DNA from: Paraburkholderia sp. Tr-20389
Lineage (GTDB): Bacteria; Pseudomonadota; Gammaproteobacteria; Burkholderiales; Burkholderiaceae
Assembly: GCF_017104565.1 (NCBI RefSeq)
Contig: NZ_JAAGPD010000005.1
Span: forward strand, 1-64,000
Direction: 5' to 3'
Length of the DNA stretch: 64,000 nt
How positions within the stretch are numbered: position 1 is the stretch's first letter; each line of letters starts with the position of its first letter. The notes beneath the pieces are model-generated. The model was not told the DNA's origin. It saw only the letters and a program-made list of their open reading frames with translations, and searched no databases. The position numbers were made by a program, and so were the translations under genes. This document shows, piece by piece, positions 1 through 64,000 of this stretch.

Positions 1-630
1 GAAACGCTCGCCGCTGCCGCCGCCGGTTCGAATGCCGCTCAAGCAGCGCCCGTACCCGCCGCAGCCGCCGACACGAACGCTGCACTCGCCGCGACCCAGG
101 CCGCATCGGCGGCTGCCGCTGCCGGCGCGACGACCACGCTCACGCAGGGCGCCAACCCGGCGACGGCCGCGATGGCGAATTCCATCGCGCCGCAAGTCGG
201 CGCCCATGACTGGGAAGACGCGTTCAGCCAGAAGGTCGTGTTCCTCACCAACGCGCATCAGCAGACGGCGGAACTCACGCTCAACCCGCGCGACCTCGGC
301 CCTCTACAGGTCGTCCTCCAGGTTGCCGATAACCATGCACATGCCCTTTTTGTTTCTCAGCATCAGCAGGTGCGCGACGCGGTCGAGGCCGCGCTGCCGA
401 AACTGCGGGAAGCGATGGAACAAGGCGGCATCGGGTTGGGAAGCGCGAGCGTCAGCGACGGCTTTGCCCGGCAGACCAGCCAGCAGGGCCAGGACCAGAG
501 CGGCAGCGCTCGCGGCGGCCGGGGCGGCAGCCGGGGTAGCAATGGGGGCATCGACATCGCGGGCGGCAGCGCGACGACGGTGAGCATGCCCGTGCGCCGC
601 ACGGTCGGACTCGTCGACACGTTCGCCTGA
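1..630 (+). CDS. fliK: Flagellar hook-length control protein FliK, C-terminal part (5' end outside window)
   Basis: FliK measures hook length and switches export specificity of the FlhB gate. Frame 1 is open from the first base of the window to a TGA at 628-630, so the gene is cut at its 5' end and about 209 codons are visible. The first ~60 visible residues are Ala/Thr-rich linker. The last ~140 carry the family's C-terminal domain: a Leu-Thr-Leu-Asn-Pro-Arg-Asp-Leu-Gly-Pro-Leu motif, then V-V-L-Q-V and an amphipathic stretch with V-R-D-A-V-E-A-A-L-P-K-L-R-E-A-M. A Gly/Ser/Gln-rich tail follows. Position before fliLMNOPQR is the usual one. The downstream gap holds a repeat element that separates it from fliL. 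Confidence 0.9.
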   Translation, partial: ETLAAAAAGSNAAQAAPVPAAAADTNAALAATQAASAAAAAGATTTLTQGANPATAAMANSIAPQVGAHDWEDAFSQKVVFLTNAHQQTAELTLNPRDLGPLQVVLQVADNHAHALFVSQHQQVRDAVEAALPKLREAMEQGGIGLGSASVSDGFARQTSQQGQDQSGSARGGRGGSRGSNGGIDIAGGSATTVSMPVRRTVGLVDTFA

Positions 631-705
631 TCGGATGCGGGGCGCATTGCGCCAGCGGCGCGTTGTTGCCTCTGGTGGCATCCGCTCCATGTTGTCATGT
701 TTTTA

Positions 706-1145
706 GCGTTGCCCCTGTGCGGGGCGGCAGTTACTTTCTTTGCAGCCGCAAAGAAAGTAACCAAAGAAAGCGGCTTCAAACCTCCGGTGCCTGCCAGCTT
801 CGCGCCACGGCATGCCGCAGTTGAGCGGTCGCGCCGCGACGCGAACACTCCGTAGAAAGCCCGAAAGCAGGTGCGCGCGGCATGAAAATTACACCCGGTC
901 GGGGCACACGGTCCGGCCCGGCCTGGTTTGGTCGCGGTATGTGCTCCAAAGGGGTGTGGTGCTTTCGCACCGTGCGCGGTTGACTGCGAGCTTTCTACCG
1001 AGTGGGGACGTCGCTGCGCGACAGATCGACTGTGACATGACGCAGTGGGAACCTGGCGGGCACCGGAGGTTTGAAGCGGCTTTCTTTGGTTACTTTCTTT
1101 GCCGCGGCAAAGAAAGTAACTGCCGCCCCGCACAGGGGCAACGCG
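706..1145. repeat. Nested-palindrome intergenic element, copy A (divergent type), filling the fliK-fliL gap
   Basis: The 670-bp gap 631-1300 has no credible gene. It holds a large imperfect palindrome whose outer ~80 bp (706-786) recur inverted at 1062-1145, starting with GCGTTGCCCCTGTGCGGGGC. Each arm contains its own hairpin (TTACTTTCTTTGC, 4-nt loop, GCAAAGAAAGTAA). The inverted similarity continues weakly toward the centre, e.g. CCGTAGAAAGC on the left and GCTTTCTACCG on the right. The centre (about 787-1061) is unlike that of the other three copies and lacks their 28-bp inner repeat. TGGCATCCGC and GCGGATGC lie just outside both ends, as in the other copies. Small ORFs across it are by-products of the palindrome. 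Confidence 0.85.
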
Positions 1146-1300
1146 TGAAAACCGAAAACGCATCGCGGATGCAACGGAAAGCCAGCGAACGCCAGTAAAA
1201 GCAAACACACGAGCTAAACCTGAATTTCCCTTCTTTTCGACCCATCACAGCATCGCCAGAACCCTGAAAATTCACCTACAGCATTGAGGCAATCAATTCC

Positions 1301-1804
1301 ATGGCAACCACGACCGCAAACCAGCAAGCCAACGCGAAGCCCTCCTCCCCGGGCCTCGTCAAGCGCATTGTGTTGATCCTGCTGATCGTACTGGTCGCGG
1401 CAGGCGCAGCCGGCGCAGGCGTCTGGTTCTTCATGTCGAAGCGCGCGCCCGCCGCCGCGACGGCAGCAGCACCGGCTCCCGCGCCCGCGCCGATCTTCTT
1501 CCCGCTCGAATCGATGACGGTGAACCTGCAGTCCGACGACGGTCAGCAGCACTATCTGCGCATCGGTCTGACGCTGAAGCTCACCGACCCGAAGGTGCAG
1601 GAACATTTGACCGAACATATGCCTGAGATCCGCAGCCGTGTGCTGCTCGCACTGTCGAACAAGCATCCCGAAGACCTCGCGACGCTCGACGGCAAGAAAG
1701 CACTCGCCACGGAACTCGAAAAGCTGATCGAAGAGCCGACTGAGGCCAACGGTCAACCGGTGCACGTCTCCGACGTGCTCTTCACCGAATTCGTCGTCCA
1801 GTAA
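1301..1804 (+). CDS. fliL: Flagellar basal body-associated protein FliL
   Basis: A single-pass inner-membrane protein that associates with the stator/MS ring and supports motor torque. 167 aa: a short cytoplasmic N-terminus, one strongly hydrophobic segment at about residues 20-45 (L-V-K-R-I-V-L-I-L-L-I-V-L-V), an Ala/Pro linker, then the periplasmic FliL domain (P-L-E-S-M-T-V-N-L onward), ending in F-T-E-F-V-V-Q, the typical FliL terminus. It is the first gene of the fliLMNOPQR block, with 64 bp to fliM. The repeat element upstream means it may have a promoter of its own, but none was identified. Confidence 0.93.
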   Translation: MATTTANQQANAKPSSPGLVKRIVLILLIVLVAAGAAGAGVWFFMSKRAPAAATAAAPAPAPAPIFFPLESMTVNLQSDDGQQHYLRIGLTLKLTDPKVQEHLTEHMPEIRSRVLLALSNKHPEDLATLDGKKALATELEKLIEEPTEANGQPVHVSDVLFTEFVVQ

Positions 1805-1868
1805 CGCGCCTAGCGCTGACTGATTTGATCTTGAACCGCGCCATCGAAGGGACGCACGAGGAATAGGA

Positions 1869-2867
1869 ATGGGCCACGAAGAGTTCATGTCCCAGGAGGA
1901 GGTCGATGCCCTTCTCAAGGGCGTCACCGGCGAGTCCGACTCGCAATCCGACCAGTCCGATCGTGCCGGCGTTCGCCCGTACAACATCGCGACGCAGGAG
2001 CGCATCGTTCGCGGCCGGATGCCCGGCCTCGAAATCATCAACGACCGTTTCGCGCGACTGTTGCGCGTCGGCATTTTCAACTTCATGCGGCGCACGGCGG
2101 AAATTTCCGTCGGCCCGGTGAAGGTGCAGAAGTACAGCGAATTCACGCGCAACCTGCCGATCCCGACGAACCTGAACCTCGTCCACGTGAAGCCTCTGCG
2201 CGGCACGTCGCTGTTCGTGTTCGATCCGAACCTCGTGTTCTTCGTGGTCGACAACCTGTTCGGCGGCGACGGGCGTTTCCATACGCGCGTCGAAGGCCGC
2301 GAATTCACGCAGACCGAGCAGCGCATCATCCACAAGCTGCTGAATCTCGTGTTCGAACACTACACGGCGGCATGGAAGAGCGTGCGCCCGCTGTCGTTCG
2401 AGTACACGCGCTCGGAAATGCATACGCAGTTCGCAAACGTTGCCACGCCGAACGAGATCGTGATCGTCACGCAGTTCTCGATCGAATTCGGACCGACGGG
2501 CGGCACGCTGCATATCTGCATGCCGTACTCGATGATCGAGCCGATCCGCGACGTGCTCTCCTCGCCGATCCAGGGCGAAGCGCTCGAAGTGGACCGCCGC
2601 TGGGTGCGTGTGCTGTCGCAGCAGGTGCAGGCAGCCGAAGTGGAACTGACGGCGGATCTCGCGCAGATCCCCGTGACGTTCCAGGAGATTCTCAACATGA
2701 AGGCGGGCGACGTGCTGCCCCTCAACATTCCGGAGCACATCACCGCGAAGGTCGACGGCGTGCCCGTGATGGAATGCGGCTACGGTATTTTCAATGGGCA
2801 ATACGCGTTGCGCGTGCAGAAGATGATCAGCGCAGCAGAACAGATGAAGGAAGCGGGATATGACTGA
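1869..2867 (+). CDS. fliM: Flagellar motor switch protein FliM
   Basis: C-ring component that binds phosphorylated CheY and passes the signal to FliG/FliN. 332 aa, the normal family length. An N-terminal S-Q-E-E-V-D-A-L-L-K-G segment (about residues 7-18) is the CheY-P binding peptide. A CheC-like middle domain follows (G-R-M-P-G-L-E-I-I-N-D-R-F-A-R, with G-G-D-G-R-F at about 135-140), then a C-terminal SpoA domain. The start at 1869 is preceded by AGGAATAGGA. An alternative Met six codons later would shorten only the extreme N-terminus. It overlaps fliN by 8 bp. Confidence 0.96.
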   Translation: MGHEEFMSQEEVDALLKGVTGESDSQSDQSDRAGVRPYNIATQERIVRGRMPGLEIINDRFARLLRVGIFNFMRRTAEISVGPVKVQKYSEFTRNLPIPTNLNLVHVKPLRGTSLFVFDPNLVFFVVDNLFGGDGRFHTRVEGREFTQTEQRIIHKLLNLVFEHYTAAWKSVRPLSFEYTRSEMHTQFANVATPNEIVIVTQFSIEFGPTGGTLHICMPYSMIEPIRDVLSSPIQGEALEVDRRWVRVLSQQVQAAEVELTADLAQIPVTFQEILNMKAGDVLPLNIPEHITAKVDGVPVMECGYGIFNGQYALRVQKMISAAEQMKEAGYD

Positions 2868-3324
2868 GTTGAACTCGACACCCGAAATGGACATGCCGGA
2901 AGAGTCGAAAGTGAATGATCCGATGCCCGGCTCGGGCTCCGAAGAGGCGTCGCTCGACGATTGGGCGAGCGCGCTTGCTGAGCAGAACGACAACACGGCC
3001 GTCAGCGCGAACACGGCAGGCGTGTTCCAGCCGCTGTCGAAGGTCGAGCCGACCACGACGCGCAACGACATCGACATGATCCTGGACATTCCCGTCCAGA
3101 TGACCGTCGAACTGGGCCGCACGAAGATCGCGATCCGCAATCTGCTGCAACTCGCGCAGGGTTCCGTCGTCGAACTGGATGGTCTCGCGGGCGAACCGAT
3201 GGACGTGCTCGTCAACGGCTGCCTGATCGCACAGGGCGAAGTGGTCGTCGTGAACGACAAGTTCGGTATCCGCCTGACGGACATCATCACGCCGTCCGAG
3301 CGTATCCGGAAGCTGAACCGATGA
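2860..3324 (+). CDS. fliN: Flagellar motor switch protein FliN
   Basis: C-ring subunit at the base of the switch and docking site for FliH/export cargo. 154 aa: an acidic, Ser-rich N-terminal part, then the conserved SpoA (surface presentation of antigens) domain from about residue 70: [28 protein letters not shown], and [11 protein letters not shown]. Its start lies inside the end of fliM and its stop overlaps fliO in ATGA, so fliM, fliN and fliO are probably translationally coupled. Confidence 0.96.
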
Positions 3325-3947
3325 AATACGCAGTAACCCGGGCCGCGTCACATGGGAGCGGCCAGCCGCTTCCGCGCCGCGCCCGTCTCATGTCGACGGT
3401 CGCACTGGCAGGTCTCACGCTCGGTGCAGGCGCCTTCAATCTCGCGCACGCCGCCGACATGAATGCAGTCAACAACGCCGCGCAGATCGCCTCGAGCGTC
3501 GGCGCGGGAACGGCGGTGCCGGCACTCGGCGTCGGCGCCGTGCTGCAGACCATCGTCGGCCTCGCCGTCGTGATCGGCCTCGTGTTCGGCTTTGCATGGC
3601 TCGCGCGCCGCTTCGGCCTGCAACCCGGCCAGCGCGGCGGGATCGTGAAGACGATCGGCGGTACATCGCTCGGCGGCAAGGAACGCGTGGCCGTCGTCGA
3701 AGTGGGCGACACCTGGCTCGTGCTCGGCGCGGCGCCCGGCAACGTGCGACTGTTGCATACGATGCCCGCCGGCTCGGTCAAGGGCACCTCTTCTTTCACC
3801 GGTACGCCTGCGGCGCCCGGCGCATCCGGCGACACTTCTGCCGGCGGCCCGGTCCAGTTGAGCGGCACCTTCGGACAACGCTTTCGCGACGCGCTCAAAC
3901 AGGAAGCATCCAAACGTTTCCAGCGACGCGACAGCGGAGAACAGTAA
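3321..3947 (+). CDS. fliO: Flagellar export gate assembly protein FliO
   Basis: FliO helps the FliP pore assemble in the inner membrane. 208 aa. A first hydrophobic stretch (about residues 24-42, ending A-H-A) looks signal-like. One transmembrane helix at about residues 75-95 ([17 protein letters not shown]) precedes the FliO cytoplasmic domain ([17 protein letters not shown]), a glycine-rich motif typical of the family. A Gly/Ala-rich linker and basic tail close the protein. The start overlaps the fliN stop (ATGA), and the stop overlaps the fliP start (TAATG). Confidence 0.92.
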
Positions 3948-4792
3948 TGCAGTACGACCGATCTGACGTGCAGCGCGGTGACGCTGTGACTTCCCACGCC
4001 TTGACGAAGACTCCCGTTTCGATGAAGAAGCGCATCCTGAAGGGTGTCGCATTTGCTGCGCCGCTCGCCGTTCCCGCGCTGATGCTTGCCGTGCCGACGC
4101 TGTCGCATGCGCAGGCCGCGGGCCTGCCCGCTTTCAACACGAGTCCCGGCCCGAATGGCGGCACGACGTACTCGCTGAGCGTGCAGACGATGCTGCTGCT
4201 CACGATGCTGTCGTTCCTGCCGGCGATGGTGCTGATGATGACGAGCTTCACGCGCATCATCATCGTGCTGTCGCTGCTGCGTCAGGCGATCGGCACGCCG
4301 ACCACGCCGCCGAACCAGGTGCTGGTGGGTCTCGCGCTGTTTCTCACGCTGTTCGTGATGTCGCCTGTGCTCGACAAGGCGTACAACGACGGCTACAAGC
4401 CCTTCTCCGAAGGCACGCTCCCGATGGACGAAGCCGTGAAGCGCGGTGTTGCGCCGTTCAAGGCGTTCATGCTGAAGCAGACCCGCGAGAGCGATCTCGC
4501 GCTGTTCGCGCGCATCTCGCACGCACCGCCGATGCAGGGTCCGGAAGACGTGCCGCTGTCGCTGCTGGTGCCGTCGTTCGTGACGAGCGAGTTGAAGACC
4601 GGCTTCCAGATCGGCTTCACCGTGTTCATTCCGTTTGTGATCATCGACATGGTGGTGGCGAGCGTGTTGATGTCGATGGGCATGATGATGATTTCGCCCG
4701 CGACCATTTCGCTGCCCTTCAAGCTGATGCTGTTCGTGCTGGTCGACGGCTGGCAGCTGATCGTCGGTTCGCTCGCGCAGAGCTTCGTTTAA
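3947..4792 (+). CDS. fliP: Flagellar type III export gate protein FliP
   Basis: Core subunit of the FliPQR export channel. 281 aa from the ATG that overlaps the fliO stop (TAATG, with GGAG upstream). A second candidate start is the Met at 4022, directly before a K-K-R signal peptide ending S-H-A-Q-A. The first choice leaves 25 extra residues in front of that signal. The mature part has the four FliP transmembrane segments, including [18 protein letters not shown] and [18 protein letters not shown], and ends L-A-Q-S-F. The longer reading frame running back into fliO is not coding. Confidence 0.94.
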
Positions 4793-4819
4793 GTCCAGCA
4801 TTGCCGGGAGAGTTACGCC

Positions 4820-5089
4820 ATGACGCCGGAAACCGTCACCACCCTAGCGCACGAAGCGATGTACATCGCGTTGTTGCTGGCCGCGCCGCCGCTGTTCGTG
4901 GGGCTCGTCGTCGGTCTGATCGTGAGCCTTTTCCAGGCAGCGACGCAGATCAACGAAGCCACGCTGTCGTTCATTCCGAAGCTGTTCGCGATTGCCGTGA
5001 CGCTGGTGCTGATCGGTCCGTGGATGCTTGCGAAGATGCTCGACTACATGCGTCACATGTTCACGAGCATTCCGACGCTCGCCGGCTGA
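4820..5089 (+). CDS. fliQ: Flagellar type III export gate protein FliQ
   Basis: Small channel subunit of the FliPQR export gate. 89 aa, the standard length, with two transmembrane hairpin helices (residues about 15-38 and 52-75). The conserved segment F-Q-A-A-T-Q-I-N-E-A-T-L-S-F-I-P-K lies between them. A good ribosome site (GGGAGAG) sits 8 nt before the ATG. It lies 27 bp after fliP and 31 bp before fliR. Confidence 0.96.
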   Translation: MTPETVTTLAHEAMYIALLLAAPPLFVGLVVGLIVSLFQAATQINEATLSFIPKLFAIAVTLVLIGPWMLAKMLDYMRHMFTSIPTLAG

Positions 5090-5120
5090 GCGCCCTTTTC
5101 TTTCCTTCTTTCGACGCGCG

Positions 5121-5903
5121 ATGTTTTCCGTCACCTACGAACAGCTGAACGTCTGGCTCACCGCGTTCCTGTGGCCGTTCGTGCGGATACTGGCGCTGAT
5201 GGCGACGGCGCCCGCGTTTGGCGACAAATCGCTGCCCAACCGCGTGAAGATCGGCCTGGCGGGCTTCATCACGCTGATCGTCGCACCGACGATCGGTGCG
5301 TTGCCATCGGCCACGGTATTTTCCGCGCAGGGCATCTGGATCATCGTGAACCAGTTCCTGATCGGCGCGGCGCTCGGCTTCACGATGCAGATCGTGTTCG
5401 CTGCGGTGCAGGCTGCGGGCGACATCATGGGCATGAGCATGGGCCTCGGCTTCGCGACGTTCTTCGATCCGCACGCGGCGGGTTCGACGGACGTGATGTC
5501 GCGCTATGTGTACATGATCGCGATTCTGACTTTTCTCGCGTTCGATGGGCACCTGCAGGTGCTTTCTGCGCTGGTGCAGACGTTTCAGGCGCTGCCTGTG
5601 TCCGCGAATGTGCTGGGGGCGAATGGCTGGCGGGTGCTCGTTGGATGGGGGAGCACTGTCATCAGTGCCGGGCTGCTGTTGTCTTTGCCCATTGTCACAG
5701 CGCTTTTGATTACCAATCTCGCGCTTGGGATTCTTAATCGGGCTGCGCCGCAGGTTGGGGTGTTTCAGGTTGGATTGCCGGTTACTGTTATTACTGGACT
5801 GCTGCTGATTCAGCTCATGCTGCCGAATATGATGCCGTTTTTTGCTCGGGTGTTTGAGAGCGGCATCGATCAGATGGCTCGGGTGGCGGCCGGGTTAAGG
5901 TAG
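5121..5903 (+). CDS. fliR: Flagellar type III export gate protein FliR
   Basis: Third subunit of the export channel. 260 aa with about six hydrophobic segments, beginning M-F-S-V-T-Y-E-Q-L. Family landmarks are L-A-L-M-A-T-A-P-A-F-G, G-D-I-M-G-M-S-M-G-L-G-F-A-T-F-F-D-P and N-L-A-L-G-I-L-N-R-A-A-P-Q. Start chosen at 5121 because the longer frame (from 5028) runs through fliQ and the family begins with this segment. From about 5600 on, codon usage is less GC-biased at third positions than earlier in the gene. It is the last gene of the fliL-R block and converges on flgL across repeat copy B. Confidence 0.95.
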   Translation: MFSVTYEQLNVWLTAFLWPFVRILALMATAPAFGDKSLPNRVKIGLAGFITLIVAPTIGALPSATVFSAQGIWIIVNQFLIGAALGFTMQIVFAAVQAAGDIMGMSMGLGFATFFDPHAAGSTDVMSRYVYMIAILTFLAFDGHLQVLSALVQTFQALPVSANVLGANGWRVLVGWGSTVISAGLLLSLPIVTALLITNLALGILNRAAPQVGVFQVGLPVTVITGLLLIQLMLPNMMPFFARVFESGIDQMARVAAGLR

Positions 5904-5926
5904 CTTGTTTGTCTGCGACGCAATGA

Positions 5927-6655
5927 GGCCTTCGTGGCGCGGGCTACGCCTTTTGGTTTTTGCTCCGCCGCTTTTGCTTTCGCATTCGCTTTTGCTTTCG
6001 CTGGCATCCGCGTTTTGGTGTTGGTCGTTCATGCGTTGCCCCTGTGCGGGGCGGCACCTACTTTTCTTTGCAGCGGCAAAGAAAAGTAGGCAAAAGAAAG
6101 CCGCTCACACCGCCAATCCTTCTTCCCGCCTGCGGGCCCCCAACCGGTCCCACACTCCACACGGCAACACTTCGTTTTCCGCCCGTTGCCAACGCCCTGA
6201 ACACGCGCATCACCTACTTCACACGCCCCCATCACAGCGTGCGCGACCAGACGTCCACGGCCGCCCAGGTGGCAAACTGTGTGTAGGCCATCGCGATCGA
6301 AGTGCACCACTCCGGACTGAAAAGCGGGATCGGTGTCGTAGGATCGCGAACGAATGTGGTGCGATTACCTACACACAGTTTGCCACCTGGGCGGCGCTGA
6401 CGAGTCGCTGCCGCTGGCTGCCTGCGAGTGATTGGAGTGGGTGATGCGCCTGTTCAAGGCGCTGGCAACGAGCATTGAGTAGCTCGATGCCGTGTGGAGT
6501 GTGGGACCCGTTGGGGGCCCGCAGGCAACGACTAGCATTGGCGGTGTGAGCCCGCTTTCTTTGCTTACTTTCTTTGCGGCGGCAAAGAAAGTAAGTGCCG
6601 CCCCGCACAGGGGCAACGCACGAACAACCGCTACGAAAACGCGGATGCCAGCGAA
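5927..6655. repeat. Nested-palindrome intergenic element, copy B, between convergent fliR and flgL
   Basis: The 843-bp gap 5904-6746 holds no credible gene. Three levels of inverted symmetry are visible. Outer: GGCCTTCG...TGGCATCCGCG on the left against CGCGGATGCCA on the right, then GCGTTGCCCCTGTGCGGGGC (from 6033) and its complement (to 6619). Middle: a 15-bp hairpin with 4-nt loop at 6057-6090 ('alpha' arm) and a different 14-bp hairpin at 6564-6595 ('beta' arm). Inner: a perfect 28-bp inverted repeat at 6260-6287 and 6368-6395 around exactly 80 bp (6288-6367). The same inner layout is seen in copies C and D. Arm order here is alpha left, beta right. Confidence 0.92.
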
Positions 6656-6720
6656 GAAACCAACACACCAAGACAAAACCGCCCGACCCGTAAAAAAAGA
6701 GCCAGGCGTCGTCGAGACAC

Positions 6721-6745
6721 AAAAAAACTTCCGGGGAACCCGGAA
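6721..6745 (-). terminator. Intrinsic terminator of flgK-flgL
   Basis: On the minus strand, TTCCGGG, a 3-nt loop and CCCGGAA form a perfect 7-bp stem (6729-6745). It is followed by G and seven T residues (6727-6721). It begins one base after the flgL stop codon. Confidence 0.85.
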
Positions 6746-6746
6746 A

Positions 6747-7967
6747 TCAATTCCCGATGTAATCGAACAGCGACAGCTTCTGAATCATCGAGAAGCCCTG
6801 CTGCGCAGCCTGCAGCGAGAACTGCGTCATCGTGTACTTGCTGATCGTCGACGTCAGATCCGTCTGCGTCAGATCAGCAAGATTGCTGCTCGTCTGCAAC
6901 GAGTTAGTTTGCGTGACGGTCTGCAGCGCCTCGATCTCCTGCTCACGTCCGCCCACGGACGTCTGAATCGACGTCACGTTGTTCATCGTGTTGTGCAGCT
7001 GCGTCATCGCCGTGCCCAGCGCGTTCGTCAGGTTCGCCTGACCGCCCGGCCCGTTGACGGAGGTTTGCAGCGCGGCAATCACCTTGTCGAGGTTCGCGAA
7101 CACGTCGGTGCTCGATTGCGCCGCCGGCGTCACCGAGAACGAATCGCCCGCATTCGGCGCGCCCGAAATCGTCACGTTCTGGCCGCCGCCGCCCAGCGTG
7201 ATCGCCTGACCCGCCGCGTACGTCTGCGGCGCGCTCGTCGTGGCCGCCGTGACGTCCGTGATCGTGTACGTCGTCGCCGACGTGAAGTTGATCGTGTACT
7301 TGTCCTGGTTCGTCGGATCGGTCGGGTTGCTCACCGACACGTTGCCGATCGTGCCCGAACCCGTGTTGGCCGAATTGCCCGCCGTCACAGGCGAGCTGCC
7401 CGCCGGCGAAATGCCGAGGAACACGTCGCGGCCCGTATCGCCGATCGCGATGTTACGGGTGCCCGTCACCTGCACGTTCTGGATGCCGTTGTCGCCGTTG
7501 TATTGCACGGCGCCGCTCGCATCGACCGAGAAAGGCGGCGTCGCTGCCTGATAGCCGGCGTACAGATAGTTGCCCGAGCCGTCCGTGCCGTTCGCGAGAC
7601 CCATCAGCTGGCTACGGATGCCCTGCAGCTGCGTCGCGATATCGCCGCGGTCGCCGTCGTTCAGCGAGCCGTCGCCGGCACGCACGAGCAGCGTGTTGAT
7701 GGACGTCAGCACCGTATTGACGCTGGACAGCGAGCCGTCTTCCGATTGCAGCGCCTGCAGCGCGGTGTTCTGGTTGCTCGAGTACTGCGAGAGCGTCGCG
7801 CCCTGCATGCTGAGCTGCACGGCCTGCGCCGCGCCGACGGGATTGTCCGACGGCGTCGACAGGCTCACGCCGCTCGACAGTTGCTGATACAGCTGCGCGA
7901 GCGTCGATTGCTGATCGTCCATCGTCTGGACGTTCATGCCGAAATATTGCGAAGTAGAGATGCGCAT
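6747..7967 (-). CDS. flgL: Flagellar hook-filament junction protein FlgL (HAP3)
   Basis: Second junction protein between hook and filament. 406 aa: flagellin-like N-terminus (M-R-I-S-T-S-Q-Y-F, L-Y-Q-Q-L-S-S-G) and C-terminus (L-T-S-T-I-S-K-Y-T-M-T-Q-F-S-L-Q-A-A-Q) that form the D0/D1 coiled core. A Thr/Ser/Ala-rich middle region forms the exposed domain. It lies 14 bp downstream of flgK on the same strand and is probably cotranscribed with it. An intrinsic terminator follows directly. Confidence 0.94.
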   Translation of the reverse strand: MRISTSQYFGMNVQTMDDQQSTLAQLYQQLSSGVSLSTPSDNPVGAAQAVQLSMQGATLSQYSSNQNTALQALQSEDGSLSSVNTVLTSINTLLVRAGDGSLNDGDRGDIATQLQGIRSQLMGLANGTDGSGNYLYAGYQAATPPFSVDASGAVQYNGDNGIQNVQVTGTRNIAIGDTGRDVFLGISPAGSSPVTAGNSANTGSGTIGNVSVSNPTDPTNQDKYTINFTSATTYTITDVTAATTSAPQTYAAGQAITLGGGGQNVTISGAPNAGDSFSVTPAAQSSTDVFANLDKVIAALQTSVNGPGGQANLTNALGTAMTQLHNTMNNVTSIQTSVGGREQEIEALQTVTQTNSLQTSSNLADLTQTDLTSTISKYTMTQFSLQAAQQGFSMIQKLSLFDYIGN

Positions 7968-7981
7968 ATGCGTTCAACGCC

Positions 7982-9955
7982 TCACTGGAAAATGCCAAGG
8001 ATCGTCTGGAACAGCGTCTGTGCTGTCTGGATGACCTTGCTGTTCGCCTGATACAGCTGCTGGTATTGCAACAGGTTCGCGGCTTCTTCGTTGATGTTCA
8101 CGCCCGAGATCGCCTGCTGCGCCGTCGTGATCTGCGTCACCAGCGCCGACTGCGCCTTGTTCGATGTCTGGACCTGGTTCGTCTGGTTGCCGATGTCGTT
8201 CACATAGTTCGCGTACGAGTCAGTCAGCGTCAGCGTGCCGTTGCCCATCGACTTCGCCGTCACCAGATTCGAGATCAGCTGTGCGTTGCGGCCGTCCTTG
8301 CCGCCCGCCGGGTTCGGCGCGATCGTGTAGGTGTCCCCGTTCGCGGGCGAGCCCGTGATCTGCAGCGACACGTTGTTGATCGTCGTGCCCGTGATCGTCA
8401 TCGACGCGCCCGTGGCCGAGTTGTACGGAACGGGCGTCGTGGTCGCGGTGATGTTGTACGAGGTCGGCGGCGTGCCGTCGATCGTCACCGTCGAGCCGAC
8501 CGGGAAGCCGGACAGCGAACCCGTGGTCGAATCGTACGTGAGCGTCGTCGAGGTGCTCGGCAGCGTGTAGCCCGACGACACCGTGCCTTGCGTTACCGTC
8601 GACGTGCCCGTGTTCGACGTACCCGTCGACACGAGAACCGGCGACGAAGCCGCGATCGCCGAGCCGTCGCTCGTCGTGAGCGCGAAACCGTTGAGCGCGC
8701 CGCGCGTCGGTTCGACGGTAAACGAATCGCCCGCGTTCATCGTGCCTGACAGGTTGAACTGCATGCCGCCGATCGGGTTGGTCAGGTTCGACGCCTGGCC
8801 GACGACCTGGCCCGTATCGCGGTTGGTCAGCGTGTAGTTCGTGCCGTCGTACGACAGCGAGTAGTCACCCGATACCGGTTGCGTCGCATTCGACAGCGTC
8901 ACGCCCAGCGTCGCGCTGCCCGTGTTGTTGGCGTTCGCGTAGACGGTCGGATTGCCGACCGTGAAGAGCGCACCGCCCTTGTTGCCGTTCAGGTCGATAC
9001 CGAGCGAGTTCTGCGCGTTGACCTGTGCGGCGAAGCTCGTCGCGATCGCACCGAGTTGCGCTTCGGCGGGATCGAGCGTCTGGCTGCGGAACGTCATCAG
9101 CCCACCGATCTGCCCTCCCAGCGGTGTGCTGTCGGGCAGGATTTGCGGCGTCGTCGTTCCTGCAAGGCTCGAAAGACCTGCGTACGCAACGGCCGTTTCC
9201 GTCGGATCCGATGGGGACGTGACCGTCGTGAGATTGAAGCTCTTGTCGGCGACGACGAGCGGCTGGCCGTTGCCCATGAACACGCTATAGCCGCTATCGC
9301 CCTGCACGACCTGGACGCCGACCAGTTGCGACAGGTTCGACACCGCGAGGTCGCGCTGGTCGAGCAGCTGGTTAGGCGGCTGGCCTTGTGCGCTCAGCGA
9401 CTGGATCTGCGAGTTCAGCTGCGCGATTTGCGAGCTGTACGTGTTGATCTGCTTGACCGTGTCGCTGAGTTGCGTGTTGACGTTCGCGCGCAGCTGATCG
9501 TACTGGTCGCCGGCAGCGTTGATCTGGTCCGCCAACGATTGCGCGTTGCTGATGGCGCTTTGGCGCATTGCGGGATTCGACGCATCGTTCGCGACGTTCT
9601 GCAGACCGGTGAAGTAGCTCGTGACCGCGCTCGAGATACCCGAGGTCGGGCTGCCGACCATGTTGTTGAGCTGGGCGATCAGGTTGTAGTAGGAATTGAG
9701 CGAGCCGGACTGCGACTGAGCGTTGTTGAGCTCGGTCGTCAGGTACTGGCTGTACTGGCGCTGGACGGTCGTCGTCGACACGCCGCTGCCGAGATAGCCG
9801 GAGCCCGTGTACTGACCGCTCGATTCCGCGTAGACGGGACGCTCGACGGAATAGCCGGGCGTTGCCTGGTTGCTGATGTTCTGACCCGTAGTCGTCAGCC
9901 CCCACTGGGCTGCGTTGAGTCCACTAAGGCCGATGCTAAAAAGGTTACTCGACAT
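7982..9955 (-). CDS. flgK: Flagellar hook-associated protein FlgK (HAP1)
   Basis: First hook-filament junction protein. 657 aa, with the rod/hook-type N-terminus (S-G-L-N-A-A-Q-W-G-L-T-T-T-G-Q-N-I-S-N) and the matching C-terminal motif (V-N-I-N-E-E-A-A-N-L-L-Q-Y-Q-Q-L-Y-Q-A-N-S-K-V). A long Thr/Ser/Gly-rich variable region occupies residues about 300-550. The gene is followed closely by flgL. A sigma-28-like promoter lies about 70 bp upstream, which fits the late export of this protein. Confidence 0.95.
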   Translation of the reverse strand: MSSNLFSIGLSGLNAAQWGLTTTGQNISNQATPGYSVERPVYAESSGQYTGSGYLGSGVSTTTVQRQYSQYLTTELNNAQSQSGSLNSYYNLIAQLNNMVGSPTSGISSAVTSYFTGLQNVANDASNPAMRQSAISNAQSLADQINAAGDQYDQLRANVNTQLSDTVKQINTYSSQIAQLNSQIQSLSAQGQPPNQLLDQRDLAVSNLSQLVGVQVVQGDSGYSVFMGNGQPLVVADKSFNLTTVTSPSDPTETAVAYAGLSSLAGTTTPQILPDSTPLGGQIGGLMTFRSQTLDPAEAQLGAIATSFAAQVNAQNSLGIDLNGNKGGALFTVGNPTVYANANNTGSATLGVTLSNATQPVSGDYSLSYDGTNYTLTNRDTGQVVGQASNLTNPIGGMQFNLSGTMNAGDSFTVEPTRGALNGFALTTSDGSAIAASSPVLVSTGTSNTGTSTVTQGTVSSGYTLPSTSTTLTYDSTTGSLSGFPVGSTVTIDGTPPTSYNITATTTPVPYNSATGASMTITGTTINNVSLQITGSPANGDTYTIAPNPAGGKDGRNAQLISNLVTAKSMGNGTLTLTDSYANYVNDIGNQTNQVQTSNKAQSALVTQITTAQQAISGVNINEEAANLLQYQQLYQANSKVIQTAQTLFQTILGIFQ

Positions 9956-10021
9956 GCGTCATCCTGAAAGACGGCGTAAGGGGCAATGCATGAGCACTGC
10001 CAGGTTGACCGAACTCTTTGT

Positions 10022-10048
10022 ATAACGGCCTCGTGGGCGGAACATTGA
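10022..10048 (-). promoter_or_regulatory. Probable sigma-28 (FliA) promoter of flgKL
   Basis: Read on the minus strand: TCAATGTT, exactly 11 nt, GCCGTTAT. Compared with TAAAGTTT-N11-GCCGATAA, the -35 half matches 5 of 8 and the -10 half 6 of 8. The same GCCGTTAT occurs in the flgM promoter. It lies about 67 bp before the flgK start. Confidence 0.55.
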
Positions 10049-10124
10049 GGGCGGAATGAGGTTTTTTGCCTGCGGCGCGGCTGCGCCGTTACGATTTTTT
10101 TTCTGCGACGCAGTCGCCATTCTT

Positions 10125-10933
10125 GCCTTCTCGGCGCGGGCTATGCCTTTTGGTTTTTGCTCCGCGCTTTCGCTTTCGCTTTCGCTTTCGCTTTCGCTTT
10201 CGCTGGCATCCGCGCTTTCGTAGCGGTTGTTCATGCGTTGCCCCTGTGCGGGGCGGCACTTACTTTCTTTGCCGCCGCAAAGAAAGTAAGCAAAGAAAGC
10301 GGGCTCACCCCGCCAGTGCTACTTGTTGCCTGCGGGCCCCCAACAGTTCTTACGCTCCAGGCGGCATCACGCTGATTTTGTGCCCGTTGCCAGCGTGCTA
10401 ACTCACGCATCACCCGCTTCACACTCCCGCGTCACGGACCGCGTTACCAGGAGTCGACGGCCGCCCAGGTGGCAAACTGTGTGTAGGCCGTCGCGATGGA
10501 AGTGGTCCACTCCGGACTGAAAAACGGGAGCGGTGTCGTAGGAACGCGAACGCGTACGGTGCGACAACCTACACACAGTTTGCCACCTGGGCGGCGCAAA
10601 CCATTTGCTGCCGCTGGCTGCTTTACGGGTGACTGGAGTGGGTGATGCGCGTGTTCAGGGCGTTGGCAACGGGCGGAGAACGAAGTGTTGCCGTGTGGAG
10701 TGTGGGACCGGTTGGGGGCCCGCAGGCGGGAAGAAGGATTGGCGGTGTGAGCGGCTTTCTTTTGCCTACTTTTCTTTGCCGCTGCAAAGAAAAGTAGGTG
10801 CCGCCCCGCACAGGGGCAACGCATGAACGACCAACACCAAAACGCGGATGCCAGCGAAAGCGAAAGCAAAAGCAAAAGCGAAAGCAAAAGCGCGGAGCAA
10901 AAACCAAACGGCGTAGCCCGCGCCTCGAAGGCC
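10125..10933. repeat. Nested-palindrome intergenic element, copy C (arms swapped), between flgK and ycgR
   Basis: The gap 9956-10958 carries no credible gene beyond a promoter near flgK. The element has the same 28-bp inner inverted repeat (10460-10487 and 10568-10595) and the same 80-bp core orientation as copies B and D. Its arms are exchanged: the 14-bp beta hairpin is on the left (10259-10290) and the 15-bp alpha hairpin on the right (10765-10798). The switch points lie at GCATCACC near 10407 and GGTGATGC at 10641. Outer symmetry is the best preserved of all copies and runs to GCCTTC / GAAGGC, including hexamer repeats on both sides. Confidence 0.92.
10166..10201. repeat. Hexanucleotide tandem repeat (GCTTTC)x6 in the left end of copy C
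   Basis: Six perfect GCTTTC units. The opposite end of the same element (about 10855-10890) has the complementary array with GAAAGC and AAAAGC variants. Copies B and D have degenerate GCTTTT/GCTTTC versions at the equivalent place with fewer units. Confidence 0.9.
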
Positions 10934-10958
10934 CCACCGCAGAAAAACAAAAAGCAGG

Positions 10959-11708
10959 TTAAGCGCGCGCCAACGAGCGCCGCTTCATCTCCAGTTGGGT
11001 AATCAACCGCTGAAGCGTGTTCTCAGCATTCCCCGGCAGGGACAAAAACCTGAACCCCAACGTATACCGCTGCGTACCATTAGGCAGATCGATACTCCGG
11101 TTCGACATCAACTCGAGATCGAGCTGCAAAGTGCCCAGCGCCCCAAGCATCACTTCCGTATCGATCAGCTGCACGCCCTGCTCCAGCGACGTCACACGCG
11201 CGTCGCTCGTCCGCATCGCGATGCCGCCCAGCGACAGATCCTGCACCTCGAAGCGGAAACCCTCGCCATCCGGCAGCCGGCCCCGGCAAATGTACGGATC
11301 GAGCAGCGGCGCGTCGACGCGGAAATACTCGCGGCGCTGCACGTAATAGAGCACTTCGGGGAAATCGGCCTCGAACGACGGTCGGCCCTCGAAGGTCGTC
11401 TCGCGCGGCGTGTGCGTGGCAAAGTGAACCCGCACACCATCCGGCGTCGCGTGGAAATGGCCTTCGGGCGATGACAGCAGGCCGCGGTTCTGGTCGGCGA
11501 GCGCGCCCCAGTCGAACGTGAACGTGCGCTCTCGCACGTCCACCTCGAGGATCTTCGTCACGAGCTGGCCGCCCTTGTACTGCACGGTCAGAAAATCGCC
11601 GCGGTTGAGCAGGTTGCGCAACTGCACACCGATCTCAAGCGGATTGCGGCGGCCGAAGTCGACGCCTTCCGTCTCGCGGTTATCACCATTCGACTGGGTG
11701 GTATTCAT
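10959..11708 (-). CDS. ycgR: Flagellar brake protein YcgR (PilZ domain, c-di-GMP binding)
   Basis: YcgR binds cyclic di-GMP and slows the motor by contacting the stator/C-ring. 249 aa: an N-terminal YcgR (PilZN-type) domain, residues about 20-115, then a PilZ domain. The two c-di-GMP contacts are visible: an R-R-E-Y-F-R segment (R-x3-R type) at about 128-133 and D-L-S-L-G-G (D-x-S-x-x-G) at about 158-163. It is encoded alone on the minus strand with a strong sigma-28 promoter about 140 bp upstream, so it should appear late with the motor and chemotaxis genes. Repeat copy C follows it. Confidence 0.92.
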   Translation of the reverse strand: MNTTQSNGDNRETEGVDFGRRNPLEIGVQLRNLLNRGDFLTVQYKGGQLVTKILEVDVRERTFTFDWGALADQNRGLLSSPEGHFHATPDGVRVHFATHTPRETTFEGRPSFEADFPEVLYYVQRREYFRVDAPLLDPYICRGRLPDGEGFRFEVQDLSLGGIAMRTSDARVTSLEQGVQLIDTEVMLGALGTLQLDLELMSNRSIDLPNGTQRYTLGFRFLSLPGNAENTLQRLITQLEMKRRSLARA

Positions 11709-11845
11709 GGCCTTGCCAATTTCTCTTCGTTCTTGCGGGCACGTCGCGCGTACACGGTCAGCCAGGTCTCAGCCCGGCCTGCATCGGTCGCGAAACACGC
11801 GTGGGACCGGAATTTTCTACGCTTTCCGGTATCGGGTCTGACTGT

Positions 11846-11872
11846 TTAGCGGCAGCGTCGGATCAAAGTTTA
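11846..11872 (-). promoter_or_regulatory. Sigma-28 (FliA) promoter of ycgR
   Basis: Read on the minus strand: TAAACTTT, exactly 11 nt, GCCGCTAA. This matches 7 of 8 in each half of TAAAGTTT-N11-GCCGATAA. It lies about 138 bp upstream of the ycgR ATG. The rest of the gap to flgJ (11873-12105) shows no gene; a weak GC hairpin before a T-run near 11980-12000 could end flgJ transcription. Confidence 0.8.
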
Positions 11873-12105
11873 GCCCGGTTTTACGAAATATTTTCCGCAA
11901 ACGTTTGACGCCGCAACGAAGACAGGATACGCGAAACTCATTGCGCATCCGGCAAATGGAAGAGACTGGACAGAAGAGAAAAACGGCTCTGGCCAACCGC
12001 CGAACGGGTGGCCTCAACGACATCGCACCGCCGTCGGCGCGATGCCCGTCAGGTGCTGCGCGGCGACGCTCCCCGACACACTCGGGCGCGCCGCGCCGGC
12101 AATCG

Positions 12106-13038
12106 TCACACCATCTTTTGCATGATCGAAATGAGCTTCTTCGCGTAGTGCGGATCGGTCGCGTAACCGGCGCGCTGCATGCCCTGCGCAAAGCCGTTCA
12201 CGTCGCGCGACGAATTGATCACCTGCGCATAACGCGGATTCGACTTCAGGAAGCTCGCGTAGTCCGTCATTGCTTCCTCGTACGAATCGTATGCGCGGAA
12301 TTTCTCGACCACGCGCTGCGGCCGCCCGTTGACATACTCGGTCGTGACCGTCGCCACGGTCTTGCCGGTCCAGTCGTCGGTGGCCTTGATGCCGAAGATG
12401 TTGTGGCTCGTCGAGCCATCCGACTTCTTGATCTCGCGCTTGCCCCAACCCGATTCGAGCGCGGCCTGGCCGATGATGAAGCGCGCCGGAATGCCCGTCG
12501 CGGCACTCGCGGCCTGCGCCGGAGCAGCCAGCTTGTCGACGAACGCATCGACTTTGTCCGACGAACCGTCGCCGCGCACGGGCGGCGTCAGCGCGCTGTT
12601 CGCCGAATAACCCTTGCCCATCTTCAGCGCGCCGTTGTTGGCCGGATTCGAATAGGCCTTCGCCAGCGCATTCAAAGCGACGTTGTTGCCCGCGTTCGAA
12701 TCGTCGCCGGATACACCGGAGTTGCGCATCAGCTGCTTGAGCATCGCGTCCGCAACGCCGATGCCCTTCGACGACATCTGCTGCGAAAGCTGCTGATCCA
12801 TCATCGACGTGAACGTCGCCGAATCGTGCGAATCGAACGGACCGTCTTGCGGCGTCGCATCGCGCATGCTCTTCAGCATCATCTGCGTGAAGACGGCGTC
12901 GAACTGCTTTGCAGCTGACTTCATCGCCTCGCGCGGATTCGCGGCTGCTTGCGCGCGCATCGCATCGAAGCCCTGCGTGTCGAGCGCGAACCGATTGGTC
13001 AGGTCATTCGCGGCGTTACGCGTCGTGTCGGAGTTCAT
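12106..13038 (-). CDS. flgJ: Flagellar rod-cap / peptidoglycan hydrolase FlgJ
   Basis: A two-domain protein that caps the growing rod and opens the peptidoglycan layer. 310 aa. The N-terminal rod-binding domain covers residues about 35-115 (A-A-K-Q-F-D-A-V-F-T-Q-M-M-L-K-S-M-R). The C-terminal glucosaminidase/muramidase domain starts about residue 155, with the catalytic Glu in Q-A-A-L-E-S-G-W-G and the family's N-I-F-G-I-K and Y-A-x-F-L motifs. It ends the flgBCDEFGHIJ run, 12 bp after flgI. Confidence 0.95.
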   Translation of the reverse strand: MNSDTTRNAANDLTNRFALDTQGFDAMRAQAAANPREAMKSAAKQFDAVFTQMMLKSMRDATPQDGPFDSHDSATFTSMMDQQLSQQMSSKGIGVADAMLKQLMRNSGVSGDDSNAGNNVALNALAKAYSNPANNGALKMGKGYSANSALTPPVRGDGSSDKVDAFVDKLAAPAQAASAATGIPARFIIGQAALESGWGKREIKKSDGSTSHNIFGIKATDDWTGKTVATVTTEYVNGRPQRVVEKFRAYDSYEEAMTDYASFLKSNPRYAQVINSSRDVNGFAQGMQRAGYATDPHYAKKLISIMQKMV

Positions 13039-13050
13039 TCTTGTTGTTCC

Positions 13051-14238
13051 TTAGATGATCTCGAGATCGGCTCGCAGCGCACCCGCTGCCTTCATGGCCT
13101 GGAGGATCGACATCAGATCCGCGGGCGTCGCACCGAGCGCATTGAGCGCCTTCACGACTTCGGCGAGATTCGCGCCCGCGCTCACCATCTTGAGCGCGCC
13201 GTTGTCCTGCTTCAGCGCGATCTGCGACTGCTGCGCAACCACCGTCTGGCCATTCGAGAACGCACCCGGCTGGCTCACCACCGGCTGCGTGTTGACGATC
13301 ACGGACAGATTGCCGTGTGCAACCGCGCAATTCTGCAGCGTGACCATCTGGTTCATCACGATCGAGCCCGTGCGCGCATTCAGGATCACCTTCGCAGCCG
13401 CCTGACCAGGCTTCACATCGAGATTCTGCAACTGCGCCATGAACTGCACCTGCTGCGCCGGGTCGGTCGGCGCGCGCAACTGGATCGTGCGGCCGTCGAG
13501 CGCAACCGCCGTGCCGAAGCCGAACGCGTTGTTGATCGCGGACGTCACGCGCTGCGTCGTGTCGTAGTCCATGTCGTTCAGTTCGAGCTGCATCGTGCCC
13601 GCTTGCGAAATCGTCGTCGGCACCGAACGTTCGACGAGCGCGCCGCCCGTGATGCGGCCGGCCGCAAGCTGGTTCACCTGCACCTTGCTGCCGTTCGCGC
13701 TCGCACCTGCGCCGCCGACGGCCATGTTGCCCTGTGCCAGCGCGTACACCTGGCCGTCCGCGCCCTTCAGTGGTGTGAGCAGCAGCGTGCCGCCGCGCAG
13801 GCTCTTCGCGTTGCCGAGCGACGAGACCGTCACGTCGATGGCTTCGCCGGGACGCGCGAACGCGGGCAGCGACGCCGTCACCATCACGGCGGCGACGTTC
13901 TTCAACTGCATGCTCGAAAGCGAACTGTTGCTGGAACTCGAACCCGCCTGCTGGTTGTTGATCGAGATGCCGAGGTTCGCGAGCATGTTCGCGAGCGTTT
14001 GCGTCGTGAACGGCGTCTGCGTGGTCTGGTCACCCGTGCCGTCGAGACCGACGACGAGACCATAACCGATCAGCGGGTTGTCGCGCACGCCCTGGATCTG
14101 CACGAGATCCTTCAGGCGTTCCGCATGGGCGACGTGCGTCGTGACGGGCAGCGCGGCGCACGCGAGCGCGACCACCGCGAACACGCGCGCGGCGAATCCG
14201 ATGACGGGCTTCAGACGGGAGAAAAAGAAGGTTTGCAT
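13051..14238 (-). CDS. flgI: Flagellar P-ring protein FlgI
   Basis: Forms the periplasmic P ring around the rod. 395 aa with a Sec signal peptide (hydrophobic segment [13 protein letters not shown], cleavage near H-A-E), followed by the highly conserved start [20 protein letters not shown] and G-T-G-D-Q. It begins 2 bp after the flgH stop, so the two ring proteins are probably coupled. Confidence 0.96.
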
Positions 14239-14240
14239 GA

Positions 14241-14951
14241 TCAGAACGGCGCGACGTTGAGGAAGAAGCGTTGCAGCCAGCTCATGTTCTGCGACTCGTC
14301 TATGTAACCCTTGGCTGAGTACTCGATCTTCGCGTCCGCGACCTGAGTCGAGTAGACGGCATTCAGGCTGCTGATCGTGTTCGGGTTGACGACACCCGAG
14401 AAACGCACGAACTCGTTGCCCTGGTTGATCAGCATCTGCTTCTCGCCGCTGACGACGAGATTGCCGTTCGGCTGCACGCCGATCACCGTGACGGTGATCG
14501 TGCCGCTGAAGGTGTTCGATGCATTGGCGCCGCCCGTTGCCTTGAACGTGTTGGCGCCCGTCGCGTCGAGGTTCACCTTGCCGAACAGACCGCCGAGAAA
14601 GCCCGCCGTCGGCACGCCGAACTTGGTCTCGCCGTTGCGGTTCGTGTTCGCGCCCGACGACTTCGTCGCGTTGATGTTTTCGGAAATGACGATGGTCAGG
14701 ATGTCGCCGACATTGCGCGGACGCTGGTCTTCGAACAGCGGCCGGCCAGCGTAACCCGGGTTGTAGATCGAGCCGGGCGCCTGCAGCGACGGCGGCGGCG
14801 GGGGCACGGCCGTCATCGGTTGCTGGGTGATCGGCTCTCTCGGCACGAGCGCACAGCCGCCGAGCGCGGCTGCGAGCACGCCAGCGCCAGCGAGCATCGA
14901 TACTGCCCGCGCGCTGCGCAGAGGAATCTGGGTTCGAATGAAGTGCGACAT
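14241..14951 (-). CDS. flgH: Flagellar L-ring lipoprotein FlgH
   Basis: Outer-membrane ring lipoprotein. 236 aa with a lipoprotein signal: hydrophobic [12 protein letters not shown] followed by Cys at about residue 33 (L-G-G-C). Mature motifs are [25 protein letters not shown] and the C-terminal [14 protein letters not shown]. It lies between flgG and flgI. Confidence 0.95.
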
Positions 14952-14989
14952 CTTGATTACCGCCTAAGTGTTTCCGACTATCAGCCTGC

Positions 14990-15778
14990 TTAAACCGGCA
15001 TCTGGCTGAGCGTCTGCAGCATCTGGTCGGAGGTCGTCACGGCCTTGCTGTTGATCTCGTACGCGCGCTGGGTCTGGATCATGTTCACCAGTTCCTGCAC
15101 GACGTTCACGTTCGATGCTTCGACGTAGCCCTGATTCAGCGTGCCGGCGCCGTTCAGACCCGGTGTCGCGACGTTCGGCGTGCCCGACGACGTCGTTTCC
15201 GCGAACAGGTTTTCGCCCTTCGCATCGAGACCCGTCGGGTTGATGAAGGTGGCGATCTGCAGCGAGCCGATCTGCGTCGTCGCCGTCGAGCCTGCCGTCG
15301 TCACCGACACCACGCCGTCGCTGCCGATCGTGAGCGACGTCGCGTTCTGCGGAATCGTGATGGCGGGCAGCACCTGATAGCCGCTCGACGTGACGAGCTG
15401 GCCTTGCGAGTTGGTCTGGAACGAGCCGTCGCGCGTGTACGCCGTCGTGCCGTCCGGCATCTGCACCTGGAAGAAGCCCTGGCCGTTGATCGCGACGTCC
15501 TTCGAATTGCCCGTCTGCTGCAGGTTGCCCTGCGTGTACAGACGCTCGGTGGCGACCTGCTGCACGCCCGTGCCAAGCTGGATGCCCGACGGCAGTTCCG
15601 TCTGCTGCGTCGAGTTCGCGCCCGGCTGGCGGATCGTCTGATACAGCAGGTCTTCGAACACCGCGCGCGAGCCCTTGAAGCCGTTCGTGCTGACGTTCGC
15701 GAGGTTGTTCGAGATCGTGTCCATCTGCGCCTGTTGCGCATTCATGCCGGTGGCGGCGATATAGAGTGAGCGGTTCAC
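14990..15778 (-). CDS. flgG: Flagellar distal rod protein FlgG
   Basis: Builds the distal rod that crosses the P and L rings. 262 aa, the classic length, starting [16 protein letters not shown]. The rod signature [13 protein letters not shown] lies at about residues 23-35, and the C-terminal motif [14 protein letters not shown] near 225-240. It follows flgF by 50 bp. Confidence 0.96.
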
Positions 15779-15828
15779 TTGTTTCTCCTGAACGCAGCGT
15801 GGCGCGTTCCGTTAAATCTGCGTCGGGA

Positions 15829-16587
15829 TTAGCTGAAGTTCAGCAGCTTGTTGGCCGACTGTTCGTTCTGGTCGGCGGACTCGATCATCTTGGTCTGCAT
15901 CTGGAACTGACGGGCGTTGGTGATCATCGAGACCATCGCCGACACCGGGTTCACGTTGCTGCCTTCGAGGGCGCCAGCCGCGACGACCACACCGGGGTCG
16001 GCGTCGGCGGGATTGCCGTCGCTCGTGTGAAAGAGGCCGTCATTGCCGCGCGTGAGCGCGCCAGGGGCGGGATTCACCAGCTTCAGCTGATCGACGAGCG
16101 CGATCGTCGTGGCGGGATCGCCCGGCATCAGCGCCGATACCGTGCCGTCCTTGCCGATCGTCACCTGCGCGCCGGGCGGCACGGCCACCGGGCCGCCGCC
16201 GCCGACCACGGGCATGTTGCTGGCCGTCACGAGCTGGCCGTTTTCGTCGACGTGCAGGTTGCCTGCACGCGTGTACGCTTCCTGGCCGTCGGGCGTCAGG
16301 ACGGACAACCAGCCCGGACCCTGGATCGCGACGTCGAGCGGATTGCCCGTCTGCTGGAGCGGGCCGGGCGTGTAGTCCGCGCCCGGCGTGGACGACAGCA
16401 CGAAAGTGCGGGTGGTGTCGTCCTGAATCGTGCTGCCGTCGCCGAACGCCATCGGCACGGCGCGGAACGTCGCGAGCTGGGCCTTGAAACCCGTGGTCGA
16501 GGTGTTCGCGAGGTTGTTCGCGACCACGGCCTGCTGTTCGAGCGCCTGGGTCGCGCCCGACATCGCGGTGTATATGAGCCGGTCCAT
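15829..16587 (-). CDS. flgF: Flagellar proximal rod protein FlgF
   Basis: Proximal rod subunit. 252 aa, starting M-D-R-L-I-Y-T-A-M-S-G-A, with the rod signature N-N-L-A-N-T-S-T-T-G-F-K and a middle domain with G-P-G-W-L-S-V. The C-terminus has V-S-M-I-T-N-A-R-Q-F-Q-M-Q-T-K-M. It sits between flgE (22 bp upstream) and flgG. Confidence 0.95.
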   Translation of the reverse strand: MDRLIYTAMSGATQALEQQAVVANNLANTSTTGFKAQLATFRAVPMAFGDGSTIQDDTTRTFVLSSTPGADYTPGPLQQTGNPLDVAIQGPGWLSVLTPDGQEAYTRAGNLHVDENGQLVTASNMPVVGGGGPVAVPPGAQVTIGKDGTVSALMPGDPATTIALVDQLKLVNPAPGALTRGNDGLFHTSDGNPADADPGVVVAAGALEGSNVNPVSAMVSMITNARQFQMQTKMIESADQNEQSANKLLNFS

Positions 16588-16609
16588 GATGGTGTCGGTA
16601 CGTCAGCGA

Positions 16610-18115
16610 TTACAGGTTGATGAGCGTCTGGTCGACGGTCTGCTGGGTCTTGATCGTCTGCGCGTTCGCCTGGTAATTGCGTTGCGCGGTGATCAGGTTC
16701 ACCAGCTCGCTCGTCAGGTCGACGTTCGAGTTTTCCGTCGCGCCGCCTTGCAGCGAGCCGTGGTTCGTCGAGCCCGGCGCGGCGACCACTGCAACGCCCG
16801 AAGCAGCCGTTGCCTGGAACTGGTTGTTGCCGAGGTTGATCAGGCCGTTCTGGTTCGCGAACGTTGCGAGTGCGACCTGGCCGAGTGCAGCCGTCTGGCC
16901 GTTCGAGTAATTGCCGGTGATCGTGCCGTCCGTGCCGACCGTGAAGTTGGTCAGCTGGCCGGCTGCGAAGCCGTCTTGCGTCAGCGAGTTCGTGCCGTCC
17001 TTGCTGCCGAACTGCGTCGTGCCGCCGATCTTCAGCGTCAGGCTCTGCGGCGTCGCCGAGCCGTCCGAGTTCGGGATCGAGAAGTTGAACGCGAACAGCG
17101 TCGAGGTCGGGTTGCCCGACGAGTCGAGCGTGCTGACCAGATTGCCCGACGTGTCGAACTTCGCGGTGCCGACCTTCGTCGTCGACACGTTGCCGTCCTT
17201 GCCCGCGTAGACATCCCACGAACCGGCCGAGGTCTTCACGAAGTACATATCGACCTGTTGTTCGCCGCCCAGCGAGTCGTACACGGGCACCGAGGTCGAG
17301 TAGCTGTACGTCGCGCTGTTGGTCGGGTCGAAGGCCAGCGCCGTCGGCGAGACCGTCAGCGAGTCGCCCGTTGCCGGCGTGCCCGCCAGCGTGATCGTCT
17401 CGCCGTTGCCGAGCTTGATCGGCGAGTTGGCGGAGTACGTGCCCGTGGTGCTCGTGCCGTCGCTCGACGTGACCGTGTAGGCCGTCGCGCTCGAGAACGT
17501 GATCGTGTACGTGTTCGCGTTCGTGCCTTGCGTCGCGTCCGTGATCGACACGCCGTTGTTCGTCAGGCTGCCCGTGCTGGTCGTGAAGTTCACAGCGGGC
17601 GTGCCCAGCTTGAGCGCGTCCTGCGCGTTCAGGTTCAGGCCTGCCGTGATGGTCGTCGTGGCCGTCGGCGGAATGTTCGCCGTCGGCACCTGCAGCGGCA
17701 CCGTGCCGGCCGTGTTGATGATGCCGTTCGCGTTCGCCGCGTAGCCCATCAGCTTCAGACCGTCGGCGTTCGTGATGTAGCCGTTCTTGTCGAGCTGGAA
17801 CACGCCGTTGCGGGAGTATGTCAGCGAGCCGTTGTTCGACATCTGGAAAAAGCCGCTGCCGTTGATGGCGACGTGCAGTGCGATGTCGTCCGTCGAGATC
17901 GTGCCTTGCGAGAAGTTCTGCTCGACTTGCGACATGCGCGTGCCGATACCGATCTGGTTGTTGACGGCCGTGGCGACCGAGTTCGCGTACATATCGGCGA
18001 ACTGTGCAGCGCCCTGCTTGAAGCCGACGGTGTTCGCGTTCGCGATGTTGTTGCCGATGACGTCGAGGTCGCTCGATGCGCCTGCCAGTCCGCTCAATCC
18101 TTGTTGGTAACCCAT
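16610..18115 (-). CDS. flgE: Flagellar hook protein FlgE
   Basis: Main hook subunit. 501 aa, starting M-G-Y-Q-Q-G-L-S-G-L-A-G, with N-N-I-A-N-A-N-T-V-G-F-K near residues 22-34 and the C-terminal rod/hook motif V-D-L-T-S-E-L-V-N-L-I-T-A-Q-R-N-Y-Q-A-N-A. At 501 aa it is longer than the ~400-aa enteric hook protein. The extra length is in a Thr/Ser/Ala-rich central region, probably the surface D2 domain. Confidence 0.95.
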   Translation of the reverse strand: MGYQQGLSGLAGASSDLDVIGNNIANANTVGFKQGAAQFADMYANSVATAVNNQIGIGTRMSQVEQNFSQGTISTDDIALHVAINGSGFFQMSNNGSLTYSRNGVFQLDKNGYITNADGLKLMGYAANANGIINTAGTVPLQVPTANIPPTATTTITAGLNLNAQDALKLGTPAVNFTTSTGSLTNNGVSITDATQGTNANTYTITFSSATAYTVTSSDGTSTTGTYSANSPIKLGNGETITLAGTPATGDSLTVSPTALAFDPTNSATYSYSTSVPVYDSLGGEQQVDMYFVKTSAGSWDVYAGKDGNVSTTKVGTAKFDTSGNLVSTLDSSGNPTSTLFAFNFSIPNSDGSATPQSLTLKIGGTTQFGSKDGTNSLTQDGFAAGQLTNFTVGTDGTITGNYSNGQTAALGQVALATFANQNGLINLGNNQFQATAASGVAVVAAPGSTNHGSLQGGATENSNVDLTSELVNLITAQRNYQANAQTIKTQQTVDQTLINL

Positions 18116-18148
18116 GACGGTCTCCGTATCTGGTGATGCTGAATGCGT

Positions 18149-18868
18149 TTAGATAATGGCGGCGACCGTCGACAGGCCAACCGTTTTGCCGTTCGACAGA
18201 ACGAGTCCAGGCGTGCCGTCCGTCTGCTTGATGACGCCTTGCACGGTCGCTGCCGACAGCGTGGTGGGCGCGCCCGTGCCGTTTGCCGTCGTGCTTGCAG
18301 CCGTGAACGTATAGGTGCCGTCGGGCAGCGCGTTGCCGCTCTTGTCGACGGGCGTCCAGCCGACGGGGATCGTGCCAGCGGACTGCTTGCCGAGGTCGAT
18401 CGTGTTGACGATCTGGCCTGCCGAGTTCTTGACGGTGACCTGCACGTCCGTCGCGTCGCTGGCGAGCGTGACGCCAAAGCCCGTTGCCTTGCCCGACGAC
18501 ACCGAGAAGCTGTCGCCCGGTGCGAGCACCGTCGAGTTGATCAGGTTCGCGGCCTGCGTCTGCTGGTTGGTCGTCAGTTGCGAAGCAAGCGAGGTCAGCG
18601 ACGAGTTCAGCTGGCCGATGCCCGTCACCGTGTTGATCTGCGCGAGCTGCGAGGTCATCTGCGAGCTGTCCATCGGGCTCGTCGGATCCTGGTTCTTCAT
18701 CTGCGCGATGAGCAGTTGCAGAAAGGTGTTCTGCAGGTCGCTGCCCGAGGTCGCGCTCGACGAGCTGCTCGACGAAGACGACGACGCACTGGTCGTGCCG
18801 TTCATCGTGTCGAGCAACGTCTGCGAAACGGACGCGCCGTTGTTGCCGATAGTGGTACTGGTAGTCAA
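18149..18868 (-). CDS. flgD: Flagellar hook cap / assembly protein FlgD
   Basis: Scaffold that caps the growing hook. 239 aa. Family landmarks are F-L-Q-L-L-I-A-Q-M-K-N-Q-D-P-T-S-P-M-D at about residues 50-68 and a C-terminal Ig-like/FlgD domain. A pure serine run at about residues 33-43 makes a low-complexity linker. It precedes flgE by 33 bp. Confidence 0.95.
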   Translation of the reverse strand: MTTSTTIGNNGASVSQTLLDTMNGTTSASSSSSSSSSSATSGSDLQNTFLQLLIAQMKNQDPTSPMDSSQMTSQLAQINTVTGIGQLNSSLTSLASQLTTNQQTQAANLINSTVLAPGDSFSVSSGKATGFGVTLASDATDVQVTVKNSAGQIVNTIDLGKQSAGTIPVGWTPVDKSGNALPDGTYTFTAASTTANGTGAPTTLSAATVQGVIKQTDGTPGLVLSNGKTVGLSTVAAII

Positions 18869-18879
18869 GGAGCTTCTCC

Positions 18880-19305
18880 TCAGGTTCCGATCGTGAGCGT
18901 CTTCAGCATCAGCTGTTTCGCGGTGTTGAGCGTTTCGACGTTGGCCTGGTAAGAGCGCGATGCCGAAATCATGTTGACCATTTCCTGCACGGGGTCGACG
19001 TTGGGCAACTGGACGTAACCGTTTGCGTCGGCGGCCGGGTTGCCGGGTTCATACGACGTCTTCATCGGCGTCGGATCGTCGATCACACCCGTCACCTGCA
19101 CGCCGCCGACCTGCTGGCCCGAGCCCGTGCGCGCGCCGCCGATCGGGTTGACGGCGAACACGACCTGCTTCGCCTTGTATGGCTTGCCGTCGGGGCCCGT
19201 CGTACTGTCGGCGTTCGCGAGGTTCGACGCGGTCACGTTCAGGCGTTGTGACTGCGCGGACATCGCCGAACCGGCGACGTTGAAAATGTTCATCAGGGAT
19301 GGCAT
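18880..19305 (-). CDS. flgC: Flagellar proximal rod protein FlgC
   Basis: Proximal rod subunit. 141 aa, normal length, beginning [18 protein letters not shown]. The rod motif A-S-N-L-A-N-A-D-S sits at about 27-35, and the C-terminal motif [18 protein letters not shown]. It lies 107 bp after flgB and 11 bp before flgD. Confidence 0.95.
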
Positions 19306-19412
19306 GGCTTTTCGACCTCTCTTGCCGGTGCACCGGCGTCTAATCCCGTAGCGTTCTGGTTTCTAGCGTTGGTCCAGCGCGCCGCCTTCTCTATGGAGGG
19401 CAGCGCAATTCA

Positions 19413-19904
19413 TCAACCGTTCGACGTGATCGCCGACAGCATGGCCTTGATCTGCTGCGACAACACCGTCATGCCCGACTCGAAGTGCAGCGAGTTGTCG
19501 GCGAACTGCACGCGCTCGGCGTCCAGATCGACGGTGTTGCCATCCAGCGAAGGCTGCGCCGGAATGCGGTAGGCGACGCGGCCGAAATCGTCGGTCGGGC
19601 CGCCCGTCGCGACGAGGCGCGCCTTGCCCGTCATGTGGCCCGGCTCCGTCGAAGTCATCGACATGCCTTGCGACACGCCGGCCGGCTGCGTCATAGCGAG
19701 CTGAGAATTGTTCGACGCGCCCGCCGTCGAGCCGCCGCTTTTCTTCAGCGCACCCGCGAGCGACGAAGCGAAGTCGATATCGCGAGCCTTATAGCCCGGC
19801 GTATCGGAGTTCGCGATGTTCGACGACAGCAATTCCTGGCGATAGGCGCGCACATCGAGCGCCTGGCGGCCAAAGGCAAATTCGGCATCGAGTTTGTCCA
19901 GCAT
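19413..19904 (-). CDS. flgB: Flagellar proximal rod protein FlgB
   Basis: Proximal rod subunit and first gene of the minus-strand flgBCDEFGHIJ run. 163 aa, somewhat longer than the ~138-aa enteric protein. It has R-Q-E-L-L-S-S-N-I-A-N-S-D-T-P-G-Y-K-A-R-D-I-D-F near residues 23-46 (the rod signature) and N-T-V-D-L-D-A-E-R toward the C-terminus. It is divergent from flgA. Confidence 0.95.
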   Translation of the reverse strand: MLDKLDAEFAFGRQALDVRAYRQELLSSNIANSDTPGYKARDIDFASSLAGALKKSGGSTAGASNNSQLAMTQPAGVSQGMSMTSTEPGHMTGKARLVATGGPTDDFGRVAYRIPAQPSLDGNTVDLDAERVQFADNSLHFESGMTVLSQQIKAMLSAITSNG

Positions 19905-20080
19905 TGGGTTCTCCGTGGAACGGTCCAGGGCCGCCCGTCCGCACCGTCGATCCGCCTTGTTCGGTAAGAAGCGTTTCGACTGCGCCGGCCGGAAGGCCTT
20001 TTTGCATGTGACGCATTGTGCGGGCGGGGCGCAAGACTTAATCGGACGAATAGCCGGGAAAGGACGCCTCTATTCACCGT

Positions 20081-20107
20081 TTGCACGAAGGGCGCGATCT
20101 CTAGAAT
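20081..20107 (+). promoter_or_regulatory. Possible sigma-70-type promoter of flgA
   Basis: In the 240-bp flgB-flgA divergent gap, TTGCAC and TAGAAT are separated by 15 bp, about 40 bp before the flgA start. The spacing is short, so activator help (FlhDC would fit by analogy with enteric flgA/flgB) is likely. No FlhDC box could be named with confidence. Confidence 0.35.
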
Positions 20108-20144
20108 GCGATGCGTACCGATGCATCAATGAAGGAGAACGACC

Positions 20145-21410
20145 ATGCCCTTGCCCGCCACCGCTTCGCGCGAAGCTCGCCGTATGGGCGCGTGCGCTGT
20201 CCGGACGCTGTCGGCGATGGCGCTGGTCAGCGCTTGCGCCGCTGCATCCGTTGCGCATGCACAGGAAAGCGGCTCGTCCGGCGGCGGACCGATCGTGATC
20301 GCCGGACCCGGCGAGAAGAATCCTGCCGAACTGCAGGCGATGGCCGAACGCATCAATACGCCGTCGCCCGCTGCCGCGCCGCGTGCGAGCGTTCCGGCTG
20401 GGCCGTCCGTTGCGCCCGCAACGCTTGCCGCGAATCCGCGCGGCGACGCGGACCGCTTCGCGCAAGCCGCCCGTGCCGATGGTGCGATCGTGATTCCGGG
20501 CGCGGACGAAACGCCCGCACAGCGGAGTGCGCCCGTCGCGCCGGCCAATATGAATGCCGCTGCACCGGGCATGATGCGCGTGAGCCTGCAGCCGGCGTCG
20601 CGTCAGGTGATGCCTGTGATGGTCGCGCCCGCTCAGGCTGTTGCGCGTCAAACGGCGGGCGTACAGCCGATCGCCGTGAATCCTCCCGCCGGCAATGCCG
20701 CCGCGCGCAATGGCGTGGCTGCTGCTCAGGCAGGCACTCAAGCACCGGCGCAGGCAGCGGCTCAACCCGCCGCGCCGACGCCGCCCGGACAACAGGACGG
20801 CGAATCGATCCGCCGTGCGGCGCTCACGTATTTGCAGCAGCAGTCGGCGGGTTTGCCGGGCAAGGTCGACATCACCGTCGCAACGGTGTTTCCGCGCGGT
20901 CTCGCCGCGTGCACGACGCTCGAGCCGTTCCTGCCGACGGGTGCGCGTGTCTGGGGCCGCACGACGGTCGGCGTGCGCTGCGCCGGCGAGCGTCCGTGGA
21001 CGCTGTATCTGCAGGCCAAGGTTTCGATTCACGCGACGTACTTCGTCGCCGGGCGCTCGATTGCGCCGGGCGAGCTGCTGTCGGCCTCCGATCTCGTTGC
21101 GCGCGACGGCGATCTGACGGTTCTGCCGCAAGCCGTGATCACCGATCCGTCGCAGGTGGTCGGCTCGGTCGCGTTGATGCGCGTGTCGCCGGGTTTGCCG
21201 CTGCGACGCGACATGTTGAAGAGCGCCGAGGCGGTGTCGATCGGCCAGAGCGTGAAGGTCGTCGCTCAGGGGCCGGGGTTTGCGATTTCGGCGGAAGGCA
21301 GCGCGATGAACAACGCGTCGCCGGGTCAGCCGGTCAAGGTGAAGACGGCGAACGGGCAGATTATCCAGGGCATCGTGAAGGACGCCGGAACGGTCGAAAT
21401 CCAGCTCTGA
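20145..21410 (+). CDS. flgA: Flagellar P-ring chaperone FlgA, with a long N-terminal extension
   Basis: Periplasmic chaperone for FlgI. 421 aa, about twice the usual ~220. A signal peptide (residues about 1-40, cleavage near A-H-A-Q) is followed by roughly 190 residues of Ala/Pro/Gln-rich low-complexity sequence. The recognisable FlgA/SAF region starts near residue 215: V-D-I-T-V-A-T-V-F-P-R-G-L-A-A-C, R-C-A-G-E-R-P-W-T-L-Y-L-Q and S-V-K-V-V-A-Q-G-P-G-F-A-I-S-A-E-G, ending V-K-D-A-G-T-V-E-I. A strong ribosome site (AAGGAGAAC) precedes the ATG. It is divergent from flgB and upstream of flgM. Confidence 0.92.
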   Translation: MPLPATASREARRMGACAVRTLSAMALVSACAAASVAHAQESGSSGGGPIVIAGPGEKNPAELQAMAERINTPSPAAAPRASVPAGPSVAPATLAANPRGDADRFAQAARADGAIVIPGADETPAQRSAPVAPANMNAAAPGMMRVSLQPASRQVMPVMVAPAQAVARQTAGVQPIAVNPPAGNAAARNGVAAAQAGTQAPAQAAAQPAAPTPPGQQDGESIRRAALTYLQQQSAGLPGKVDITVATVFPRGLAACTTLEPFLPTGARVWGRTTVGVRCAGERPWTLYLQAKVSIHATYFVAGRSIAPGELLSASDLVARDGDLTVLPQAVITDPSQVVGSVALMRVSPGLPLRRDMLKSAEAVSIGQSVKVVAQGPGFAISAEGSAMNNASPGQPVKVKTANGQIIQGIVKDAGTVEIQL

Positions 21411-21460
21411 AGCGGGATTGCAGTGGTTACAACTTGAAAAATGGGTCGGATCGGTTGAGC

Positions 21461-21487
21461 TAAAGTTCGATGGGTGAATGCCGTTAT
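21461..21487 (+). promoter_or_regulatory. Sigma-28 (FliA) promoter of flgMN
   Basis: TAAAGTTC (21461-21468), exactly 11 nt, GCCGTTAT (21480-21487). The -35 half matches 7 of 8 and the -10 half 6 of 8, with ideal spacing. The upstream in-frame ATG at 21474 lies inside this promoter, so it cannot be translated from this transcript. Confidence 0.85.
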
Positions 21488-21515
21488 TACATTCAAATCG
21501 TTCAGGAAGCCGATC

Positions 21516-21857
21516 GTGAAAGTTGATTCCACTACCCATTCAGGCCTGCAGACGTTGAAAGACGGCCTGCAGCGCACGCAGCAAGGCGACACCGCGACGA
21601 CGGGCGGTGTCGGCGCGTCGACGTCGACGGCCACGGGCGCGTCGGGTGACGCGAGTGTCAATCTGTCGGGACTGTCGTCGCAACTGCACAGCCTCGCGAG
21701 CGCCGGTTCGTCGGACATCGACACGTCGCATGTCGCGTCGATCAAGCAGGCGATCAAGGACGGAACGTTGACGATCGACTCGGGGAAGATCGCTGACGGC
21801 GTGCTGGCAACGGCGCGCGACCTGTTGCAGAAGAAGAGCCAGTCGTCCGGTAACTGA
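21516..21857 (+). CDS. flgM: Anti-sigma-28 factor FlgM (GTG start)
   Basis: FlgM holds FliA inactive until it is exported through the finished hook. 113 aa from GTG, reading V/M-K-V-D-S-T-T, the usual FlgM N-terminus, with AGGAAG 6 nt upstream. An ATG 14 codons earlier is in frame but lies within the sigma-28 promoter and would add a non-family extension. The N-terminal half is disordered and Ser/Thr/Gly-rich. The C-terminal half carries the FliA-binding helices (V-A-S-I-K-Q-A-I-K-D-G-T-L-T-I-D-S-G-K-I-A). It is followed by flgN. Confidence 0.92.
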   Translation: MKVDSTTHSGLQTLKDGLQRTQQGDTATTGGVGASTSTATGASGDASVNLSGLSSQLHSLASAGSSDIDTSHVASIKQAIKDGTLTIDSGKIADGVLATARDLLQKKSQSSGN

Positions 21858-21954
21858 TGACGCACCGATGAACGGTGCGCTGGGTGCCGGGCGGTATTTG
21901 TGACACATCCGGGCTGCGCAAGCCGCAATCCGGTGCCTAGCGAGTTGTTTAGTG

Positions 21955-22401
21955 ATGAAAGACGCCCTGCTTGCCACCGTCATCGACGAATATTCCGCTG
22001 TGGAGCTGTTTGCCTCCGTCCTCGCTGCCGAGGAGAGGGCGCTGACCACGGTGCATCCCATCGACACGCTGCCGCCCATCGTCGAAAAGAAGATGGAGTT
22101 GGTGGAGAAGCTCTCCGTACTGGAGAAGGTTCGCGACTCGCAGCTTTCGGAGCTTGGTTATCCTGCCGGATGGAAGGGCATGGAGCTGGCCGTCGCCAAT
22201 GATTCGCGTCTTGCGACGCAGTGGTCGTTGTTGCAGAAGTCCGTCGAGCGGGCCAAGCGGTTCAACACTACCAACGGCGCGTTGATTCGTACTCGCATGG
22301 AGTACAACCGCCGGGCTCTGGCCGCCTTGAATGTGGCCGTTGGGCCGGAGCGTGGAGCGTTGTATGGCCCTGACGGGCGGGTTCCTGCTTTTGGGGTTTG
22401 A
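21955..22401 (+). CDS. flgN: Flagellar export chaperone FlgN
   Basis: Chaperone for FlgK and FlgL, and a partner of FlgM in late gene control. 148 aa, largely helical: residues 1-60 contain D-E-Y-S-A-V-E-L-F-A-S-V-L-A-A-E-E-R-A-L and E-K-K-M-E-L-V-E-K-L. The C-terminal part has N-T-T-N-G-A-L-I-R-T-R-M-E-Y-N-R-R-A-L-A-A-L-N, the FlgN signature around the 'N-G' bend. ATG at 21955 is used; a GTG one codon earlier is possible. It is cotranscribed with flgM. Confidence 0.9.
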   Translation: MKDALLATVIDEYSAVELFASVLAAEERALTTVHPIDTLPPIVEKKMELVEKLSVLEKVRDSQLSELGYPAGWKGMELAVANDSRLATQWSLLQKSVERAKRFNTTNGALIRTRMEYNRRALAALNVAVGPERGALYGPDGRVPAFGV

Positions 22402-22406
22402 GTCGG

Positions 22407-22424
22407 AGGGGCTTGGCCCCTTTC
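22407..22424 (+). terminator. Weak intrinsic terminator after flgN
   Basis: AGGGGC, 3-nt loop, GCCCCT, then TTTCTG, starting 6 bp after the flgN stop. The stem is short (6 bp) and the T tract is interrupted. Confidence 0.45.
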
Positions 22425-22495
22425 TGATTCCCCTGTTCTTCTTTGCTTCTTACCGGACCGGTGCCTTTGGGTGCCGGTTTTGCTTTTTGGGGTTT

Positions 22496-23216
22496 GGCCT
22501 TCGAGGCGCGGGCTGCGCCGTTTGGTTTTTGCTCCGCGCTTTTGCTTTTGCTTTTGCTTTCGCTGGCATCCGCGTTTTGGTGTTGGTCGTTCATGCGTTG
22601 CCCCTGTGCGGGGCGGCACCTACTTTTCTTTGCAGCGGCAAAGAAAAGTAGGCAAAAGAAAGCCGCTCACACCGCCAATCCTTCTTCCCGCCTGCGGGCC
22701 CCCAACCGGTCCCACACTCCACACGGCAACACTTCGTTTTCCGCCCGTTGCCAACGCCCTGAACACGCGCATCACCTACTTCACACGCCCCCATCACAGG
22801 GTGCGCGACCAGACGTCCACGGCCGCCCAGGTGGCAAACTGTGTGTAGGCCATCGCGATCGAAGTGCACCACTCCGGACTGAAAAGCGGGATCGGTGTCG
22901 TAGAAGCGCCAACGCATGCAGTGCAACAACCTACACACAGTTTGCCACCTGGGCGGCGCAGACGAGTCGCTGCCGCTGGCTGCGCTACGGGTGACTGGAG
23001 CGGGTGATGCGCCCGTTCGAGGCGCTGGCAACGAGCATTGAGTAGCTCGATGCCGTGTGGAGTGCGGGACCCGTTGGGGGCCCGCAGGCAATCACTAGCA
23101 TTGGCGGGGTTAGCCCGCTTTCTTTGCTTACTTTCTTTGCGGCGGCAAAGAAAGTAAGTGCCGCCCCGCACAGGGGCAACGCATGAACGACCAACACCAA
23201 ATCGCGGATGCCAGCG
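22496..23216. repeat. Nested-palindrome intergenic element, copy D, between convergent flgN and fliA
   Basis: The 934-bp gap 22402-23335 has no credible gene. The element is almost the twin of copy B: alpha arm left, beta arm right, inner 28-bp inverted repeat at 22822-22849 and 22930-22957, and an 80-bp core in the same orientation. The left half differs from copy B at only a few positions over more than 300 bp. The last ~26 bp of the core differ at many positions. The left end has degenerate GCTTTT hexamers. Confidence 0.92.
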
Positions 23217-23255
23217 CAGCAAAAGCCGCAGATGCCAACAGGAAAACAAGCGCAC

Positions 23256-23293
23256 CAAAAAAGAAAAGAGCCGACCTTAAAAAAGATCAGCTC
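23256..23293 (-). terminator. Intrinsic terminator of flhF-flhG-fliA
   Basis: On the minus strand GAGCTGATC, an 8-nt U-rich loop and GGTCGGCTC form a 9-bp stem (two G-U pairs), at 23268-23293. It is followed by TTTTCTTTTTT. It lies 43 bp beyond the fliA stop. Confidence 0.7.
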
Positions 23294-23335
23294 TCGAAGG
23301 AACAACGAAGGCCGCCCGCAGGGCAAAAAACCAGA

Positions 23336-24070
23336 CTAACTAGTCTCAGCCGAAGCCCAAGCCTGCTCGCGCAGCCGAGTCCTCAACCTCGCCACAGCTT
23401 GCGAATGCAGCTGACAAACCCGAGACTCGCTCACCTCCATCACAGCCCCAATCTCGCGCAGGTTCAACCCGCGCTCATAGTACAGCGACATCAGCAGCTT
23501 CTCCCGCTCCGGCAAGCGGTCAATCGCCTCAACCAGAGCGCCCCGCAGGGATTCATCCAGCAGCGCCGACAGCGGATCCGAATGATCGACGCAATAGCGA
23601 TCCAGGAACGGCTCGTCGTCCGCCGAACGATCGAAGTCTTCGTAATAGATCAGCTGGCTGCCGTGCAGATCCTGCAGCATCGACTGGTACTCGTCGAGCG
23701 GCATCTTCAGATGCTCGGCAATCTCCGTCTCGCTCGCCGAGCGGCCCAGCGACTGCTCAACCTGATGCACGGCACTCTCGACCTCGCGCGACGTGCGGCG
23801 CAAGCTACGCGGCAGCCAGTCGTTGCTGCGCAGCTCGTCGAGCATCGCGCCGCGAATACGCTGGCTCGCGTACGTCTCGAACTGCGCGCCCTGGTCTTCC
23901 TTGTAACGGCTCGCCGCGTCCAGCAGGCCTATCATGCCCGCCTGAATCAGATCGTCGAGATCGACGCTCGCCGGCATCTTGGCGACGAGCTGCAAACCGA
24001 GACGACGCACCAGCGGTGCGTATTTCGTCAAAACGTCGGCTTGCGAAATTTTTCCTTGAGCGTTGTACAT
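23336..24070 (-). CDS. fliA: RNA polymerase sigma-28 factor FliA (RpoF)
   Basis: Sigma factor for late flagellar and chemotaxis genes. 244 aa. Region 2 is clear (D-L-D-D-L-I-Q-A-G-M-I-G-L-L-D-A-A-S-R-Y, F-E-T-Y-A-S-Q-R-I-R-G-A-M-L-D). Region 3 follows (S-E-T-E-I-A-E-H-L), then region 4 (L-P-E-R-E-K-L-L-M-S-L-Y-Y, L-R-E-I-G-A-V-M-E-V-S-E-S-R-V-C-Q-L-H). It is the last gene of the flhF-flhG-fliA operon, 22 bp after flhG. Its target promoters are recognisable at several places in this window, and its antagonist FlgM is encoded 1.5 kb away. Confidence 0.96.
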   Translation of the reverse strand: MYNAQGKISQADVLTKYAPLVRRLGLQLVAKMPASVDLDDLIQAGMIGLLDAASRYKEDQGAQFETYASQRIRGAMLDELRSNDWLPRSLRRTSREVESAVHQVEQSLGRSASETEIAEHLKMPLDEYQSMLQDLHGSQLIYYEDFDRSADDEPFLDRYCVDHSDPLSALLDESLRGALVEAIDRLPEREKLLMSLYYERGLNLREIGAVMEVSESRVCQLHSQAVARLRTRLREQAWASAETS

Positions 24071-24092
24071 CGTGCTCCCCTTTTCCTTGCCT

Positions 24093-24962
24093 TCAGGCGT
24101 GCTGCGCAGACGGTTGATCGGCGAATTGCGCCGCTGTTACGGTCGTCGGCGGCACGCCATGCGTCCGTGACGAAATCGCTGGCCGCATCGGCCAGTACTG
24201 CAGTTCGGCTGCGATATGACGGAAATCGCGCGCAGCAGGTGCCGATGGGAAAGCATCGACGACACAACGCGACAACTCCGTGGCTCGCACCATCAAAGGA
24301 TCGGCTGCAACGCAGCCGGCATCTTCCAGAGACACGGCGAGATAACGTCCCGCCACGCCCGCCAGGTTTTCAAAAGCGGTGTGCGCATCGGCCACGCTCT
24401 GCACGTGGTTCACGAGCACACGAAACTGTGCGATCGCATGCGCGAAGTGCAGGCGCTTCATGCACGCATAGGCATCCGTGATCGCCTGCGCCGCGACGCG
24501 CGTCACCATCAGCAGGTCGTGCGACTGCATCGCAAGCGCGGACAGCGAGCCTTCGCGATCCACCTGCGCGTCGATCAGCACGACATCGGCCGGGCCGCTC
24601 AGCACCACGCCCATCTGCTCCCGCGTGCAGCTCTCGCGATTGCCGCGCGATGCAGCGAGCACCGCGAAGCCCAGCGCATGACGGCCGGCTGCCTGGTCGA
24701 GCGTCATCTCGCCGCGCATCACCGCGGAGAAATTGCCAGCGCCGCGCACGCCGCCCAGCATCGCGCTCACTGAACGCTCGCCGAGACACTCGTCGATCAC
24801 CAGCACGTCCTTGCCCTGCTCCGCGAGCGCGGCGGCGAGATTCACCACCGTCGTCGTCACGCCCACGCCGTGCGAACCGCCAGCGACGGCCACGATCCGC
24901 GAGCCTGAACGCGCGAGCAGACGCCTCAGTCCTTCTGCCTGGTCCAGCACGAATTTATCCAA
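24093..24962 (-). CDS. flhG: FlhG-like MinD-family protein with a lysine-free Walker A loop
   Basis: FlhG normally is a MinD-type ATPase that limits flagellar number and stimulates the FlhF GTPase. 289 aa. The N-terminus has D-Q-A-E-G-L-R (residues 7-13), the known FlhF-activating DQAxxLR motif. The P-loop at residues 28-38 reads G-G-S-H-G-V-G-V-T-T-T, where MinD proteins have G-K-G-G-V-G-K-T-T: both the signature lysine (now Ser30) and the P-loop lysine (now Val35) are absent. I checked this on the bases. The later hydrophobic strands V-L-V-I-D and V-V-L-I-D-A are kept. The stop overlaps the region before fliA; the start overlaps the flhF end by 8 bp. Confidence 0.88.
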   Translation of the reverse strand: MDKFVLDQAEGLRRLLARSGSRIVAVAGGSHGVGVTTTVVNLAAALAEQGKDVLVIDECLGERSVSAMLGGVRGAGNFSAVMRGEMTLDQAAGRHALGFAVLAASRGNRESCTREQMGVVLSGPADVVLIDAQVDREGSLSALAMQSHDLLMVTRVAAQAITDAYACMKRLHFAHAIAQFRVLVNHVQSVADAHTAFENLAGVAGRYLAVSLEDAGCVAADPLMVRATELSRCVVDAFPSAPAARDFRHIAAELQYWPMRPAISSRTHGVPPTTVTAAQFADQPSAQHA

Positions 24963-26844
24963 AGCGAACCTCGTGCAGATCGGCGGTCGAACGGGCCGAC
25001 AGGGCCGACAGCAGTGCCGGCACGTCTTCGTCCTGCGGGACGAACGGCGAGTTGTCGCGCGGAATGCAGAAGGCGCTCTTGATTAAGAATTTCTTCGTCG
25101 CGACGTACAGGTTCTCCGGCACCTTCTGTCCCGTCGATACGTAATGCACGGGCAGCTTGTAGCGGATCACCGTGTCGAGCACGCTGCCCAGATTGGTCGC
25201 TTCGTCGAGCTTGGTCAGGATGCAGCCGGCGAGCGGCTGCTGGTCAGGCGCGTTCTGATAGGCCTGCACGACTTCGTTCAGCGTGTCGCCGTGGCTCGTC
25301 GCGTTCAGCAGCAGCAGGCGCTGCACGGGCTGACCGGCGCGGCACAGCATCGAGATCTGGTCGGACACCAGACGGTCGCGCTGGCTCATGCCGATCGTGT
25401 CGATCAGCACGATGTGTTTGTTGCGCAGCTCGGAGAGCGCGAGCGTCAGGTCGGCGCTGTCCTTCACCGCATGCACCGACACGCCGAGGATCTTGCCGAA
25501 GATACGCAGTTGCTCATGACCGCCGATCCGGTAGCTGTCGGTGGTGAGCAGCGCGACCTTGCTCGCGCCGAAGCGCATCACGCAGCGCGCTGCGAGCTTG
25601 GCCGTGGTCGTCGTCTTGCCGACGCCCGTCGGGCCCATCAGCGCGAACACACCGCCGCGCTCCATCAGCGCGTCTTCGTTCTCCATCACGGGCACGTTCG
25701 ATTCGAGCACCGTTCGCACCCACTCCATGCCTTCGTCCAGGCCGTCGACTTCCGGCAGGTTGTCGATCACCATCTTCACGAGTTGCGCCGAGAAGCCGGC
25801 GGCGAACAGATGTTTGGTCAGTGCAGCATGCGTCGGGCTGCGACGCTGACGGTCGGCCCACAGCAGACCCGCGAACTGCTCTTCCATCATGCCGCGCATC
25901 GCGCCCAGTTCGTGCATCACGGTCTCGTTGACCATCTGCTCGATGCGCGACTGGATCGATTCGGTCAGCGCGGCGGCAACCTTCGGCGTGATGTCGCCGG
26001 CTGCGCCCTTGCGCGCGTCGCGTGCCGTGTTGATGTCGCTCGCACCTTCCGCCACCGTCGGCGTGACGTGGCCCTTCTGCGCGGCGCGGCGTGCGGCAAG
26101 TTGCGCCGCTTCGCGTGCCCAATCGGGCTTCGCTTCTTCGTTCACTGCATCGACGGGCGTGCCCAGGCCGCGCGCGACAGCGGCGGCAGGCGTCATCGTC
26201 GGATTGGCTGCCGGCACCACGTCCTTGGCCGCGATGCGGCGCGCGTGATCGATCAGCCACGGATTCGTTTCGGCCATCGTGCGCTGGCGAGCCGGCGCTT
26301 CAGGCATCGCAGGCGCTGCCGGTTTCGCGGCGGCACCGGGCGCTGCGGGGAGTTCGCTGCGTGCTTCCGCGCGCAGTTCGACGCGGACGTCGTCGCTTGC
26401 GCGCGATGCATTCGCGGCGGGTGCCTCGGCCGCTGCGCTCGCGGTCGCTGCCGGCTGCGGCTCGGCCTTCTCTTCGCTCGCGGCGGGCATACGCTCGGTG
26501 CCCGCTTCGGGGCTTGCGCCGAACACCGACGAGAACACGTCGGGCATACCGCTCGCATACGGATTGACGGGCATCGACGGCAGCGTCGGCGAGGTGGTCG
26601 GCGCCATCAGTGCGCGCGTACCGCCTGCTGCCGCGTTCGTGCCTGCGTTCAGGTTGCCGGATGCGGTGCCTTCCTGGCCGCGCGGCGCAATCGCGCTCAG
26701 ATCGCGGTCGGCAACGGCGACGATCTCGACCGTGCCGTCTTCGTTGGTGCGATTCGACAACACGACTGCATCGGAGCCCAATGCCTCACGGACGAGACGC
26801 AGCGCGTCACGACTCGTTGCACCGACAAATTTGCGAATGTTCAA
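24955..26844 (-). CDS. flhF: Flagellar SRP-type GTPase FlhF (TTG start)
   Basis: Places and numbers flagella; belongs to the SRP GTPase family. 629 aa, longer than the typical ~450-500. Order: short N-terminal segment (N-I-R-K-F-V-G-A-T-S-R-D-A-L-R), a long Ala/Pro/Glu-rich disordered B region (about residues 70-320), then the NG domain. The NG domain has G-P-T-G-V-G-K-T-T-T-T-A-K-L (G1), T-T-D-S-Y-R-I-G-G-H-E-Q-L, D-T-I-G (G3) and T-K-L-D-E-A (G4). The family start N-I-R-K is preceded directly by TTG with GGAGAA 6 nt upstream. Upstream in-frame ATG codons would add a non-family extension. Confidence 0.9.
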   Translation of the reverse strand: MNIRKFVGATSRDALRLVREALGSDAVVLSNRTNEDGTVEIVAVADRDLSAIAPRGQEGTASGNLNAGTNAAAGGTRALMAPTTSPTLPSMPVNPYASGMPDVFSSVFGASPEAGTERMPAASEEKAEPQPAATASAAAEAPAANASRASDDVRVELRAEARSELPAAPGAAAKPAAPAMPEAPARQRTMAETNPWLIDHARRIAAKDVVPAANPTMTPAAAVARGLGTPVDAVNEEAKPDWAREAAQLAARRAAQKGHVTPTVAEGASDINTARDARKGAAGDITPKVAAALTESIQSRIEQMVNETVMHELGAMRGMMEEQFAGLLWADRQRRSPTHAALTKHLFAAGFSAQLVKMVIDNLPEVDGLDEGMEWVRTVLESNVPVMENEDALMERGGVFALMGPTGVGKTTTTAKLAARCVMRFGASKVALLTTDSYRIGGHEQLRIFGKILGVSVHAVKDSADLTLALSELRNKHIVLIDTIGMSQRDRLVSDQISMLCRAGQPVQRLLLLNATSHGDTLNEVVQAYQNAPDQQPLAGCILTKLDEATNLGSVLDTVIRYKLPVHYVSTGQKVPENLYVATKKFLIKSAFCIPRDNSPFVPQDEDVPALLSALSARSTADLHEVRFG

Positions 26845-27177
26845 GCTGATTCTCCGATGAGCTACGCGGACCGGCGACATACCGTTTCCCGATGAGATGA
26901 ATTATTGCGAAAGATGACCAGCCACCATCGGGCAATAAAGACGGTGAAACGCTGGCAATTCAGGCATTCGGTGCACGTGCAACGGCCCGAAAGCTCGGGA
27001 ATTTTGACCGGCGGACCGCGCACAGCCACGCCGCGCAATGGGCTCGGCCTTGTGCATCGAGACGCCGTGCGCGCCAATGAAAAAGGCCGGCCGCGAGATG
27101 CGAACCGGCCTTCGAGAGAAGACACGCGGTGGAACGGACAGGCTGGGAAAGGTCGAGTAAGCGTCGCCCGTGGTCGC
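26845..27177. other. flhA-flhF intergenic region (333 bp), presumed promoter of flhF-flhG-fliA
   Basis: No credible ORF. It contains the flhA terminator (27080-27112). Because transcription from flhBA should stop there, a promoter for flhF-flhG-fliA is expected in 26845-27079, but I could not identify one convincingly. No sigma-28 match was found. Confidence 0.5.
27080..27112 (-). terminator. Intrinsic terminator of flhB-flhA
   Basis: On the minus strand AAGGCCGG, a 14-nt loop and CCGGCCTT, running into five T residues, 66 bp beyond the flhA stop. This separates flhBA from flhF-flhG-fliA. Confidence 0.75.
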
Positions 27178-29280
27178 CTAGCCGTGCGCGCCGATCACGT
27201 TCACCACCCGCACATGGCGCGTGTCGGGCACTTCCGCATACGACAGCACCTTGAGCTGCGGCAGGCTGCGCCGCAGGAAGCGCGCAAGCATCGCACGCAG
27301 CGAATGCTGGACCAGCATCACCGGCGTGAGGCCGAGGTTCTGCTGGCGCATCATGGCCTTTTGCGTCTCCATCAGCAGCGTATTCGCGAGGCCCGGTTCG
27401 AGGCCAGGATTCGAGCCCGTCGCGAGCGCCTGGGTGAGCAGCCGCTCCAGATTCGAGTCGAGGCCCATCACCTGGATGTCGCCGTTGCCGGGGAACCACT
27501 GCTGCGTGATCGCGCGGCCGAGCGCGAGGCGCACCACGGCCGTCAGATCGTGCGAATCGGTGATCTTCGAGCCGTGCTCGGACAGCGCTTCGAGAATCGT
27601 GCGCATGTCGCGGATCGGCACGCCTTCCTCGAGCAGGTTCTGCAGCACCTTCTGCAGCGTGGCGACGGGCAGCATCTTCGGCACGACATCGTCGACGAGC
27701 GGCGCGGCGTCCTTCTGCATCCGCTCGATCAGCGCCTGCACTTCCTGACGGCCGAGCAGTTCCGCCGCATGCGTGACGACGAGGTGATTCAGGTGAGTCG
27801 CGACGACCGTGCTCGAATCGACCACCGTGTAGCCGTACACCTGCGCCTGTTCGCGCAGATTCGTATCGATCCAGATCGCGGGCAGCCCGAACGCCGGGTC
27901 CGTGGTCGGCGTGCCCGGCAGTGCCGCCGTGACCTGGCCTGGGTTGATCGCGAGCCACTGGCCCGGATACGCCTCGCCGACGCCCACTTCGACGCCCTTG
28001 AGCGCGATCCGGTAACCGTTCGGCCGCAATTCGAGGTTGTCGCGGATATGAATGACGGGCGGCAGGAAGCCGATTTCCTGCGCGAACTTCTTGCGGATGT
28101 TCTTGATGCGCTTGAGCAGTTCGCCGTCCGAGTTCTTGTCGACGAGCGGGATCAGGCGATAGCCGACTTCGAGGCCGAGCGCGTCGATCATCGTCACGTC
28201 GTCCCAGCTGGCTTCCGCGGCTTCCGACGGCGCGAGCGCCTGCGGTGCGACTTCGGCGAGCGCCGTCGAGGTCTTGCTCTGCGCAGCGCGCTTTTTCATC
28301 GTGCGGGCGAGCTGGATCGCGCCGCCGCCCAGCAGCAGAAACGCGAAGTGCGGCATGCCCGGAATCAGGCCCATCAGCACGAGAATCGAGCCCGTGATCA
28401 TCAGCACGCGCGGGTTCGTGAAGAGCTGACCCGTCAGCTGCGTGCCGATGTCTTCGTCGGTGGCGACGCGCGACACGATCACACCCGCCGCCGTCGAAAT
28501 CACGAGCGACGGAATCTGCGCGACAAGGCCGTCACCGATGGTCAGCAGCGTGTAGGTCTTGCCGGCGTCGGCGAAGTCCATGCCGTGCTGCACGACACCG
28601 ACGATCAGACCGCCGATGATGTTGATCACCATGATCAGCAGACCCGCGATCGCATCGCCGCGCACGAACTTGCTCGCACCGTCCATCGAACCGTAGAACT
28701 CGGCTTCCTGCGAGACTTCCATGCGGCGCTTGCGGGCCTGATCTTCGTTGATCATGCCGGCGTTGAGGTCGGCGTCGATCGACATCTGCTTGCCGGGCAT
28801 CGCGTCCAGCGTGAAGCGCGCCGACACTTCCGCGATACGTCCCGCGCCCTTCGTGATCACCATGAAGTTGATCACCATCAGGATCACGAACACGACGATA
28901 CCGACCGCGAAGTTGCCGCCCACGAGGAAGTGGCCGAACGCCTCGATCACCGCACCCGCCGCGCCCGGACCCGTGTGGCCTTCGAGCAGCACGATACGGG
29001 TCGACGCGACGTTCAGCGACAGCCGCAGCAGCGTCGAAAACAGCAGCACGCTCGGGAAGGCCGCGAAGTCGAGCGGCTTCATCGTGTACATGCTGACGAG
29101 CAGCACCATCACCGACAGCGCGATATTGAAGGTGAACAGCAGATCCAGCAGGAACGGCGGCAACGGCAGGATCATCATGCCGAGGATCATGCAGATCAGA
29201 AGCGGGCCCGCCAGTGCCCGCAGATTGGTGCCGTTCAGCGCGTCCGGCCGTCGTGAAAGGAAACCCGCGCGGGCGTTCAT
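27178..29280 (-). CDS. flhA: Flagellar type III export gate protein FlhA
   Basis: Large export-gate ring protein that couples proton flow to export and docks chaperone-cargo complexes. 700 aa, the normal length. The N-terminal half has about eight transmembrane segments (P-L-L-I-C-M-I-L-G-M-M-I-L-P-L-P-P-F-L-L-D onward). The FHIPEP signature region is visible (R-L-S-L-N-V-A-S-T-R, G-D-A-I-A-G-L-L-I-M-V-I-N). The C-terminal cytoplasmic domain starts near residue 345. Its start overlaps the end of flhB by 4 bp. Confidence 0.97.
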   Translation of the reverse strand: MNARAGFLSRRPDALNGTNLRALAGPLLICMILGMMILPLPPFLLDLLFTFNIALSVMVLLVSMYTMKPLDFAAFPSVLLFSTLLRLSLNVASTRIVLLEGHTGPGAAGAVIEAFGHFLVGGNFAVGIVVFVILMVINFMVITKGAGRIAEVSARFTLDAMPGKQMSIDADLNAGMINEDQARKRRMEVSQEAEFYGSMDGASKFVRGDAIAGLLIMVINIIGGLIVGVVQHGMDFADAGKTYTLLTIGDGLVAQIPSLVISTAAGVIVSRVATDEDIGTQLTGQLFTNPRVLMITGSILVLMGLIPGMPHFAFLLLGGGAIQLARTMKKRAAQSKTSTALAEVAPQALAPSEAAEASWDDVTMIDALGLEVGYRLIPLVDKNSDGELLKRIKNIRKKFAQEIGFLPPVIHIRDNLELRPNGYRIALKGVEVGVGEAYPGQWLAINPGQVTAALPGTPTTDPAFGLPAIWIDTNLREQAQVYGYTVVDSSTVVATHLNHLVVTHAAELLGRQEVQALIERMQKDAAPLVDDVVPKMLPVATLQKVLQNLLEEGVPIRDMRTILEALSEHGSKITDSHDLTAVVRLALGRAITQQWFPGNGDIQVMGLDSNLERLLTQALATGSNPGLEPGLANTLLMETQKAMMRQQNLGLTPVMLVQHSLRAMLARFLRRSLPQLKVLSYAEVPDTRHVRVVNVIGAHG

Positions 29281-30485
29281 GCTGATACTCCATTACTTTG
29301 ATTGTCGCCGCCGAGTGCGTCGGCAGCTTCCTGGCCGGCGTCGTCATCCGACACGCCGCCCTTGTCCAGCTCCGGCGGAACGTCGAGTTCCGTCGGCGCG
29401 ACAGGCGCAACCCCGCCGTCTTCCTTGAAGCGGCGCAGTTGATAAACCCAGGCGAGCACTTCCGCGACGGCGCCGTACAGCGCGCCCGGAATCTCGCGAT
29501 TCAGTTCGACGTTGTGATACAGCGCACGCGCAAGCGGCGGCGCTTCGAGCAACGGCACGTTGTTCTCGACGGCCAGTTCGCGGATGCGCGCGGCCACGAG
29601 GTTCACGCCCTTCGCGACCACCTTCGGCGCGCCCATTTCGCCGTCCGTGTATTGCAGCGCGACCGCGAAGTGCGTCGGGTTCGTCACGACGACGTCGGCC
29701 TTCGGCACGTTCGCCATCATCCGGCGCCGCGCCATCGCCCGTTGCTGCGAGCGGATGCGTGCCTTGACGTGCGGATCGCCCTCGCTTTCGCGATGCTCGC
29801 GCTTCACTTCTTCCTTCGTCATGCGCAGCTTCTTGTGGAAGCTCCACAGCTGATACGGCACGTCCAGCGCCGCGAGCAGGAACATGCCCGCGACCGTCAT
29901 CGCGCAGCACACGGCGATCAGATGCCCCGCGTTCGACAGCGCGACGTGCAGCGGCTGCGTGGCAAGCGCGAGGATGTCTTCGCGGCGATGCCAGATCGCC
30001 AGCCCGCCGATCAGCCCGACCACGACGATCTTCGCCAGCGACATGCCGAGCTGGATCCAACCGTTGATCGAAAAGATGCGGCCGAGACCGCTGACAGGGT
30101 TCAGACGCTCGAAATTCGGCGCCAGCGATTTGGTCGACAGCAGCCAGCCGCCCATCGCCATCGGCGCAAGCAGCGCGGCGAGGCCCAGCAGCGCGAGCAG
30201 CGGCATCAGCATGTAGGCGCCTTCGCGCGTGGCCGCGCCCGCGCTGATGAAGGCCCGCTTCGGGTCGAATACCGTTTCGTGATTGAAGGTGAAGGCGGTG
30301 CGCAGCATCGTCTGCACATGCTCGCCGATCATGCCCGACATGCCCCACGCGCCGAGGAATCCGGCCGCGACGAGGGCGAACGTCGCCAGTTCGCGCGAGC
30401 GCGCAACCTGCCCCTCCTCGCGCGCCTTTTCCAGGCGCCGGGGGGTGGCTGATTCGGTTTTTTCGAGGTCGCTATCCTCTGCCAA
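29277..30485 (-). CDS. flhB: Flagellar type III export specificity switch FlhB (TTG start)
   Basis: Export-gate protein whose autocleavage changes export from rod/hook to filament substrates. 402 aa from TTG, reading A-E-D-S-D-L-E-K-T-E-S-A-T-P-R-R-L-E-K-A-R-E-E-G after the start, the family N-terminus, with GGAGAG upstream. An in-frame ATG nine codons earlier would add residues not seen in the family. Four transmembrane helices are followed by the cytoplasmic domain with the autocleavage site N-P-T-H (in V-V-V-T-N-P-T-H-F-A-V-A-L). It ends in a long Asp/Pro/Gly-rich tail. It overlaps flhA. Confidence 0.94.
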   Translation of the reverse strand: MAEDSDLEKTESATPRRLEKAREEGQVARSRELATFALVAAGFLGAWGMSGMIGEHVQTMLRTAFTFNHETVFDPKRAFISAGAATREGAYMLMPLLALLGLAALLAPMAMGGWLLSTKSLAPNFERLNPVSGLGRIFSINGWIQLGMSLAKIVVVGLIGGLAIWHRREDILALATQPLHVALSNAGHLIAVCCAMTVAGMFLLAALDVPYQLWSFHKKLRMTKEEVKREHRESEGDPHVKARIRSQQRAMARRRMMANVPKADVVVTNPTHFAVALQYTDGEMGAPKVVAKGVNLVAARIRELAVENNVPLLEAPPLARALYHNVELNREIPGALYGAVAEVLAWVYQLRRFKEDGGVAPVAPTELDVPPELDKGGVSDDDAGQEAADALGGDNQSNGVSA

Positions 30486-30652
30486 CGCGCTCTCCAGCTG
30501 GAAGGGCAACATGCCCTTTTTCAGTGAGAGCGATTATTCCTGCAGACGTCGAGCGGCGATTGACGGATAAGGGCGGGGAAACGGGGGTATTTCAAGCGAT
30601 GGGCGAGGCAACGGCGCGGCCCGAGCGGCAGGCGGACCACGCATGGTAAGAC

Positions 30653-30678
30653 GGCGGCCCGCTATACGGCGGGCCGCC
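30653..30678 (-). terminator. Hairpin terminator after the DUF3443 gene
   Basis: A perfect 10-bp GC stem (GGCGGCCCGC / GCGGGCCGCC) with a 6-nt loop lies 8 bp after the stop codon on the minus strand, followed by only a short T-rich stretch (GTCTT). It separates the DUF3443 gene from flhB. Confidence 0.6.
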
Positions 30679-30686
30679 TTGCTCGC

Positions 30687-31955
30687 TCAGAACGCGACGA
30701 ACGGCCCCGAGCCGCCTGTCGCGCTCTTGTCCATCCCGTAGTAGACGTACCGGCCGTAGAAGAACGGCAAGCCGAGATCCGTCCCCGTCAGCGAGCTGAC
30801 CTGCCCGCCGAGGTCGTTGAATGCATAGTTGCTCGCGTTGCTGAGCAGCGTCTGCGCGTTCGCGATGTTGATCGTCGCCGTGCCCTTCGCACCGTTCGCG
30901 CCCAGCAGATTCACCGTACGCTGCACCGTCGAAGTGGGGCAATAGAAGTCCGACAGATTGCCGCCGCACAACGGAATCGTGCTGTTCTGGAAGAAGTAGC
31001 CGTTCGAGCCGGAATCGAGAAACACCGTGTTCGACTGGCCACGAGCGGGGAAATCGCCGGACGCGTCGGTGGTGTAGGTCGTGCCCGCCGCATTGGCGTT
31101 GTTCGACTGCGTGCCGATGCCGAACACGACCGTTCCTGTCGCCGACGCCGCGCCGTTCGCCGAAATGGGGGCCATCTGCACGATCACGCCGTTGTTGTCG
31201 GTCGCGAAGTTCGGGATCGGGTTGGCCACCTGTTTGGACGTTTCTGCCAGCGTCCGCGTGCAGTTCGTGCCGTTCGGGCATGCGTAGTAATTGCTGAACT
31301 GCGCGACGTTCGCCTGCACCGAGCACGCCGAGCCGCAATCCACGGGCGCCACGCCGAGCCCGAGAATGCCGTTCGCGCCGAGTGCATCGGCCGTGCTTTC
31401 GTTCGAGCCGTTGACGCAGCCGCTCGAAGGAACGGTCGAGTCGGCCAGATCGCCGATCACCTGGATCGGGATGTTGGTCGCCGTTTCGCCACTGATCTTC
31501 ACGGTCGCGAGACGGGTCGTCCCCCATGTGAAGCCGTCAGCGAAGTGCGTGCATTCGGCGAGCTGACCGCCCGCCGTCGCCTGCTGGACGGAAAGTCCCA
31601 GCGCCGCCACCGCACTGCTATTGACGATGCGCAGGCCGTACGAGCCGGTATCGAGCAATACGTTGTCGATGGTCGTGCAATTCGATGTGTTCGGCACGCA
31701 AACCGTCACGCTGACGGTCGGTATGTTGATGATGCCCTTCACGCCACGACCGACGGTCACGGCCACCGTGTTGGCCGCGTTCGCGGCGATCGGCTGCTGA
31801 TTGGGCCCGGTGTTGCTGTTGTTCGACGATGAAGACGACGAATCCCCGCCTCCGCCGCCGCAGCCCGCGACGAACGCCGTCATCGCGATCACGGACACGG
31901 CGAACACGGCCTTCACGACACGGACACCTGCTCCGAGCTTGAACGCAAATTGCAT
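30687..31955 (-). CDS. DUF3443 family lipoprotein with a pepsin-like two-lobed signature
   Basis: 422 aa. The lipoprotein signal has hydrophobic V-F-A-V-S-V-I-A-M-T-A-F-V-A-G before Cys32, followed by a Gly then Ser/Asn linker. I recognise the DUF3443 family of Burkholderia-type bacteria, which has no assigned function. The sequence shows an aspartic-protease pattern: D-T-G-S (residues 102-105, in V-L-L-D-T-G-S-Y-G-L-R), G-I-L-G-L-G (about 196-201), V-V-F-G-I-G (about 276-281), a second D-S-G-S (314-317, in V-F-L-D-S-G-S-N-G), and a C-terminal L-G-L-P-F-F-Y-G-R-Y-V-Y-Y-G. The order and spacing match the two lobes of pepsin-type proteases. It lies 16 bp after the DUF2844 gene. Protease activity is my inference. 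Confidence 0.82.
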   Translation of the reverse strand: MQFAFKLGAGVRVVKAVFAVSVIAMTAFVAGCGGGGGDSSSSSSNNSNTGPNQQPIAANAANTVAVTVGRGVKGIINIPTVSVTVCVPNTSNCTTIDNVLLDTGSYGLRIVNSSAVAALGLSVQQATAGGQLAECTHFADGFTWGTTRLATVKISGETATNIPIQVIGDLADSTVPSSGCVNGSNESTADALGANGILGLGVAPVDCGSACSVQANVAQFSNYYACPNGTNCTRTLAETSKQVANPIPNFATDNNGVIVQMAPISANGAASATGTVVFGIGTQSNNANAAGTTYTTDASGDFPARGQSNTVFLDSGSNGYFFQNSTIPLCGGNLSDFYCPTSTVQRTVNLLGANGAKGTATINIANAQTLLSNASNYAFNDLGGQVSSLTGTDLGLPFFYGRYVYYGMDKSATGGSGPFVAF

Positions 31956-31971
31956 AATGGGTCTCCCGTCG

Positions 31972-32538
31972 TCACTTGATGTCGGTGGCGCTCACGCCCG
32001 AAGGCAGCGCCTGCGGCAGATAGGCCTGGCCGGAGAATGCGCCCATATGGCCGCCCGAATGCACGACGAGCCCGCTGTCCTGCACGATGCCGGGACCGTG
32101 GCCGCCGCCGCGCAACTGGCGCGCGTTCGTCACGCCCGCGACGTACTGCGGGAAATAGCTGCCGAGCAGGTCGGACAGGTCGGGTAGCTGCGGCCCGCTC
32201 CAAGCGAGACCGAACACGCTGCCCGCCGACGAGACGTACTCGCGGATCACTGTGCCGTTGCCGAGCGTCGTCTCGCGCACGGTGTACGACGCCGACGTGG
32301 CAGACGAACTGGAGGACGCCGTGGCGCCGGAACTCGCCGACGATGCGCTGCGCATCGTGGCGACGCCATTCGACGTCGGGCCGGACACGGAACGCGTGGT
32401 GGCGCTCGCCCCGGCGGGCGGCGTCATCGGGTTGCCGCCTAGCGCGGCGCTGGCGGACAGCGGAACGAACAGGACAGACAGAGAACAGCAGAATCCGAGC
32501 GCTGAAGCAACGACAGCACGGCTCGAGCGGATCGACAT
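31972..32538 (-). CDS. DUF2844 family exported protein
   Basis: 188 aa. A Sec signal peptide (hydrophobic V-V-A-S-A-L-G-F-C-C-S-L-S-V-L-F, cleavage near A-S-A) is followed by a Ser/Thr/Ala-rich stretch (about residues 40-85). A conserved-looking domain follows: V-R-E-T-T-L-G-N-G-T-V-I-R-E-Y-V-S, G-S-V-F-G-L-A-W-S-G-P and L-P-D-L-S-D-L-L-G-S-Y-F. I recognise it as DUF2844, function unknown. The start is set at the Met with GGGGGAGG upstream; a start 14 codons earlier lacks this. It is the first gene of a two-gene unit with the DUF3443 lipoprotein, so the two probably act together in the envelope. Confidence 0.82.
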   Translation of the reverse strand: MSIRSSRAVVASALGFCCSLSVLFVPLSASAALGGNPMTPPAGASATTRSVSGPTSNGVATMRSASSASSGATASSSSSATSASYTVRETTLGNGTVIREYVSSAGSVFGLAWSGPQLPDLSDLLGSYFPQYVAGVTNARQLRGGGHGPGIVQDSGLVVHSGGHMGAFSGQAYLPQALPSGVSATDIK

Positions 32539-32890
32539 GGTTATGCACCTCCCCCAATCGACAGCGAACGGTACCCGCAATTCGCGGGCCCGGCTTGTTG
32601 GTTCAGGAGCAAACGGCCCGGCGCGCGACGCCCGCGCATGCGATGCAGCGCCGTTGCGGCCCGCGAACCGTCCTCCCTGGCCGTAGTATGCCAGCGGATG
32701 ACGGCCGTGATCCGTTACTAATTGTGCGATGGAGCACCCGCCGATGCAGCTTGCATCGGCGAGTCAGGTGTCCGGGCGGGATGACGCGCGAAGCGTCAAA
32801 GGGGAAGAGGACGCGCGCATGGACAGCGCGCGCTGCGGGCGGCGGGGCGGCAGGCCCGCGCCGCCTCGGGGGACAACGCGATGCGCCGTC
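32539..32890. other. cheZ-DUF2844 intergenic region (352 bp) with a perfect hairpin
   Basis: No credible gene. A perfect 10-bp inverted repeat with a 3-nt loop (CGCCGATGCA / TGCATCGGCG) lies at 32739-32761. It has no T tract on either strand, so it could be an operator or a structured RNA end for the che operon rather than a classic terminator. The 130 bp next to cheZ are very GC-rich. Confidence 0.55.
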
Positions 32891-33610
32891 TCAGAAGCCG
32901 AGGCTCGCGAGCAGATCGTCGACCTGCCCCTGATCCTGGACCACATCCGTCTTGCCTTCCGGATTGATCTGCGGGCCGTTCAACAGGCTCTGCGGGCTGC
33001 CCGTCGGCGACAGCGGCTCGTGCTGGGCTTCCGCGACGAGCTGCTGTGCCGTCGCGGCGAACTGTTCGCGCCGCTCAGCCGCGATGTTGTCGATCAGCAC
33101 GCCGAGGAGCTGCTGCTCGATCAGATACACGACGTCCGTGATCTTCTTGATGACCTGGCCCGTCAGATCCTGAAAGTCCTGCGCCATCATGATCTCGAGC
33201 ATCTGCGAATTGGTCGCCGTCGTGACTTCCGGCACGCCGCGCAGGAAGGTGCGCGTGTCGCTCATCAGCGCGCGCACTTCCTCGCGCTCGATGGGTGCCG
33301 AATACCACTGCTCCCAGCGCGCGTCCAGCTCGGCCGCGTCCTTCTGCAACTGCTCCTGCATCGGCTTCGCGACCTCGATCGCCGACAGCACGCGCTCGGC
33401 GGCCTGCTCGGTCATCGTCGCGATGTACTTCAGACGGTCGCGGGCATCCGGCACCGCTTCCGCCGCGCGCTCGACATGCTTGTCGATGCCCAGCTCGCGC
33501 ATCGAGTCGCGCAGCGTGCGCGTCAGCTGTCCGATGCGGGCGAGGATGCGGTCGGTCGCGAGGTCGGTGCCGTCTTCCCGTGCGCCTTGCTCGTTGATCG
33601 GTGGGTTCAC
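32891..33610 (-). CDS. cheZ: CheY-P phosphatase CheZ
   Basis: Speeds dephosphorylation of CheY-P. 239 aa, mostly a long helical hairpin. The catalytic segment Q-D-F-Q-D-L-T-G-Q-V-I-K-K lies at about residues 150-162; the second Gln is the one that positions water in the family. The C-terminal CheY-binding peptide V-D-D-L-L-A-S-L-G-F ends the protein. It is the last gene of the mot-che run, 1 bp after cheY. Confidence 0.95.
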   Translation of the reverse strand: MNPPINEQGAREDGTDLATDRILARIGQLTRTLRDSMRELGIDKHVERAAEAVPDARDRLKYIATMTEQAAERVLSAIEVAKPMQEQLQKDAAELDARWEQWYSAPIEREEVRALMSDTRTFLRGVPEVTTATNSQMLEIMMAQDFQDLTGQVIKKITDVVYLIEQQLLGVLIDNIAAERREQFAATAQQLVAEAQHEPLSPTGSPQSLLNGPQINPEGKTDVVQDQGQVDDLLASLGF

Positions 33611-33611
33611 A

Positions 33612-34007
33612 TCAGCTCCCCGTTTTTGCCATCTTCTCGAGAATCTTGTTGAGCTTCTCGTCGAGCGTCGCGGCCGTGAACGGCTTCACGACGTAGCCGC
33701 TTGCGCCGGCCTGAGCCGCCGCAATGATGTTTTCCTTCTTCGATTCCGCCGTCACCATCAGCACGGGCAGATGCGTGAGCGACGCGTCCGCGCGGATTTC
33801 CTTCAGCATCGCGAGGCCGTCGAGGTTCGGCATGTTCCAGTCCGAAATCACGAACTCGTAGTTGCCGCCACGCAGACGCGCAAGACCGGCTGCGCCGTCT
33901 TCCGCCTCGTCGACGTTCGAGTAGCCCAGTTCCTTCAACAGGTTGCGGACGATCCGGCGCATCGTCGGAAAATCGTCCACAACCAGAATCTTCATTCCCT
34001 TATCCAT
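33612..34007 (-). CDS. cheY: Chemotaxis response regulator CheY
   Basis: Single-domain receiver that, when phosphorylated, binds FliM. 131 aa from the Met with AGGA 7 nt upstream; an in-frame ATG seven codons earlier would add G-K-K-E-Q-E, not typical. The acidic pair is D11-D12, the phospho-acceptor D56 (in I-S-D-W-N-M-P), the Thr switch in M-V-T-A-E and the Lys in V-V-K-P-F. It is followed directly by cheZ. This is the classical motor-binding CheY; a second receiver (cheY1) sits upstream of cheA. Confidence 0.95.
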
Positions 34008-34080
34008 TTCCTGTTCCTTTTTCCCCAATCCAGATGTGCGGTGGTCTTCGGCTTATCTCAGATTTGCGCCGAGGCCCGCA

Positions 34081-35190
34081 TCATACGCGCTGAACGCGAT
34101 CACCCATTGTCGCCAGACGTGTCATCACGCGCCGGCTCATCTCCGACAGCGACGCGATTTCGTCCGCTGCCCCCATCGCGATCGCCTCGCGCGGCATGCC
34201 GAACACGATACAGCTCGCTTCGTCCTGCGCGAGCGTGTACGCGCCTGCTTTCCTCATGTCCAGCAAACCCGCTGCGCCGTCGCGTCCCATGCCCGTGAGA
34301 ATCACGCCGACGGCGTTCTTCCCCGCATGCTGCGCCGCCGAGCGGAACAACACATCGACAGACGGACGATGCCGGTTGACGGGCGGGTCGTCTGACAGAT
34401 GCGCAATATAGTTGGCACCGCTACGGGCGAGCAAGAGGTGTGCATGACCGGGCGCGATATACGCATGACCCGGCAACACGCGTTCGCCGTGCTCAGCTTC
34501 TTTAACGGTAATCCGACACAAACCATTAAGGCGTGTTGCGAAAGATTTTGTAAATCCGGGCGGCATATGTTGCGCGATGAGCACAGCGGGCGCATCGGGC
34601 GGCAGCGGCACCAGCACTTCGCGGATCGCTTCCGTGCCGCCCGTCGACGCGCCGACGATGATCAGCTTTTCCGTCGACACGAGCGGGTTGTTGAAGAGCG
34701 GCGCGGGCGCAGCGTGGGCAGGCGCACCCGCGTGCGCGGACGACGCCGGCGCATGCTGCACGGGCGCGGCCTGGCGCACGCGTGCGCGGGCTGCGGCGCG
34801 AATCTTGTCGGCGAGCTTTTCCGAGTAGTCGAGCATGCCGTCGCGAATGCCGACCTTCGGCTTCGTGACGAAATCGACGGCGCCCAGTTCGAGCGCGCGC
34901 AGCGTGATTTCGGAGCCGCGCTCGGTCAGCGACGACACCATCACGACGGGCATCGGACGCAGACGCATCAGCTTCTCGAGGAAGTCGAGGCCGTCCATGC
35001 GCGGCATTTCGACGTCGAGCGTCAGCACGTCCGGGTTGTGCTGCTTGATGAGGTCACGCGCGACGAGCGGGTCCGGCGCGGTGGCGACGACCGTCATGTC
35101 AGGCTGACTGTTGATGATTTCCGTCATCAAGCTACGAATCAACGCCGAATCGTCGACGCACAATACTTTGATCTTTTGCACAGCGCTCAC
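34081..35190 (-). CDS. cheB: Chemotaxis methylesterase / glutamine deamidase CheB
   Basis: Removes receptor methyl groups when phosphorylated by CheA. 369 aa: a receiver domain with phospho-acceptor D59 ([11 protein letters not shown]), a linker of about 50 Ala/Pro-rich residues, then the CheB catalytic domain with the active-site Ser in G-A-S-T-G-G-T, the His in Q-H-M-P-P-G-F and the Asp in G-M-G-R-D-G. It overlaps cheD by 4 bp. Confidence 0.96.
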
Positions 35191-35984
35191 GCCTCCTCTA
35201 CAGTCCTGGCGTTATTTGGTTGAATCGGGCGCGCGGTCGCGCCAAATAGTTCGATACGAGGCTTCGTGCCGGCCGGGCGCGCCGCGCCCGTGCCCGACGC
35301 CGCACCGGCACCCGCCGCTCCGCCCGCACCGAACAGTTCGATGCGCGGTTTCGCGGCGGCGGGCGACGAGAACAGCTCGACGCGCGCGCGGGCTTTGGCG
35401 AGCCGTTCGGCGCGCTCTTCGGCCGTTTGGCGCGCGAGCGCCTGTTCGCGCTCGGCGACGCCCTCTTCCTGCTGCAGACGCAGTTTCTTCACCATCACCT
35501 GACCCGTGCGCGGCATGAACGCGACCTTGCGCGGGTGCTTGCCTTCCAGGTCTTCGGCGACGATGCGAATCTTTTCCAGCGCGAGGTAGCGGCGCACGAA
35601 CGCCGAGTTGCGATCGCCGATATTCATCGTCGTCATGCCCGCCAGCACAGCCGCGCCGCCGAACACCTTCGCCTCGAAACGCTCGCGGCGGCCGCCCGCC
35701 TTGATCAGTTCGTTGATCAGCACTTCCATCGCGTAGGCGCCGTAGCGCATCGAATCGGATGCCGCGTGCGCGACATCGGCGCCGTCGTCCGGCAGCATGA
35801 AGTGATTCATGCCGCCGATGCCCGCCGTGCGATCCTGGATGCAGGCCGCCACGCACGAGCCGAGCACCGTGACGAGCACCATGTCGTCGTGCGTCGTGTA
35901 GAACTCGTTCGGCAGCAGCTTCACGCCAGGGCGCTTGAAGTGGTTGTCGAAATACAGGTTGGTCGCGATCGGCAGGCCGCTCAT
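35187..35984 (-). CDS. cheD: Chemoreceptor glutamine deamidase CheD with a repeat-bearing tail
   Basis: CheD deamidates receptor glutamines. 265 aa, longer than the usual ~160-230. The catalytic Cys44 (G-S-C-V-A-A-C) and His61 (G-M-N-H-F) are present in an intact CheD domain (residues about 20-170). A charged helix (about 170-200) leads into a Gly/Ala-rich tail carrying three copies of R-[IV]-E-L-F at residues 201-205, 214-218 and 243-247. The tail is not part of the enzyme fold. It resembles the C-terminal D-W-E-T-F of the receptor encoded two genes upstream. The gene overlaps cheB (4 bp) and cheR (4 bp). Confidence 0.93.
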
Positions 35985-36922
35985 GCTGGCACCCCGCTCG
36001 TCGCACCGTGGTTCGACGCACGCTGGGCCGTACGGCCGGCGCCCGTGTCGCGCGTCAGTTCATAGACGGTCTGACCGCGCAGACGGAAGCCCTGCGTGAC
36101 GTAAGTGAAGTTCTCCGAATGCCCGGCGAACAGCAGGCCGCCGGACTTCACCAGCGGCTCGAAGCGCGACAGCACCTGCGCCTGGGTCGGCTTGTCGAAG
36201 TAGATCATCACGTTGCGGCAGAAGATCGCGTCGAACTGCGTGTTCAGCCGGTAGTCGCGATCGGTCAGATTCAGCTGTTCGAAGCGGATCATCGCGCGCA
36301 CTTCCGGGCGCACCTTCACCATGCCCGCGTGCGCGCCCGTGCCCTTCAGAAAGAAGCGCTTGAGCCGCTCCGGCGACAGATGCTTGACCTGATCGAACTG
36401 GTACATGCCCGCCTCGCCTTTCGCGAGCACCTGCGTGTCGATGTCCGTCGCGAGCACTGTCGCCTGGCGCGCGGCGTGATCGCCGAGCGCTTCGATCAGC
36501 GTCATCGCGATCGAATACGGCTCCTCGCCCGTCGATGCCGCCGAGCACCAGACCGACACAGGCGCCGGCCGCTGCTTGACGAAACCCGCGAGGATCGGAA
36601 AGTGATGCGCTTCGCGAAAGAATGCGGTGAGGTTCGTGGTGAGCGCGTTGGTGAAGGCTTCCCACTCGGCGGGGTCGTTGTCCGCTTCGAGCATGTCGAG
36701 ATACTGGCGGAACGAGTCGAGTCCGCGCGCGCGCAAACGGCGCGCGAGCCGGCTGTACGCCATGTCCCGCTTGTGATCGGACAGCGAAATGCCTGCGCTG
36801 CGATGAATCAGTTCACGAATGCGGGCGAAATCCGCCGACGTGAACTCGAAGTCGCGTGCCTGCTCGCCGGTCCTTGCCGGCTCTGCCCGCTCAGGGCGTG
36901 ATTGCGCGCGCGTTGCCATCAT
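35981..36922 (-). CDS. cheR: Chemotaxis protein methyltransferase CheR
   Basis: Methylates receptor glutamates using SAM. 313 aa from the ATG pair at 36922/36919; a frame continuing 30 codons upstream is not family-like. The N-terminal helical domain ([16 protein letters not shown]) is followed by the SAM domain: [23 protein letters not shown] and the late motif [14 protein letters not shown]. It lies about 295 bp after the receptor gene and overlaps cheD. Confidence 0.95.
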
Positions 36923-37216
36923 GATGTCTTCCGTGTTCCATAAGGAGCGCCGCACCGCCCGTCGATCCCGCCAATGCCGCTGTTGCTTTCGATACCGCCT
37001 GCGATGTTGCATGCGCTGCGGCCTGCTTCACTACCTGCGTTCAACCATGCTGCGCGCGGCGCGATCGAGCCTGCCGCGTGCAGTGTCCTGCTGTGTTCCG
37101 TTGCCGGAGCGAACCCAACGCCCGCTGCGCCTGCGCGTTCACGACGCGGCGCGCGAAGACGTCCGTCGCGGGACGAGGTGCCGGGAGTTCGCATGTCCAT
37201 CCCCATCCACCGTTCG

Positions 37217-39016
37217 TCAGAACGTTTCCCAGTCTGCGTCCGACGACGCCGCCGCAGCCGCTACCGCTGTCTTGCGCGGCGCGGGTTCGGCAGCCGCCAC
37301 GGGCGCCTTCTTCGCTGCCGGTTCGACGCGTGCGTGCGCTGCCGCTTCCGTCTTCGCGACGACAGGTTGCGCAGGCGCCGGCTTCGCCGCATGCGCGACG
37401 GCTGCCTTCACGCGGCTCTTCGCCGTGTTCGCCGACGGCAACGCCTTCGCGCCGCCTTGCGCACCTGCTACGCGCCATTGCCCGATCACCGTCTGCAGCG
37501 AGCGCGTCTGCTCTTCGAGCGACGCGGCAGCCGCAGCAGCCTGTTCGACGAGCGCAGCGTTCTGCTGCGTCACTTCGTCCATCTGCACGACGGCGCGGTT
37601 GACCTGCTCGATGCCGCCCGACTGTTCTTCCGATGCCGCGCTGATCTCGCCCATGATGTCCGTCACGCGGCGCACGGCCTGCACGATCTCGTCCATCGTC
37701 GTGCCTGCACGGCCGACGAGCGTCGAGCCGCTCTGGACCTTGTCGGCGGAGTCGCCGATCAGTTCCTTGATTTCCTTCGCCGCGCTCGCGCTGCGTTGCG
37801 CGAGGCTGCGCACTTCGCCTGCGACGACCGCGAAGCCGCGGCCCTGCTCGCCCGCACGCGCCGCTTCGACGGCCGCGTTCAGCGCGAGGATGTTGGTCTG
37901 GAACGCGATGCCTTCGATCACGCTGATGATGTCGACGACCTTGTTCGAGCTGGTCGCGATGTCCTGCATCGTGCTCACCACCTGGCTGACCACTTCGCCG
38001 CCGCGTGTCGCGATGTCCGACGCGTTCACGGCAAGCTGGCTCGCCTGGCGCGCGTTGTCGGCGTTCTGCTTCACGGTGCCCGTCAGCTGCTCCATGCTCG
38101 ACGCCGTTTCCTGCAGCGACGCGGCCTGCTGTTCGGTACGCTGCGACAGGTCCGTGTTGCCCATCGCGATTTCGCGCGCACCCGTGTCGATCGACTCGAC
38201 GCTCGTGTGCACGGACTTGATCATCGTCTGCAGGCTGTCCTGCATCGCCTTGACGGCCTTGAACAGGCGGCCCATTTCGTTGCTGCCCGTCGCGTTCACC
38301 TGCTGCGTCAGGTCGCCCTTCGCGATCTGCTCGAAACACGCAACCGCGTCGTCCAGCGGCTGCACGATCATGCCGCGCAGCGCGAAGCGGATCGCCACGA
38401 CGAGCACCAAAGCGACTGCGATGACGGCGATGATCGCCGCGCGCAGCACCGACATCTGCGTGTTCGTGCTCTCCAGCTGCTGGTCCGCGTGCGCCTGCAA
38501 CGCCTTGACGACGGGCGACGCCGCGTTGTCGTAGCTGACGAACATCGGGCTGATCTTCGTGTCGGCGATCGCGTGATAGCCGGACAGATCGCTTGCGCGC
38601 AGCGCCGTGAACTCGGGGTTCACGCCGTCGTTGATCAGCGTCGCGCGCTTCGCGACCACGGCGTCGATCAGCGACTGATCGATGCCGTTCTTCGGGGTGT
38701 TCAGGAACGCCTGCCAGTTTTCGTTCGATTTGCCGAGCAGTTCGGCCGCGCGGTCGAGCACCTGCTTCGACTGCTCGATCTCGCCCGCCGCCGTCAGTGC
38801 GTTGACGCGGTCGAGCGAGACGCGCGAGCGCAGCAGGTACGAAGACGAGTCGTTCAGCGTGCGGATCGCGACCATGTCGCCATGCGCCATGCTGTCCAGC
38901 GCGTCGCCCGAGCGGCTCAGCGCGGTGAGCCCGAGCGCCCCGACGATCACCGTCAGCGCAACCAGAATGATCCCCACGACCGTCAACGTCGTCCGGATCG
39001 ACCATCTGCTCAGCAT
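37217..39016 (-). CDS. Methyl-accepting chemotaxis protein with C-terminal CheR/CheB tether
   Basis: Transmembrane chemoreceptor. 599 aa: TM1 at about residues 10-32, a periplasmic four-helix-bundle sensor (about 35-190) and TM2 at about 192-214 (A-I-I-A-V-I-A-V-A-L-V-L-V-V). A HAMP domain follows, then the signalling hairpin with I-A-F-Q-T-N-I-L-A-L-N-A-A-V-E-A-A-R-A. After the coiled coil come ~80 Ala/Lys/Pro-rich residues ending exactly in D-W-E-T-F, the pentapeptide type that tethers CheR and CheB. Ligand not predictable. Located between cheW and cheR in the che operon. Confidence 0.95.
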   Translation of the reverse strand: MLSRWSIRTTLTVVGIILVALTVIVGALGLTALSRSGDALDSMAHGDMVAIRTLNDSSSYLLRSRVSLDRVNALTAAGEIEQSKQVLDRAAELLGKSNENWQAFLNTPKNGIDQSLIDAVVAKRATLINDGVNPEFTALRASDLSGYHAIADTKISPMFVSYDNAASPVVKALQAHADQQLESTNTQMSVLRAAIIAVIAVALVLVVAIRFALRGMIVQPLDDAVACFEQIAKGDLTQQVNATGSNEMGRLFKAVKAMQDSLQTMIKSVHTSVESIDTGAREIAMGNTDLSQRTEQQAASLQETASSMEQLTGTVKQNADNARQASQLAVNASDIATRGGEVVSQVVSTMQDIATSSNKVVDIISVIEGIAFQTNILALNAAVEAARAGEQGRGFAVVAGEVRSLAQRSASAAKEIKELIGDSADKVQSGSTLVGRAGTTMDEIVQAVRRVTDIMGEISAASEEQSGGIEQVNRAVVQMDEVTQQNAALVEQAAAAAASLEEQTRSLQTVIGQWRVAGAQGGAKALPSANTAKSRVKAAVAHAAKPAPAQPVVAKTEAAAHARVEPAAKKAPVAAAEPAPRKTAVAAAAASSDADWETF

Positions 39017-39069
39017 TGTTCTACTCCCTGATTACCTGTCTGGACCCTGTGGCGTTCCTGCGTCCCGCG

Positions 39070-39597
39070 TTACTTGCCGAGCGTTTCCGTCAATGCCATT
39101 TCCCGGCTGGTCATCAGCTTCTCGATGTCCATCAGGATCAGCATGCGGCCATCGACGGTGCCGAGGCCCGTCAGATATTCCGCCGTCAGCGTCGCGCCGA
39201 ATTCCGGCGCGGGCATGATCTGGTCGACGGCGAGCGTCAGCACGTCCGACACGCCGTCCACGACCATACCGACCACGCGGCCCGCCACGTTCAGGATGAT
39301 CACCACCGTCTGATGGTCGTACTCGACCCGCCCGAGGTGAAACTTGATGCGCATGTCGACGATCGGCACGATGATGCCGCGCAGATTGATCACGCCCTTG
39401 ATGAACTCCGGCGCGTTCGCGATGCGCGTCACGCTGTCGTAACCGCGGATTTCCTGCACCTTCAGGATGTCGATGCCGTACTCTTCGGCGCCGAGCGTGA
39501 AGATCAGGAATTCCTGACCGCTCGCGTCGGCTTGCGCGTCGCGGCGGCCGATCGAACCGGCTACGCCGTTCGAATTGATGGATTGGACTTCTGCCAC
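39070..39597 (-). CDS. cheW: Chemotaxis coupling protein CheW (GTG start)
   Basis: Links CheA to receptors. 175 aa from GTG (reading M-A-E-V-Q-S-I-N-S), with GGGGGC upstream; the longer frame from an ATG 21 codons earlier lacks family support. The CheW fold is evident from [23 protein letters not shown], then [19 protein letters not shown], the receptor-binding core. It lies 40 bp after cheA. Confidence 0.93.
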
Positions 39598-39637
39598 GTT
39601 TGCCCCCAAAACGGTTGGGATGAGTTGAATTTCAGTT

Positions 39638-41923
39638 TCAGGCGAGCGAGAGCGCCGCACCGTGCGACGCCCGCGTTTCGCGGTTCAGCGCCGCCACGTC
39701 CACGATCAGCGCGACGCTGCCGTCGCCGAGAATGGTCGCGGCGGAAATGCCGTGTACCTTGCGGTAGTTCGTTTCGAGGTTCTTCACCACCACCTGCTGC
39801 TGGCCGACGAGTTCGTCGATCAGCATCGCGAAGCGCCGTCCTTCCGTCTGCATGATGGTGACGATGCCCTGCGTCGGTTCGGTGCGCGCGCCGTCGACCG
39901 AGAACACTTCGTGCAGCGCGACCAGCGGCAGATATTCGCCGCGCACGCGCACGACGCGTTCGCCGGCCGCGACGGTGTAGATGTCGTCGGCCTGCGGCTG
40001 CAGCGACTCCATCACGAAGTTCAGCGGCAGGATGAAAATCTCGCTGCCGACCTTCACCGACATGCCGTCGAGAATCGCCAGCGTGAGCGGCAGAATGATG
40101 CGGGTCGTGCTGCCCTTGCCCGCCTGCGACGTGATTTCGACGTGACCGCCCATCGACTGGATGTTCCGCTTCACCACGTCCATGCCCACGCCTCGGCCCG
40201 AGACGTCCGTCACCTGCTCGGCCGTCGAGAAGCCCGGCAGGAAAATCAGGTTCCAGACTTCGTCGTCCGTCATCGTGTCGCTGACGGTCATGCCCTGCTT
40301 CGCGGCCTTCGCGAGAATCTTGTCGCGGCGCAGACCCGCGCCGTCGTCGCTGACTTCGATCACGATGTTGCCGCCGTGATGCGCCGCCGACAGCACCAGT
40401 TGGCCCGTCGAATCCTTGCCCGCCGCCTTGCGCGCTTCGACCGTTTCGATACCGTGGTCGAGGCTGTTACGCACGAGGTGAGTCAGCGGATCGATGATGC
40501 GTTCGATCAGGCTCTTGTCGAGTTCGGTCGCCTGACCGAAGGTGACGAGTTCAACCTGCTTGCCGAGCTTCGCCGCCAGATCGCGCACGAGACGCGGGAA
40601 GCGGCTGAAGACGTAATCCATCGGCATCATGCGGATCGACATGACCGCTTCCTGAAGATCGCGTGCGTTGCGCTCCAGTTGCGCCATGCCGTTGAAAAGC
40701 CGGTCGTGCAGCGCCGGGTCGAACGTGCTGGTGGTCTCGGCCAGCATCGCCTGTGTGATCACGAGTTCGCCGACCAGGTTGATCAGCTGGTCGACCTTTT
40801 CGACGCCCACGCGAATCGAGCTGCCTTCCGCGGCGTTGGCTGCGGCTGCCGGACGCGCCTTGCGATCGCCTTCGGCGGATGCAGGCGCTGCTTTCGGTGC
40901 GGATGCTGCTGCCGGCTCTGCTGCGGCAGCCGGTGCAACGATTGCGGGCTCGGCCGGAGCAGGCGCCGCTTGTGCCGCGGGTTGAACCGCAGGCTGTGCA
41001 GCAGCGGCCGGCTGCACGACAGCGGCCGGCGCCCCCGCGCCGCCGCTCGCCATGCCCCCCGCTTGTGCTGCTGACGCCGGCTCGGACTGTGCGGATTCGG
41101 ATGCTCCAGGCGCACCCTGCTCCGCGCCGCTTGCCGGCGCTGCGCCGCGGCCGATCACGATCTGACTTTCGTCGATCACGAAACAGCACACGGCCGTGAT
41201 GTCGTCGGACGACACATCGGATTCCAGCCACAGCGTGATGTCGCCGCCCGCCTTCACCTGTCCGACGATTCGGCCCAGGTTGCCCAGTTCTTCCGTGAGC
41301 AGTTCCTGGTCCTTTTCCCCCACGCCCCGTAGCGTAATTTTCAGATGGGGTCCTGCAGCCGCATCGGACGAAGCAGCGCCGGTCTCTGCCGGTTCGTTGT
41401 CTGCCCATTCGCCTGCGGCTTCTACTGCCTGTTCGACGACATGCTCCGGCGCGTGCCCTTCGGCCACGACCGCTGCCTCGGCAGGCGCCGGCGCTGCCGC
41501 CGGTGCGGCCGCGGCAGCCGGCGCTTCGCCGCGGCTTTCCGCGTGCAGCCGTTCGAGCTTCGCGCAGATCGCAGCCGCGACGGCGGCGTCCGGCTCGGCG
41601 CTCGCGCGATAGTCGGCCAGCTGGCCGGAGAGCACGTCCTTGGTTTCGAGGAACGTGTCGATCATGTCCTTGCGCAGCACGATTTCGTTGTTGCGCGCGC
41701 GGTCGAGAAGCGACTCGAGAATGTGCGTCGTCTCGGTCAGCGCCGTGAAGCCGAACGTCGCCGCGCCGCCCTTGATCGAGTGCGCCGCGCGAAAGATCGC
41801 CGCGAGATCCTCGGGATCCGGATGGCCGACGTCCAGGTTCAGGAGCAGCTGCTCCATCTGTGCGAGCAGCTCGTCCGCTTCGTCGAAGAACGTCTGGTAG
41901 AACTGAGTGATGTCGAGTGTCAT
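39638..41923 (-). CDS. cheA: Chemotaxis histidine kinase CheA
   Basis: Receptor-controlled kinase for CheY and CheB. 761 aa. P1/Hpt domain with phospho-His48 ([10 protein letters not shown]). Two Ala/Pro/Glu-rich linkers flank a P2-like segment (about residues 195-265). The P3 dimerisation helices start [17 protein letters not shown]. The P4 ATPase has [12 protein letters not shown] (N box), D-D-G-A-G-L (G1) and G-R-G-V-G-M-D-V-V (G2). A C-terminal P5/CheW-like domain ends the protein. The second linker (about 265-365) is unusually long and low in complexity. Confidence 0.96.
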
Positions 41924-41996
41924 GCGTGTGTCACCGCGAGAGTCCTGGCTGCTATGCCACTTCCATATATCGGTTGCTGTTGCCTGTCCGGTGCGC

Positions 41997-42359
41997 TCAG
42001 GCGAGCGCCGCGACCAGTTCGGTCAGCATGTCGGGGTCGAGCGGTTTTTCGATCCACCCCGTTGCGCCTGCGTCGCGCGCCGCCGCCTTGAACGGCTCGC
42101 CGGATTCGGTCGTGAGAACCAGGATCGGCGTGTCGCGATACGAAGGGTTGCCGCGCAGTGCGGCTATCAGATCGAGGCCGGAACGGCCCGGCATATGCTG
42201 GTCCGTCAGCACGAGGTCGAACGGCATCGCGAGCGCGTTTTCGAGCCCTTCGTTGCCGTCGGCCGCGAGCGTCACCTGATAGCCGGCACCCGTCAGCGTC
42301 GCGGCAAGGATTTGCCGCATCGCTGCCGAATCGTCGATTGCCAGAATGTGCCTGATCAT
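41997..42359 (-). CDS. cheY1: CheY-like single-domain response regulator (CheY1)
   Basis: 120-aa receiver domain: I-D-D pair near residues 8-10, phospho-acceptor Asp in V-L-T-D-Q-H-M-P-G-R-S-G, the Thr in L-T-T-E and the Lys in I-E-K-P-L. It lies between motB and cheA, the usual place for a second CheY in Burkholderia-type motility operons. It lacks the extended features of the FliM-binding CheY downstream, so it may act as a phosphate sink or an independent output; the sequence cannot decide. Confidence 0.9.
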   Translation of the reverse strand: MIRHILAIDDSAAMRQILAATLTGAGYQVTLAADGNEGLENALAMPFDLVLTDQHMPGRSGLDLIAALRGNPSYRDTPILVLTTESGEPFKAAARDAGATGWIEKPLDPDMLTELVAALA

Positions 42360-42428
42360 TCAATCCTCACTGCGCTCACGATGGATAGCGGTTGCGCCTC
42401 CTTGCGCGCTCCCGCCACCCGCTGTCTG

Positions 42429-43538
42429 TCATTGCGTCGCCGTGGCAGGCGCCGCGCTCTTGTCAGCCGCATCCTGCGCGGCCGCTGCCGCTTCGACCGT
42501 ACCCGTCTTGCCCGTCTCCATCGCGTGCGGCGCTTTGGCCGACGGCGATCGAGGTTGCGCGACGGATGGCGAAACCGGCTGGGTAATCTTCTGCAGCAGC
42601 GGCTTGGTGGCGCCCGCTGCGTCGTTCGACAACGTGGTCGAACTGCTGTCGTCCTGCATCAACGCGTCTTCCGAGCGCTTGTTCAGCACGATGATGCTGA
42701 TACGCCGGTTTTCCGGATCGAGCGGATCGGCCTTGTTCAGGTTCTGCGTCGACGCGAGACCCAGCACGCGCAGCACCTTCGCTTCGTCCATGCCGCCCGC
42801 GATCAGCTCTCGGCGCGACGCGTTCGCGCGGTCGGCCGACAGCTCCCAGTTGCTGTAGCCCTTTTCGCCGCCTGCGTACGGCACGGCATCCGTGTGACCC
42901 TGCACGACGATGCGATTCGGCACGTCGTTCAGCGTGTTGCCGATCGCCTGCAGGATGTCGTGCATGTACGGCTGCACGATCGCCTGCGCGGTCGCGAACA
43001 TCGGGCGCTTCTGCGTATCGACGATCTCGATGCGCAGACCCTGCAGCGTCGAGTCGATGCGGATCTGCTGCTTGAACTGGCGCAGCACCGGGTTCGCCTC
43101 GATCGCGGCCATCAGCTTGACCTGCAGGTCGTGCAGGCGCACCTGCTCGCGCCGTTCGACGGCGCCCTTCAACTGCTGCAGCGCCTGGTCGTCGGCCCGC
43201 GCGGCCGTGTGCTCGGCGCGGTTCGTCGAGCCGTCCGTCTGGCGCGTGATGCCGTCCTTGTCGGTTGAAATATCGCGGCCGCCGCCCGGAATCTGGCTCG
43301 AATCGACGGCGCTCCGGTCGCCGCCCCACAGCGTGATCTTCAGCGGCTGGTTGAAGTAGTCGGCGATGCCCTTCAACTGAACGGTCGAGGCCGAGCTGAG
43401 CAGCCACATCAGCAGGAAGAACGCCATCATCGCCGTCATGAAGTCCGCATACGCGAGCTTCCAGGCGCCACCGTGGTGACCGCCTTTCTTCGGCGCGGCG
43501 CGCTTGACAACGATTGCGCGGTCTTTGTCCTTGCTCAT
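42429..43538 (-). CDS. motB: Flagellar stator protein MotB
   Basis: Peptidoglycan-anchored stator subunit. 369 aa: short basic cytoplasmic N-terminus, one transmembrane helix with the ion-binding Asp32 (W-K-L-A-Y-A-D-F-M-T-A-M-M-A-F-F-L-L-M), a plug/linker, and an OmpA-type peptidoglycan-binding domain (V-V-Q-G-H-T-D-A-V-P, N-W-E-L-S-A-D-R-A-N-A). A ~70-residue Ser/Ala/Pro-rich tail follows it. The Asp32-Phe context is of the proton-driven MotB type. It lies 12 bp after motA. Confidence 0.96.
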   Translation of the reverse strand: MSKDKDRAIVVKRAAPKKGGHHGGAWKLAYADFMTAMMAFFLLMWLLSSASTVQLKGIADYFNQPLKITLWGGDRSAVDSSQIPGGGRDISTDKDGITRQTDGSTNRAEHTAARADDQALQQLKGAVERREQVRLHDLQVKLMAAIEANPVLRQFKQQIRIDSTLQGLRIEIVDTQKRPMFATAQAIVQPYMHDILQAIGNTLNDVPNRIVVQGHTDAVPYAGGEKGYSNWELSADRANASRRELIAGGMDEAKVLRVLGLASTQNLNKADPLDPENRRISIIVLNKRSEDALMQDDSSSTTLSNDAAGATKPLLQKITQPVSPSVAQPRSPSAKAPHAMETGKTGTVEAAAAAQDAADKSAAPATATQ

Positions 43539-43550
43539 CGCCCGCGTCCC

Positions 43551-44411
43551 TTATTTGGCCTTCACGCGGCGCACGTGCTCTTCCAGCTCGGCGAACGACG
43601 GACGTTCGGTCGAGAACAGCACCTTGCGGCCGAATTCGACGGCGATGGCGGGCGCGTAGCCGTTCAGGCTCGCGAGAATCGTCACCTTGATGCACTGGAA
43701 CATCTTGGTCGATTCCGTGACGCGCTGTTCCGCGACGCTCGCGAGCGGTCCGATCAGACCGTACGAAAGCAGAATGCCAAGGAAGGTGCCGACCAGCGCC
43801 TGCGCGATCATTTCGCCGAGCACGGCGGGCGGCTTGTCGGCGGAGGCCATCGTGTGCACCACGCCCATCACCGCCGCGACGATACCGAATGCGGGCATCG
43901 CGTCGCCGACCTTCATCAGCGCGTGCGCGGGCGCTTCGCCTTCGGCGTGATGCGTCTCGATCTCTTCGTCCATCAGGCTTTCGATCTCGAACGCATTCAT
44001 GTTGCCGCCGACCATCAGGCGCAGATAGTCCGTCAGGAATTCGACGATGTGATGGTCCGCGAGAATCTTCGGGTATTGCGTGAAGATCGGGCTCTTCTGC
44101 GGATCGTCGATATCCGCTTCGAGCGTGAGCGTGCCCTCCTTGCGCGCCTTCGCCAGCAGAACGTACAGAAGCGCCATCAGCTCCATGTACACGTCCTTGT
44201 TGTACTTGGCGCCTTTGAACAGCGTCGGAATCACGCGCAGCGTAGCCTTGATCGTCTTCATCCCGTTGCCGAGAATGAATGCGCCGACGCCCGCACCAGC
44301 GATCATCAGCACTTCGACGGGCTGCATGAGCGCGCCCAGGTGGCCGCCCTCCAGCGCATAGCCGCCGAAGACGGACAACAGCGTAACGAGTGTTCCCACG
44401 AAAATCAGCAC
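43551..44411 (-). CDS. motA: Flagellar stator protein MotA
   Basis: Proton-channel stator subunit. 286 aa, four transmembrane helices. The cytoplasmic loop has charged residues typical of MotA. Motifs seen are V-G-D-A-M-P-A-F-G-I-V-A-A-V-M-G-V-V-H-T-M in TM3 and G-T-F-L-G-I-L-L-S-Y-G-L-I-G-P-L in TM4. It is the first gene of the mot-che operon and follows a near-perfect sigma-28 promoter. Confidence 0.96.
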   Translation of the reverse strand: MLIFVGTLVTLLSVFGGYALEGGHLGALMQPVEVLMIAGAGVGAFILGNGMKTIKATLRVIPTLFKGAKYNKDVYMELMALLYVLLAKARKEGTLTLEADIDDPQKSPIFTQYPKILADHHIVEFLTDYLRLMVGGNMNAFEIESLMDEEIETHHAEGEAPAHALMKVGDAMPAFGIVAAVMGVVHTMASADKPPAVLGEMIAQALVGTFLGILLSYGLIGPLASVAEQRVTESTKMFQCIKVTILASLNGYAPAIAVEFGRKVLFSTERPSFAELEEHVRRVKAK

Positions 44412-44456
44412 TGCCGAGCCCTCACGAAATGCGACGGGAGACCGTCGTTATTCAGG

Positions 44457-44483
44457 TTTACGGCAAGCAGTCGGAAAACTTTG
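44457..44483 (-). promoter_or_regulatory. Sigma-28 (FliA) promoter of the motAB-che operon
   Basis: Read on the minus strand: CAAAGTTT, exactly 11 nt, GCCGTAAA. The -35 half matches 7 of 8 and the -10 half 6 of 8 positions of TAAAGTTT-N11-GCCGATAA. It ends 46 bp before the motA start. From here an unbroken run of eleven minus-strand genes reaches cheZ. Confidence 0.87.
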
Positions 44484-44571
44484 GCGGAATGAGAGCCCGA
44501 TGAGGGCGGTGTTAACCAGAGTGGGTCCACGCAGGCGGCGAAGCCCGCGCGGCGGGCCTTCGGGCAGGCGC

Positions 44572-45183
44572 TCAGACGGGCGTGACAACGCCGTCGGACA
44601 AGGCTTCCAGCGCATCGTCGAGCGGTGCGCAGAGGGCCGCCTGTGCCTCGTCGCAGCGGGCGTCGGCGGCTTTCCGGGTCTTACCTGCGCGCGACGGCGG
44701 CGCACACAATCCGCATACGAAGTTGTGCTGCGGATCGTGCGCGTGTGCGACGAAATGTCCGCGGCAGCGGGTGCATGCCGTCATCTGCAACATGCCGGAG
44801 TCGAAGAAGCGCACCAGCGTCCATGCGCGCGTCAGGCTCAGCGCCGGCTCGTCATGGTGCATTCCCACGTGTTCGAGGTACAGGCGGTACGACTTGACGA
44901 TCGACTGGATCGTCTCGCAGCGGCCCAGCCCCGACATGAACCGGTAGACGTTGTAGAACAGCGACGAGTGAATGTTCGGCTGCCACGTCATGAACCAGTC
45001 GGTCGAAAACGGCAGCATGCCCTTGGGCGGCGACACGCCTTTGACTTCCTTGTACAGCTTGATCAGCCGGTCGCGCGACAGCGTCGTCTCCGCTTCGAGC
45101 AACTGCAGACGCGCGCCGAGTTCGATCAGTTCAATCGCCAGGGTGATTTCCCTGACTTCGAGCACCACGCTTTTTTGTGCCAT
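44572..45183 (-). CDS. flhC: Flagellar master transcription regulator subunit FlhC
   Basis: With FlhD it forms the FlhD4C2 activator of early flagellar genes. 203 aa: N-terminal helical part (I-T-L-A-I-E-L-I-E-L-G-A-R-L-Q-L-L-E), then the DNA-binding region. The zinc site is visible as C-T-R-C and C-G-L-C at about residues 139-160. It is followed 89 bp later by the sigma-28 promoter of motA. It lies 129 bp after flhD. Confidence 0.95.
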   Translation of the reverse strand: MAQKSVVLEVREITLAIELIELGARLQLLEAETTLSRDRLIKLYKEVKGVSPPKGMLPFSTDWFMTWQPNIHSSLFYNVYRFMSGLGRCETIQSIVKSYRLYLEHVGMHHDEPALSLTRAWTLVRFFDSGMLQMTACTRCRGHFVAHAHDPQHNFVCGLCAPPSRAGKTRKAADARCDEAQAALCAPLDDALEALSDGVVTPV

Positions 45184-45312
45184 CCGCCTCGCTTCCCGCG
45201 TCCGTTGCCGTTCCCGCCGCGTGGACGAGAAACGGTAAAAGCGCCGTCGCCGGCGCGCGTAGGGTGGCTTGCTCCGGGCGCCGGAGCGCCCGTCGTCGGC
45301 CTTCGGCAGGTA

Positions 45313-45633
45313 TCAGCCGATCTGCTCGACGGGTTGGCCCGCCATCAGGATGGCGGAGTGCGCCTGCGCGACGGCTGTCGATTTGCCCTTGTCGGCCAGT
45401 GACGAGAGGATCTGGTGATCGTCGAAACGGAAGCGGCACAGCACCTGGTTCGATGCGGCCAGCTTGACTGTCTGCGCGAGCGACAGGTTGGCGAGCACGT
45501 CGGCAAGCTGCTCCGAAATGCCCATGCGGAACATGCCCATTGGCTTGTCTTCACGCAGCAGGCGCTGCGCGAGTAGCAAATAGGACAAGTTCACTTCTCT
45601 AATTTCATTGAGCATGTCACTTTGGGTGCTCAT
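45313..45633 (-). CDS. flhD: Flagellar master transcription regulator subunit FlhD
   Basis: 106-aa helical partner of FlhC (M-L-N-E-I-R-E-V-N-L-S-Y-L-L-L-A-Q-R-L). GGGGGAA lies 5 nt before the ATG. The upstream region is long (about 700 bp to the divergent glycosyltransferase gene) and carries a 23-bp tandem duplication and inverted repeats, so this is probably the main control point of the whole system. Confidence 0.95.
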   Translation of the reverse strand: MSTQSDMLNEIREVNLSYLLLAQRLLREDKPMGMFRMGISEQLADVLANLSLAQTVKLAASNQVLCRFRFDDHQILSSLADKGKSTAVAQAHSAILMAGQPVEQIG

Positions 45634-45655
45634 TGAATTCCCCCGATTTGAATCT

Positions 45656-45701
45656 GGCTGGTCAGGCCGTCGTAAAACGGCTGGTCAGGCCGTCGTAAAA
45701 C
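45656..45701. repeat. Perfect 23-bp tandem duplication in the flhD leader
   Basis: Two identical head-to-tail copies, 45656-45678 and 45679-45701, each containing GGCTGGTCAGGCCGTCG followed by TAAAAC. It begins 23 bp upstream of the flhD start codon, so it is probably in the transcript leader. Confidence 0.95.
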
Positions 45702-45829
45702 GTTTGCTCGATCGCGTTAAAAAAAACCACGAACGGCACGCTTATGGTTAGCGTGCATTTTCCCGAAAGGGGCAGCCGACGAAAATCGGACATTCACCCC
45801 AACTGATTGACGGAAAAATCCAGGATTTC

Positions 45830-45848
45830 TGTAGGAGTTTTTCCTACA
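45830..45848. promoter_or_regulatory. Inverted repeat TGTAGGA-N5-TCCTACA, candidate operator upstream of flhD
   Basis: Perfect 7-bp arms with a 5-nt spacer, about 200 bp before flhD. On the minus strand the centre reads TAGGAAAAACTCCTA, which resembles RcsB-type boxes (TAAGAATATTCCTA) and the TTTCCTA heptads of BvgA. Such NarL-family regulators control flhDC in other bacteria. The regulator here is unknown. Confidence 0.5.
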
Positions 45849-46330
45849 AATTTTCGCGACAGGGAATTTGGGCGGCCGTTGATGCGCTGAAAGCGCCGAC
45901 CGGTTACACGCGAGAACTCGCGTGAAAGGTTTGGGAAGCGGATTATGCGCCCATATTCGAGCTGGAACAAAGCGAAATTCGCATCGATATGTTCGGCAGC
46001 GCACAATTTTGTCCGACGAAATGGCCTCGCAAGATGCTGCGTCCTTTGGCCCAAAGTAAGGCGGATATTGCCCGGATACCGATCGCCTCGGGCTTTCCGG
46101 CAGCATCAGGGCACTTGTTACGCATCATGTTTCGCGCTGTAACAACATTAAGTGTTTGAAAAATAGCTCGAATTGGCGCTGGCGATCCCGATAATGACAC
46201 CTAGGGATAACCCCATTGGGCTTCCTGCCACGGGCGGCGGCACACCGCGCCCAACCGTCCGACAGGCTTCCGCTTTTTGCCACACGCCAGGCAGCGCCGC
46301 GCGAAGCCCCTTTGCACAAGGAGATCACGC

Positions 46331-47398
46331 ATGCGAATCGCACAAATCGCACCGTTGTACGAAGCTGTCCCACCGAAACTCTATGGCGGCACAGAACGCG
46401 TCGTGTCGTATCTGACCGAGGCGCTGGTCGATCTGGGTCACGATGTGACGCTCTTCGCGAGCGGCGATTCGGTGACGTCCGCGAAACTCGAAGCCGCGTG
46501 GCCGCGCGCGCTGCGTCTGGATCCGACGATCCGCGACGCGCTCGCTCCGCACATGCTGCTGCTCGAGCGGGTGCGCAAGATCGCGCACGAATTCGACGTG
46601 CTGCACTTTCACCTCGACTATCTGCCGTTCCCGCTGTTCTCGACGCTGGATACGCCGTACGTGACGACGCTGCACGGGCGCCTCGATCTGCCAGAGCTGC
46701 AACCGGTGTTCGACACGTTCGACGATGCCCCCGTGATCTCGATTTCGGATTCGCAGCGCCTGCCGCTGCAACAGGCCAACTGGCTGAACACGATTTACCA
46801 CGGCCTGCCGGACCAGTTGCTGACGCCGCAAACGGGCAAGAAGCCGGAATATCTCGCGTTTCTCGGCCGTATCTGTCCGGAAAAGCGCGTCGATACAGCC
46901 ATCAAGATCGCTGCGCAGAGCGGTCTGCCGCTGAAGATCGCCGCCAAGGTGGACAAGGTCGATCAGGAATACTTCAAGACGGAAATCGAGCCGCTGCTGT
47001 CGCAGGCGCACGTCGAATTCATCGGCGAGATCAACGAAGCGCAGAAGCCGGAATTCCTGTCGGGTGCGAAGGCTCTGCTGTTCCCGATCGACTGGTCGGA
47101 GCCGTTCGGCCTCGTGATGATCGAATCGATGGCATGCGGCACGCCCGTCATCGCGTTCAACCGCGGTTCGGTGCCGGAAGTGATCGACCACGGCGTGACG
47201 GGTTTCATCTGCGAGGATGTGCAGGGTGCCGTGGCGGCGCTGCAACGTATCGACGAACTGTCGCGCACGGAGATCCGCGCGCAGTTCGAACGCCGCTTCA
47301 GCTCGAAGATCATGGCGCAGAACTATGTGGACAGCTACACCGCGCTGCTCGAGGCGACGCGCCGTCCGATGCTTCGCCGCGTGGCAGCAGTGGGCTGA
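46331..47398 (+). CDS. Glycosyltransferase family 4 protein
   Basis: 355 aa, start at the Met preceded by AAGGAG. The GT-B fold is visible: N-terminal M-R-I-A-Q-I-A-P-L-Y and P-K-L-Y-G-G-T-E-R-V-V-S-Y-L, and a C-terminal nucleotide-sugar domain with F-L-G-R-I-C-P-E-K-R and the E-x7-E motif E-P-F-G-L-V-M-I-E. No signal peptide, so it acts in the cytoplasm. It is alone, divergent from flhDC and ends at a strong terminator. The acceptor cannot be predicted; a link to motility is suggested only by position. Confidence 0.85.
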   Translation: MRIAQIAPLYEAVPPKLYGGTERVVSYLTEALVDLGHDVTLFASGDSVTSAKLEAAWPRALRLDPTIRDALAPHMLLLERVRKIAHEFDVLHFHLDYLPFPLFSTLDTPYVTTLHGRLDLPELQPVFDTFDDAPVISISDSQRLPLQQANWLNTIYHGLPDQLLTPQTGKKPEYLAFLGRICPEKRVDTAIKIAAQSGLPLKIAAKVDKVDQEYFKTEIEPLLSQAHVEFIGEINEAQKPEFLSGAKALLFPIDWSEPFGLVMIESMACGTPVIAFNRGSVPEVIDHGVTGFICEDVQGAVAALQRIDELSRTEIRAQFERRFSSKIMAQNYVDSYTALLEATRRPMLRRVAAVG

Positions 47399-47496
47399 TG
47401 ACGGTCAACTCTGCCGATGCACTGAATTGACGCGTAATTTGTTCATGTAAGTCGTTTGCGCGAGCGTTCAGGTCCGGTTTTCGGATCGCTCGCAGT

Positions 47497-47524
47497 AAAA
47501 AGCCGCCTCCCCGGGCGGCTTTTT
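47497..47524 (+). terminator. Intrinsic terminator after the GT4 gene
   Basis: AAAAAGCCGCC, 5-6 nt loop, GGCGGCTTTTT: a 6-bp GC stem extended by A-T pairs, followed by TCTTTTC. A-rich on one side and T-rich on the other, so it could also work on the minus strand, although the convergent H-NS-like gene ends 176 bp farther on. The rest of the gap 47399-47699 shows nothing. Confidence 0.9.
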
Positions 47525-47699
47525 CTTTTCCATCGTTCAAGAAGCTACGGCAATGGAAGCGCTTTCTTCAATGGCCAGCCAATGCGTTTTACTGAATGAA
47601 GCTATCCCCGTGCTTCAGTGCGTACCGCGCATTAGCCGAATCTGAAAAGTGGCGAATTCTGCCAGAACACCTTCAAGGGGCTTTCGCCGCCAGTCCTAA

Positions 47700-48002
47700 T
47701 TACGCCTGCCCGATCAGAAAGCGTTCGCGGTTCTTGCCGGCAATCCACTTAGGCGGCTTTCCCCGGCCGCTCCACGTGTTGCCCGACTTCGGATCCTGAT
47801 ACTTCGCCGGCAGCGGCGCCTTCTTCGGCGGGCGTCCGCGGCGCGCCGCCTCGGCGAAACCGAGATCGTGTGCGCTAAGTCCGTATTCGGCGATTTTCTG
47901 GCGGATTTCGGCAATCACATTGCCGACTTCACTGCGGCGCGCTTCTGCCGCTTCCGCTTCAAGGCGTGCAATCTGCGCCTTCAGATCTGCGTATTGTGAC
48001 AT
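47700..48002 (-). CDS. H-NS family nucleoid-associated protein
   Basis: 100 aa: an N-terminal coiled coil (L-K-A-Q-I-A-R-L-E-A-E-A-A-E-A-R-R), a linker with an AT-hook-like R-R-G-R-P-P-K-K, and a C-terminal H-NS DNA-binding motif (T-W-S-G-R-G-K-P-P-K-W-I). This short type with an AT-hook-like linker is typical of Burkholderiaceae. It has its own promoter. It could silence AT-rich regions such as the flhDC upstream region 1.5 kb away, but that is only a suggestion. Confidence 0.93.
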   Translation of the reverse strand: MSQYADLKAQIARLEAEAAEARRSEVGNVIAEIRQKIAEYGLSAHDLGFAEAARRGRPPKKAPLPAKYQDPKSGNTWSGRGKPPKWIAGKNRERFLIGQA

Positions 48003-48107
48003 TTGGGCTCCCCTCTTTTTCTAAAAGTGGTTAGCACGGAGATTAGCCGCTGCCAACGAAATTCGCAATGGCGGGTAATACCGCGCTATCAAAAGTTTTC
48101 GTCTGAG

Positions 48108-48136
48108 TATTTATAAAAAATCGCTGAATCGTTCAA
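48108..48136 (-). promoter_or_regulatory. Sigma-70-type promoter of the H-NS-like gene
   Basis: Read on the minus strand: TTGAAC, 17 nt, TAAATA, in an AT-rich stretch about 105 bp before the start codon. Confidence 0.55.
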
Positions 48137-48186
48137 ACGACTGGTTGTTTATCACGAAATAATTCCGCGTTCGTGAATGACAATTC

Positions 48187-48218
48187 TTGACAGTGCATTT
48201 GTGCAACGTTGCTTAAAA
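48187..48218 (+). promoter_or_regulatory. Possible sigma-70-type promoter of aqpZ
   Basis: A perfect TTGACA is followed after 17 nt by TGCTTA and after 20 nt by TTAAAA. The -35 is excellent but the -10 is ambiguous. It lies about 75-100 bp before the aqpZ start. Confidence 0.5.
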
Positions 48219-48292
48219 TTTGCGCTCGCAAGTGCCGGGCAGCGCGTGCGCTCTCGTCCTTGAATCCCCCGTACTTATTAGGATTACACACG

Positions 48293-49042
48293 ATGAACCT
48301 CTCCAAGCGCCTTGCGGCGGAGCTGTTCGGCACCTTCTGGCTCGTTCTCGGAGGTTGCGGCAGCGCCGTCCTAGCGGCAAATTTCGCCGGCCCGGTTCAT
48401 GGTCTCGGCATCGGCTTCGTGGGCGTGTCGCTCGCGTTCGGCCTGACTGTCCTGACCATGGCTTATGCAATCGGACATATTTCCGGCTGCCATCTGAATC
48501 CGGCCGTCAGCGTCGGGTTGACTGTCGCGGGCCGCTTCCCGGCGCGCGACCTCGTACCGTACATCGTCGCGCAGGTGCTGGGCGCCGTGCTCGGCGCGTA
48601 TGTGCTGTCCGTCATTGCGTCGGGGAATCCGGATTTCCATCTGGTCGCAAGTGGGTTCGCGAGCAACGGCTACGGCGACCGTTCGCCGGGCCACTACGCG
48701 TTGCCGGCCGCGTTCGTGTGCGAAACGGTGATGACGGCTTTCTTCCTGTTCGTCATTCTCGGCGCCACCGACAAGCGGGCGCCCGCCGGCTTCGCGCCCA
48801 TCGCCATCGGCCTGTGCCTCACCTTGATCCATCTGATCTCGATTCCTGTCACCAATACGTCCGTGAATCCGGCGCGTTCGACGGGTCCGGCGCTGTTCGT
48901 CGGAGGTGCGGCTGTCGATCAGCTGTGGCTCTTCTGGGTCGCGCCGATTCTTGGCGCCGTGATCGCCGGCATCGTGTATCCGCTGGTTGCCGGCAGCGCG
49001 TGGCACGTCGCGGAAGCCGAGCGCGAGCGTGTGACGGCGTGA
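48293..49042 (+). CDS. aqpZ: Aquaporin Z (water channel)
   Basis: Inner-membrane water channel. 249 aa with six transmembrane helices and both pore motifs: N-P-A in H-L-N-P-A-V-S-V-G (first half) and N-P-A-R in [10 protein letters not shown] (second half), the Arg being the selectivity-filter residue. A His in L-I-H-L-I-S-I-P-V precedes the second motif, as in water-selective AqpZ. Start at the Met of [17 protein letters not shown] strong terminator follows. Confidence 0.94.
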
Positions 49043-49065
49043 TTGGCCGCTATCCGGTTTGAATG

Positions 49066-49093
49066 AAAACGGGGCGCTTCGGCGCCCCGTTTT
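49066..49093 (+). terminator. Intrinsic terminator of aqpZ
   Basis: AAAACGGGGCGC, TTCG loop, GCGCCCCGTTTT, a perfect 12-bp stem with T tail, 23 bp after the stop. Confidence 0.95.
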
Positions 49094-49415
49094 CTTGTAT
49101 ATCACTCGAAAGACGCGCCTCTTTCACATTAATAGATGGTTCAAATGTAAGGCTGGTTTACGGTCGCATTCGGCGCCTTTATGAATGTCTTTCAGTTCTC
49201 AGAGCGGCCAGCCCGCGCCGCCCCAACGTATATAGGCAAAGGGCCTGACGCCTCGTGACGTCGCGTCTCATGAGACATTGCCCGAGCACTGGAATACGCC
49301 GGCAATACGGGCATCGCATGCTTTCACTTCGTAACATCCTGTCGCAGCAGCGTGCGCCGACGACGCGTAGATTGAACCTGTACGGCAAACACGCCGCATT
49401 CACAGGAGAAGCACA
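49094..49415. other. Intergenic region (322 bp) before the small exported protein, with a 12-bp palindrome
   Basis: No gene seen. GTCTCATGAGAC at 49265-49276 is a perfect palindrome about 140 bp before the next gene and could be an operator. No clear promoter was found. Confidence 0.45.
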
Positions 49416-49718
49416 ATGAAGCGCATCGTCACTCACATGCTCGTAGCAGTTGGCCTCGCCGCTGGCGCATGCGGTGTCGCACAGGCGCATACGGACCTGA
49501 ACATCGGCCTGTCGCTCGGAACGCCCGCACCGGTCTATGTCACGCCCGCCCCGCAGCCGGTGTACTACGGAAACCGGTATTGGGGTGACCATCGAGACGA
49601 CGGCTATCGACACGATCGCGGCTGGGACCGTGGCCGCGGGGATCGCGACAATCGTTGGAATAACAACAACTACGGCAACCGATGGAATGACCACCGGGGC
49701 GGCGGCTACCGCGACTAA
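49416..49718 (+). CDS. Small exported protein with P-x-P-V-type and Asn/Arg/Gly/Trp-rich mature region
   Basis: 100 aa. A clear Sec signal peptide (M-K-R-I-V-T-H-M-L-V-A-V-G-L-A-A-G-A, cleavage near A-Q-A). The mature part starts H-T-D-L-N-I-G-L-S-L-G, has T-P-A-P-V-Y-V-T-P-A-P-Q-P-V-Y-Y, and ends in about 45 residues dominated by Asp, Arg, Gly, Asn, His, Tyr and Trp. A strong AGGAGAA ribosome site supports the start. It resembles PXPV-repeat envelope proteins of unknown role. It stands alone, with a terminator after it. Confidence 0.8.
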   Translation: MKRIVTHMLVAVGLAAGACGVAQAHTDLNIGLSLGTPAPVYVTPAPQPVYYGNRYWGDHRDDGYRHDRGWDRGRGDRDNRWNNNNYGNRWNDHRGGGYRD

Positions 49719-49773
49719 GGCCGTATAAGCCGGCTACTGCATTCGCCTAGGTTTGGTTTTCTTCACTCGGCAT

Positions 49774-49810
49774 GGCGCGTCTCCGCACGGGGACGCGCCT
49801 TTCTCTTTCT
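49774..49810 (+). terminator. Intrinsic terminator after the small exported protein gene
   Basis: GGCGCGTC, 10-nt loop, GACGCGCC, followed by TTTCTCTTTCT. Confidence 0.85.
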
Positions 49811-49826
49811 ATTTGATCGGTGAGAT

Positions 49827-50648
49827 TTACGCCGTCAACTCGTCGTCGAGGGAAAACAGCTTGCGCAAATGATGCGCGACGCCCGCTTCGAAATTGTTGC
49901 CGATGCGAGGCACCTCCGGCAGGCGCTTCATCAGATCAGGATTGGCGTTGTTCATCATGAACGGATGGCCAGCCGTTTCCAGCATGTCGATGTCGTTCAT
50001 GTTGTCGCCGAACGCTACACACTTTGCGGCTGGCACGTTCAACCGGTCGAGCACGAACTGCAGTGCGCGTCCTTTCGATACGTTCGCCGACATCACCTCG
50101 AGACAATCCGGCAGCGAATACGTGACGTACAGCGCCTCGCCGAACGTCCGCTCCAGATTGGCCGCCACCACAGCGAGATCTTTCGGGTCGCCGATATACA
50201 GCGCCTTTGCGATGTCCGCCCCGTCGTGCTGCAGCAAGTCCGTCACGTTATAGGTAAAGCCCGAATCCTGGTGATAGCGCAGCAACTCCGGCGCGTCCCG
50301 ATCGATCAGCCATTCGCGATCGGCAAACAGATTGACGATCACGCGCCCGTGCTCGCCCACCATCTTCTGTTTCACCAGTTCCTTGACCATGTCCGCCTGG
50401 AGATCGTCGGCGAAGATCATTTCGTCGTCGGGCGAGTGGACGCGTGCGCCGTTCGACGTGATCAGATACGGCCGGATACCCAGCACGTCGCGAATTCCTG
50501 CGACGTCGCAATAGTGGCGCCCCGTCGCGATCACGATGTGTATGCCTTGCGCTTCGAGCGCGCGCACCGTGCTGATCGTAAAAGGGTCGACCTGATGGTT
50601 GCTGTTCAGCAGGGTTCCGTCCAGATCGCTGGCGATGACTTTGTACAT
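49827..50648 (-). CDS. Cof-type HAD-superfamily phosphatase
   Basis: 273 aa. HAD motif I D-L-D-G-T-L-L at residues 8-14, motif II T-S-N-G, a basic motif III region (S-K-G-R-A-L-Q-F) and motif IV G-D-N-M-N-D-I-D-M-L; the type IIB cap lies between. Cof/YidA-type enzymes remove phosphate from sugar phosphates and related small molecules in the cytoplasm. It lies 105 bp after the BadF-type kinase on the same strand, so the two may act on related amino-sugar metabolites. Confidence 0.92.
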   Translation of the reverse strand: MYKVIASDLDGTLLNSNHQVDPFTISTVRALEAQGIHIVIATGRHYCDVAGIRDVLGIRPYLITSNGARVHSPDDEMIFADDLQADMVKELVKQKMVGEHGRVIVNLFADREWLIDRDAPELLRYHQDSGFTYNVTDLLQHDGADIAKALYIGDPKDLAVVAANLERTFGEALYVTYSLPDCLEVMSANVSKGRALQFVLDRLNVPAAKCVAFGDNMNDIDMLETAGHPFMMNNANPDLMKRLPEVPRIGNNFEAGVAHHLRKLFSLDDELTA

Positions 50649-50753
50649 GGGAGGCGGCCTGCGGCGTCGGAAAACGTCTATTTTATCGCCTTCGGGCGTA
50701 CCGCCCTTCGTTCCGGCTCGCGCGCTTCCAATCCCGCTCTCGCGCGCTGCCCG

Positions 50754-51638
50754 TCATGCACGACCGATCCGAACGGCTTCCCGCTGGGCCAGTTGCAGCG
50801 CCCCATGCGCCGAGTCCGAAAGCGGCTCACGGAGCCGATCTCGATACGGTGCAGGTACATACTCGCTCAACGGCTTGCCGAGCCCGCCGCACAGCGCGAC
50901 AGGCAAGGTTCCGGATGGATCGAGCGCGGCAATCATCTTGCCGATTTCGTGACCGGCGTCCTGTAGCAACCGCGCGGCAAACGGATGCTCCCGATGCGCG
51001 ACGACGACACGCGCGATGCTCGCATAGGCCGTCTGATTGGCGTCGCACAGCCAGACCACGAGCCCGTCGCGATCCGTCACGCCGACGTGCTCGATCAATG
51101 CCTGCGAGAGTTCGTCGGCGGGAACGCGGCCGTCGAGCGCCTGCTGCGCATGCACGATCGCACGCAGGCCGAGCCATGCACCGCTCGCTTCGTCGGCGGA
51201 CGGATAGCCGTAGCCGCTCACAGTGCGGCACTGGCCGTCGCGGTCCAGGACTGCCGCCACGCTGCCCGTTCCCAGCGCGACGATCACGCCCGGCTCGCCG
51301 CCGTGGGCGCCGAGCAGCGTCGAATAGGCGTCGTGTTCGATCGACAGACCGGCGAGCGCCGGCGCCTTTGCGCGAAACGCGGACAGCCAGTCCCGGTTGT
51401 TGACGCCGGCCAGCCCGCAGCCGAAGACGAAACGCGACCAGTCGGCGGCCACGCCGGCGAGCGCGCACGCCTGCGTACTGGCCGCCAGGATCGATTCCCA
51501 CGCGCGCTCGACGCCGAGCCCCAAGGCCGATGGTCCCGCAGTGCCCTGCGCCAGTTCCTGCTCTTCAGCGTTAGCCAGTACGACGCGCGTGCCGGTGCCG
51601 CCGCCGTCGACGCCGATCAGATAGAGGTCTTGATTCAT
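50754..51638 (-). CDS. BadF/BcrA-type ATPase, probable N-acetylglucosamine kinase
   Basis: 294 aa from the Met of M-N-Q-D-L-Y-L-I-G-V-D-G-G-G-T-G-T-R; a frame extending 19 codons upstream is not family-like. The ASKHA phosphate-binding motif D-G-G-G-T is at residues about 10-14, with a second in V-A-L-G-T-G-S-V-A and the adenosine motif near A-L-C-G-G-L-G-K-P-L. This family includes N-acetylglucosamine kinases; the exact substrate is not shown by the sequence. It is divergent from tag and upstream of the HAD phosphatase. Confidence 0.85.
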   Translation of the reverse strand: MNQDLYLIGVDGGGTGTRVVLANAEEQELAQGTAGPSALGLGVERAWESILAASTQACALAGVAADWSRFVFGCGLAGVNNRDWLSAFRAKAPALAGLSIEHDAYSTLLGAHGGEPGVIVALGTGSVAAVLDRDGQCRTVSGYGYPSADEASGAWLGLRAIVHAQQALDGRVPADELSQALIEHVGVTDRDGLVVWLCDANQTAYASIARVVVAHREHPFAARLLQDAGHEIGKMIAALDPSGTLPVALCGGLGKPLSEYVPAPYRDRLREPLSDSAHGALQLAQREAVRIGRA

Positions 51639-51789
51639 CGATTCGCTCGTTGATGTGTTACTGCATAGCGTGGCAGGTCTCGCCGCCCACGACAATTAGC
51701 CGATCGGCCAGGTTGCGGCTCCACCCCGTTCCGCTAAGCTGGCGCGAACCGATCGACCGGCGATCGACCAACCAAGCAGGAGCCTGAAC

Positions 51790-52389
51790 GTGGCTGAGCA
51801 GCGATGCAACTGGGCGACGAGCGAAGCGCTCGCACACTATCACGACACCGAGTGGGGTGTCCCTTCGCGCGACGACCAGCATCTCTTCGAGATGCTCGTG
51901 CTCGAAGGTGCGCAGGCGGGACTGTCGTGGTCGACGATCCTGAACAAGCGGGCCGGATACCGGCGTGCGTTCTCCAATTTCGATATCGACAAGGTCGCTC
52001 GCTACACGACGCAAAAGATCGACGCGCTCGTGCTCGATGAAGGCATCGTGCGCCATCGCGGCAAGATCGAATCGGCGGTTCTCAACGCGAAGGCCGTCAA
52101 GCAGATCCAGACGGAGCACGGTTCGCTCGCGGATTTCGTGTGGTCGTTCGTCGACAACGTGCCCGTCCAGAATGCGTGGACGAGCTACCAGCACGCGCCG
52201 GCATCGACGGAAGTGTCGGATGCGCTCAGCAAGGCGCTCAAAGGCTACGGCTGTAAATTTGTTGGCACAACCATCTGCTACGCCTTCATGCAGGCGGTCG
52301 GCATGGTCAACGACCATCAGACCGATTGCGCCTGCTATTCGCGGTGCGCGTCGCTCGGCAAGAAGGGGCGTAAGAAGAACGCGACGTGA
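51790..52389 (+). CDS. tag: DNA-3-methyladenine glycosylase I (GTG start)
   Basis: Removes 3-methyladenine from DNA in base excision repair. 199 aa. Zinc-site residues: Cys in Q-R-C-N-W near the N-terminus, His in A-H-Y-H-D-T-E-W-G-V-P, and the C-terminal pair in V-N-D-H-Q-T-D-C. The Trp/Leu base pocket segment Q-A-G-L-S-W-S-T-I-L is present. GTG start with AGGAG 9 nt upstream. It is divergent from the kinase gene. Confidence 0.95.
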   Translation: MAEQRCNWATSEALAHYHDTEWGVPSRDDQHLFEMLVLEGAQAGLSWSTILNKRAGYRRAFSNFDIDKVARYTTQKIDALVLDEGIVRHRGKIESAVLNAKAVKQIQTEHGSLADFVWSFVDNVPVQNAWTSYQHAPASTEVSDALSKALKGYGCKFVGTTICYAFMQAVGMVNDHQTDCACYSRCASLGKKGRKKNAT

Positions 52390-52840
52390 GGCGCCGCTCG
52401 TCATATGTCGACTGTCGATGCGTGTCGCGCGGTTGCAACACATGTCGTCATCGCGCCCGGCTCGAACGGGTGCGATGTTTTGCAAGGATCCAAGGGCAAA
52501 GCCGCTTCAGGAAAGTCATCCCGCGTGGCTGCGCTCATGTGGCGAATGCCCGTGATGACCACCGGGAGCGAGAACTGAGCGCTAGCCAACACAACGGCTG
52601 ACCTTTTTCGCGTTTCGCTCGTTATAACTGATGTACGCGATGTCGTTCGACGCGCCTCAGGACGGGGAAGTCAGCCAGGCGTCAAGGCATCGCTGGTGCA
52701 ACGCGGGTCATCCGCAAAGCGCGAATTGGACGGTAATCGGCGTCGTAGTCGCGGCTTAGGCGAAAAGTCCGTCAAAGGATACTGTCGACCCTTGCACCAT
52801 AAACGAATGACCGCTGCGCAAATGCGCGGGGGAGACCAAA
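52390..52840. other. Intergenic region after tag (451 bp), nothing recognised
   Basis: Only short overlapping ORFs with no family resemblance or good ribosome sites. No terminator with a T tract and no recognisable promoter was found. Confidence 0.5.
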
Positions 52841-53266
52841 ATGAAAAACCATAACTTCCTGACGCATCAGGAAATTTACGACCGGGCAGTCGATCACCTG
52901 TTCGGCCAGGGCCGCGCGGCGCTGCTGCCTCGCGGTGGCGGCGCGTACCGCGGCTATTGCGGCGGTTGCCCGGTCGGCAGCTTTATCCACCCGCGCGATT
53001 ACATGACCGCGATGGAAGGCATTCCCGTGCGATTCATCGGCAAAACGCCTGCTGAAATGCCGACGTATATGGACGTCGGCGTGGCCGCGCTGAAGAAAGC
53101 GCTGCTGCGCTCTCACCTGAACATCTACGACCAGGTCACCGTCGATCTGCTCAGTTGCCTGCAGAACGTACACGACGTTTTCGGCACCTGGGAATGGCGC
53201 GACCGTCTGCGCTCGATCGCCCGTCAGTTCGGCCTTTCCGACGAACGCGTCCGCACCGCCGCCTGA
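52841..53266 (+). CDS. Conserved hypothetical protein with a C-G-G-C motif
   Basis: 141 aa, start at an ATG preceded by GGGGGAGA. No signal peptide or membrane segment. Features: Y-C-G-G-C-P-V-G-S-F-I at about residues 39-49 (a CxxC pair followed by a hydrophobic patch), P-A-E-M-P-T-Y-M-D-V-G, and a C-terminal half rich in predicted helices (V-A-A-L-K-K-A-L-L-R, W-E-W-R-D-R-L-R-S-I-A-R-Q-F). I do not recognise the family. It converges on rpsU across the rpsU terminator. Confidence 0.75.
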   Translation: MKNHNFLTHQEIYDRAVDHLFGQGRAALLPRGGGAYRGYCGGCPVGSFIHPRDYMTAMEGIPVRFIGKTPAEMPTYMDVGVAALKKALLRSHLNIYDQVTVDLLSCLQNVHDVFGTWEWRDRLRSIARQFGLSDERVRTAA

Positions 53267-53326
53267 GTTCTCCCTTTCCCAAACCAGCCGCGCGCACCTC
53301 TCCCCGCAGCTTCCAACGTTCCAAAT

Positions 53327-53369
53327 GAAAAACGGCGGTGTGGCTTCTTTCGAAGCTCACACCGCCGTT
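53327..53369 (-). terminator. Intrinsic terminator of rpsU
   Basis: A 12-bp perfect stem (AACGGCGGTGTG / CACACCGCCGTT), with further pairing (CTTC/GAAG) in the loop. It lies 30 bp after the rpsU stop and runs into TTTTTCATTT on the minus strand. Confidence 0.92.
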
Positions 53370-53398
53370 GGCGTGCTTTCGCGTACCTGGAAGCGTGC

Positions 53399-53611
53399 TT
53401 AGTGCAGCTTCTTCGGCAGCATCTGGCTGCGCAGGCGCTTGTGCAGGCGCTTCACTGCAGCTGCCTTCTTGCGCTTGCGAGCCGTCGTCGGCTTTTCGTA
53501 TGCCTGGCGTTCACGCAGTTCTGCGATCAGGCCATTCTTTTCGATTGCGCGGCGGAAGCGGCGGATTGCCACTTCGAACGGCTCATTTTCCTTCAGAAGA
53601 ATCGTCGTCAT
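53399..53611 (-). CDS. rpsU: 30S ribosomal protein bS21
   Basis: 70 aa, starting [21 protein letters not shown], the bS21 N-terminus; a frame extending 29 codons upstream is not coding. The basic tail [16 protein letters not shown] is typical. bS21 contacts the mRNA Shine-Dalgarno region. It stands alone rather than in an rpsU-dnaG-rpoD operon. Confidence 0.96.
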
Positions 53612-53859
53612 GTAATTCCTAAAAACGCTTGATACGGTTAATTGCGTGGCGGTCAGCCCACTCACGCGCCGGCCCTCCGGTCGTTCCAGATCTGGCAAAG
53701 CACTACTGAAACGAGAGGCGATGCGGCCACGGAGGCCGGAAAAGAGAGGTGGGAGTTCACCGCGAAACGCGGGCAGCGCACGTTGCAGCGCCGCGCCTAG
53801 CTAGCGTTTCGCCACCAGTAACCCATGACGAAACGAGCAAAGATCTCAATTCACTCCCG

Positions 53860-53868
53860 ATCATATCA
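53860..53868 (-). promoter_or_regulatory. Possible extended -10 promoter of rpsU
   Basis: Read on the minus strand: TGATATGAT (TGN plus TATGAT), about 250 bp before rpsU. No good -35. The 295-bp gap 53612-53906 holds no gene, so rpsU would have a long leader. Confidence 0.4.
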
Positions 53869-53906
53869 GGAAAACACCCCTCCGACCAGCCTTTTGACGT
53901 TTACGA

Positions 53907-54848
53907 TCAGGCACTTGCGTCGTTCAGCACGCGCAGATCAGCATCCGTGAGCGTCAGATGCACGGCGGCAACCAGACTTTCCAGCTGTTCGACGGACGTC
54001 GCACTGGCAATCGGCGCCGTGATGCTGGGCCGCGCCATCAGCCACGCGAGCGCCACCGAAGCCGGCGTGCTGCCGTGCGCGCCCGCCACCTGTTCGAGCG
54101 CATCGAGGATCGCAAAGCCGCGTTCGTTCAGATACGCCTCGACCTTACGGCCGCGCGCGCTCTTCGACAGATCGTCGCGCGACCGGTATTTGCCCGACAG
54201 GAAACCGCTCGCGAGGCTGTAGTAGCAGACCACGCCCAACCGCTCGGCGAGCGCGACCGGTTCGAGGTCGGTTTCGTAGGCGGCGCGGTCGTACAGGTTG
54301 TACTCCGGTTGGATCACCTGATATTGCGGCAAACCATTGTCCCGCGCGATCTGCAACGCTTCCTGCAACCGCCCGCCGCCGTAGTTCGACGCGCCGATCA
54401 GCCGCACCTTGCCCGCTTCGATCAACTGTTGGTAGGCGCCGAGCGTTTCCGCGAGCGGCGTCTCCTCGTCGTCGAGATGCGAGAAATACACGTCGATATA
54501 GTCCGTCTGCAGGCGCCGCAGCGAATCGTCGACGGCCGCGCGAATGTTGCCCGCCGACAGCCCCTTGCGAGTTCCGAGCATGCCGACCTTGGTCGACAGC
54601 ACAATCTTGTCGCGCTTGCCCGACTTCGCGAACCACTTGCCGATGATCGCCTCCGATTCGCCGCCGTGATTGCCGGGCACCCATGCAGAATAGACGTCGG
54701 CCGTATCGATGAAATTCAGGCCCGCGTCGACGAACGCGTCGAGGATCGAAAAGGACATCGCTTCGTCGGCCGTCCAGCCGAATACATTGCCGCCGAACAT
54801 CAGCGGCACGACCTGTAATGCCGACGTGCCGAGCTTGCGTTTCTGCAT
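53907..54848 (-). CDS. Aldo/keto reductase
   Basis: NADPH-dependent oxidoreductase, cytoplasmic. 313 aa, TIM barrel. The catalytic tetrad is visible: Asp in F-I-D-T-A-D-V-Y-S, Tyr in the same segment, Lys in I-V-L-S-T-K-V-G and His in Y-F-S-H-L-D-D. The N-terminal M-Q-K-R-K-L-G-T-S-A-L-Q-V and P-L-M-F-G-G-N-V-F-G-W are typical of the aryl-alcohol dehydrogenase-like branch. Substrate unknown. It is divergent from fliC, whose sigma-28 promoter lies just upstream. Confidence 0.93.
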   Translation of the reverse strand: MQKRKLGTSALQVVPLMFGGNVFGWTADEAMSFSILDAFVDAGLNFIDTADVYSAWVPGNHGGESEAIIGKWFAKSGKRDKIVLSTKVGMLGTRKGLSAGNIRAAVDDSLRRLQTDYIDVYFSHLDDEETPLAETLGAYQQLIEAGKVRLIGASNYGGGRLQEALQIARDNGLPQYQVIQPEYNLYDRAAYETDLEPVALAERLGVVCYYSLASGFLSGKYRSRDDLSKSARGRKVEAYLNERGFAILDALEQVAGAHGSTPASVALAWLMARPSITAPIASATSVEQLESLVAAVHLTLTDADLRVLNDASA

Positions 54849-54957
54849 GACATCTCCACGAGCGAGGAAAGCGGGTCATCAAGCATACGCGCTCTTCGCG
54901 ACTGCCACAGACGCCCCGCTCGCACCCATGCGCCCCCAAATTTCGCGAGGTCGCCCC

Positions 54958-54985
54958 TAAAGTTTTCTTCTGACCACGCCGTCAA
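54958..54985 (+). promoter_or_regulatory. Sigma-28 (FliA) promoter of fliC
   Basis: TAAAGTTT (perfect -35), 12 nt, GCCGTCAA (6 of 8 of the -10), about 95 bp before the fliC start. The spacer is one base longer than the ideal 11. Confidence 0.78.
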
Positions 54986-55079
54986 CCAGGACAGGCGGCG
55001 ACGCAATGCACACAGTAAGGCGCGACGCCGAGCCAAAACAGCCTCCCACATCGAGGCGTTTTACAAACGAGGACGCAAA

Positions 55080-55898
55080 ATGCTGAATATCAACACCAAC
55101 ATCGCTTCGCTGACCGCGCAGAACAACCTGTCGGGTTCGCAAAGCGCACTGTCGCAGGCGATCAACCGCCTGTCGTCGGGCAAGCGTGTGAACACCGCTG
55201 CCGACGACGCGGCAGGTCTCGCGATTTCGACGACGCAAACGGCGTCGATCAACGCGCTGACGCAAGGTTCGTCCAACGCCAACAACGGCATCTCGATGGT
55301 GCAAACCACGAACGGCGCGCTGCAGTCGGTCGTCGACAACCTGCAACGTATCCGCCAGCTGGCAGTGGAAGCAGGCGACGGCTCGCTCGACTCGAACGCA
55401 CTGGCAAACCTCCAGTCGGAAGTGTCGACCCGTCTGACGGAAATCACGCGCGTTGCGCAACAAACGACGTTCAACGGCCAGTCCGTCCTGAACGGTATCG
55501 GCTCGGTCAACTTCCAGATCGGCGCGTTCAACGGCCAGCAGATTACGGCCAACTTCGGCACGCAAAAGTGGGACGCGAGCAGCCTCGGCGTCAGCGGCCT
55601 GTCGGTTTCGACGGCATCGGGCGCTCAAGCAGCAATGAGCACGATCGACAGCGTTCTGACGAGCGTGAACACGTTCCAGGCAACGCTGGGCGCAACGCAG
55701 AACACGTTCCAGGCTGCCATCTCGACGACGAACACGCAAGCGACGAACATGAGCGCAGCACGTTCGCAGATCACCGACGCGGACTTCGCGACGGAAACGG
55801 CGAACCTGTCGAAGGCTCAGGTTCTGCAGCAAGCTGGTATTTCGGTTCTGGCGCAAGCGAACTCGATGCCGCAGCAAGTTCTGAAGCTCCTCCAGTAA
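55080..55898 (+). CDS. fliC: Flagellin FliC (short type)
   Basis: Filament subunit, exported by the type III gate. 272 aa, short because the variable D2/D3 surface domains are essentially missing. Conserved N-terminal D0/D1 (M-L-N-I-N-T-N-I-A-S-L, A-I-N-R-L-S-S-G-K-R-V-N-T-A-A-D-D-A-A-G) and C-terminal D1/D0 (A-T-N-M-S-A-A-R-S-Q-I-T-D-A-D-F-A-T-E, M-P-Q-Q-V-L-K-L-L-Q). The centre (about residues 165-200) is Ser/Thr/Ala/Gly-rich and would be the exposed, potentially glycosylated surface. No Cys or Tyr was noticed. Confidence 0.97.
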   Translation: MLNINTNIASLTAQNNLSGSQSALSQAINRLSSGKRVNTAADDAAGLAISTTQTASINALTQGSSNANNGISMVQTTNGALQSVVDNLQRIRQLAVEAGDGSLDSNALANLQSEVSTRLTEITRVAQQTTFNGQSVLNGIGSVNFQIGAFNGQQITANFGTQKWDASSLGVSGLSVSTASGAQAAMSTIDSVLTSVNTFQATLGATQNTFQAAISTTNTQATNMSAARSQITDADFATETANLSKAQVLQQAGISVLAQANSMPQQVLKLLQ

Positions 55899-55935
55899 GC
55901 GTAACGACTGGCGGCGCGCAGTACGGCGCCGCACG

Positions 55936-55969
55936 CCGAAGCCGCGGCTCACGCCCGGCTTCGGACTAT
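55936..55969 (+). terminator. Hairpin after fliC (partial terminator or attenuator)
   Basis: CCGAAGCCG, 11-nt loop, CGGCTTCGG: a perfect 9-bp stem 37 bp after the fliC stop, without a T tract. A second perfect small hairpin (GGGAGGC-TC-GCCTCCC) follows at 55993-56008. Such structures could lower fliD expression relative to fliC. Confidence 0.5.
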
Positions 55970-56067
55970 AAAAATAGCTGGATCGCATGGTTGGGAGGCT
56001 CGCCTCCCATCATGCATTTGAACGCCGAGAACCCAACGCAGTCCGTTTCGCCAATCGGAGCACCCGC

Positions 56068-57495
56068 ATGACCACCACGTCGACTTCGACTTCATCAACT
56101 GACATCACTACCCTGCTACAGCAGGCAGCGCAGTCCATCATCAGCGGCTCGACCAAGTCGACCCTCGATGTGAATTCACTGGTGTCGGCGCTCGTGACGG
56201 CGAAAACTGCGGCTCAATCGTCGGCGATCACGACCAAGCAGACCTCGGACAACGCCGAGCTCTCCGCAATCGGCAAGATCAAGTCGTCGCTCTCGTCGTT
56301 GCAGACGGCATTGAGCGGATTGTCCGACGGCACGTCGCTCAATCAGCTCGCAGTCGCGGTCAGCGGCACGGGCGTGACGGCATCGACGGCAACCGGCAAG
56401 GGCGCAGTGGCCGGCAACTACACGTTGCAGGTCACCAACATTGCGACCGCCAACAAGATTTCCTCGCAGGCTTACACCTCAGGCGCTAGCCTCGGCAGCG
56501 GCACGCTGACGGTCGGTGTGGGCAGCAGCACCATGCAGATCAACGTATCGTCGAGCGATACGCTGGCGACCATCGCCAATTCGATCAATACGGCGAACAA
56601 CAATCCTGGCGTATCGGCTGCCGTCATCACGGCGGCCGACGGCCAGCATCTGGTCCTGACCTCGACGGCGACGGGCGCTGCCAACACCGTGTCGGTGTCG
56701 GCAGGCACAGGTCTCGACTCGGGCCTGAACACGGCCAGCTTCACGCAGGTCACGACGGGCAAGGACGCGAACTTTTCGATCGACGGCAACGCGATCACGA
56801 GCGCGTCGAACGTCATCACGTCGGCACTGACGGGCGTGAACATCGACATCTCGAACGCGACGGCCAACAGCACGCAGACGATCTCGATCACGAACGACAC
56901 GTCGGCGTCCGAAAAGGCCATCAACGACTTCGTCACCGCTTACAACAGCTACGTCACGACGGCCACGGGGCTGACGTGGGACTCGACCCAGGCAACGGGC
57001 TCGCAAGCCGGCCCGCTGCTCGGCGACTCGATGACGAACACGATCACGAACAGCCTCGGCGGCCTGGTCGGCGGCGGCATTACCGTCGGCGGCAAGACCA
57101 TCAGCCTGTCGTCGATCGGCATCAACCTGCAGCACGACGGCACGCTGTCCGTCGACTCGACGACGCTGGAAACTGCGCTCTCGAGCAACAGCTCGACCGT
57201 CGCTGCCGTGTTCAACCAGACGAACGGCATCGGCACGACGCTGAACAACTTCATCAACACGTACACGCAGTCGAGCGGCACGATCGACCAGCGCACGCAA
57301 AACCTGAACACCGACCTGAGCAATCTGTCGGATCAGGCGACGCAGCTCACGAACTACCAGAGCACGCTGACCGATCAGTACAACGCGCAGTTCTCGGCGC
57401 TGAACACGCTGATGACGACGATGCAGAACAACACGGCCTACCTGAACCAGCTGTTCGGCGGCGGCGGCCTGTCGGGCTCCCTGAACTCGAAGTAA
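56068..57495 (+). CDS. fliD: Filament cap protein FliD (HAP2)
   Basis: Caps the filament and folds flagellin subunits. 475 aa, with the start at the Met of M-T-T-T-S-T-S preceded by GGAG; an upstream in-frame Met is not family-like. FliD N-terminal region: T-L-D-V-N-S-L-V-S-A-L-V-T-A-K. Middle part: I-T-N-D-T-S-A-S-E-K-A-I-N-D-F-V-T-A-Y-N. C-terminal coiled coil: L-T-N-Y-Q-S-T-L-T-D-Q-Y-N-A-Q-F-S-A-L. Extremely rich in Ser/Thr. Followed by fliT. Confidence 0.95.
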   Translation: MTTTSTSTSSTDITTLLQQAAQSIISGSTKSTLDVNSLVSALVTAKTAAQSSAITTKQTSDNAELSAIGKIKSSLSSLQTALSGLSDGTSLNQLAVAVSGTGVTASTATGKGAVAGNYTLQVTNIATANKISSQAYTSGASLGSGTLTVGVGSSTMQINVSSSDTLATIANSINTANNNPGVSAAVITAADGQHLVLTSTATGAANTVSVSAGTGLDSGLNTASFTQVTTGKDANFSIDGNAITSASNVITSALTGVNIDISNATANSTQTISITNDTSASEKAINDFVTAYNSYVTTATGLTWDSTQATGSQAGPLLGDSMTNTITNSLGGLVGGGITVGGKTISLSSIGINLQHDGTLSVDSTTLETALSSNSSTVAAVFNQTNGIGTTLNNFINTYTQSSGTIDQRTQNLNTDLSNLSDQATQLTNYQSTLTDQYNAQFSALNTLMTTMQNNTAYLNQLFGGGGLSGSLNSK

Positions 57496-57521
57496 CGCAC
57501 GCACGCCGCTAACCGGAACTC

Positions 57522-57818
57522 ATGATGAACGATTCGCTGAACCGCGCGCTGGATCTGACCCGCGCTCTCGAAGCCGCGGTTGTGCAACAAGACTGGCCGC
57601 GCGCGTCGGCGATCGTCGAAGAACGCTCGCCGCTGCTGATGTCGCTGAGCCCGGAGCAAACGCCCGAAGCGTTGGAGAAGATCCGTACGATCCAGCGCAT
57701 CGACGCGGGCATCGCTGTGCACGCGCGCTCGGGCATGGACCGCCTTGCCGACCGGCACGGCGATGCCCTTCGGCGCATCAAGTCGGTGAGTCTTTACCAC
57801 ACGACGGGCATGCTCTAA
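57522..57818 (+). CDS. fliT: FliD export chaperone FliT
   Basis: Short helical chaperone for FliD; in enterics it also binds FlhDC. 98 aa: N-terminal helices (L-N-R-A-L-D-L-T-R-A-L-E-A-A-V-V-Q-Q-D-W) and L-L-M-S-L-S-P-E. Similarity to FliT is weak at sequence level but length, helicity and position directly after fliD support it. Starts at one of two adjacent ATG codons. A strong terminator follows. Confidence 0.85.
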   Translation: MMNDSLNRALDLTRALEAAVVQQDWPRASAIVEERSPLLMSLSPEQTPEALEKIRTIQRIDAGIAVHARSGMDRLADRHGDALRRIKSVSLYHTTGML

Positions 57819-57873
57819 GTACCGATCTGAAGAACGCCGCGCGATGTAGTCAAGAAGAACTGCGCGGACTCAC

Positions 57874-57900
57874 AAAGCTGCAGCGATGCAGCTTTTTTTT
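57874..57900 (+). terminator. Intrinsic terminator of fliD-fliT
   Basis: AAAGCTGCA, GCGA loop, TGCAGCTTT plus a further five T residues: a perfect 9-bp stem with a T8 tail, 56 bp after the fliT stop. Confidence 0.95.
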
Positions 57901-57965
57901 CGCCTGCGCAAACGCAGATGTCCGCATCGCGCCGCGCAGGCGCAATGCGAACATCGAGATTGCAT

Positions 57966-60407
57966 TCAGTTGCTGCCTGCTTCGTACGCGCGCCACATGC
58001 CTTCGAGCGCGTCCTCGAAGTTGCGCGCAAAGCGCCGCGCATCGCACATCGGCGAAGCGAGCACGTGCTCGCGCAATCCCGCGCGCAGCTTCGCCAGCGA
58101 TTCGGCGCTCGATGCCAGCTCGCGCGCCTTCTCGACATAGCTCGCCTGGTCGTCGCAGATCCACTCGCCGAATCCGGCGGAGTGCAGCACGCTTTCGCAG
58201 ATATGGCCGAGGAAGCGGTCGCCCTTCATCGCGACGACGGGCACGCCCATCCACAGGGATTCCGCCGTCGTCGTGCCGCCAGGATAGGGGAACGGGCTCA
58301 GCACGATGTCGACGCGATGATACGTCTTGAAGTACTCGCCGCGCTTCGATCCTCCTTCGAGAATCAGTTGCGACGCGTAGATGCCACGCTCTGCGAAGCG
58401 CTGAAGAGTCGCGTCGACGGCATGCTTGCGATCAAGCTCGTGCGCCTTGATGAGCAGGCGTGAGTCGGGCACTTCACGCAATACGCGCACCCACAGATCG
58501 AGCACCTCATCCGTCATCTTCGCGAGCTTGCCGAGATAGCCAAAGGTGACGAAGCCATTTGCCGGCATCGGCAGCGGCCCCACCGAAATGTCATGCTCCG
58601 GCGGCGTCATGCACAGATAACCGTCCGGCAGATGCCACGGCTTTTCGATGAAGTGATGCGCTTCTTCGGGTGGCAGCACGTAACGGTCGCCGAGCACATA
58701 ATCCATCTGCGCGATGCCCGTCGACGCGAAGAATCCAAGCCACGTTACCTGAACGGGTGCCGGCCTCATCGCGAACACGGACAGCCGGTTGAACGCAGTA
58801 TGGCCCGACATGTCGAGCAGGATGTCGATCCGATCGTCGAAGATCCGTTGGGCCGCGGCCTCACGAGAAAGCTTCCACAGTTGCGTCCATTCGCCGAAGA
58901 GCGGCTTGAGCCGTTGCGTCGTCTCGTCTTCGACATCGTTGGTCTGGTAGGCGATCAGTTCGATCCGCGATGAATCGACGTGACGCAACACGCTCTCGGT
59001 GAAAATGCCGACGGGATGCGTGCGCAGATCGCCGGACACGAAGCCGACACGAAGCGGCCTCGTTCCGCGCGGCGCACGCGTGTGTGTGAATGGCGTGACG
59101 TTCGCGGCCATCCGTTTGCCGAAATAGATCGCATCGACCAGGAAATCCTCGACCGAGCGCTGCGACATGCTCGCCTCGCAAAACAGCAGCGCGGTATGGG
59201 CGACGTCGGCATCCGGCGACCGTTCAATCGCGCTCCGATAGCTGTTCACAGCGGCTTCCAGTTCGCCCAGCGAGCGCAGCACGTCGCCGAGATTGATGTG
59301 CATCCGCGATGAACCGTCCTTCAGCTTGAGCGCCTTGCGCGCGTAGCGCAGCGCCTCATTCGAGCGTTCGGTTTTCAGATACGCAACGGCCAGATTGTGA
59401 TGCACTTCGGCATCGTCGTCCGTGAGCGCGACGGCACGCAGATAACTATCGATGGCCTCTTCGTAGCGATAGAGGCCATACCACGCGTTGCCGAGTGTCG
59501 CGAAGGCTTCAGCGAGCGTCAATTGAAGTTTCGGCAAACGGACGTACGCAAGCGACGGCGCACCAACGCCAGCCTGATAGGCGTCCACGACCGCCTGCGC
59601 CAGTTGCAACGCCTTCGCGTAATGCGCCCGCGCGGCCTCGAGATCGCCCATATCGCGCAACGTGTTCGCGAGATTGTTGTGTACACCGGGCCGCTCGGGA
59701 TCGAGTTCGATCGAGCGTCGAAGGCTCGCCGCCGCTTCCGCGAGTTCCCCGCGCGCAAGATGCAGCGTGCCGAGACTGTTGTGAATCAGCGCGCGATTCG
59801 GGTCGAGCGCGATCGCGCTGTGATAGCTGTCGATCGCCTCGTCGTACTTGCCCTGCTCCATCAGCGCGTTGCCGAGATTGTTGTGCGCATCCGCGTAATG
59901 CTGTCTGAACGAGATCGCCTTGCGGTACGCGAGCACCGCGCTATCCGTTTCGCCGAGATCCTTCAGCGCGTTGCCGAGATTGTTGTACGCCTCGGCATAA
60001 CCGGGCCGCAATTCGATGGCCTGCGCGCAGCTTCGCATCGCCGCATCCGGCTGGCGGTCTTCGCGCAGCGCATTGCCGAGATTGTTATGCGCTTCGGCGT
60101 AGTCCGGATTGAGCACGACGGCCTCGCGATACGCGTCGATTGCAGGCGTCAGTTGCCCGTGCTCGCGCAACGCATTGCCGAGGTTGTTGTGATAGATCGC
60201 GTTCGGCAGTATCGCAATCGACTGGCGCATCAGTGTGATGCCCGCCTCATGCTGCTGAATCTGGCAGGCGAGCAGCCCGAGAAAATGCAGCGCATCGGAA
60301 TGCCTGGGATTGGCGCGCAGGATCTCGTCGTAGATCGCCTTGGCTTCGACGAGCCGCCCGGCCTGATGATGCGCGAGCGCGGTGTTGAGAAGAGTAGCGT
60401 GATCCAC
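57966..60407 (-). CDS. TPR / O-GlcNAc transferase-like (GT41) protein, copy 1; probable flagellin glycosyltransferase
   Basis: 813 aa, cytoplasmic. Residues about 1-440 are TPR repeats of 34 residues (typical unit A-Y-N-N-L-G-N-A-L-K-D-L-G). The catalytic part from about 450 shows the GT41 pattern: R-V-G-F-V-S-G-D-L-R-T-H-P-V-G (conserved His), D-M-S-G-H-T-A-F-N-R, R-P-A-P-V-Q-V-T-W-L-G, a Lys in F-G-Y-L-G-K-L-A-K, and the UDP-binding P-Y-P-G-G-T-T-T-A-E-S-L-W-M-G-V-P-V-V. All key residues look intact. It is last of a three-gene minus-strand unit that converges on fliCDT. Flagellin as acceptor is inferred from position only. Confidence 0.9.
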   Translation of the reverse strand: MDHATLLNTALAHHQAGRLVEAKAIYDEILRANPRHSDALHFLGLLACQIQQHEAGITLMRQSIAILPNAIYHNNLGNALREHGQLTPAIDAYREAVVLNPDYAEAHNNLGNALREDRQPDAAMRSCAQAIELRPGYAEAYNNLGNALKDLGETDSAVLAYRKAISFRQHYADAHNNLGNALMEQGKYDEAIDSYHSAIALDPNRALIHNSLGTLHLARGELAEAAASLRRSIELDPERPGVHNNLANTLRDMGDLEAARAHYAKALQLAQAVVDAYQAGVGAPSLAYVRLPKLQLTLAEAFATLGNAWYGLYRYEEAIDSYLRAVALTDDDAEVHHNLAVAYLKTERSNEALRYARKALKLKDGSSRMHINLGDVLRSLGELEAAVNSYRSAIERSPDADVAHTALLFCEASMSQRSVEDFLVDAIYFGKRMAANVTPFTHTRAPRGTRPLRVGFVSGDLRTHPVGIFTESVLRHVDSSRIELIAYQTNDVEDETTQRLKPLFGEWTQLWKLSREAAAQRIFDDRIDILLDMSGHTAFNRLSVFAMRPAPVQVTWLGFFASTGIAQMDYVLGDRYVLPPEEAHHFIEKPWHLPDGYLCMTPPEHDISVGPLPMPANGFVTFGYLGKLAKMTDEVLDLWVRVLREVPDSRLLIKAHELDRKHAVDATLQRFAERGIYASQLILEGGSKRGEYFKTYHRVDIVLSPFPYPGGTTTAESLWMGVPVVAMKGDRFLGHICESVLHSAGFGEWICDDQASYVEKARELASSAESLAKLRAGLREHVLASPMCDARRFARNFEDALEGMWRAYEAGSN

Positions 60408-60458
60408 TTTGATCCTTTCGATTTATCTGGAGCGAAGCGCGCGAGCGCTCGCTTCGCG

Positions 60459-62840
60459 TCATGCAGCGTGCGAAGCCGCGTACTGCGCCCACATTCCTTC
60501 GAATGCCGCTTTAAGGTTGACCGCGAAGCGCCGCGCGTCGCACAGCGGCGACGCCAGCGTCTGCGCCCGCAAACCTTCGCGCAATCCCGCGAGACGCTCG
60601 GGCTGCGACGCCCACATGCGAGCTATTTCGATGTATGCGTCTTCGTCGCGCGCAATCCATTCGGCGTGGTCCGCTGCGTGGAGCACACTCTCGCAGATGT
60701 GGGTGACGAAGCGGTCGCCGGCGAGCGCCACGACGGGCGTGCCCATCCACAGCGCTTCCGCCGTCGTGGTGCCGCCCGGATACGGAAACGGGCTCAACAT
60801 GATGTCGACGCGGTTGTACGCCTCCAGGTATTCGTGCCGAGGAGAGCCGCCTTCGAGAATCAGACGCGACGCGTCGATACCGTGCGCCCCGAAACCGTCG
60901 ATCATCAATCCGCGAGCTTCGTTGGCGTCGAGGCGGTGCGCCTTGAGCATCAGCTTCGATCCGGGCACGGCGTGCAGAATGCGCGACCAAGTCCCGATCA
61001 CGCCGGGCGTGACCTTGAGGAGCTTGCCGAAATAGCCGAACGTGACGTGGCCGTTGCGTTGCATCGGCAAGGGGCCGACGCTCACGTCGTCGTCAGGCGG
61101 CGTGAAGCACAGATAGCTGTCGGGCAAACGCCAGATCCTCTCGCTGTAGTGCGATTCTTCATCGACGGGCACCACACGCGGATCGCCTAGCAGGTAGTCG
61201 ATCTGCGGCACGCCCGTCGTGCCGAAATAGCCGAGCCAGGTCACCTGCACGGGCGCGGGCTTGCGCGCGAAAAGCGGCAAACGGTTGTGCACCGTGTGGC
61301 CCGACAGATCGACAAGAATGTCGATTCCATCGTCGCGGATCATCTGCGCAGCCTGCGTATCCGACACGTTCACGAGACTGCGCCACACGTCGAAGCGTCG
61401 CTTCAGGCGTTGTGTAATGGGGTCTTCGTCGCTGGCTCGCGTCGCATAAGCGATCAGATCGAAGCTGCCGTCGGCAAAATGCTCCATCGCCGATTCGATG
61501 AAGATCCCGACGGGATGCAGCTGCAAGTCGCCCGAAACAAAACCGATGCGCAATTTGCGTCCATCGTTTCGCCGTGGCGGATGTGCGTACGGCTTCGCGC
61601 GTCGGGCGACGCGCTCGCCGAATTCACGCGCAGCGGCGAGCGTTTCCGAAGGAGTCGTGCCGGCATGCGTGGCGAGATCGAAAATGAGGCGATTGTGCGC
61701 AAGCTCCAGATCGCCGTCGATCGCGAGACCACGCCGATAGCTGTCGATCGCGCCGTCCGCGTCGCCGAGGATACTCAATGTGTCGCCCAGATTGAGGTGC
61801 GGCACAGGCAGATGCGGCGCGAGTTCGATGGCGATGCGAGCGCTCTTGAGTGCTTCGTCGGCTCGGCCATGCTTGAGCAACGCGACGGACAAGCGGTGAT
61901 GCGCGTCCGCGTCGCGCGGCGCAAGTTCTGTCGCCGTCTGGAAACAGAGGACTGCCGCGTCGAGCTTGCCGGCTTCCCGGTAAGCGTCGCCGAGTTCCAG
62001 ATAACCCGATGCCTCATTGGGCGCGAGTTCCACCGCGTTCGTCAGAGCCAGCGCAGCTTCGTCCCAGCGATGGCGGCCGCGCAGCCACTGCGCGAGCATG
62101 CGAAGACGCGCGGCATTGGCGGGATCGCGTCGCGCCGCCTGTTGCAGTACTTCGATCGCGGCGTCGATTTCGCCGCCCGCGTGCAGCAGCTTCGCGAGAC
62201 TGTCGTAGCTGTCCACACGATTCGGATCGAGCGCGAGCGCGCGACGGAACGCGGCAATCGAAGCGTCCGCGTTGCCGCGCCCTGCTTCTGCGCGCGCCAG
62301 GTTGCCGAACGCATCCGCGTAGTCGGGCCTGTGCGCGAGCGCCTTCTGATACGCCAGCACCGCGTTGGGGAGATCGCCGAGATCCTTCAGCGCGTTGCCG
62401 AGATTGTTGTACGCCTCCGCGTAGCCGGGCCGCAGCTCGATCGCCGTTGCACAGCTCATCATCGCGGCGTTCGCGTCGCCCGCTTCGCGTAACGCGTTGC
62501 CGAGATTGTTGTGCGCCTCGGCGTAATCGGGACGCAGATTCACCGCATGCCGGTAGCCTTCGATCGCTTCGCCAAGCTGACGACGTCCGAGCAGCACGTT
62601 GCCCAGATTGTTGTAGTAGACGGCATTCGGATTCGCCGCAATCGATGCGCGCATCAACGCGATGCCCGCGTCCGCGCGATTCGTCTGGCACGCGAGCAGT
62701 CCGGAGAAATGCAGTGCGTCGGATTGCGCCGGCTCGGTTTGCAGAATGGCGTCGTAGAGCGCCTGTGCGTCGGCGAGGCGCCCTGCCTGATGATGCGTCA
62801 GCGCGGCGTTCAGAAGACTGGGAATGTCGTGCATGGTCAA
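60459..62840 (-). CDS. TPR / O-GlcNAc transferase-like (GT41) protein, copy 2
   Basis: 793 aa. Same architecture as the downstream gene: TPR repeats to about residue 390, then a GT41 catalytic region with L-R-I-G-F-V-S-G-D-L-Q-L-H-P-V-G, D-L-S-G-H-T-V-H-N-R, K-P-A-P-V-Q-V-T-W-L-G-Y, a Lys in F-G-Y-F-G-K-L-L-K, and P-Y-P-G-G-T-T-T-A-E-A-L-W-M-G-T-P-V-V. Catalytic cores are clearly paralogous but well diverged, while several TPR units (for example R-P-G-Y-A-E-A-Y-N-N-L-G-N-A-L-K-D-L-G) are identical. It begins 16 bp after the methyltransferase gene and is followed after 51 bp by copy 1. Confidence 0.9.
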   Translation of the reverse strand: MTMHDIPSLLNAALTHHQAGRLADAQALYDAILQTEPAQSDALHFSGLLACQTNRADAGIALMRASIAANPNAVYYNNLGNVLLGRRQLGEAIEGYRHAVNLRPDYAEAHNNLGNALREAGDANAAMMSCATAIELRPGYAEAYNNLGNALKDLGDLPNAVLAYQKALAHRPDYADAFGNLARAEAGRGNADASIAAFRRALALDPNRVDSYDSLAKLLHAGGEIDAAIEVLQQAARRDPANAARLRMLAQWLRGRHRWDEAALALTNAVELAPNEASGYLELGDAYREAGKLDAAVLCFQTATELAPRDADAHHRLSVALLKHGRADEALKSARIAIELAPHLPVPHLNLGDTLSILGDADGAIDSYRRGLAIDGDLELAHNRLIFDLATHAGTTPSETLAAAREFGERVARRAKPYAHPPRRNDGRKLRIGFVSGDLQLHPVGIFIESAMEHFADGSFDLIAYATRASDEDPITQRLKRRFDVWRSLVNVSDTQAAQMIRDDGIDILVDLSGHTVHNRLPLFARKPAPVQVTWLGYFGTTGVPQIDYLLGDPRVVPVDEESHYSERIWRLPDSYLCFTPPDDDVSVGPLPMQRNGHVTFGYFGKLLKVTPGVIGTWSRILHAVPGSKLMLKAHRLDANEARGLMIDGFGAHGIDASRLILEGGSPRHEYLEAYNRVDIMLSPFPYPGGTTTAEALWMGTPVVALAGDRFVTHICESVLHAADHAEWIARDEDAYIEIARMWASQPERLAGLREGLRAQTLASPLCDARRFAVNLKAAFEGMWAQYAASHAA

Positions 62841-62856
62841 ACGTCGTCCGGCCGGT

Positions 62857-64000
62857 TCAATAAGGATGCGACTGCGTGAAGAAATCGACGAGGCCGCCGT
62901 CGTGCTCGATCATCACGCGCTTCGTCGCGATGCCTTCACGCGTCATCTCGGCGATGATGTCGCGCGCGCGCCATTGCGTCGGAATCACGATCACGTCGAC
63001 ATCGGTCTGCTTCAGCACGTCGCGGAACTCGATCCGCTGGCCGGTGCCCGGCACGAAGGTGCCGACCTTGCCCGGATCCGAATCGACGACGAGTGGAAAG
63101 CGCTCGGCATCCGCGCCGAAATGATGGATGAACGCCGCCGCCTTGCCCGTGCCGCCCCAGATCGCGACGCGCTGACCCGACGCGCTCAGTTGCGACAGTT
63201 GCTGCGAAATCGTCGCGCGGCTTTCCACAGTGCGGGCCGCGAAACGCGTAGAGGCTTCCGCACGAGAGCGCGCGTGCGCGGGCACCGCGAGCTTCACGAG
63301 TGCGTAGACGACCTCTCCGTCATAGCCGTGATCGAGCGTGACGATTTCACCGGCGCGCGACATCAGCGTGCGGAACGATTCCGTCGTGAAGTGCGACACA
63401 TGCTCGTAGAAAAAATCGGCGAGACGATGCGTGTCGAACACCCGGTCGATGCACGGCACTTCCGCGAACAGCCAGCAATTCTTGCCCGCCGACATCGCGC
63501 CCCATGCGAGTGCTTCGAGCAGGCGTGCCGGTCCCGTCAGATGCTCGAGCACATGGCGAATCACGATCGCATCCGGCCCGAACGCGCGCATATCGGCGAG
63601 CGGCTCGAACAGGCGCGGATGAAACTCGACGCCAAGACCTGTCTCCGGCGTCGCATTCGGATCGAAGCCGATGAAGCGGCCACCCGGACGCGCCTGCGCG
63701 AGTCCGCGCACGAAATGCCCTTCGCCGCAGCCGATTTCGACGACGTTCGGTGCATCGGGCAAGCGCGACAGTACGAGATCGCGTGTCTGCGCGAGATGCC
63801 CCTTCCAGATGCTGCCGCTGTTGAACATCCGGTTCGGGTTGCTTTGATACGGAATCGCGTCGTATTCGAAGCGGTGATTCCACACGTGCGTGCACGACGG
63901 GCACTGCACGAAATCCTGCGCATGACGCGGCAGCGATTGCGCGGCGTGCGCGGAGCCGGGCCACGCGAGCGTCGCCAGGGTCTGCTCGCCCGCCGGAAAA
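62857..64000 (-). CDS. Class I SAM-dependent methyltransferase, sugar C-methyltransferase-like (5' end outside window)
   Basis: The frame stays open to the window edge beyond the GTG at 63909, so the start is not visible; at least 380 codons. Order: a zinc-binding-type segment (Q-C-P-S-C-T-H-V-W-N), then a SAM domain with V-V-E-I-G-C-G-E-G-H-F and an H-V-L-E-H-L motif, then a C-terminal Rossmann-like domain (V-A-I-W-G-G-T-G-K-A-A-A-F, V-D-V-I-V-I-P-T-Q-W). This is the layout of Methyltransf_13/23/14 proteins that act on nucleotide sugars. It heads the unit with the two GT41-like genes and may modify the sugar they transfer. Confidence 0.85.
   Translation of the reverse strand, partial: FPAGEQTLATLAWPGSAHAAQSLPRHAQDFVQCPSCTHVWNHRFEYDAIPYQSNPNRMFNSGSIWKGHLAQTRDLVLSRLPDAPNVVEIGCGEGHFVRGLAQARPGGRFIGFDPNATPETGLGVEFHPRLFEPLADMRAFGPDAIVIRHVLEHLTGPARLLEALAWGAMSAGKNCWLFAEVPCIDRVFDTHRLADFFYEHVSHFTTESFRTLMSRAGEIVTLDHGYDGEVVYALVKLAVPAHARSRAEASTRFAARTVESRATISQQLSQLSASGQRVAIWGGTGKAAAFIHHFGADAERFPLVVDSDPGKVGTFVPGTGQRIEFRDVLKQTDVDVIVIPTQWRARDIIAEMTREGIATKRVMIEHDGGLVDFFTQSHPY

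What the first reader, a model, noticed from the sequence alone, without database searches (positions are those of the whole stretch)
5927..23216. A family of nested-palindrome intergenic elements with a conserved 28-bp inverted repeat around an exactly 80-bp core
Three gaps (5927-6655, 10125-10933, 22496-23216) hold the same 720-810-bp element. It has three levels of inverted symmetry: outer ends (TGGCATCCGCG, GCGTTGCCCCTGTGCGGGGC), one perfect 14-15-bp hairpin in each arm, and a central perfect 28-bp inverted repeat (CCGCCCAGGTGG...TGTGTAGG) around a core of exactly 80 bp in all three. All copies sit between genes and none breaks a gene. I know no transposase, REP or integron class with this nested layout, and the spurious ORFs in it are conserved only because the DNA is. 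Constant core length plus symmetry suggests a processed structured RNA, a protein-bound site, or a non-autonomous mobile element.
Basis: seen in the sequence. Interest (0 to 1): 0.75.

Follow-up and report, generated by a model that had tools for sequence, protein, structure and literature searches.

The report
Palindromic repeats with exchangeable interiors
Over a hundred large palindromic repeats sit between genes of this bacterium; in a close relative the two ends stay the same while the middle has been swapped for another palindrome at nearly every site, as if one version had swept through the genome.

Summary
Each is one ~660-bp imperfect palindrome with a single centre. The genome has about 125 end-motif pairs; all 84 full family-A copies read keep the inner inverted repeat, with an 80-bp core in 63. 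That core is not the deep feature: its 24-mer is not found in 131 of 145 genomes of the genus, while a 20-bp end motif is in 127. The end is a GC hairpin with a T-rich tail (terminator-like, facing inward), then a second hairpin, perfect in most ends although its stem differs between lineages. The surprise is the interior. In one relative (G115) all 14 comparable gene gaps hold an unrelated palindromic interior (B) where this genome has A; genome-wide G115 has about 116 B and 5 A, its sister G020 about 116 A and 4 B. Between G000 and G020, A interiors in the same gap are no more alike than in different gaps, and orientation is mixed. Best reading: a REPIN-like family whose interior is homogenised, and at times replaced genome-wide, by gene conversion between copies. 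Elements favour convergent gene ends; a two-way terminator role is plausible but untested. What first spread them was not found.

The parts
706..1144 (.). fourth element (site s0): same end modules, interior family B (about 290 bp)
   Evidence: end motifs at 706(+) and 1120(-); interior 80-82% like s0 of G115/G020, 71-75% like s1-s3 of G115, 42-49% to family A copies
5997..6655 (.). element copy 1 (site s1), family A, between Bac_export_1 (FliR-type) and flagellin-N (FlgL-type) genes, convergent
   Evidence: inverted repeats with one common centre; neighbours by Pfam
6033..6057 (+). left end motif; GC hairpin 6035-6055 followed by T-rich tail, terminator-like, reading inward
6057..6090 (.). 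left perfect hairpin, 15-bp stem, 4-nt loop
   Evidence: I6
6260..6287 (+). inner arm, 28 bp
6288..6367 (.). 80-bp core
6368..6395 (-). inner arm, 28 bp, inverted
6564..6595 (.). right perfect hairpin, 14-bp stem, 4-nt loop
   Evidence: I7
6595..6619 (-). right end motif, terminator-like, reading inward
10125..10932 (.). element copy 2 (site s2), family A, between PilZN/PilZ (YcgR-type) and FlgK genes; palindrome extends into low-complexity flanks
   Evidence: I1 (142-nt arms, 90%)
10235..10259 (+). left end motif, terminator-like, inward
10259..10290 (.). left perfect hairpin
   Evidence: I15
10460..10487 (+). inner arm, 28 bp
10488..10567 (.). 80-bp core
10568..10595 (-). inner arm inverted
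10765..10798 (.). right perfect hairpin
   Evidence: I14
10798..10822 (-). right end motif, terminator-like, inward
22561..23216 (.). element copy 3 (site s3), family A, between FlgN and sigma-70-type genes, convergent
   Evidence: I2; neighbours by Pfam
22595..22619 (+). left end motif, terminator-like, inward
22619..22652 (.). left perfect hairpin
   Evidence: I6
22822..22849 (+). inner arm, 28 bp
   Evidence: I4
22850..22929 (.). 80-bp core
22930..22957 (-). inner arm inverted
   Evidence: I4
23127..23158 (.). right perfect hairpin
   Evidence: I7
23158..23182 (-). right end motif, terminator-like, inward

Best explanation
A dispersed, non-coding, REPIN-like repeat family of this genus: two constant inverted end modules (a GC hairpin with T-rich tail, then a perfect 14-15-bp hairpin) around a palindromic interior. 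The ends and the palindromic shape appear constrained. The interior is not tied to its site: copies in one genome exchange interiors by ectopic recombination/gene conversion through the shared ends, in either orientation, so a genome carries one prevailing interior, and occasionally a minor interior replaces nearly all others. Shown: copy numbers, same-gap occupancy, different interiors in the same gaps, lack of positional memory, mixed orientation, rearrangements at elements. Inferred: that conversion (probably RecA-dependent, perhaps started by breakage of the palindromes) is the process, and that a hairpin-recognising enzyme first spread the elements.
For: Motif counts fwd/rev in 145 genomes (ends, A, B): G000 ends 128/126, A 116/117, B 1/1; G020 ends 121/126, A 115/118, B 4/4; G115 ends 131/130, A 4/5, B 117/115. 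A one-gene (flgK), unrooted tree puts G115 beside A-bearing G020 (0.972) and next to A-bearing G000/G108, so the swap looks derived. Of 20 G115 B loci, 11 match a held G000 copy on both flanks, and all 11 are A in G000; s1-s3 agree: 14 of 14. B vs A interiors 0.45-0.51, shuffled B vs A mean 0.46, max 0.50. A-A pairs G000/G020 (9 unique): same-gap interiors 0.827, different-gap 0.823, within-genome 0.844 and 0.852; orientation 4 same, 5 flipped; flanks about 91% identical. G108 has an inversion whose breakpoints lie at s1 and s3; G115 locus L194 joins flanks of two different G000 copies. All 32 interiors tested are palindromic beyond the best of 30 single-base shuffles each. 255 of 285 ends have a perfect second stem of 9 bp or more, with several alternative stem sequences.
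Against: No conversion tract was resolved at base level: up to 200 bp outside the ends, same-gap flanks are scarcely more alike than others (fixed windows, not indel-tolerant), so 'same insertion' rests on gene neighbourhood, not on a shared junction. Exchange between interiors as unlike as A and B over short shared ends should be inefficient for ordinary RecA recombination (recalled). No direct observation of conversion. 7 of 20 G115 loci had no counterpart among the 85 G000 copies held, and 2 were partial. Only 9 A-A pairs.
Confidence: 0.68

Rival explanations
1. Site-directed turnover: an unidentified enzyme that recognises the hairpin ends removes old elements and inserts new ones at the same limited set of sites, so a new interior type fills the old gaps without gene conversion.
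For: The 20-bp end motif is in 127 of 145 genomes, with compensated hairpins, which suggests specific recognition; sites s4 and s5 are occupied in G001/G161 and empty in G000, G020 and G115; flank junctions do not align.
Against: No enzyme found with the elements: the Y1_Tnp gene of G000 has a match in 144 of 145 genomes, including the 18 without end motifs, and none of 30 such loci carries an end motif. No target duplication could be resolved.
Confidence: 0.17
2. Function: two-way transcription-end elements. Polymerase arriving from either side meets the same end module, a GC hairpin with a T-rich tail, and then a C-rich, G-poor arm (Rho-type). The interior can change freely while ends, composition and symmetry stay. 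Compatible with the best explanation, not exclusive of it.
For: All 8 ends of the 4 window elements are terminator-like and face inward; 276 of 285 ends from 19 genomes have 6 or more T in the 14 nt after the GC stem, and the stem is intact in 279. 81 G000 copies: 43 convergent, 34 tandem, 4 divergent against 12/80/36 in control gaps; Fisher p=4e-12 for convergent, 2e-5 for divergent. Inward C-over-G skew in 168 of 168 arms (mean -0.263) against 38 of 72 control 3' gaps (-0.020).
Against: The tail is not an unbroken T-run, and the total number of terminator-like sites per element region is only modestly above shuffles (5 vs 1.8, 3 vs 2.3, 4 vs 1.6, 5 vs 0.9). The skew is weaker in family B (mean -0.107, 26 of 32 arms) and near zero or positive in some arms of other interiors. 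Avoidance of promoters alone would give part of the position bias.
Confidence: 0.45
3. Simple burst: a MITE-like element was copied many times per lineage, and similarity within a genome only reflects recent amplification.
For: Copy number differs strongly between relatives (G108 19/23, G000 128/126 end motifs).
Against: Does not explain different interiors in the same gaps in 14 of 14 cases, same-gap copies being no more alike than others, or orientation flips.
Confidence: 0.08
4. Assembly artefact: short-read assembly averaged or mixed the repeats.
For: G000 is in 129 contigs, and some elements lie at contig ends.
Against: G115, G020, G001, G161 and G108 are in 4-5 contigs and show the same patterns; interiors inside a genome differ by 5-24%.
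Confidence: 0.02

Closest known systems
REPINs / REP doublets with RAYT transposases (PMC3116915 and PMC2817692 passages, PMC8266576 abstract)
   Same: Extragenic, over 100 copies per genome, two inverted hairpin-bearing ends around a spacer, solo-end remnants.
   Different: About 650 bp, where one REPIN type has its end 16-mers 71 bp apart (PMC3116915 passage); interior itself palindromic and replaceable; no GTAG tag kept; no end motif at the 30 RAYT-like loci checked.
BIMEs (named in the PMC2817692 abstract; the rest recalled)
   Same: Composite inverted units in intergenic DNA; gene conversion was raised for REPs in the title of Higgins et al. 1988 (seen only in the reference list of PMC3116915).
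   Different: Here replacement of the interior at occupied gaps can be read from sister genomes.
MITEs
   Same: Non-coding, inverted ends, high copy number.
   Different: No parent transposon found; no target duplication resolved; interior kept palindromic.
Integron attC sites (recalled)
   Same: Conserved ends around a species-specific, homogenised palindromic interior.
   Different: Dispersed, not in cassette arrays; integrase not searched for.

Membership tests
REP / REPIN | high copy number, extragenic | tested here: met
   end motif 129/125 in own genome; 81 of 84 copies placed between two predicted genes, though a predicted gene overlapped 13 of 84, unchecked
REP / REPIN | conserved GTAG (or CGTC) tag at a 20-40-bp palindrome | tested here: not met
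   second-hairpin stems vary: CCTAC.. (GTAG on its other side) but also CTTAC.., GTTAC.., CCTTC.., CTTCC..; CGTC was not looked for separately
REP / REPIN | inverted doublet able to form a hairpin | tested here: met
   end modules inverted; left vs right end module identity 0.81-1.00 in 32 elements
REP / REPIN | cognate RAYT gene flanked by the same repeat | tested here: not met
   Y1_Tnp gene matched in 144 of 145 genomes, none of 30 loci (best matches, about 1.5 kb either side) with an end motif; second paralogues such as the second G000 match were not checked, and action at a distance is not excluded
MITE | terminal inverted repeats | tested here: met
MITE | target-site duplication on insertion | tested here: inconclusive
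   occupied/empty comparisons at s4 and s5 too divergent
MITE | parent element with transposase between the same ends | tested here: inconclusive
   of 11 long versions (1.1-3.3 kb between ends) read from G063/G065/G066, 8 hold a transposase-like ORF (three tested by Pfam: rve, Mutator, rve), read as insertions into the element by inference; 3 do not
Rfam RNA family | match to a covariance model | tested here: not met
   0 matches at gathering threshold in the window; lower thresholds not tried
Intrinsic terminator | GC-rich hairpin followed by a T-run | tested here: inconclusive
   consensus rule met by 8 of 8 window ends; tail T-rich but broken; termination itself not testable here
Integron attC | integrase-recognised core sites in cassette arrays | not tested
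   copies are dispersed; integrase not searched

The most novel reading that the evidence does not exclude
The heritable unit is the pair of ends plus the palindromic shape, while the interior is a free cassette that spreads by drive: a minor interior variant converted more than 100 occupied sites of one genome within one lineage, with palindrome breakage and repair from another copy as the motor.
Probability: 0.35. Interest if true: 0.85.

Novelty: new variant of a known kind. Interest (0 to 1): 0.66.

Why it matters
Whether dispersed bacterial palindromes evolve by gene conversion is an old question. Here sister genomes with the same occupied gaps but different interiors make it testable: conversion direction, tract length and rate can be measured. 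The elements also mark rearrangement breakpoints and probably gene 3' ends in a large bacterial genus.

Tried and rejected
Tried without result: Rfam at gathering threshold; Pfam and NCBIfam for the 150-187-aa ORF, no match over a cut-off; target duplications at s4/s5; link between the RAYT-like gene and the element; exact B motif in genome contigs, 0 hits; A motif there, 4 stretches, all Burkholderia sp. Ac-20365 (the tool says near relatives may be left out). Literature: in searches (open-access PMC only) no listed title or abstract start describes this element; I did not read the listed papers through. The end sequence occurs in no held paper.

Considered and rejected: (a) autonomous transposon: see the 11 long versions. 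(b) G139 and G130 as mixtures of interiors, because their A counts are about half their end counts: 20 G139 loci were fetched, 18 elements found, all 18 A-like, 15 with the motif altered in one arm; only one G130 element was read. (c) Copying between the arms of one copy as the sole source of symmetry: spacers next to the ends are only slightly more alike inside a copy than between copies (0.70 vs 0.62 and 0.74 vs 0.66). Fold: 43 compensatory cells against 18.8 in shuffles with one sequence from each of 9 genomes; the structure came from the same alignment, so this is weak support. (d) My earlier belief that no T-rich tail follows the hairpins was wrong.
Full report
Observation. The main inverted-repeat arms of a copy share one centre, so each is a single long imperfect palindrome: outer GGCATCCGCG motif, a variable spacer of about 20 bp, end motif GCGTTGCCCCTGTGCGGGGCGGCAC (a GCCCC/GGGGC hairpin), a perfect 14-15-bp hairpin, arms, a 28-bp inner arm, an 80-bp core. 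A fourth element lies at 706-1144.

Copies in the genome. G000 (9.0 Mb, 129 contigs) has 129 forward and 125 reverse end motifs with up to 2 mismatches and none in the reversed control; 34 elements carry two exact 24-mer arms. I held 85 copies with both ends in the expected order and spacing: 84 of family A and s0. Core length is 80 in 63, 79 in 19, 78 in 1, 82 in 1; inner arms are identical to each other in 33 of 84. Conservation by region: inner arms 0.98, end modules 0.94-0.95, core 0.91, arms 0.85-0.89, spacer outside the left end 0.69, outer GGCATCCGCG 0.97.

Range. The 20-bp end motif (1 mismatch) is in 127 of 145 genomes of the genus; the 25-bp form (3 mismatches) in 59 of 299 genomes of the family, 5 of 25 genera, some by single weak hits. 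The inner 24-mer (3 mismatches) is in 14 of 145, three of them (G005, G070, G084) with only one or two weak hits. B is in 5 of 145; G078 and G129 have one hit each with 2 mismatches, the level of the reversed control. Plasmid-collection matches are 10 Paraburkholderia, 7 Burkholderia and 5 Caballeronia records; the Burkholderia ones cover only 10-13% of the query. G108 is probably P. phymatum STM815: the A motif at G108:C3:260,738-260,864 falls inside the pBPHY01 match at 260,655-261,127.

Ends. Among 285 end modules from 19 genomes (154 from G000), 255 have a perfect second stem of at least 9 bp and 30 do not; stems differ (CCTACTTTTC, CTTACTTTC, GTTACTTTC, CCTACTTTC, CCTACTTCTC, CCTTCTTTC, CTTCCTTTC) yet stay self-complementary. 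That is compensatory change and points to selection on a folded strand, DNA or RNA. The first GC stem is intact in 279 of 285, and 276 have 6 or more T in the 14 nt after it. In the window all 8 ends of 4 elements meet a terminator-like rule, facing inward.

Interior exchange. Syntenic 64-kb regions of five relatives show elements in the same four gaps s0-s3 in G000, G020, G115, G161 and G001 (s2 of G020 holds an insert; G108 keeps only s2). At s1-s3 G000, G161 and G001, and at s1 and s3 G020, have family A; G115 has family B, 45-51% alike to A copies (shuffled B gives mean 46, max 50), but 70-76% like the s0 interior of G000/G020/G115. s0 of G161/G001 has a third, shorter interior, C, which keeps a short piece of the inner-arm motif. 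Genome-wide counts are reciprocal: A 116/117 and B 1/1 in G000, A 115/118 and B 4/4 in G020, A 4/5 and B 117/115 in G115. The unrooted flgK tree groups G115 with G020 (0.972) and G000 with G108 (0.997), so A was most simply replaced on the G115 branch; this rests on one gene. Of 20 G115 loci fetched, 11 match one held G000 copy on both flanks, all A there; 7 had no counterpart among the copies held, one matched on one flank at a contig end, and one (L194) joined the flanks of two G000 copies. With s1-s3 this is 14 of 14 comparable gaps.

No positional memory. From 20 fetched G020 loci plus the syntenic region, 15 elements passed my end filter; 11 had a counterpart in a held G000 copy; 10 were A-A, 9 after removing a duplicate. 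Same-gap interiors are 0.827 alike, different-gap 0.823, within G000 0.844, within G020 0.852; flanks about 91%. Orientation: 4 same, 5 flipped. A burst before the split should not make within-genome similarity exceed between-genome similarity, nor flip orientation. Against a strict reading, flanks within 200 bp of the ends are nearly as diverged between same gaps as between different gaps, so the exact junction is not shown to be shared.

Loss and rearrangement. G108 keeps few elements (19/23 motifs); at s1/s3 it carries an inversion with breakpoints at the elements, and one junction holds only the GC hairpin between two spacers. This fits recombination between copies and collapse of palindromes.

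Shape. All 32 interiors tested, of several sequence types, have arm identity above the best of 30 single-base shuffles each. Palindromic shape outlives sequence.

Position and function. In G000 43 of 81 copies lie between convergent genes, 34 tandem, 4 divergent; control gaps 12/80/36 (ORF-based gene calls). Arms read inwards are C-rich and G-poor in A (168 of 168 arms, -0.263; control 3' gaps 38 of 72 negative, -0.020), weaker in B (26 of 32, -0.107). With the terminator-like ends this suggests a two-way transcription-end element that tolerates interior replacement, but composition is not kept in every type, terminator-like sites in a whole element region are only modestly above shuffles, and nothing was measured. 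I raised this reading from 0.30 to 0.45.

Mobility. G000 has one Pfam-detected Y1 transposase gene; it has a second match. The best match is 85-100% identical in 144 of 145 genomes, also in the 18 without the end motif, and 30 of these loci have no end motif within about 1.5 kb. It may be the recognising enzyme, but nothing here shows it. Of 11 long versions read, 8 hold a transposase-like ORF.

Literature as seen. PMC2817692: passages and abstract start. PMC3116915: passages and one reference line. PMC8266576: outline and abstract. PMC12306157 and PMC3733652: term look-ups without hits. Higgins et al. 1988: title in a reference list only.

Verdict. Real, ordinary in class (dispersed intergenic palindromes), unusual in size, in constant ends with a replaceable palindromic interior, and above all in the genome-wide interior replacement at occupied gaps.

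Noticed in passing
L031:1810-2990 (G000:C18): An element copy is interrupted in its right hairpin by a ~1.2-kb insertion with a 317-aa transposase-like ORF; its IS5-type label is recalled, not tested.
   Followed up: partly
L115, L116, L119, L121 (G065, G066): A conserved 150-187-aa ORF with no Pfam or NCBIfam match over a cut-off sits between the end motifs in four long versions of the element.
   Followed up: partly
G108 syntenic region, breakpoints at window ~5900-6700 and ~22500-23270: Inversion of about 15.8 kb bounded by elements s1 and s3.
   Followed up: yes
G000:C12:60181-60885 (L131, L202): Y1 (IS200-like) transposase gene 85-100% conserved in 144 of 145 genus genomes; looks domesticated.
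   Followed up: partly
L058, L077, L097 (G000): Duplications of about 110-130 bp that repeat an end motif with its outer flank beside a full element.
   Followed up: no
window 10140-10204 and 10853-10915: Low-complexity GCTTTC/GCTTTTGC tracts outside the ends, roughly mirrored on both sides, variable between copies.
   Followed up: partly
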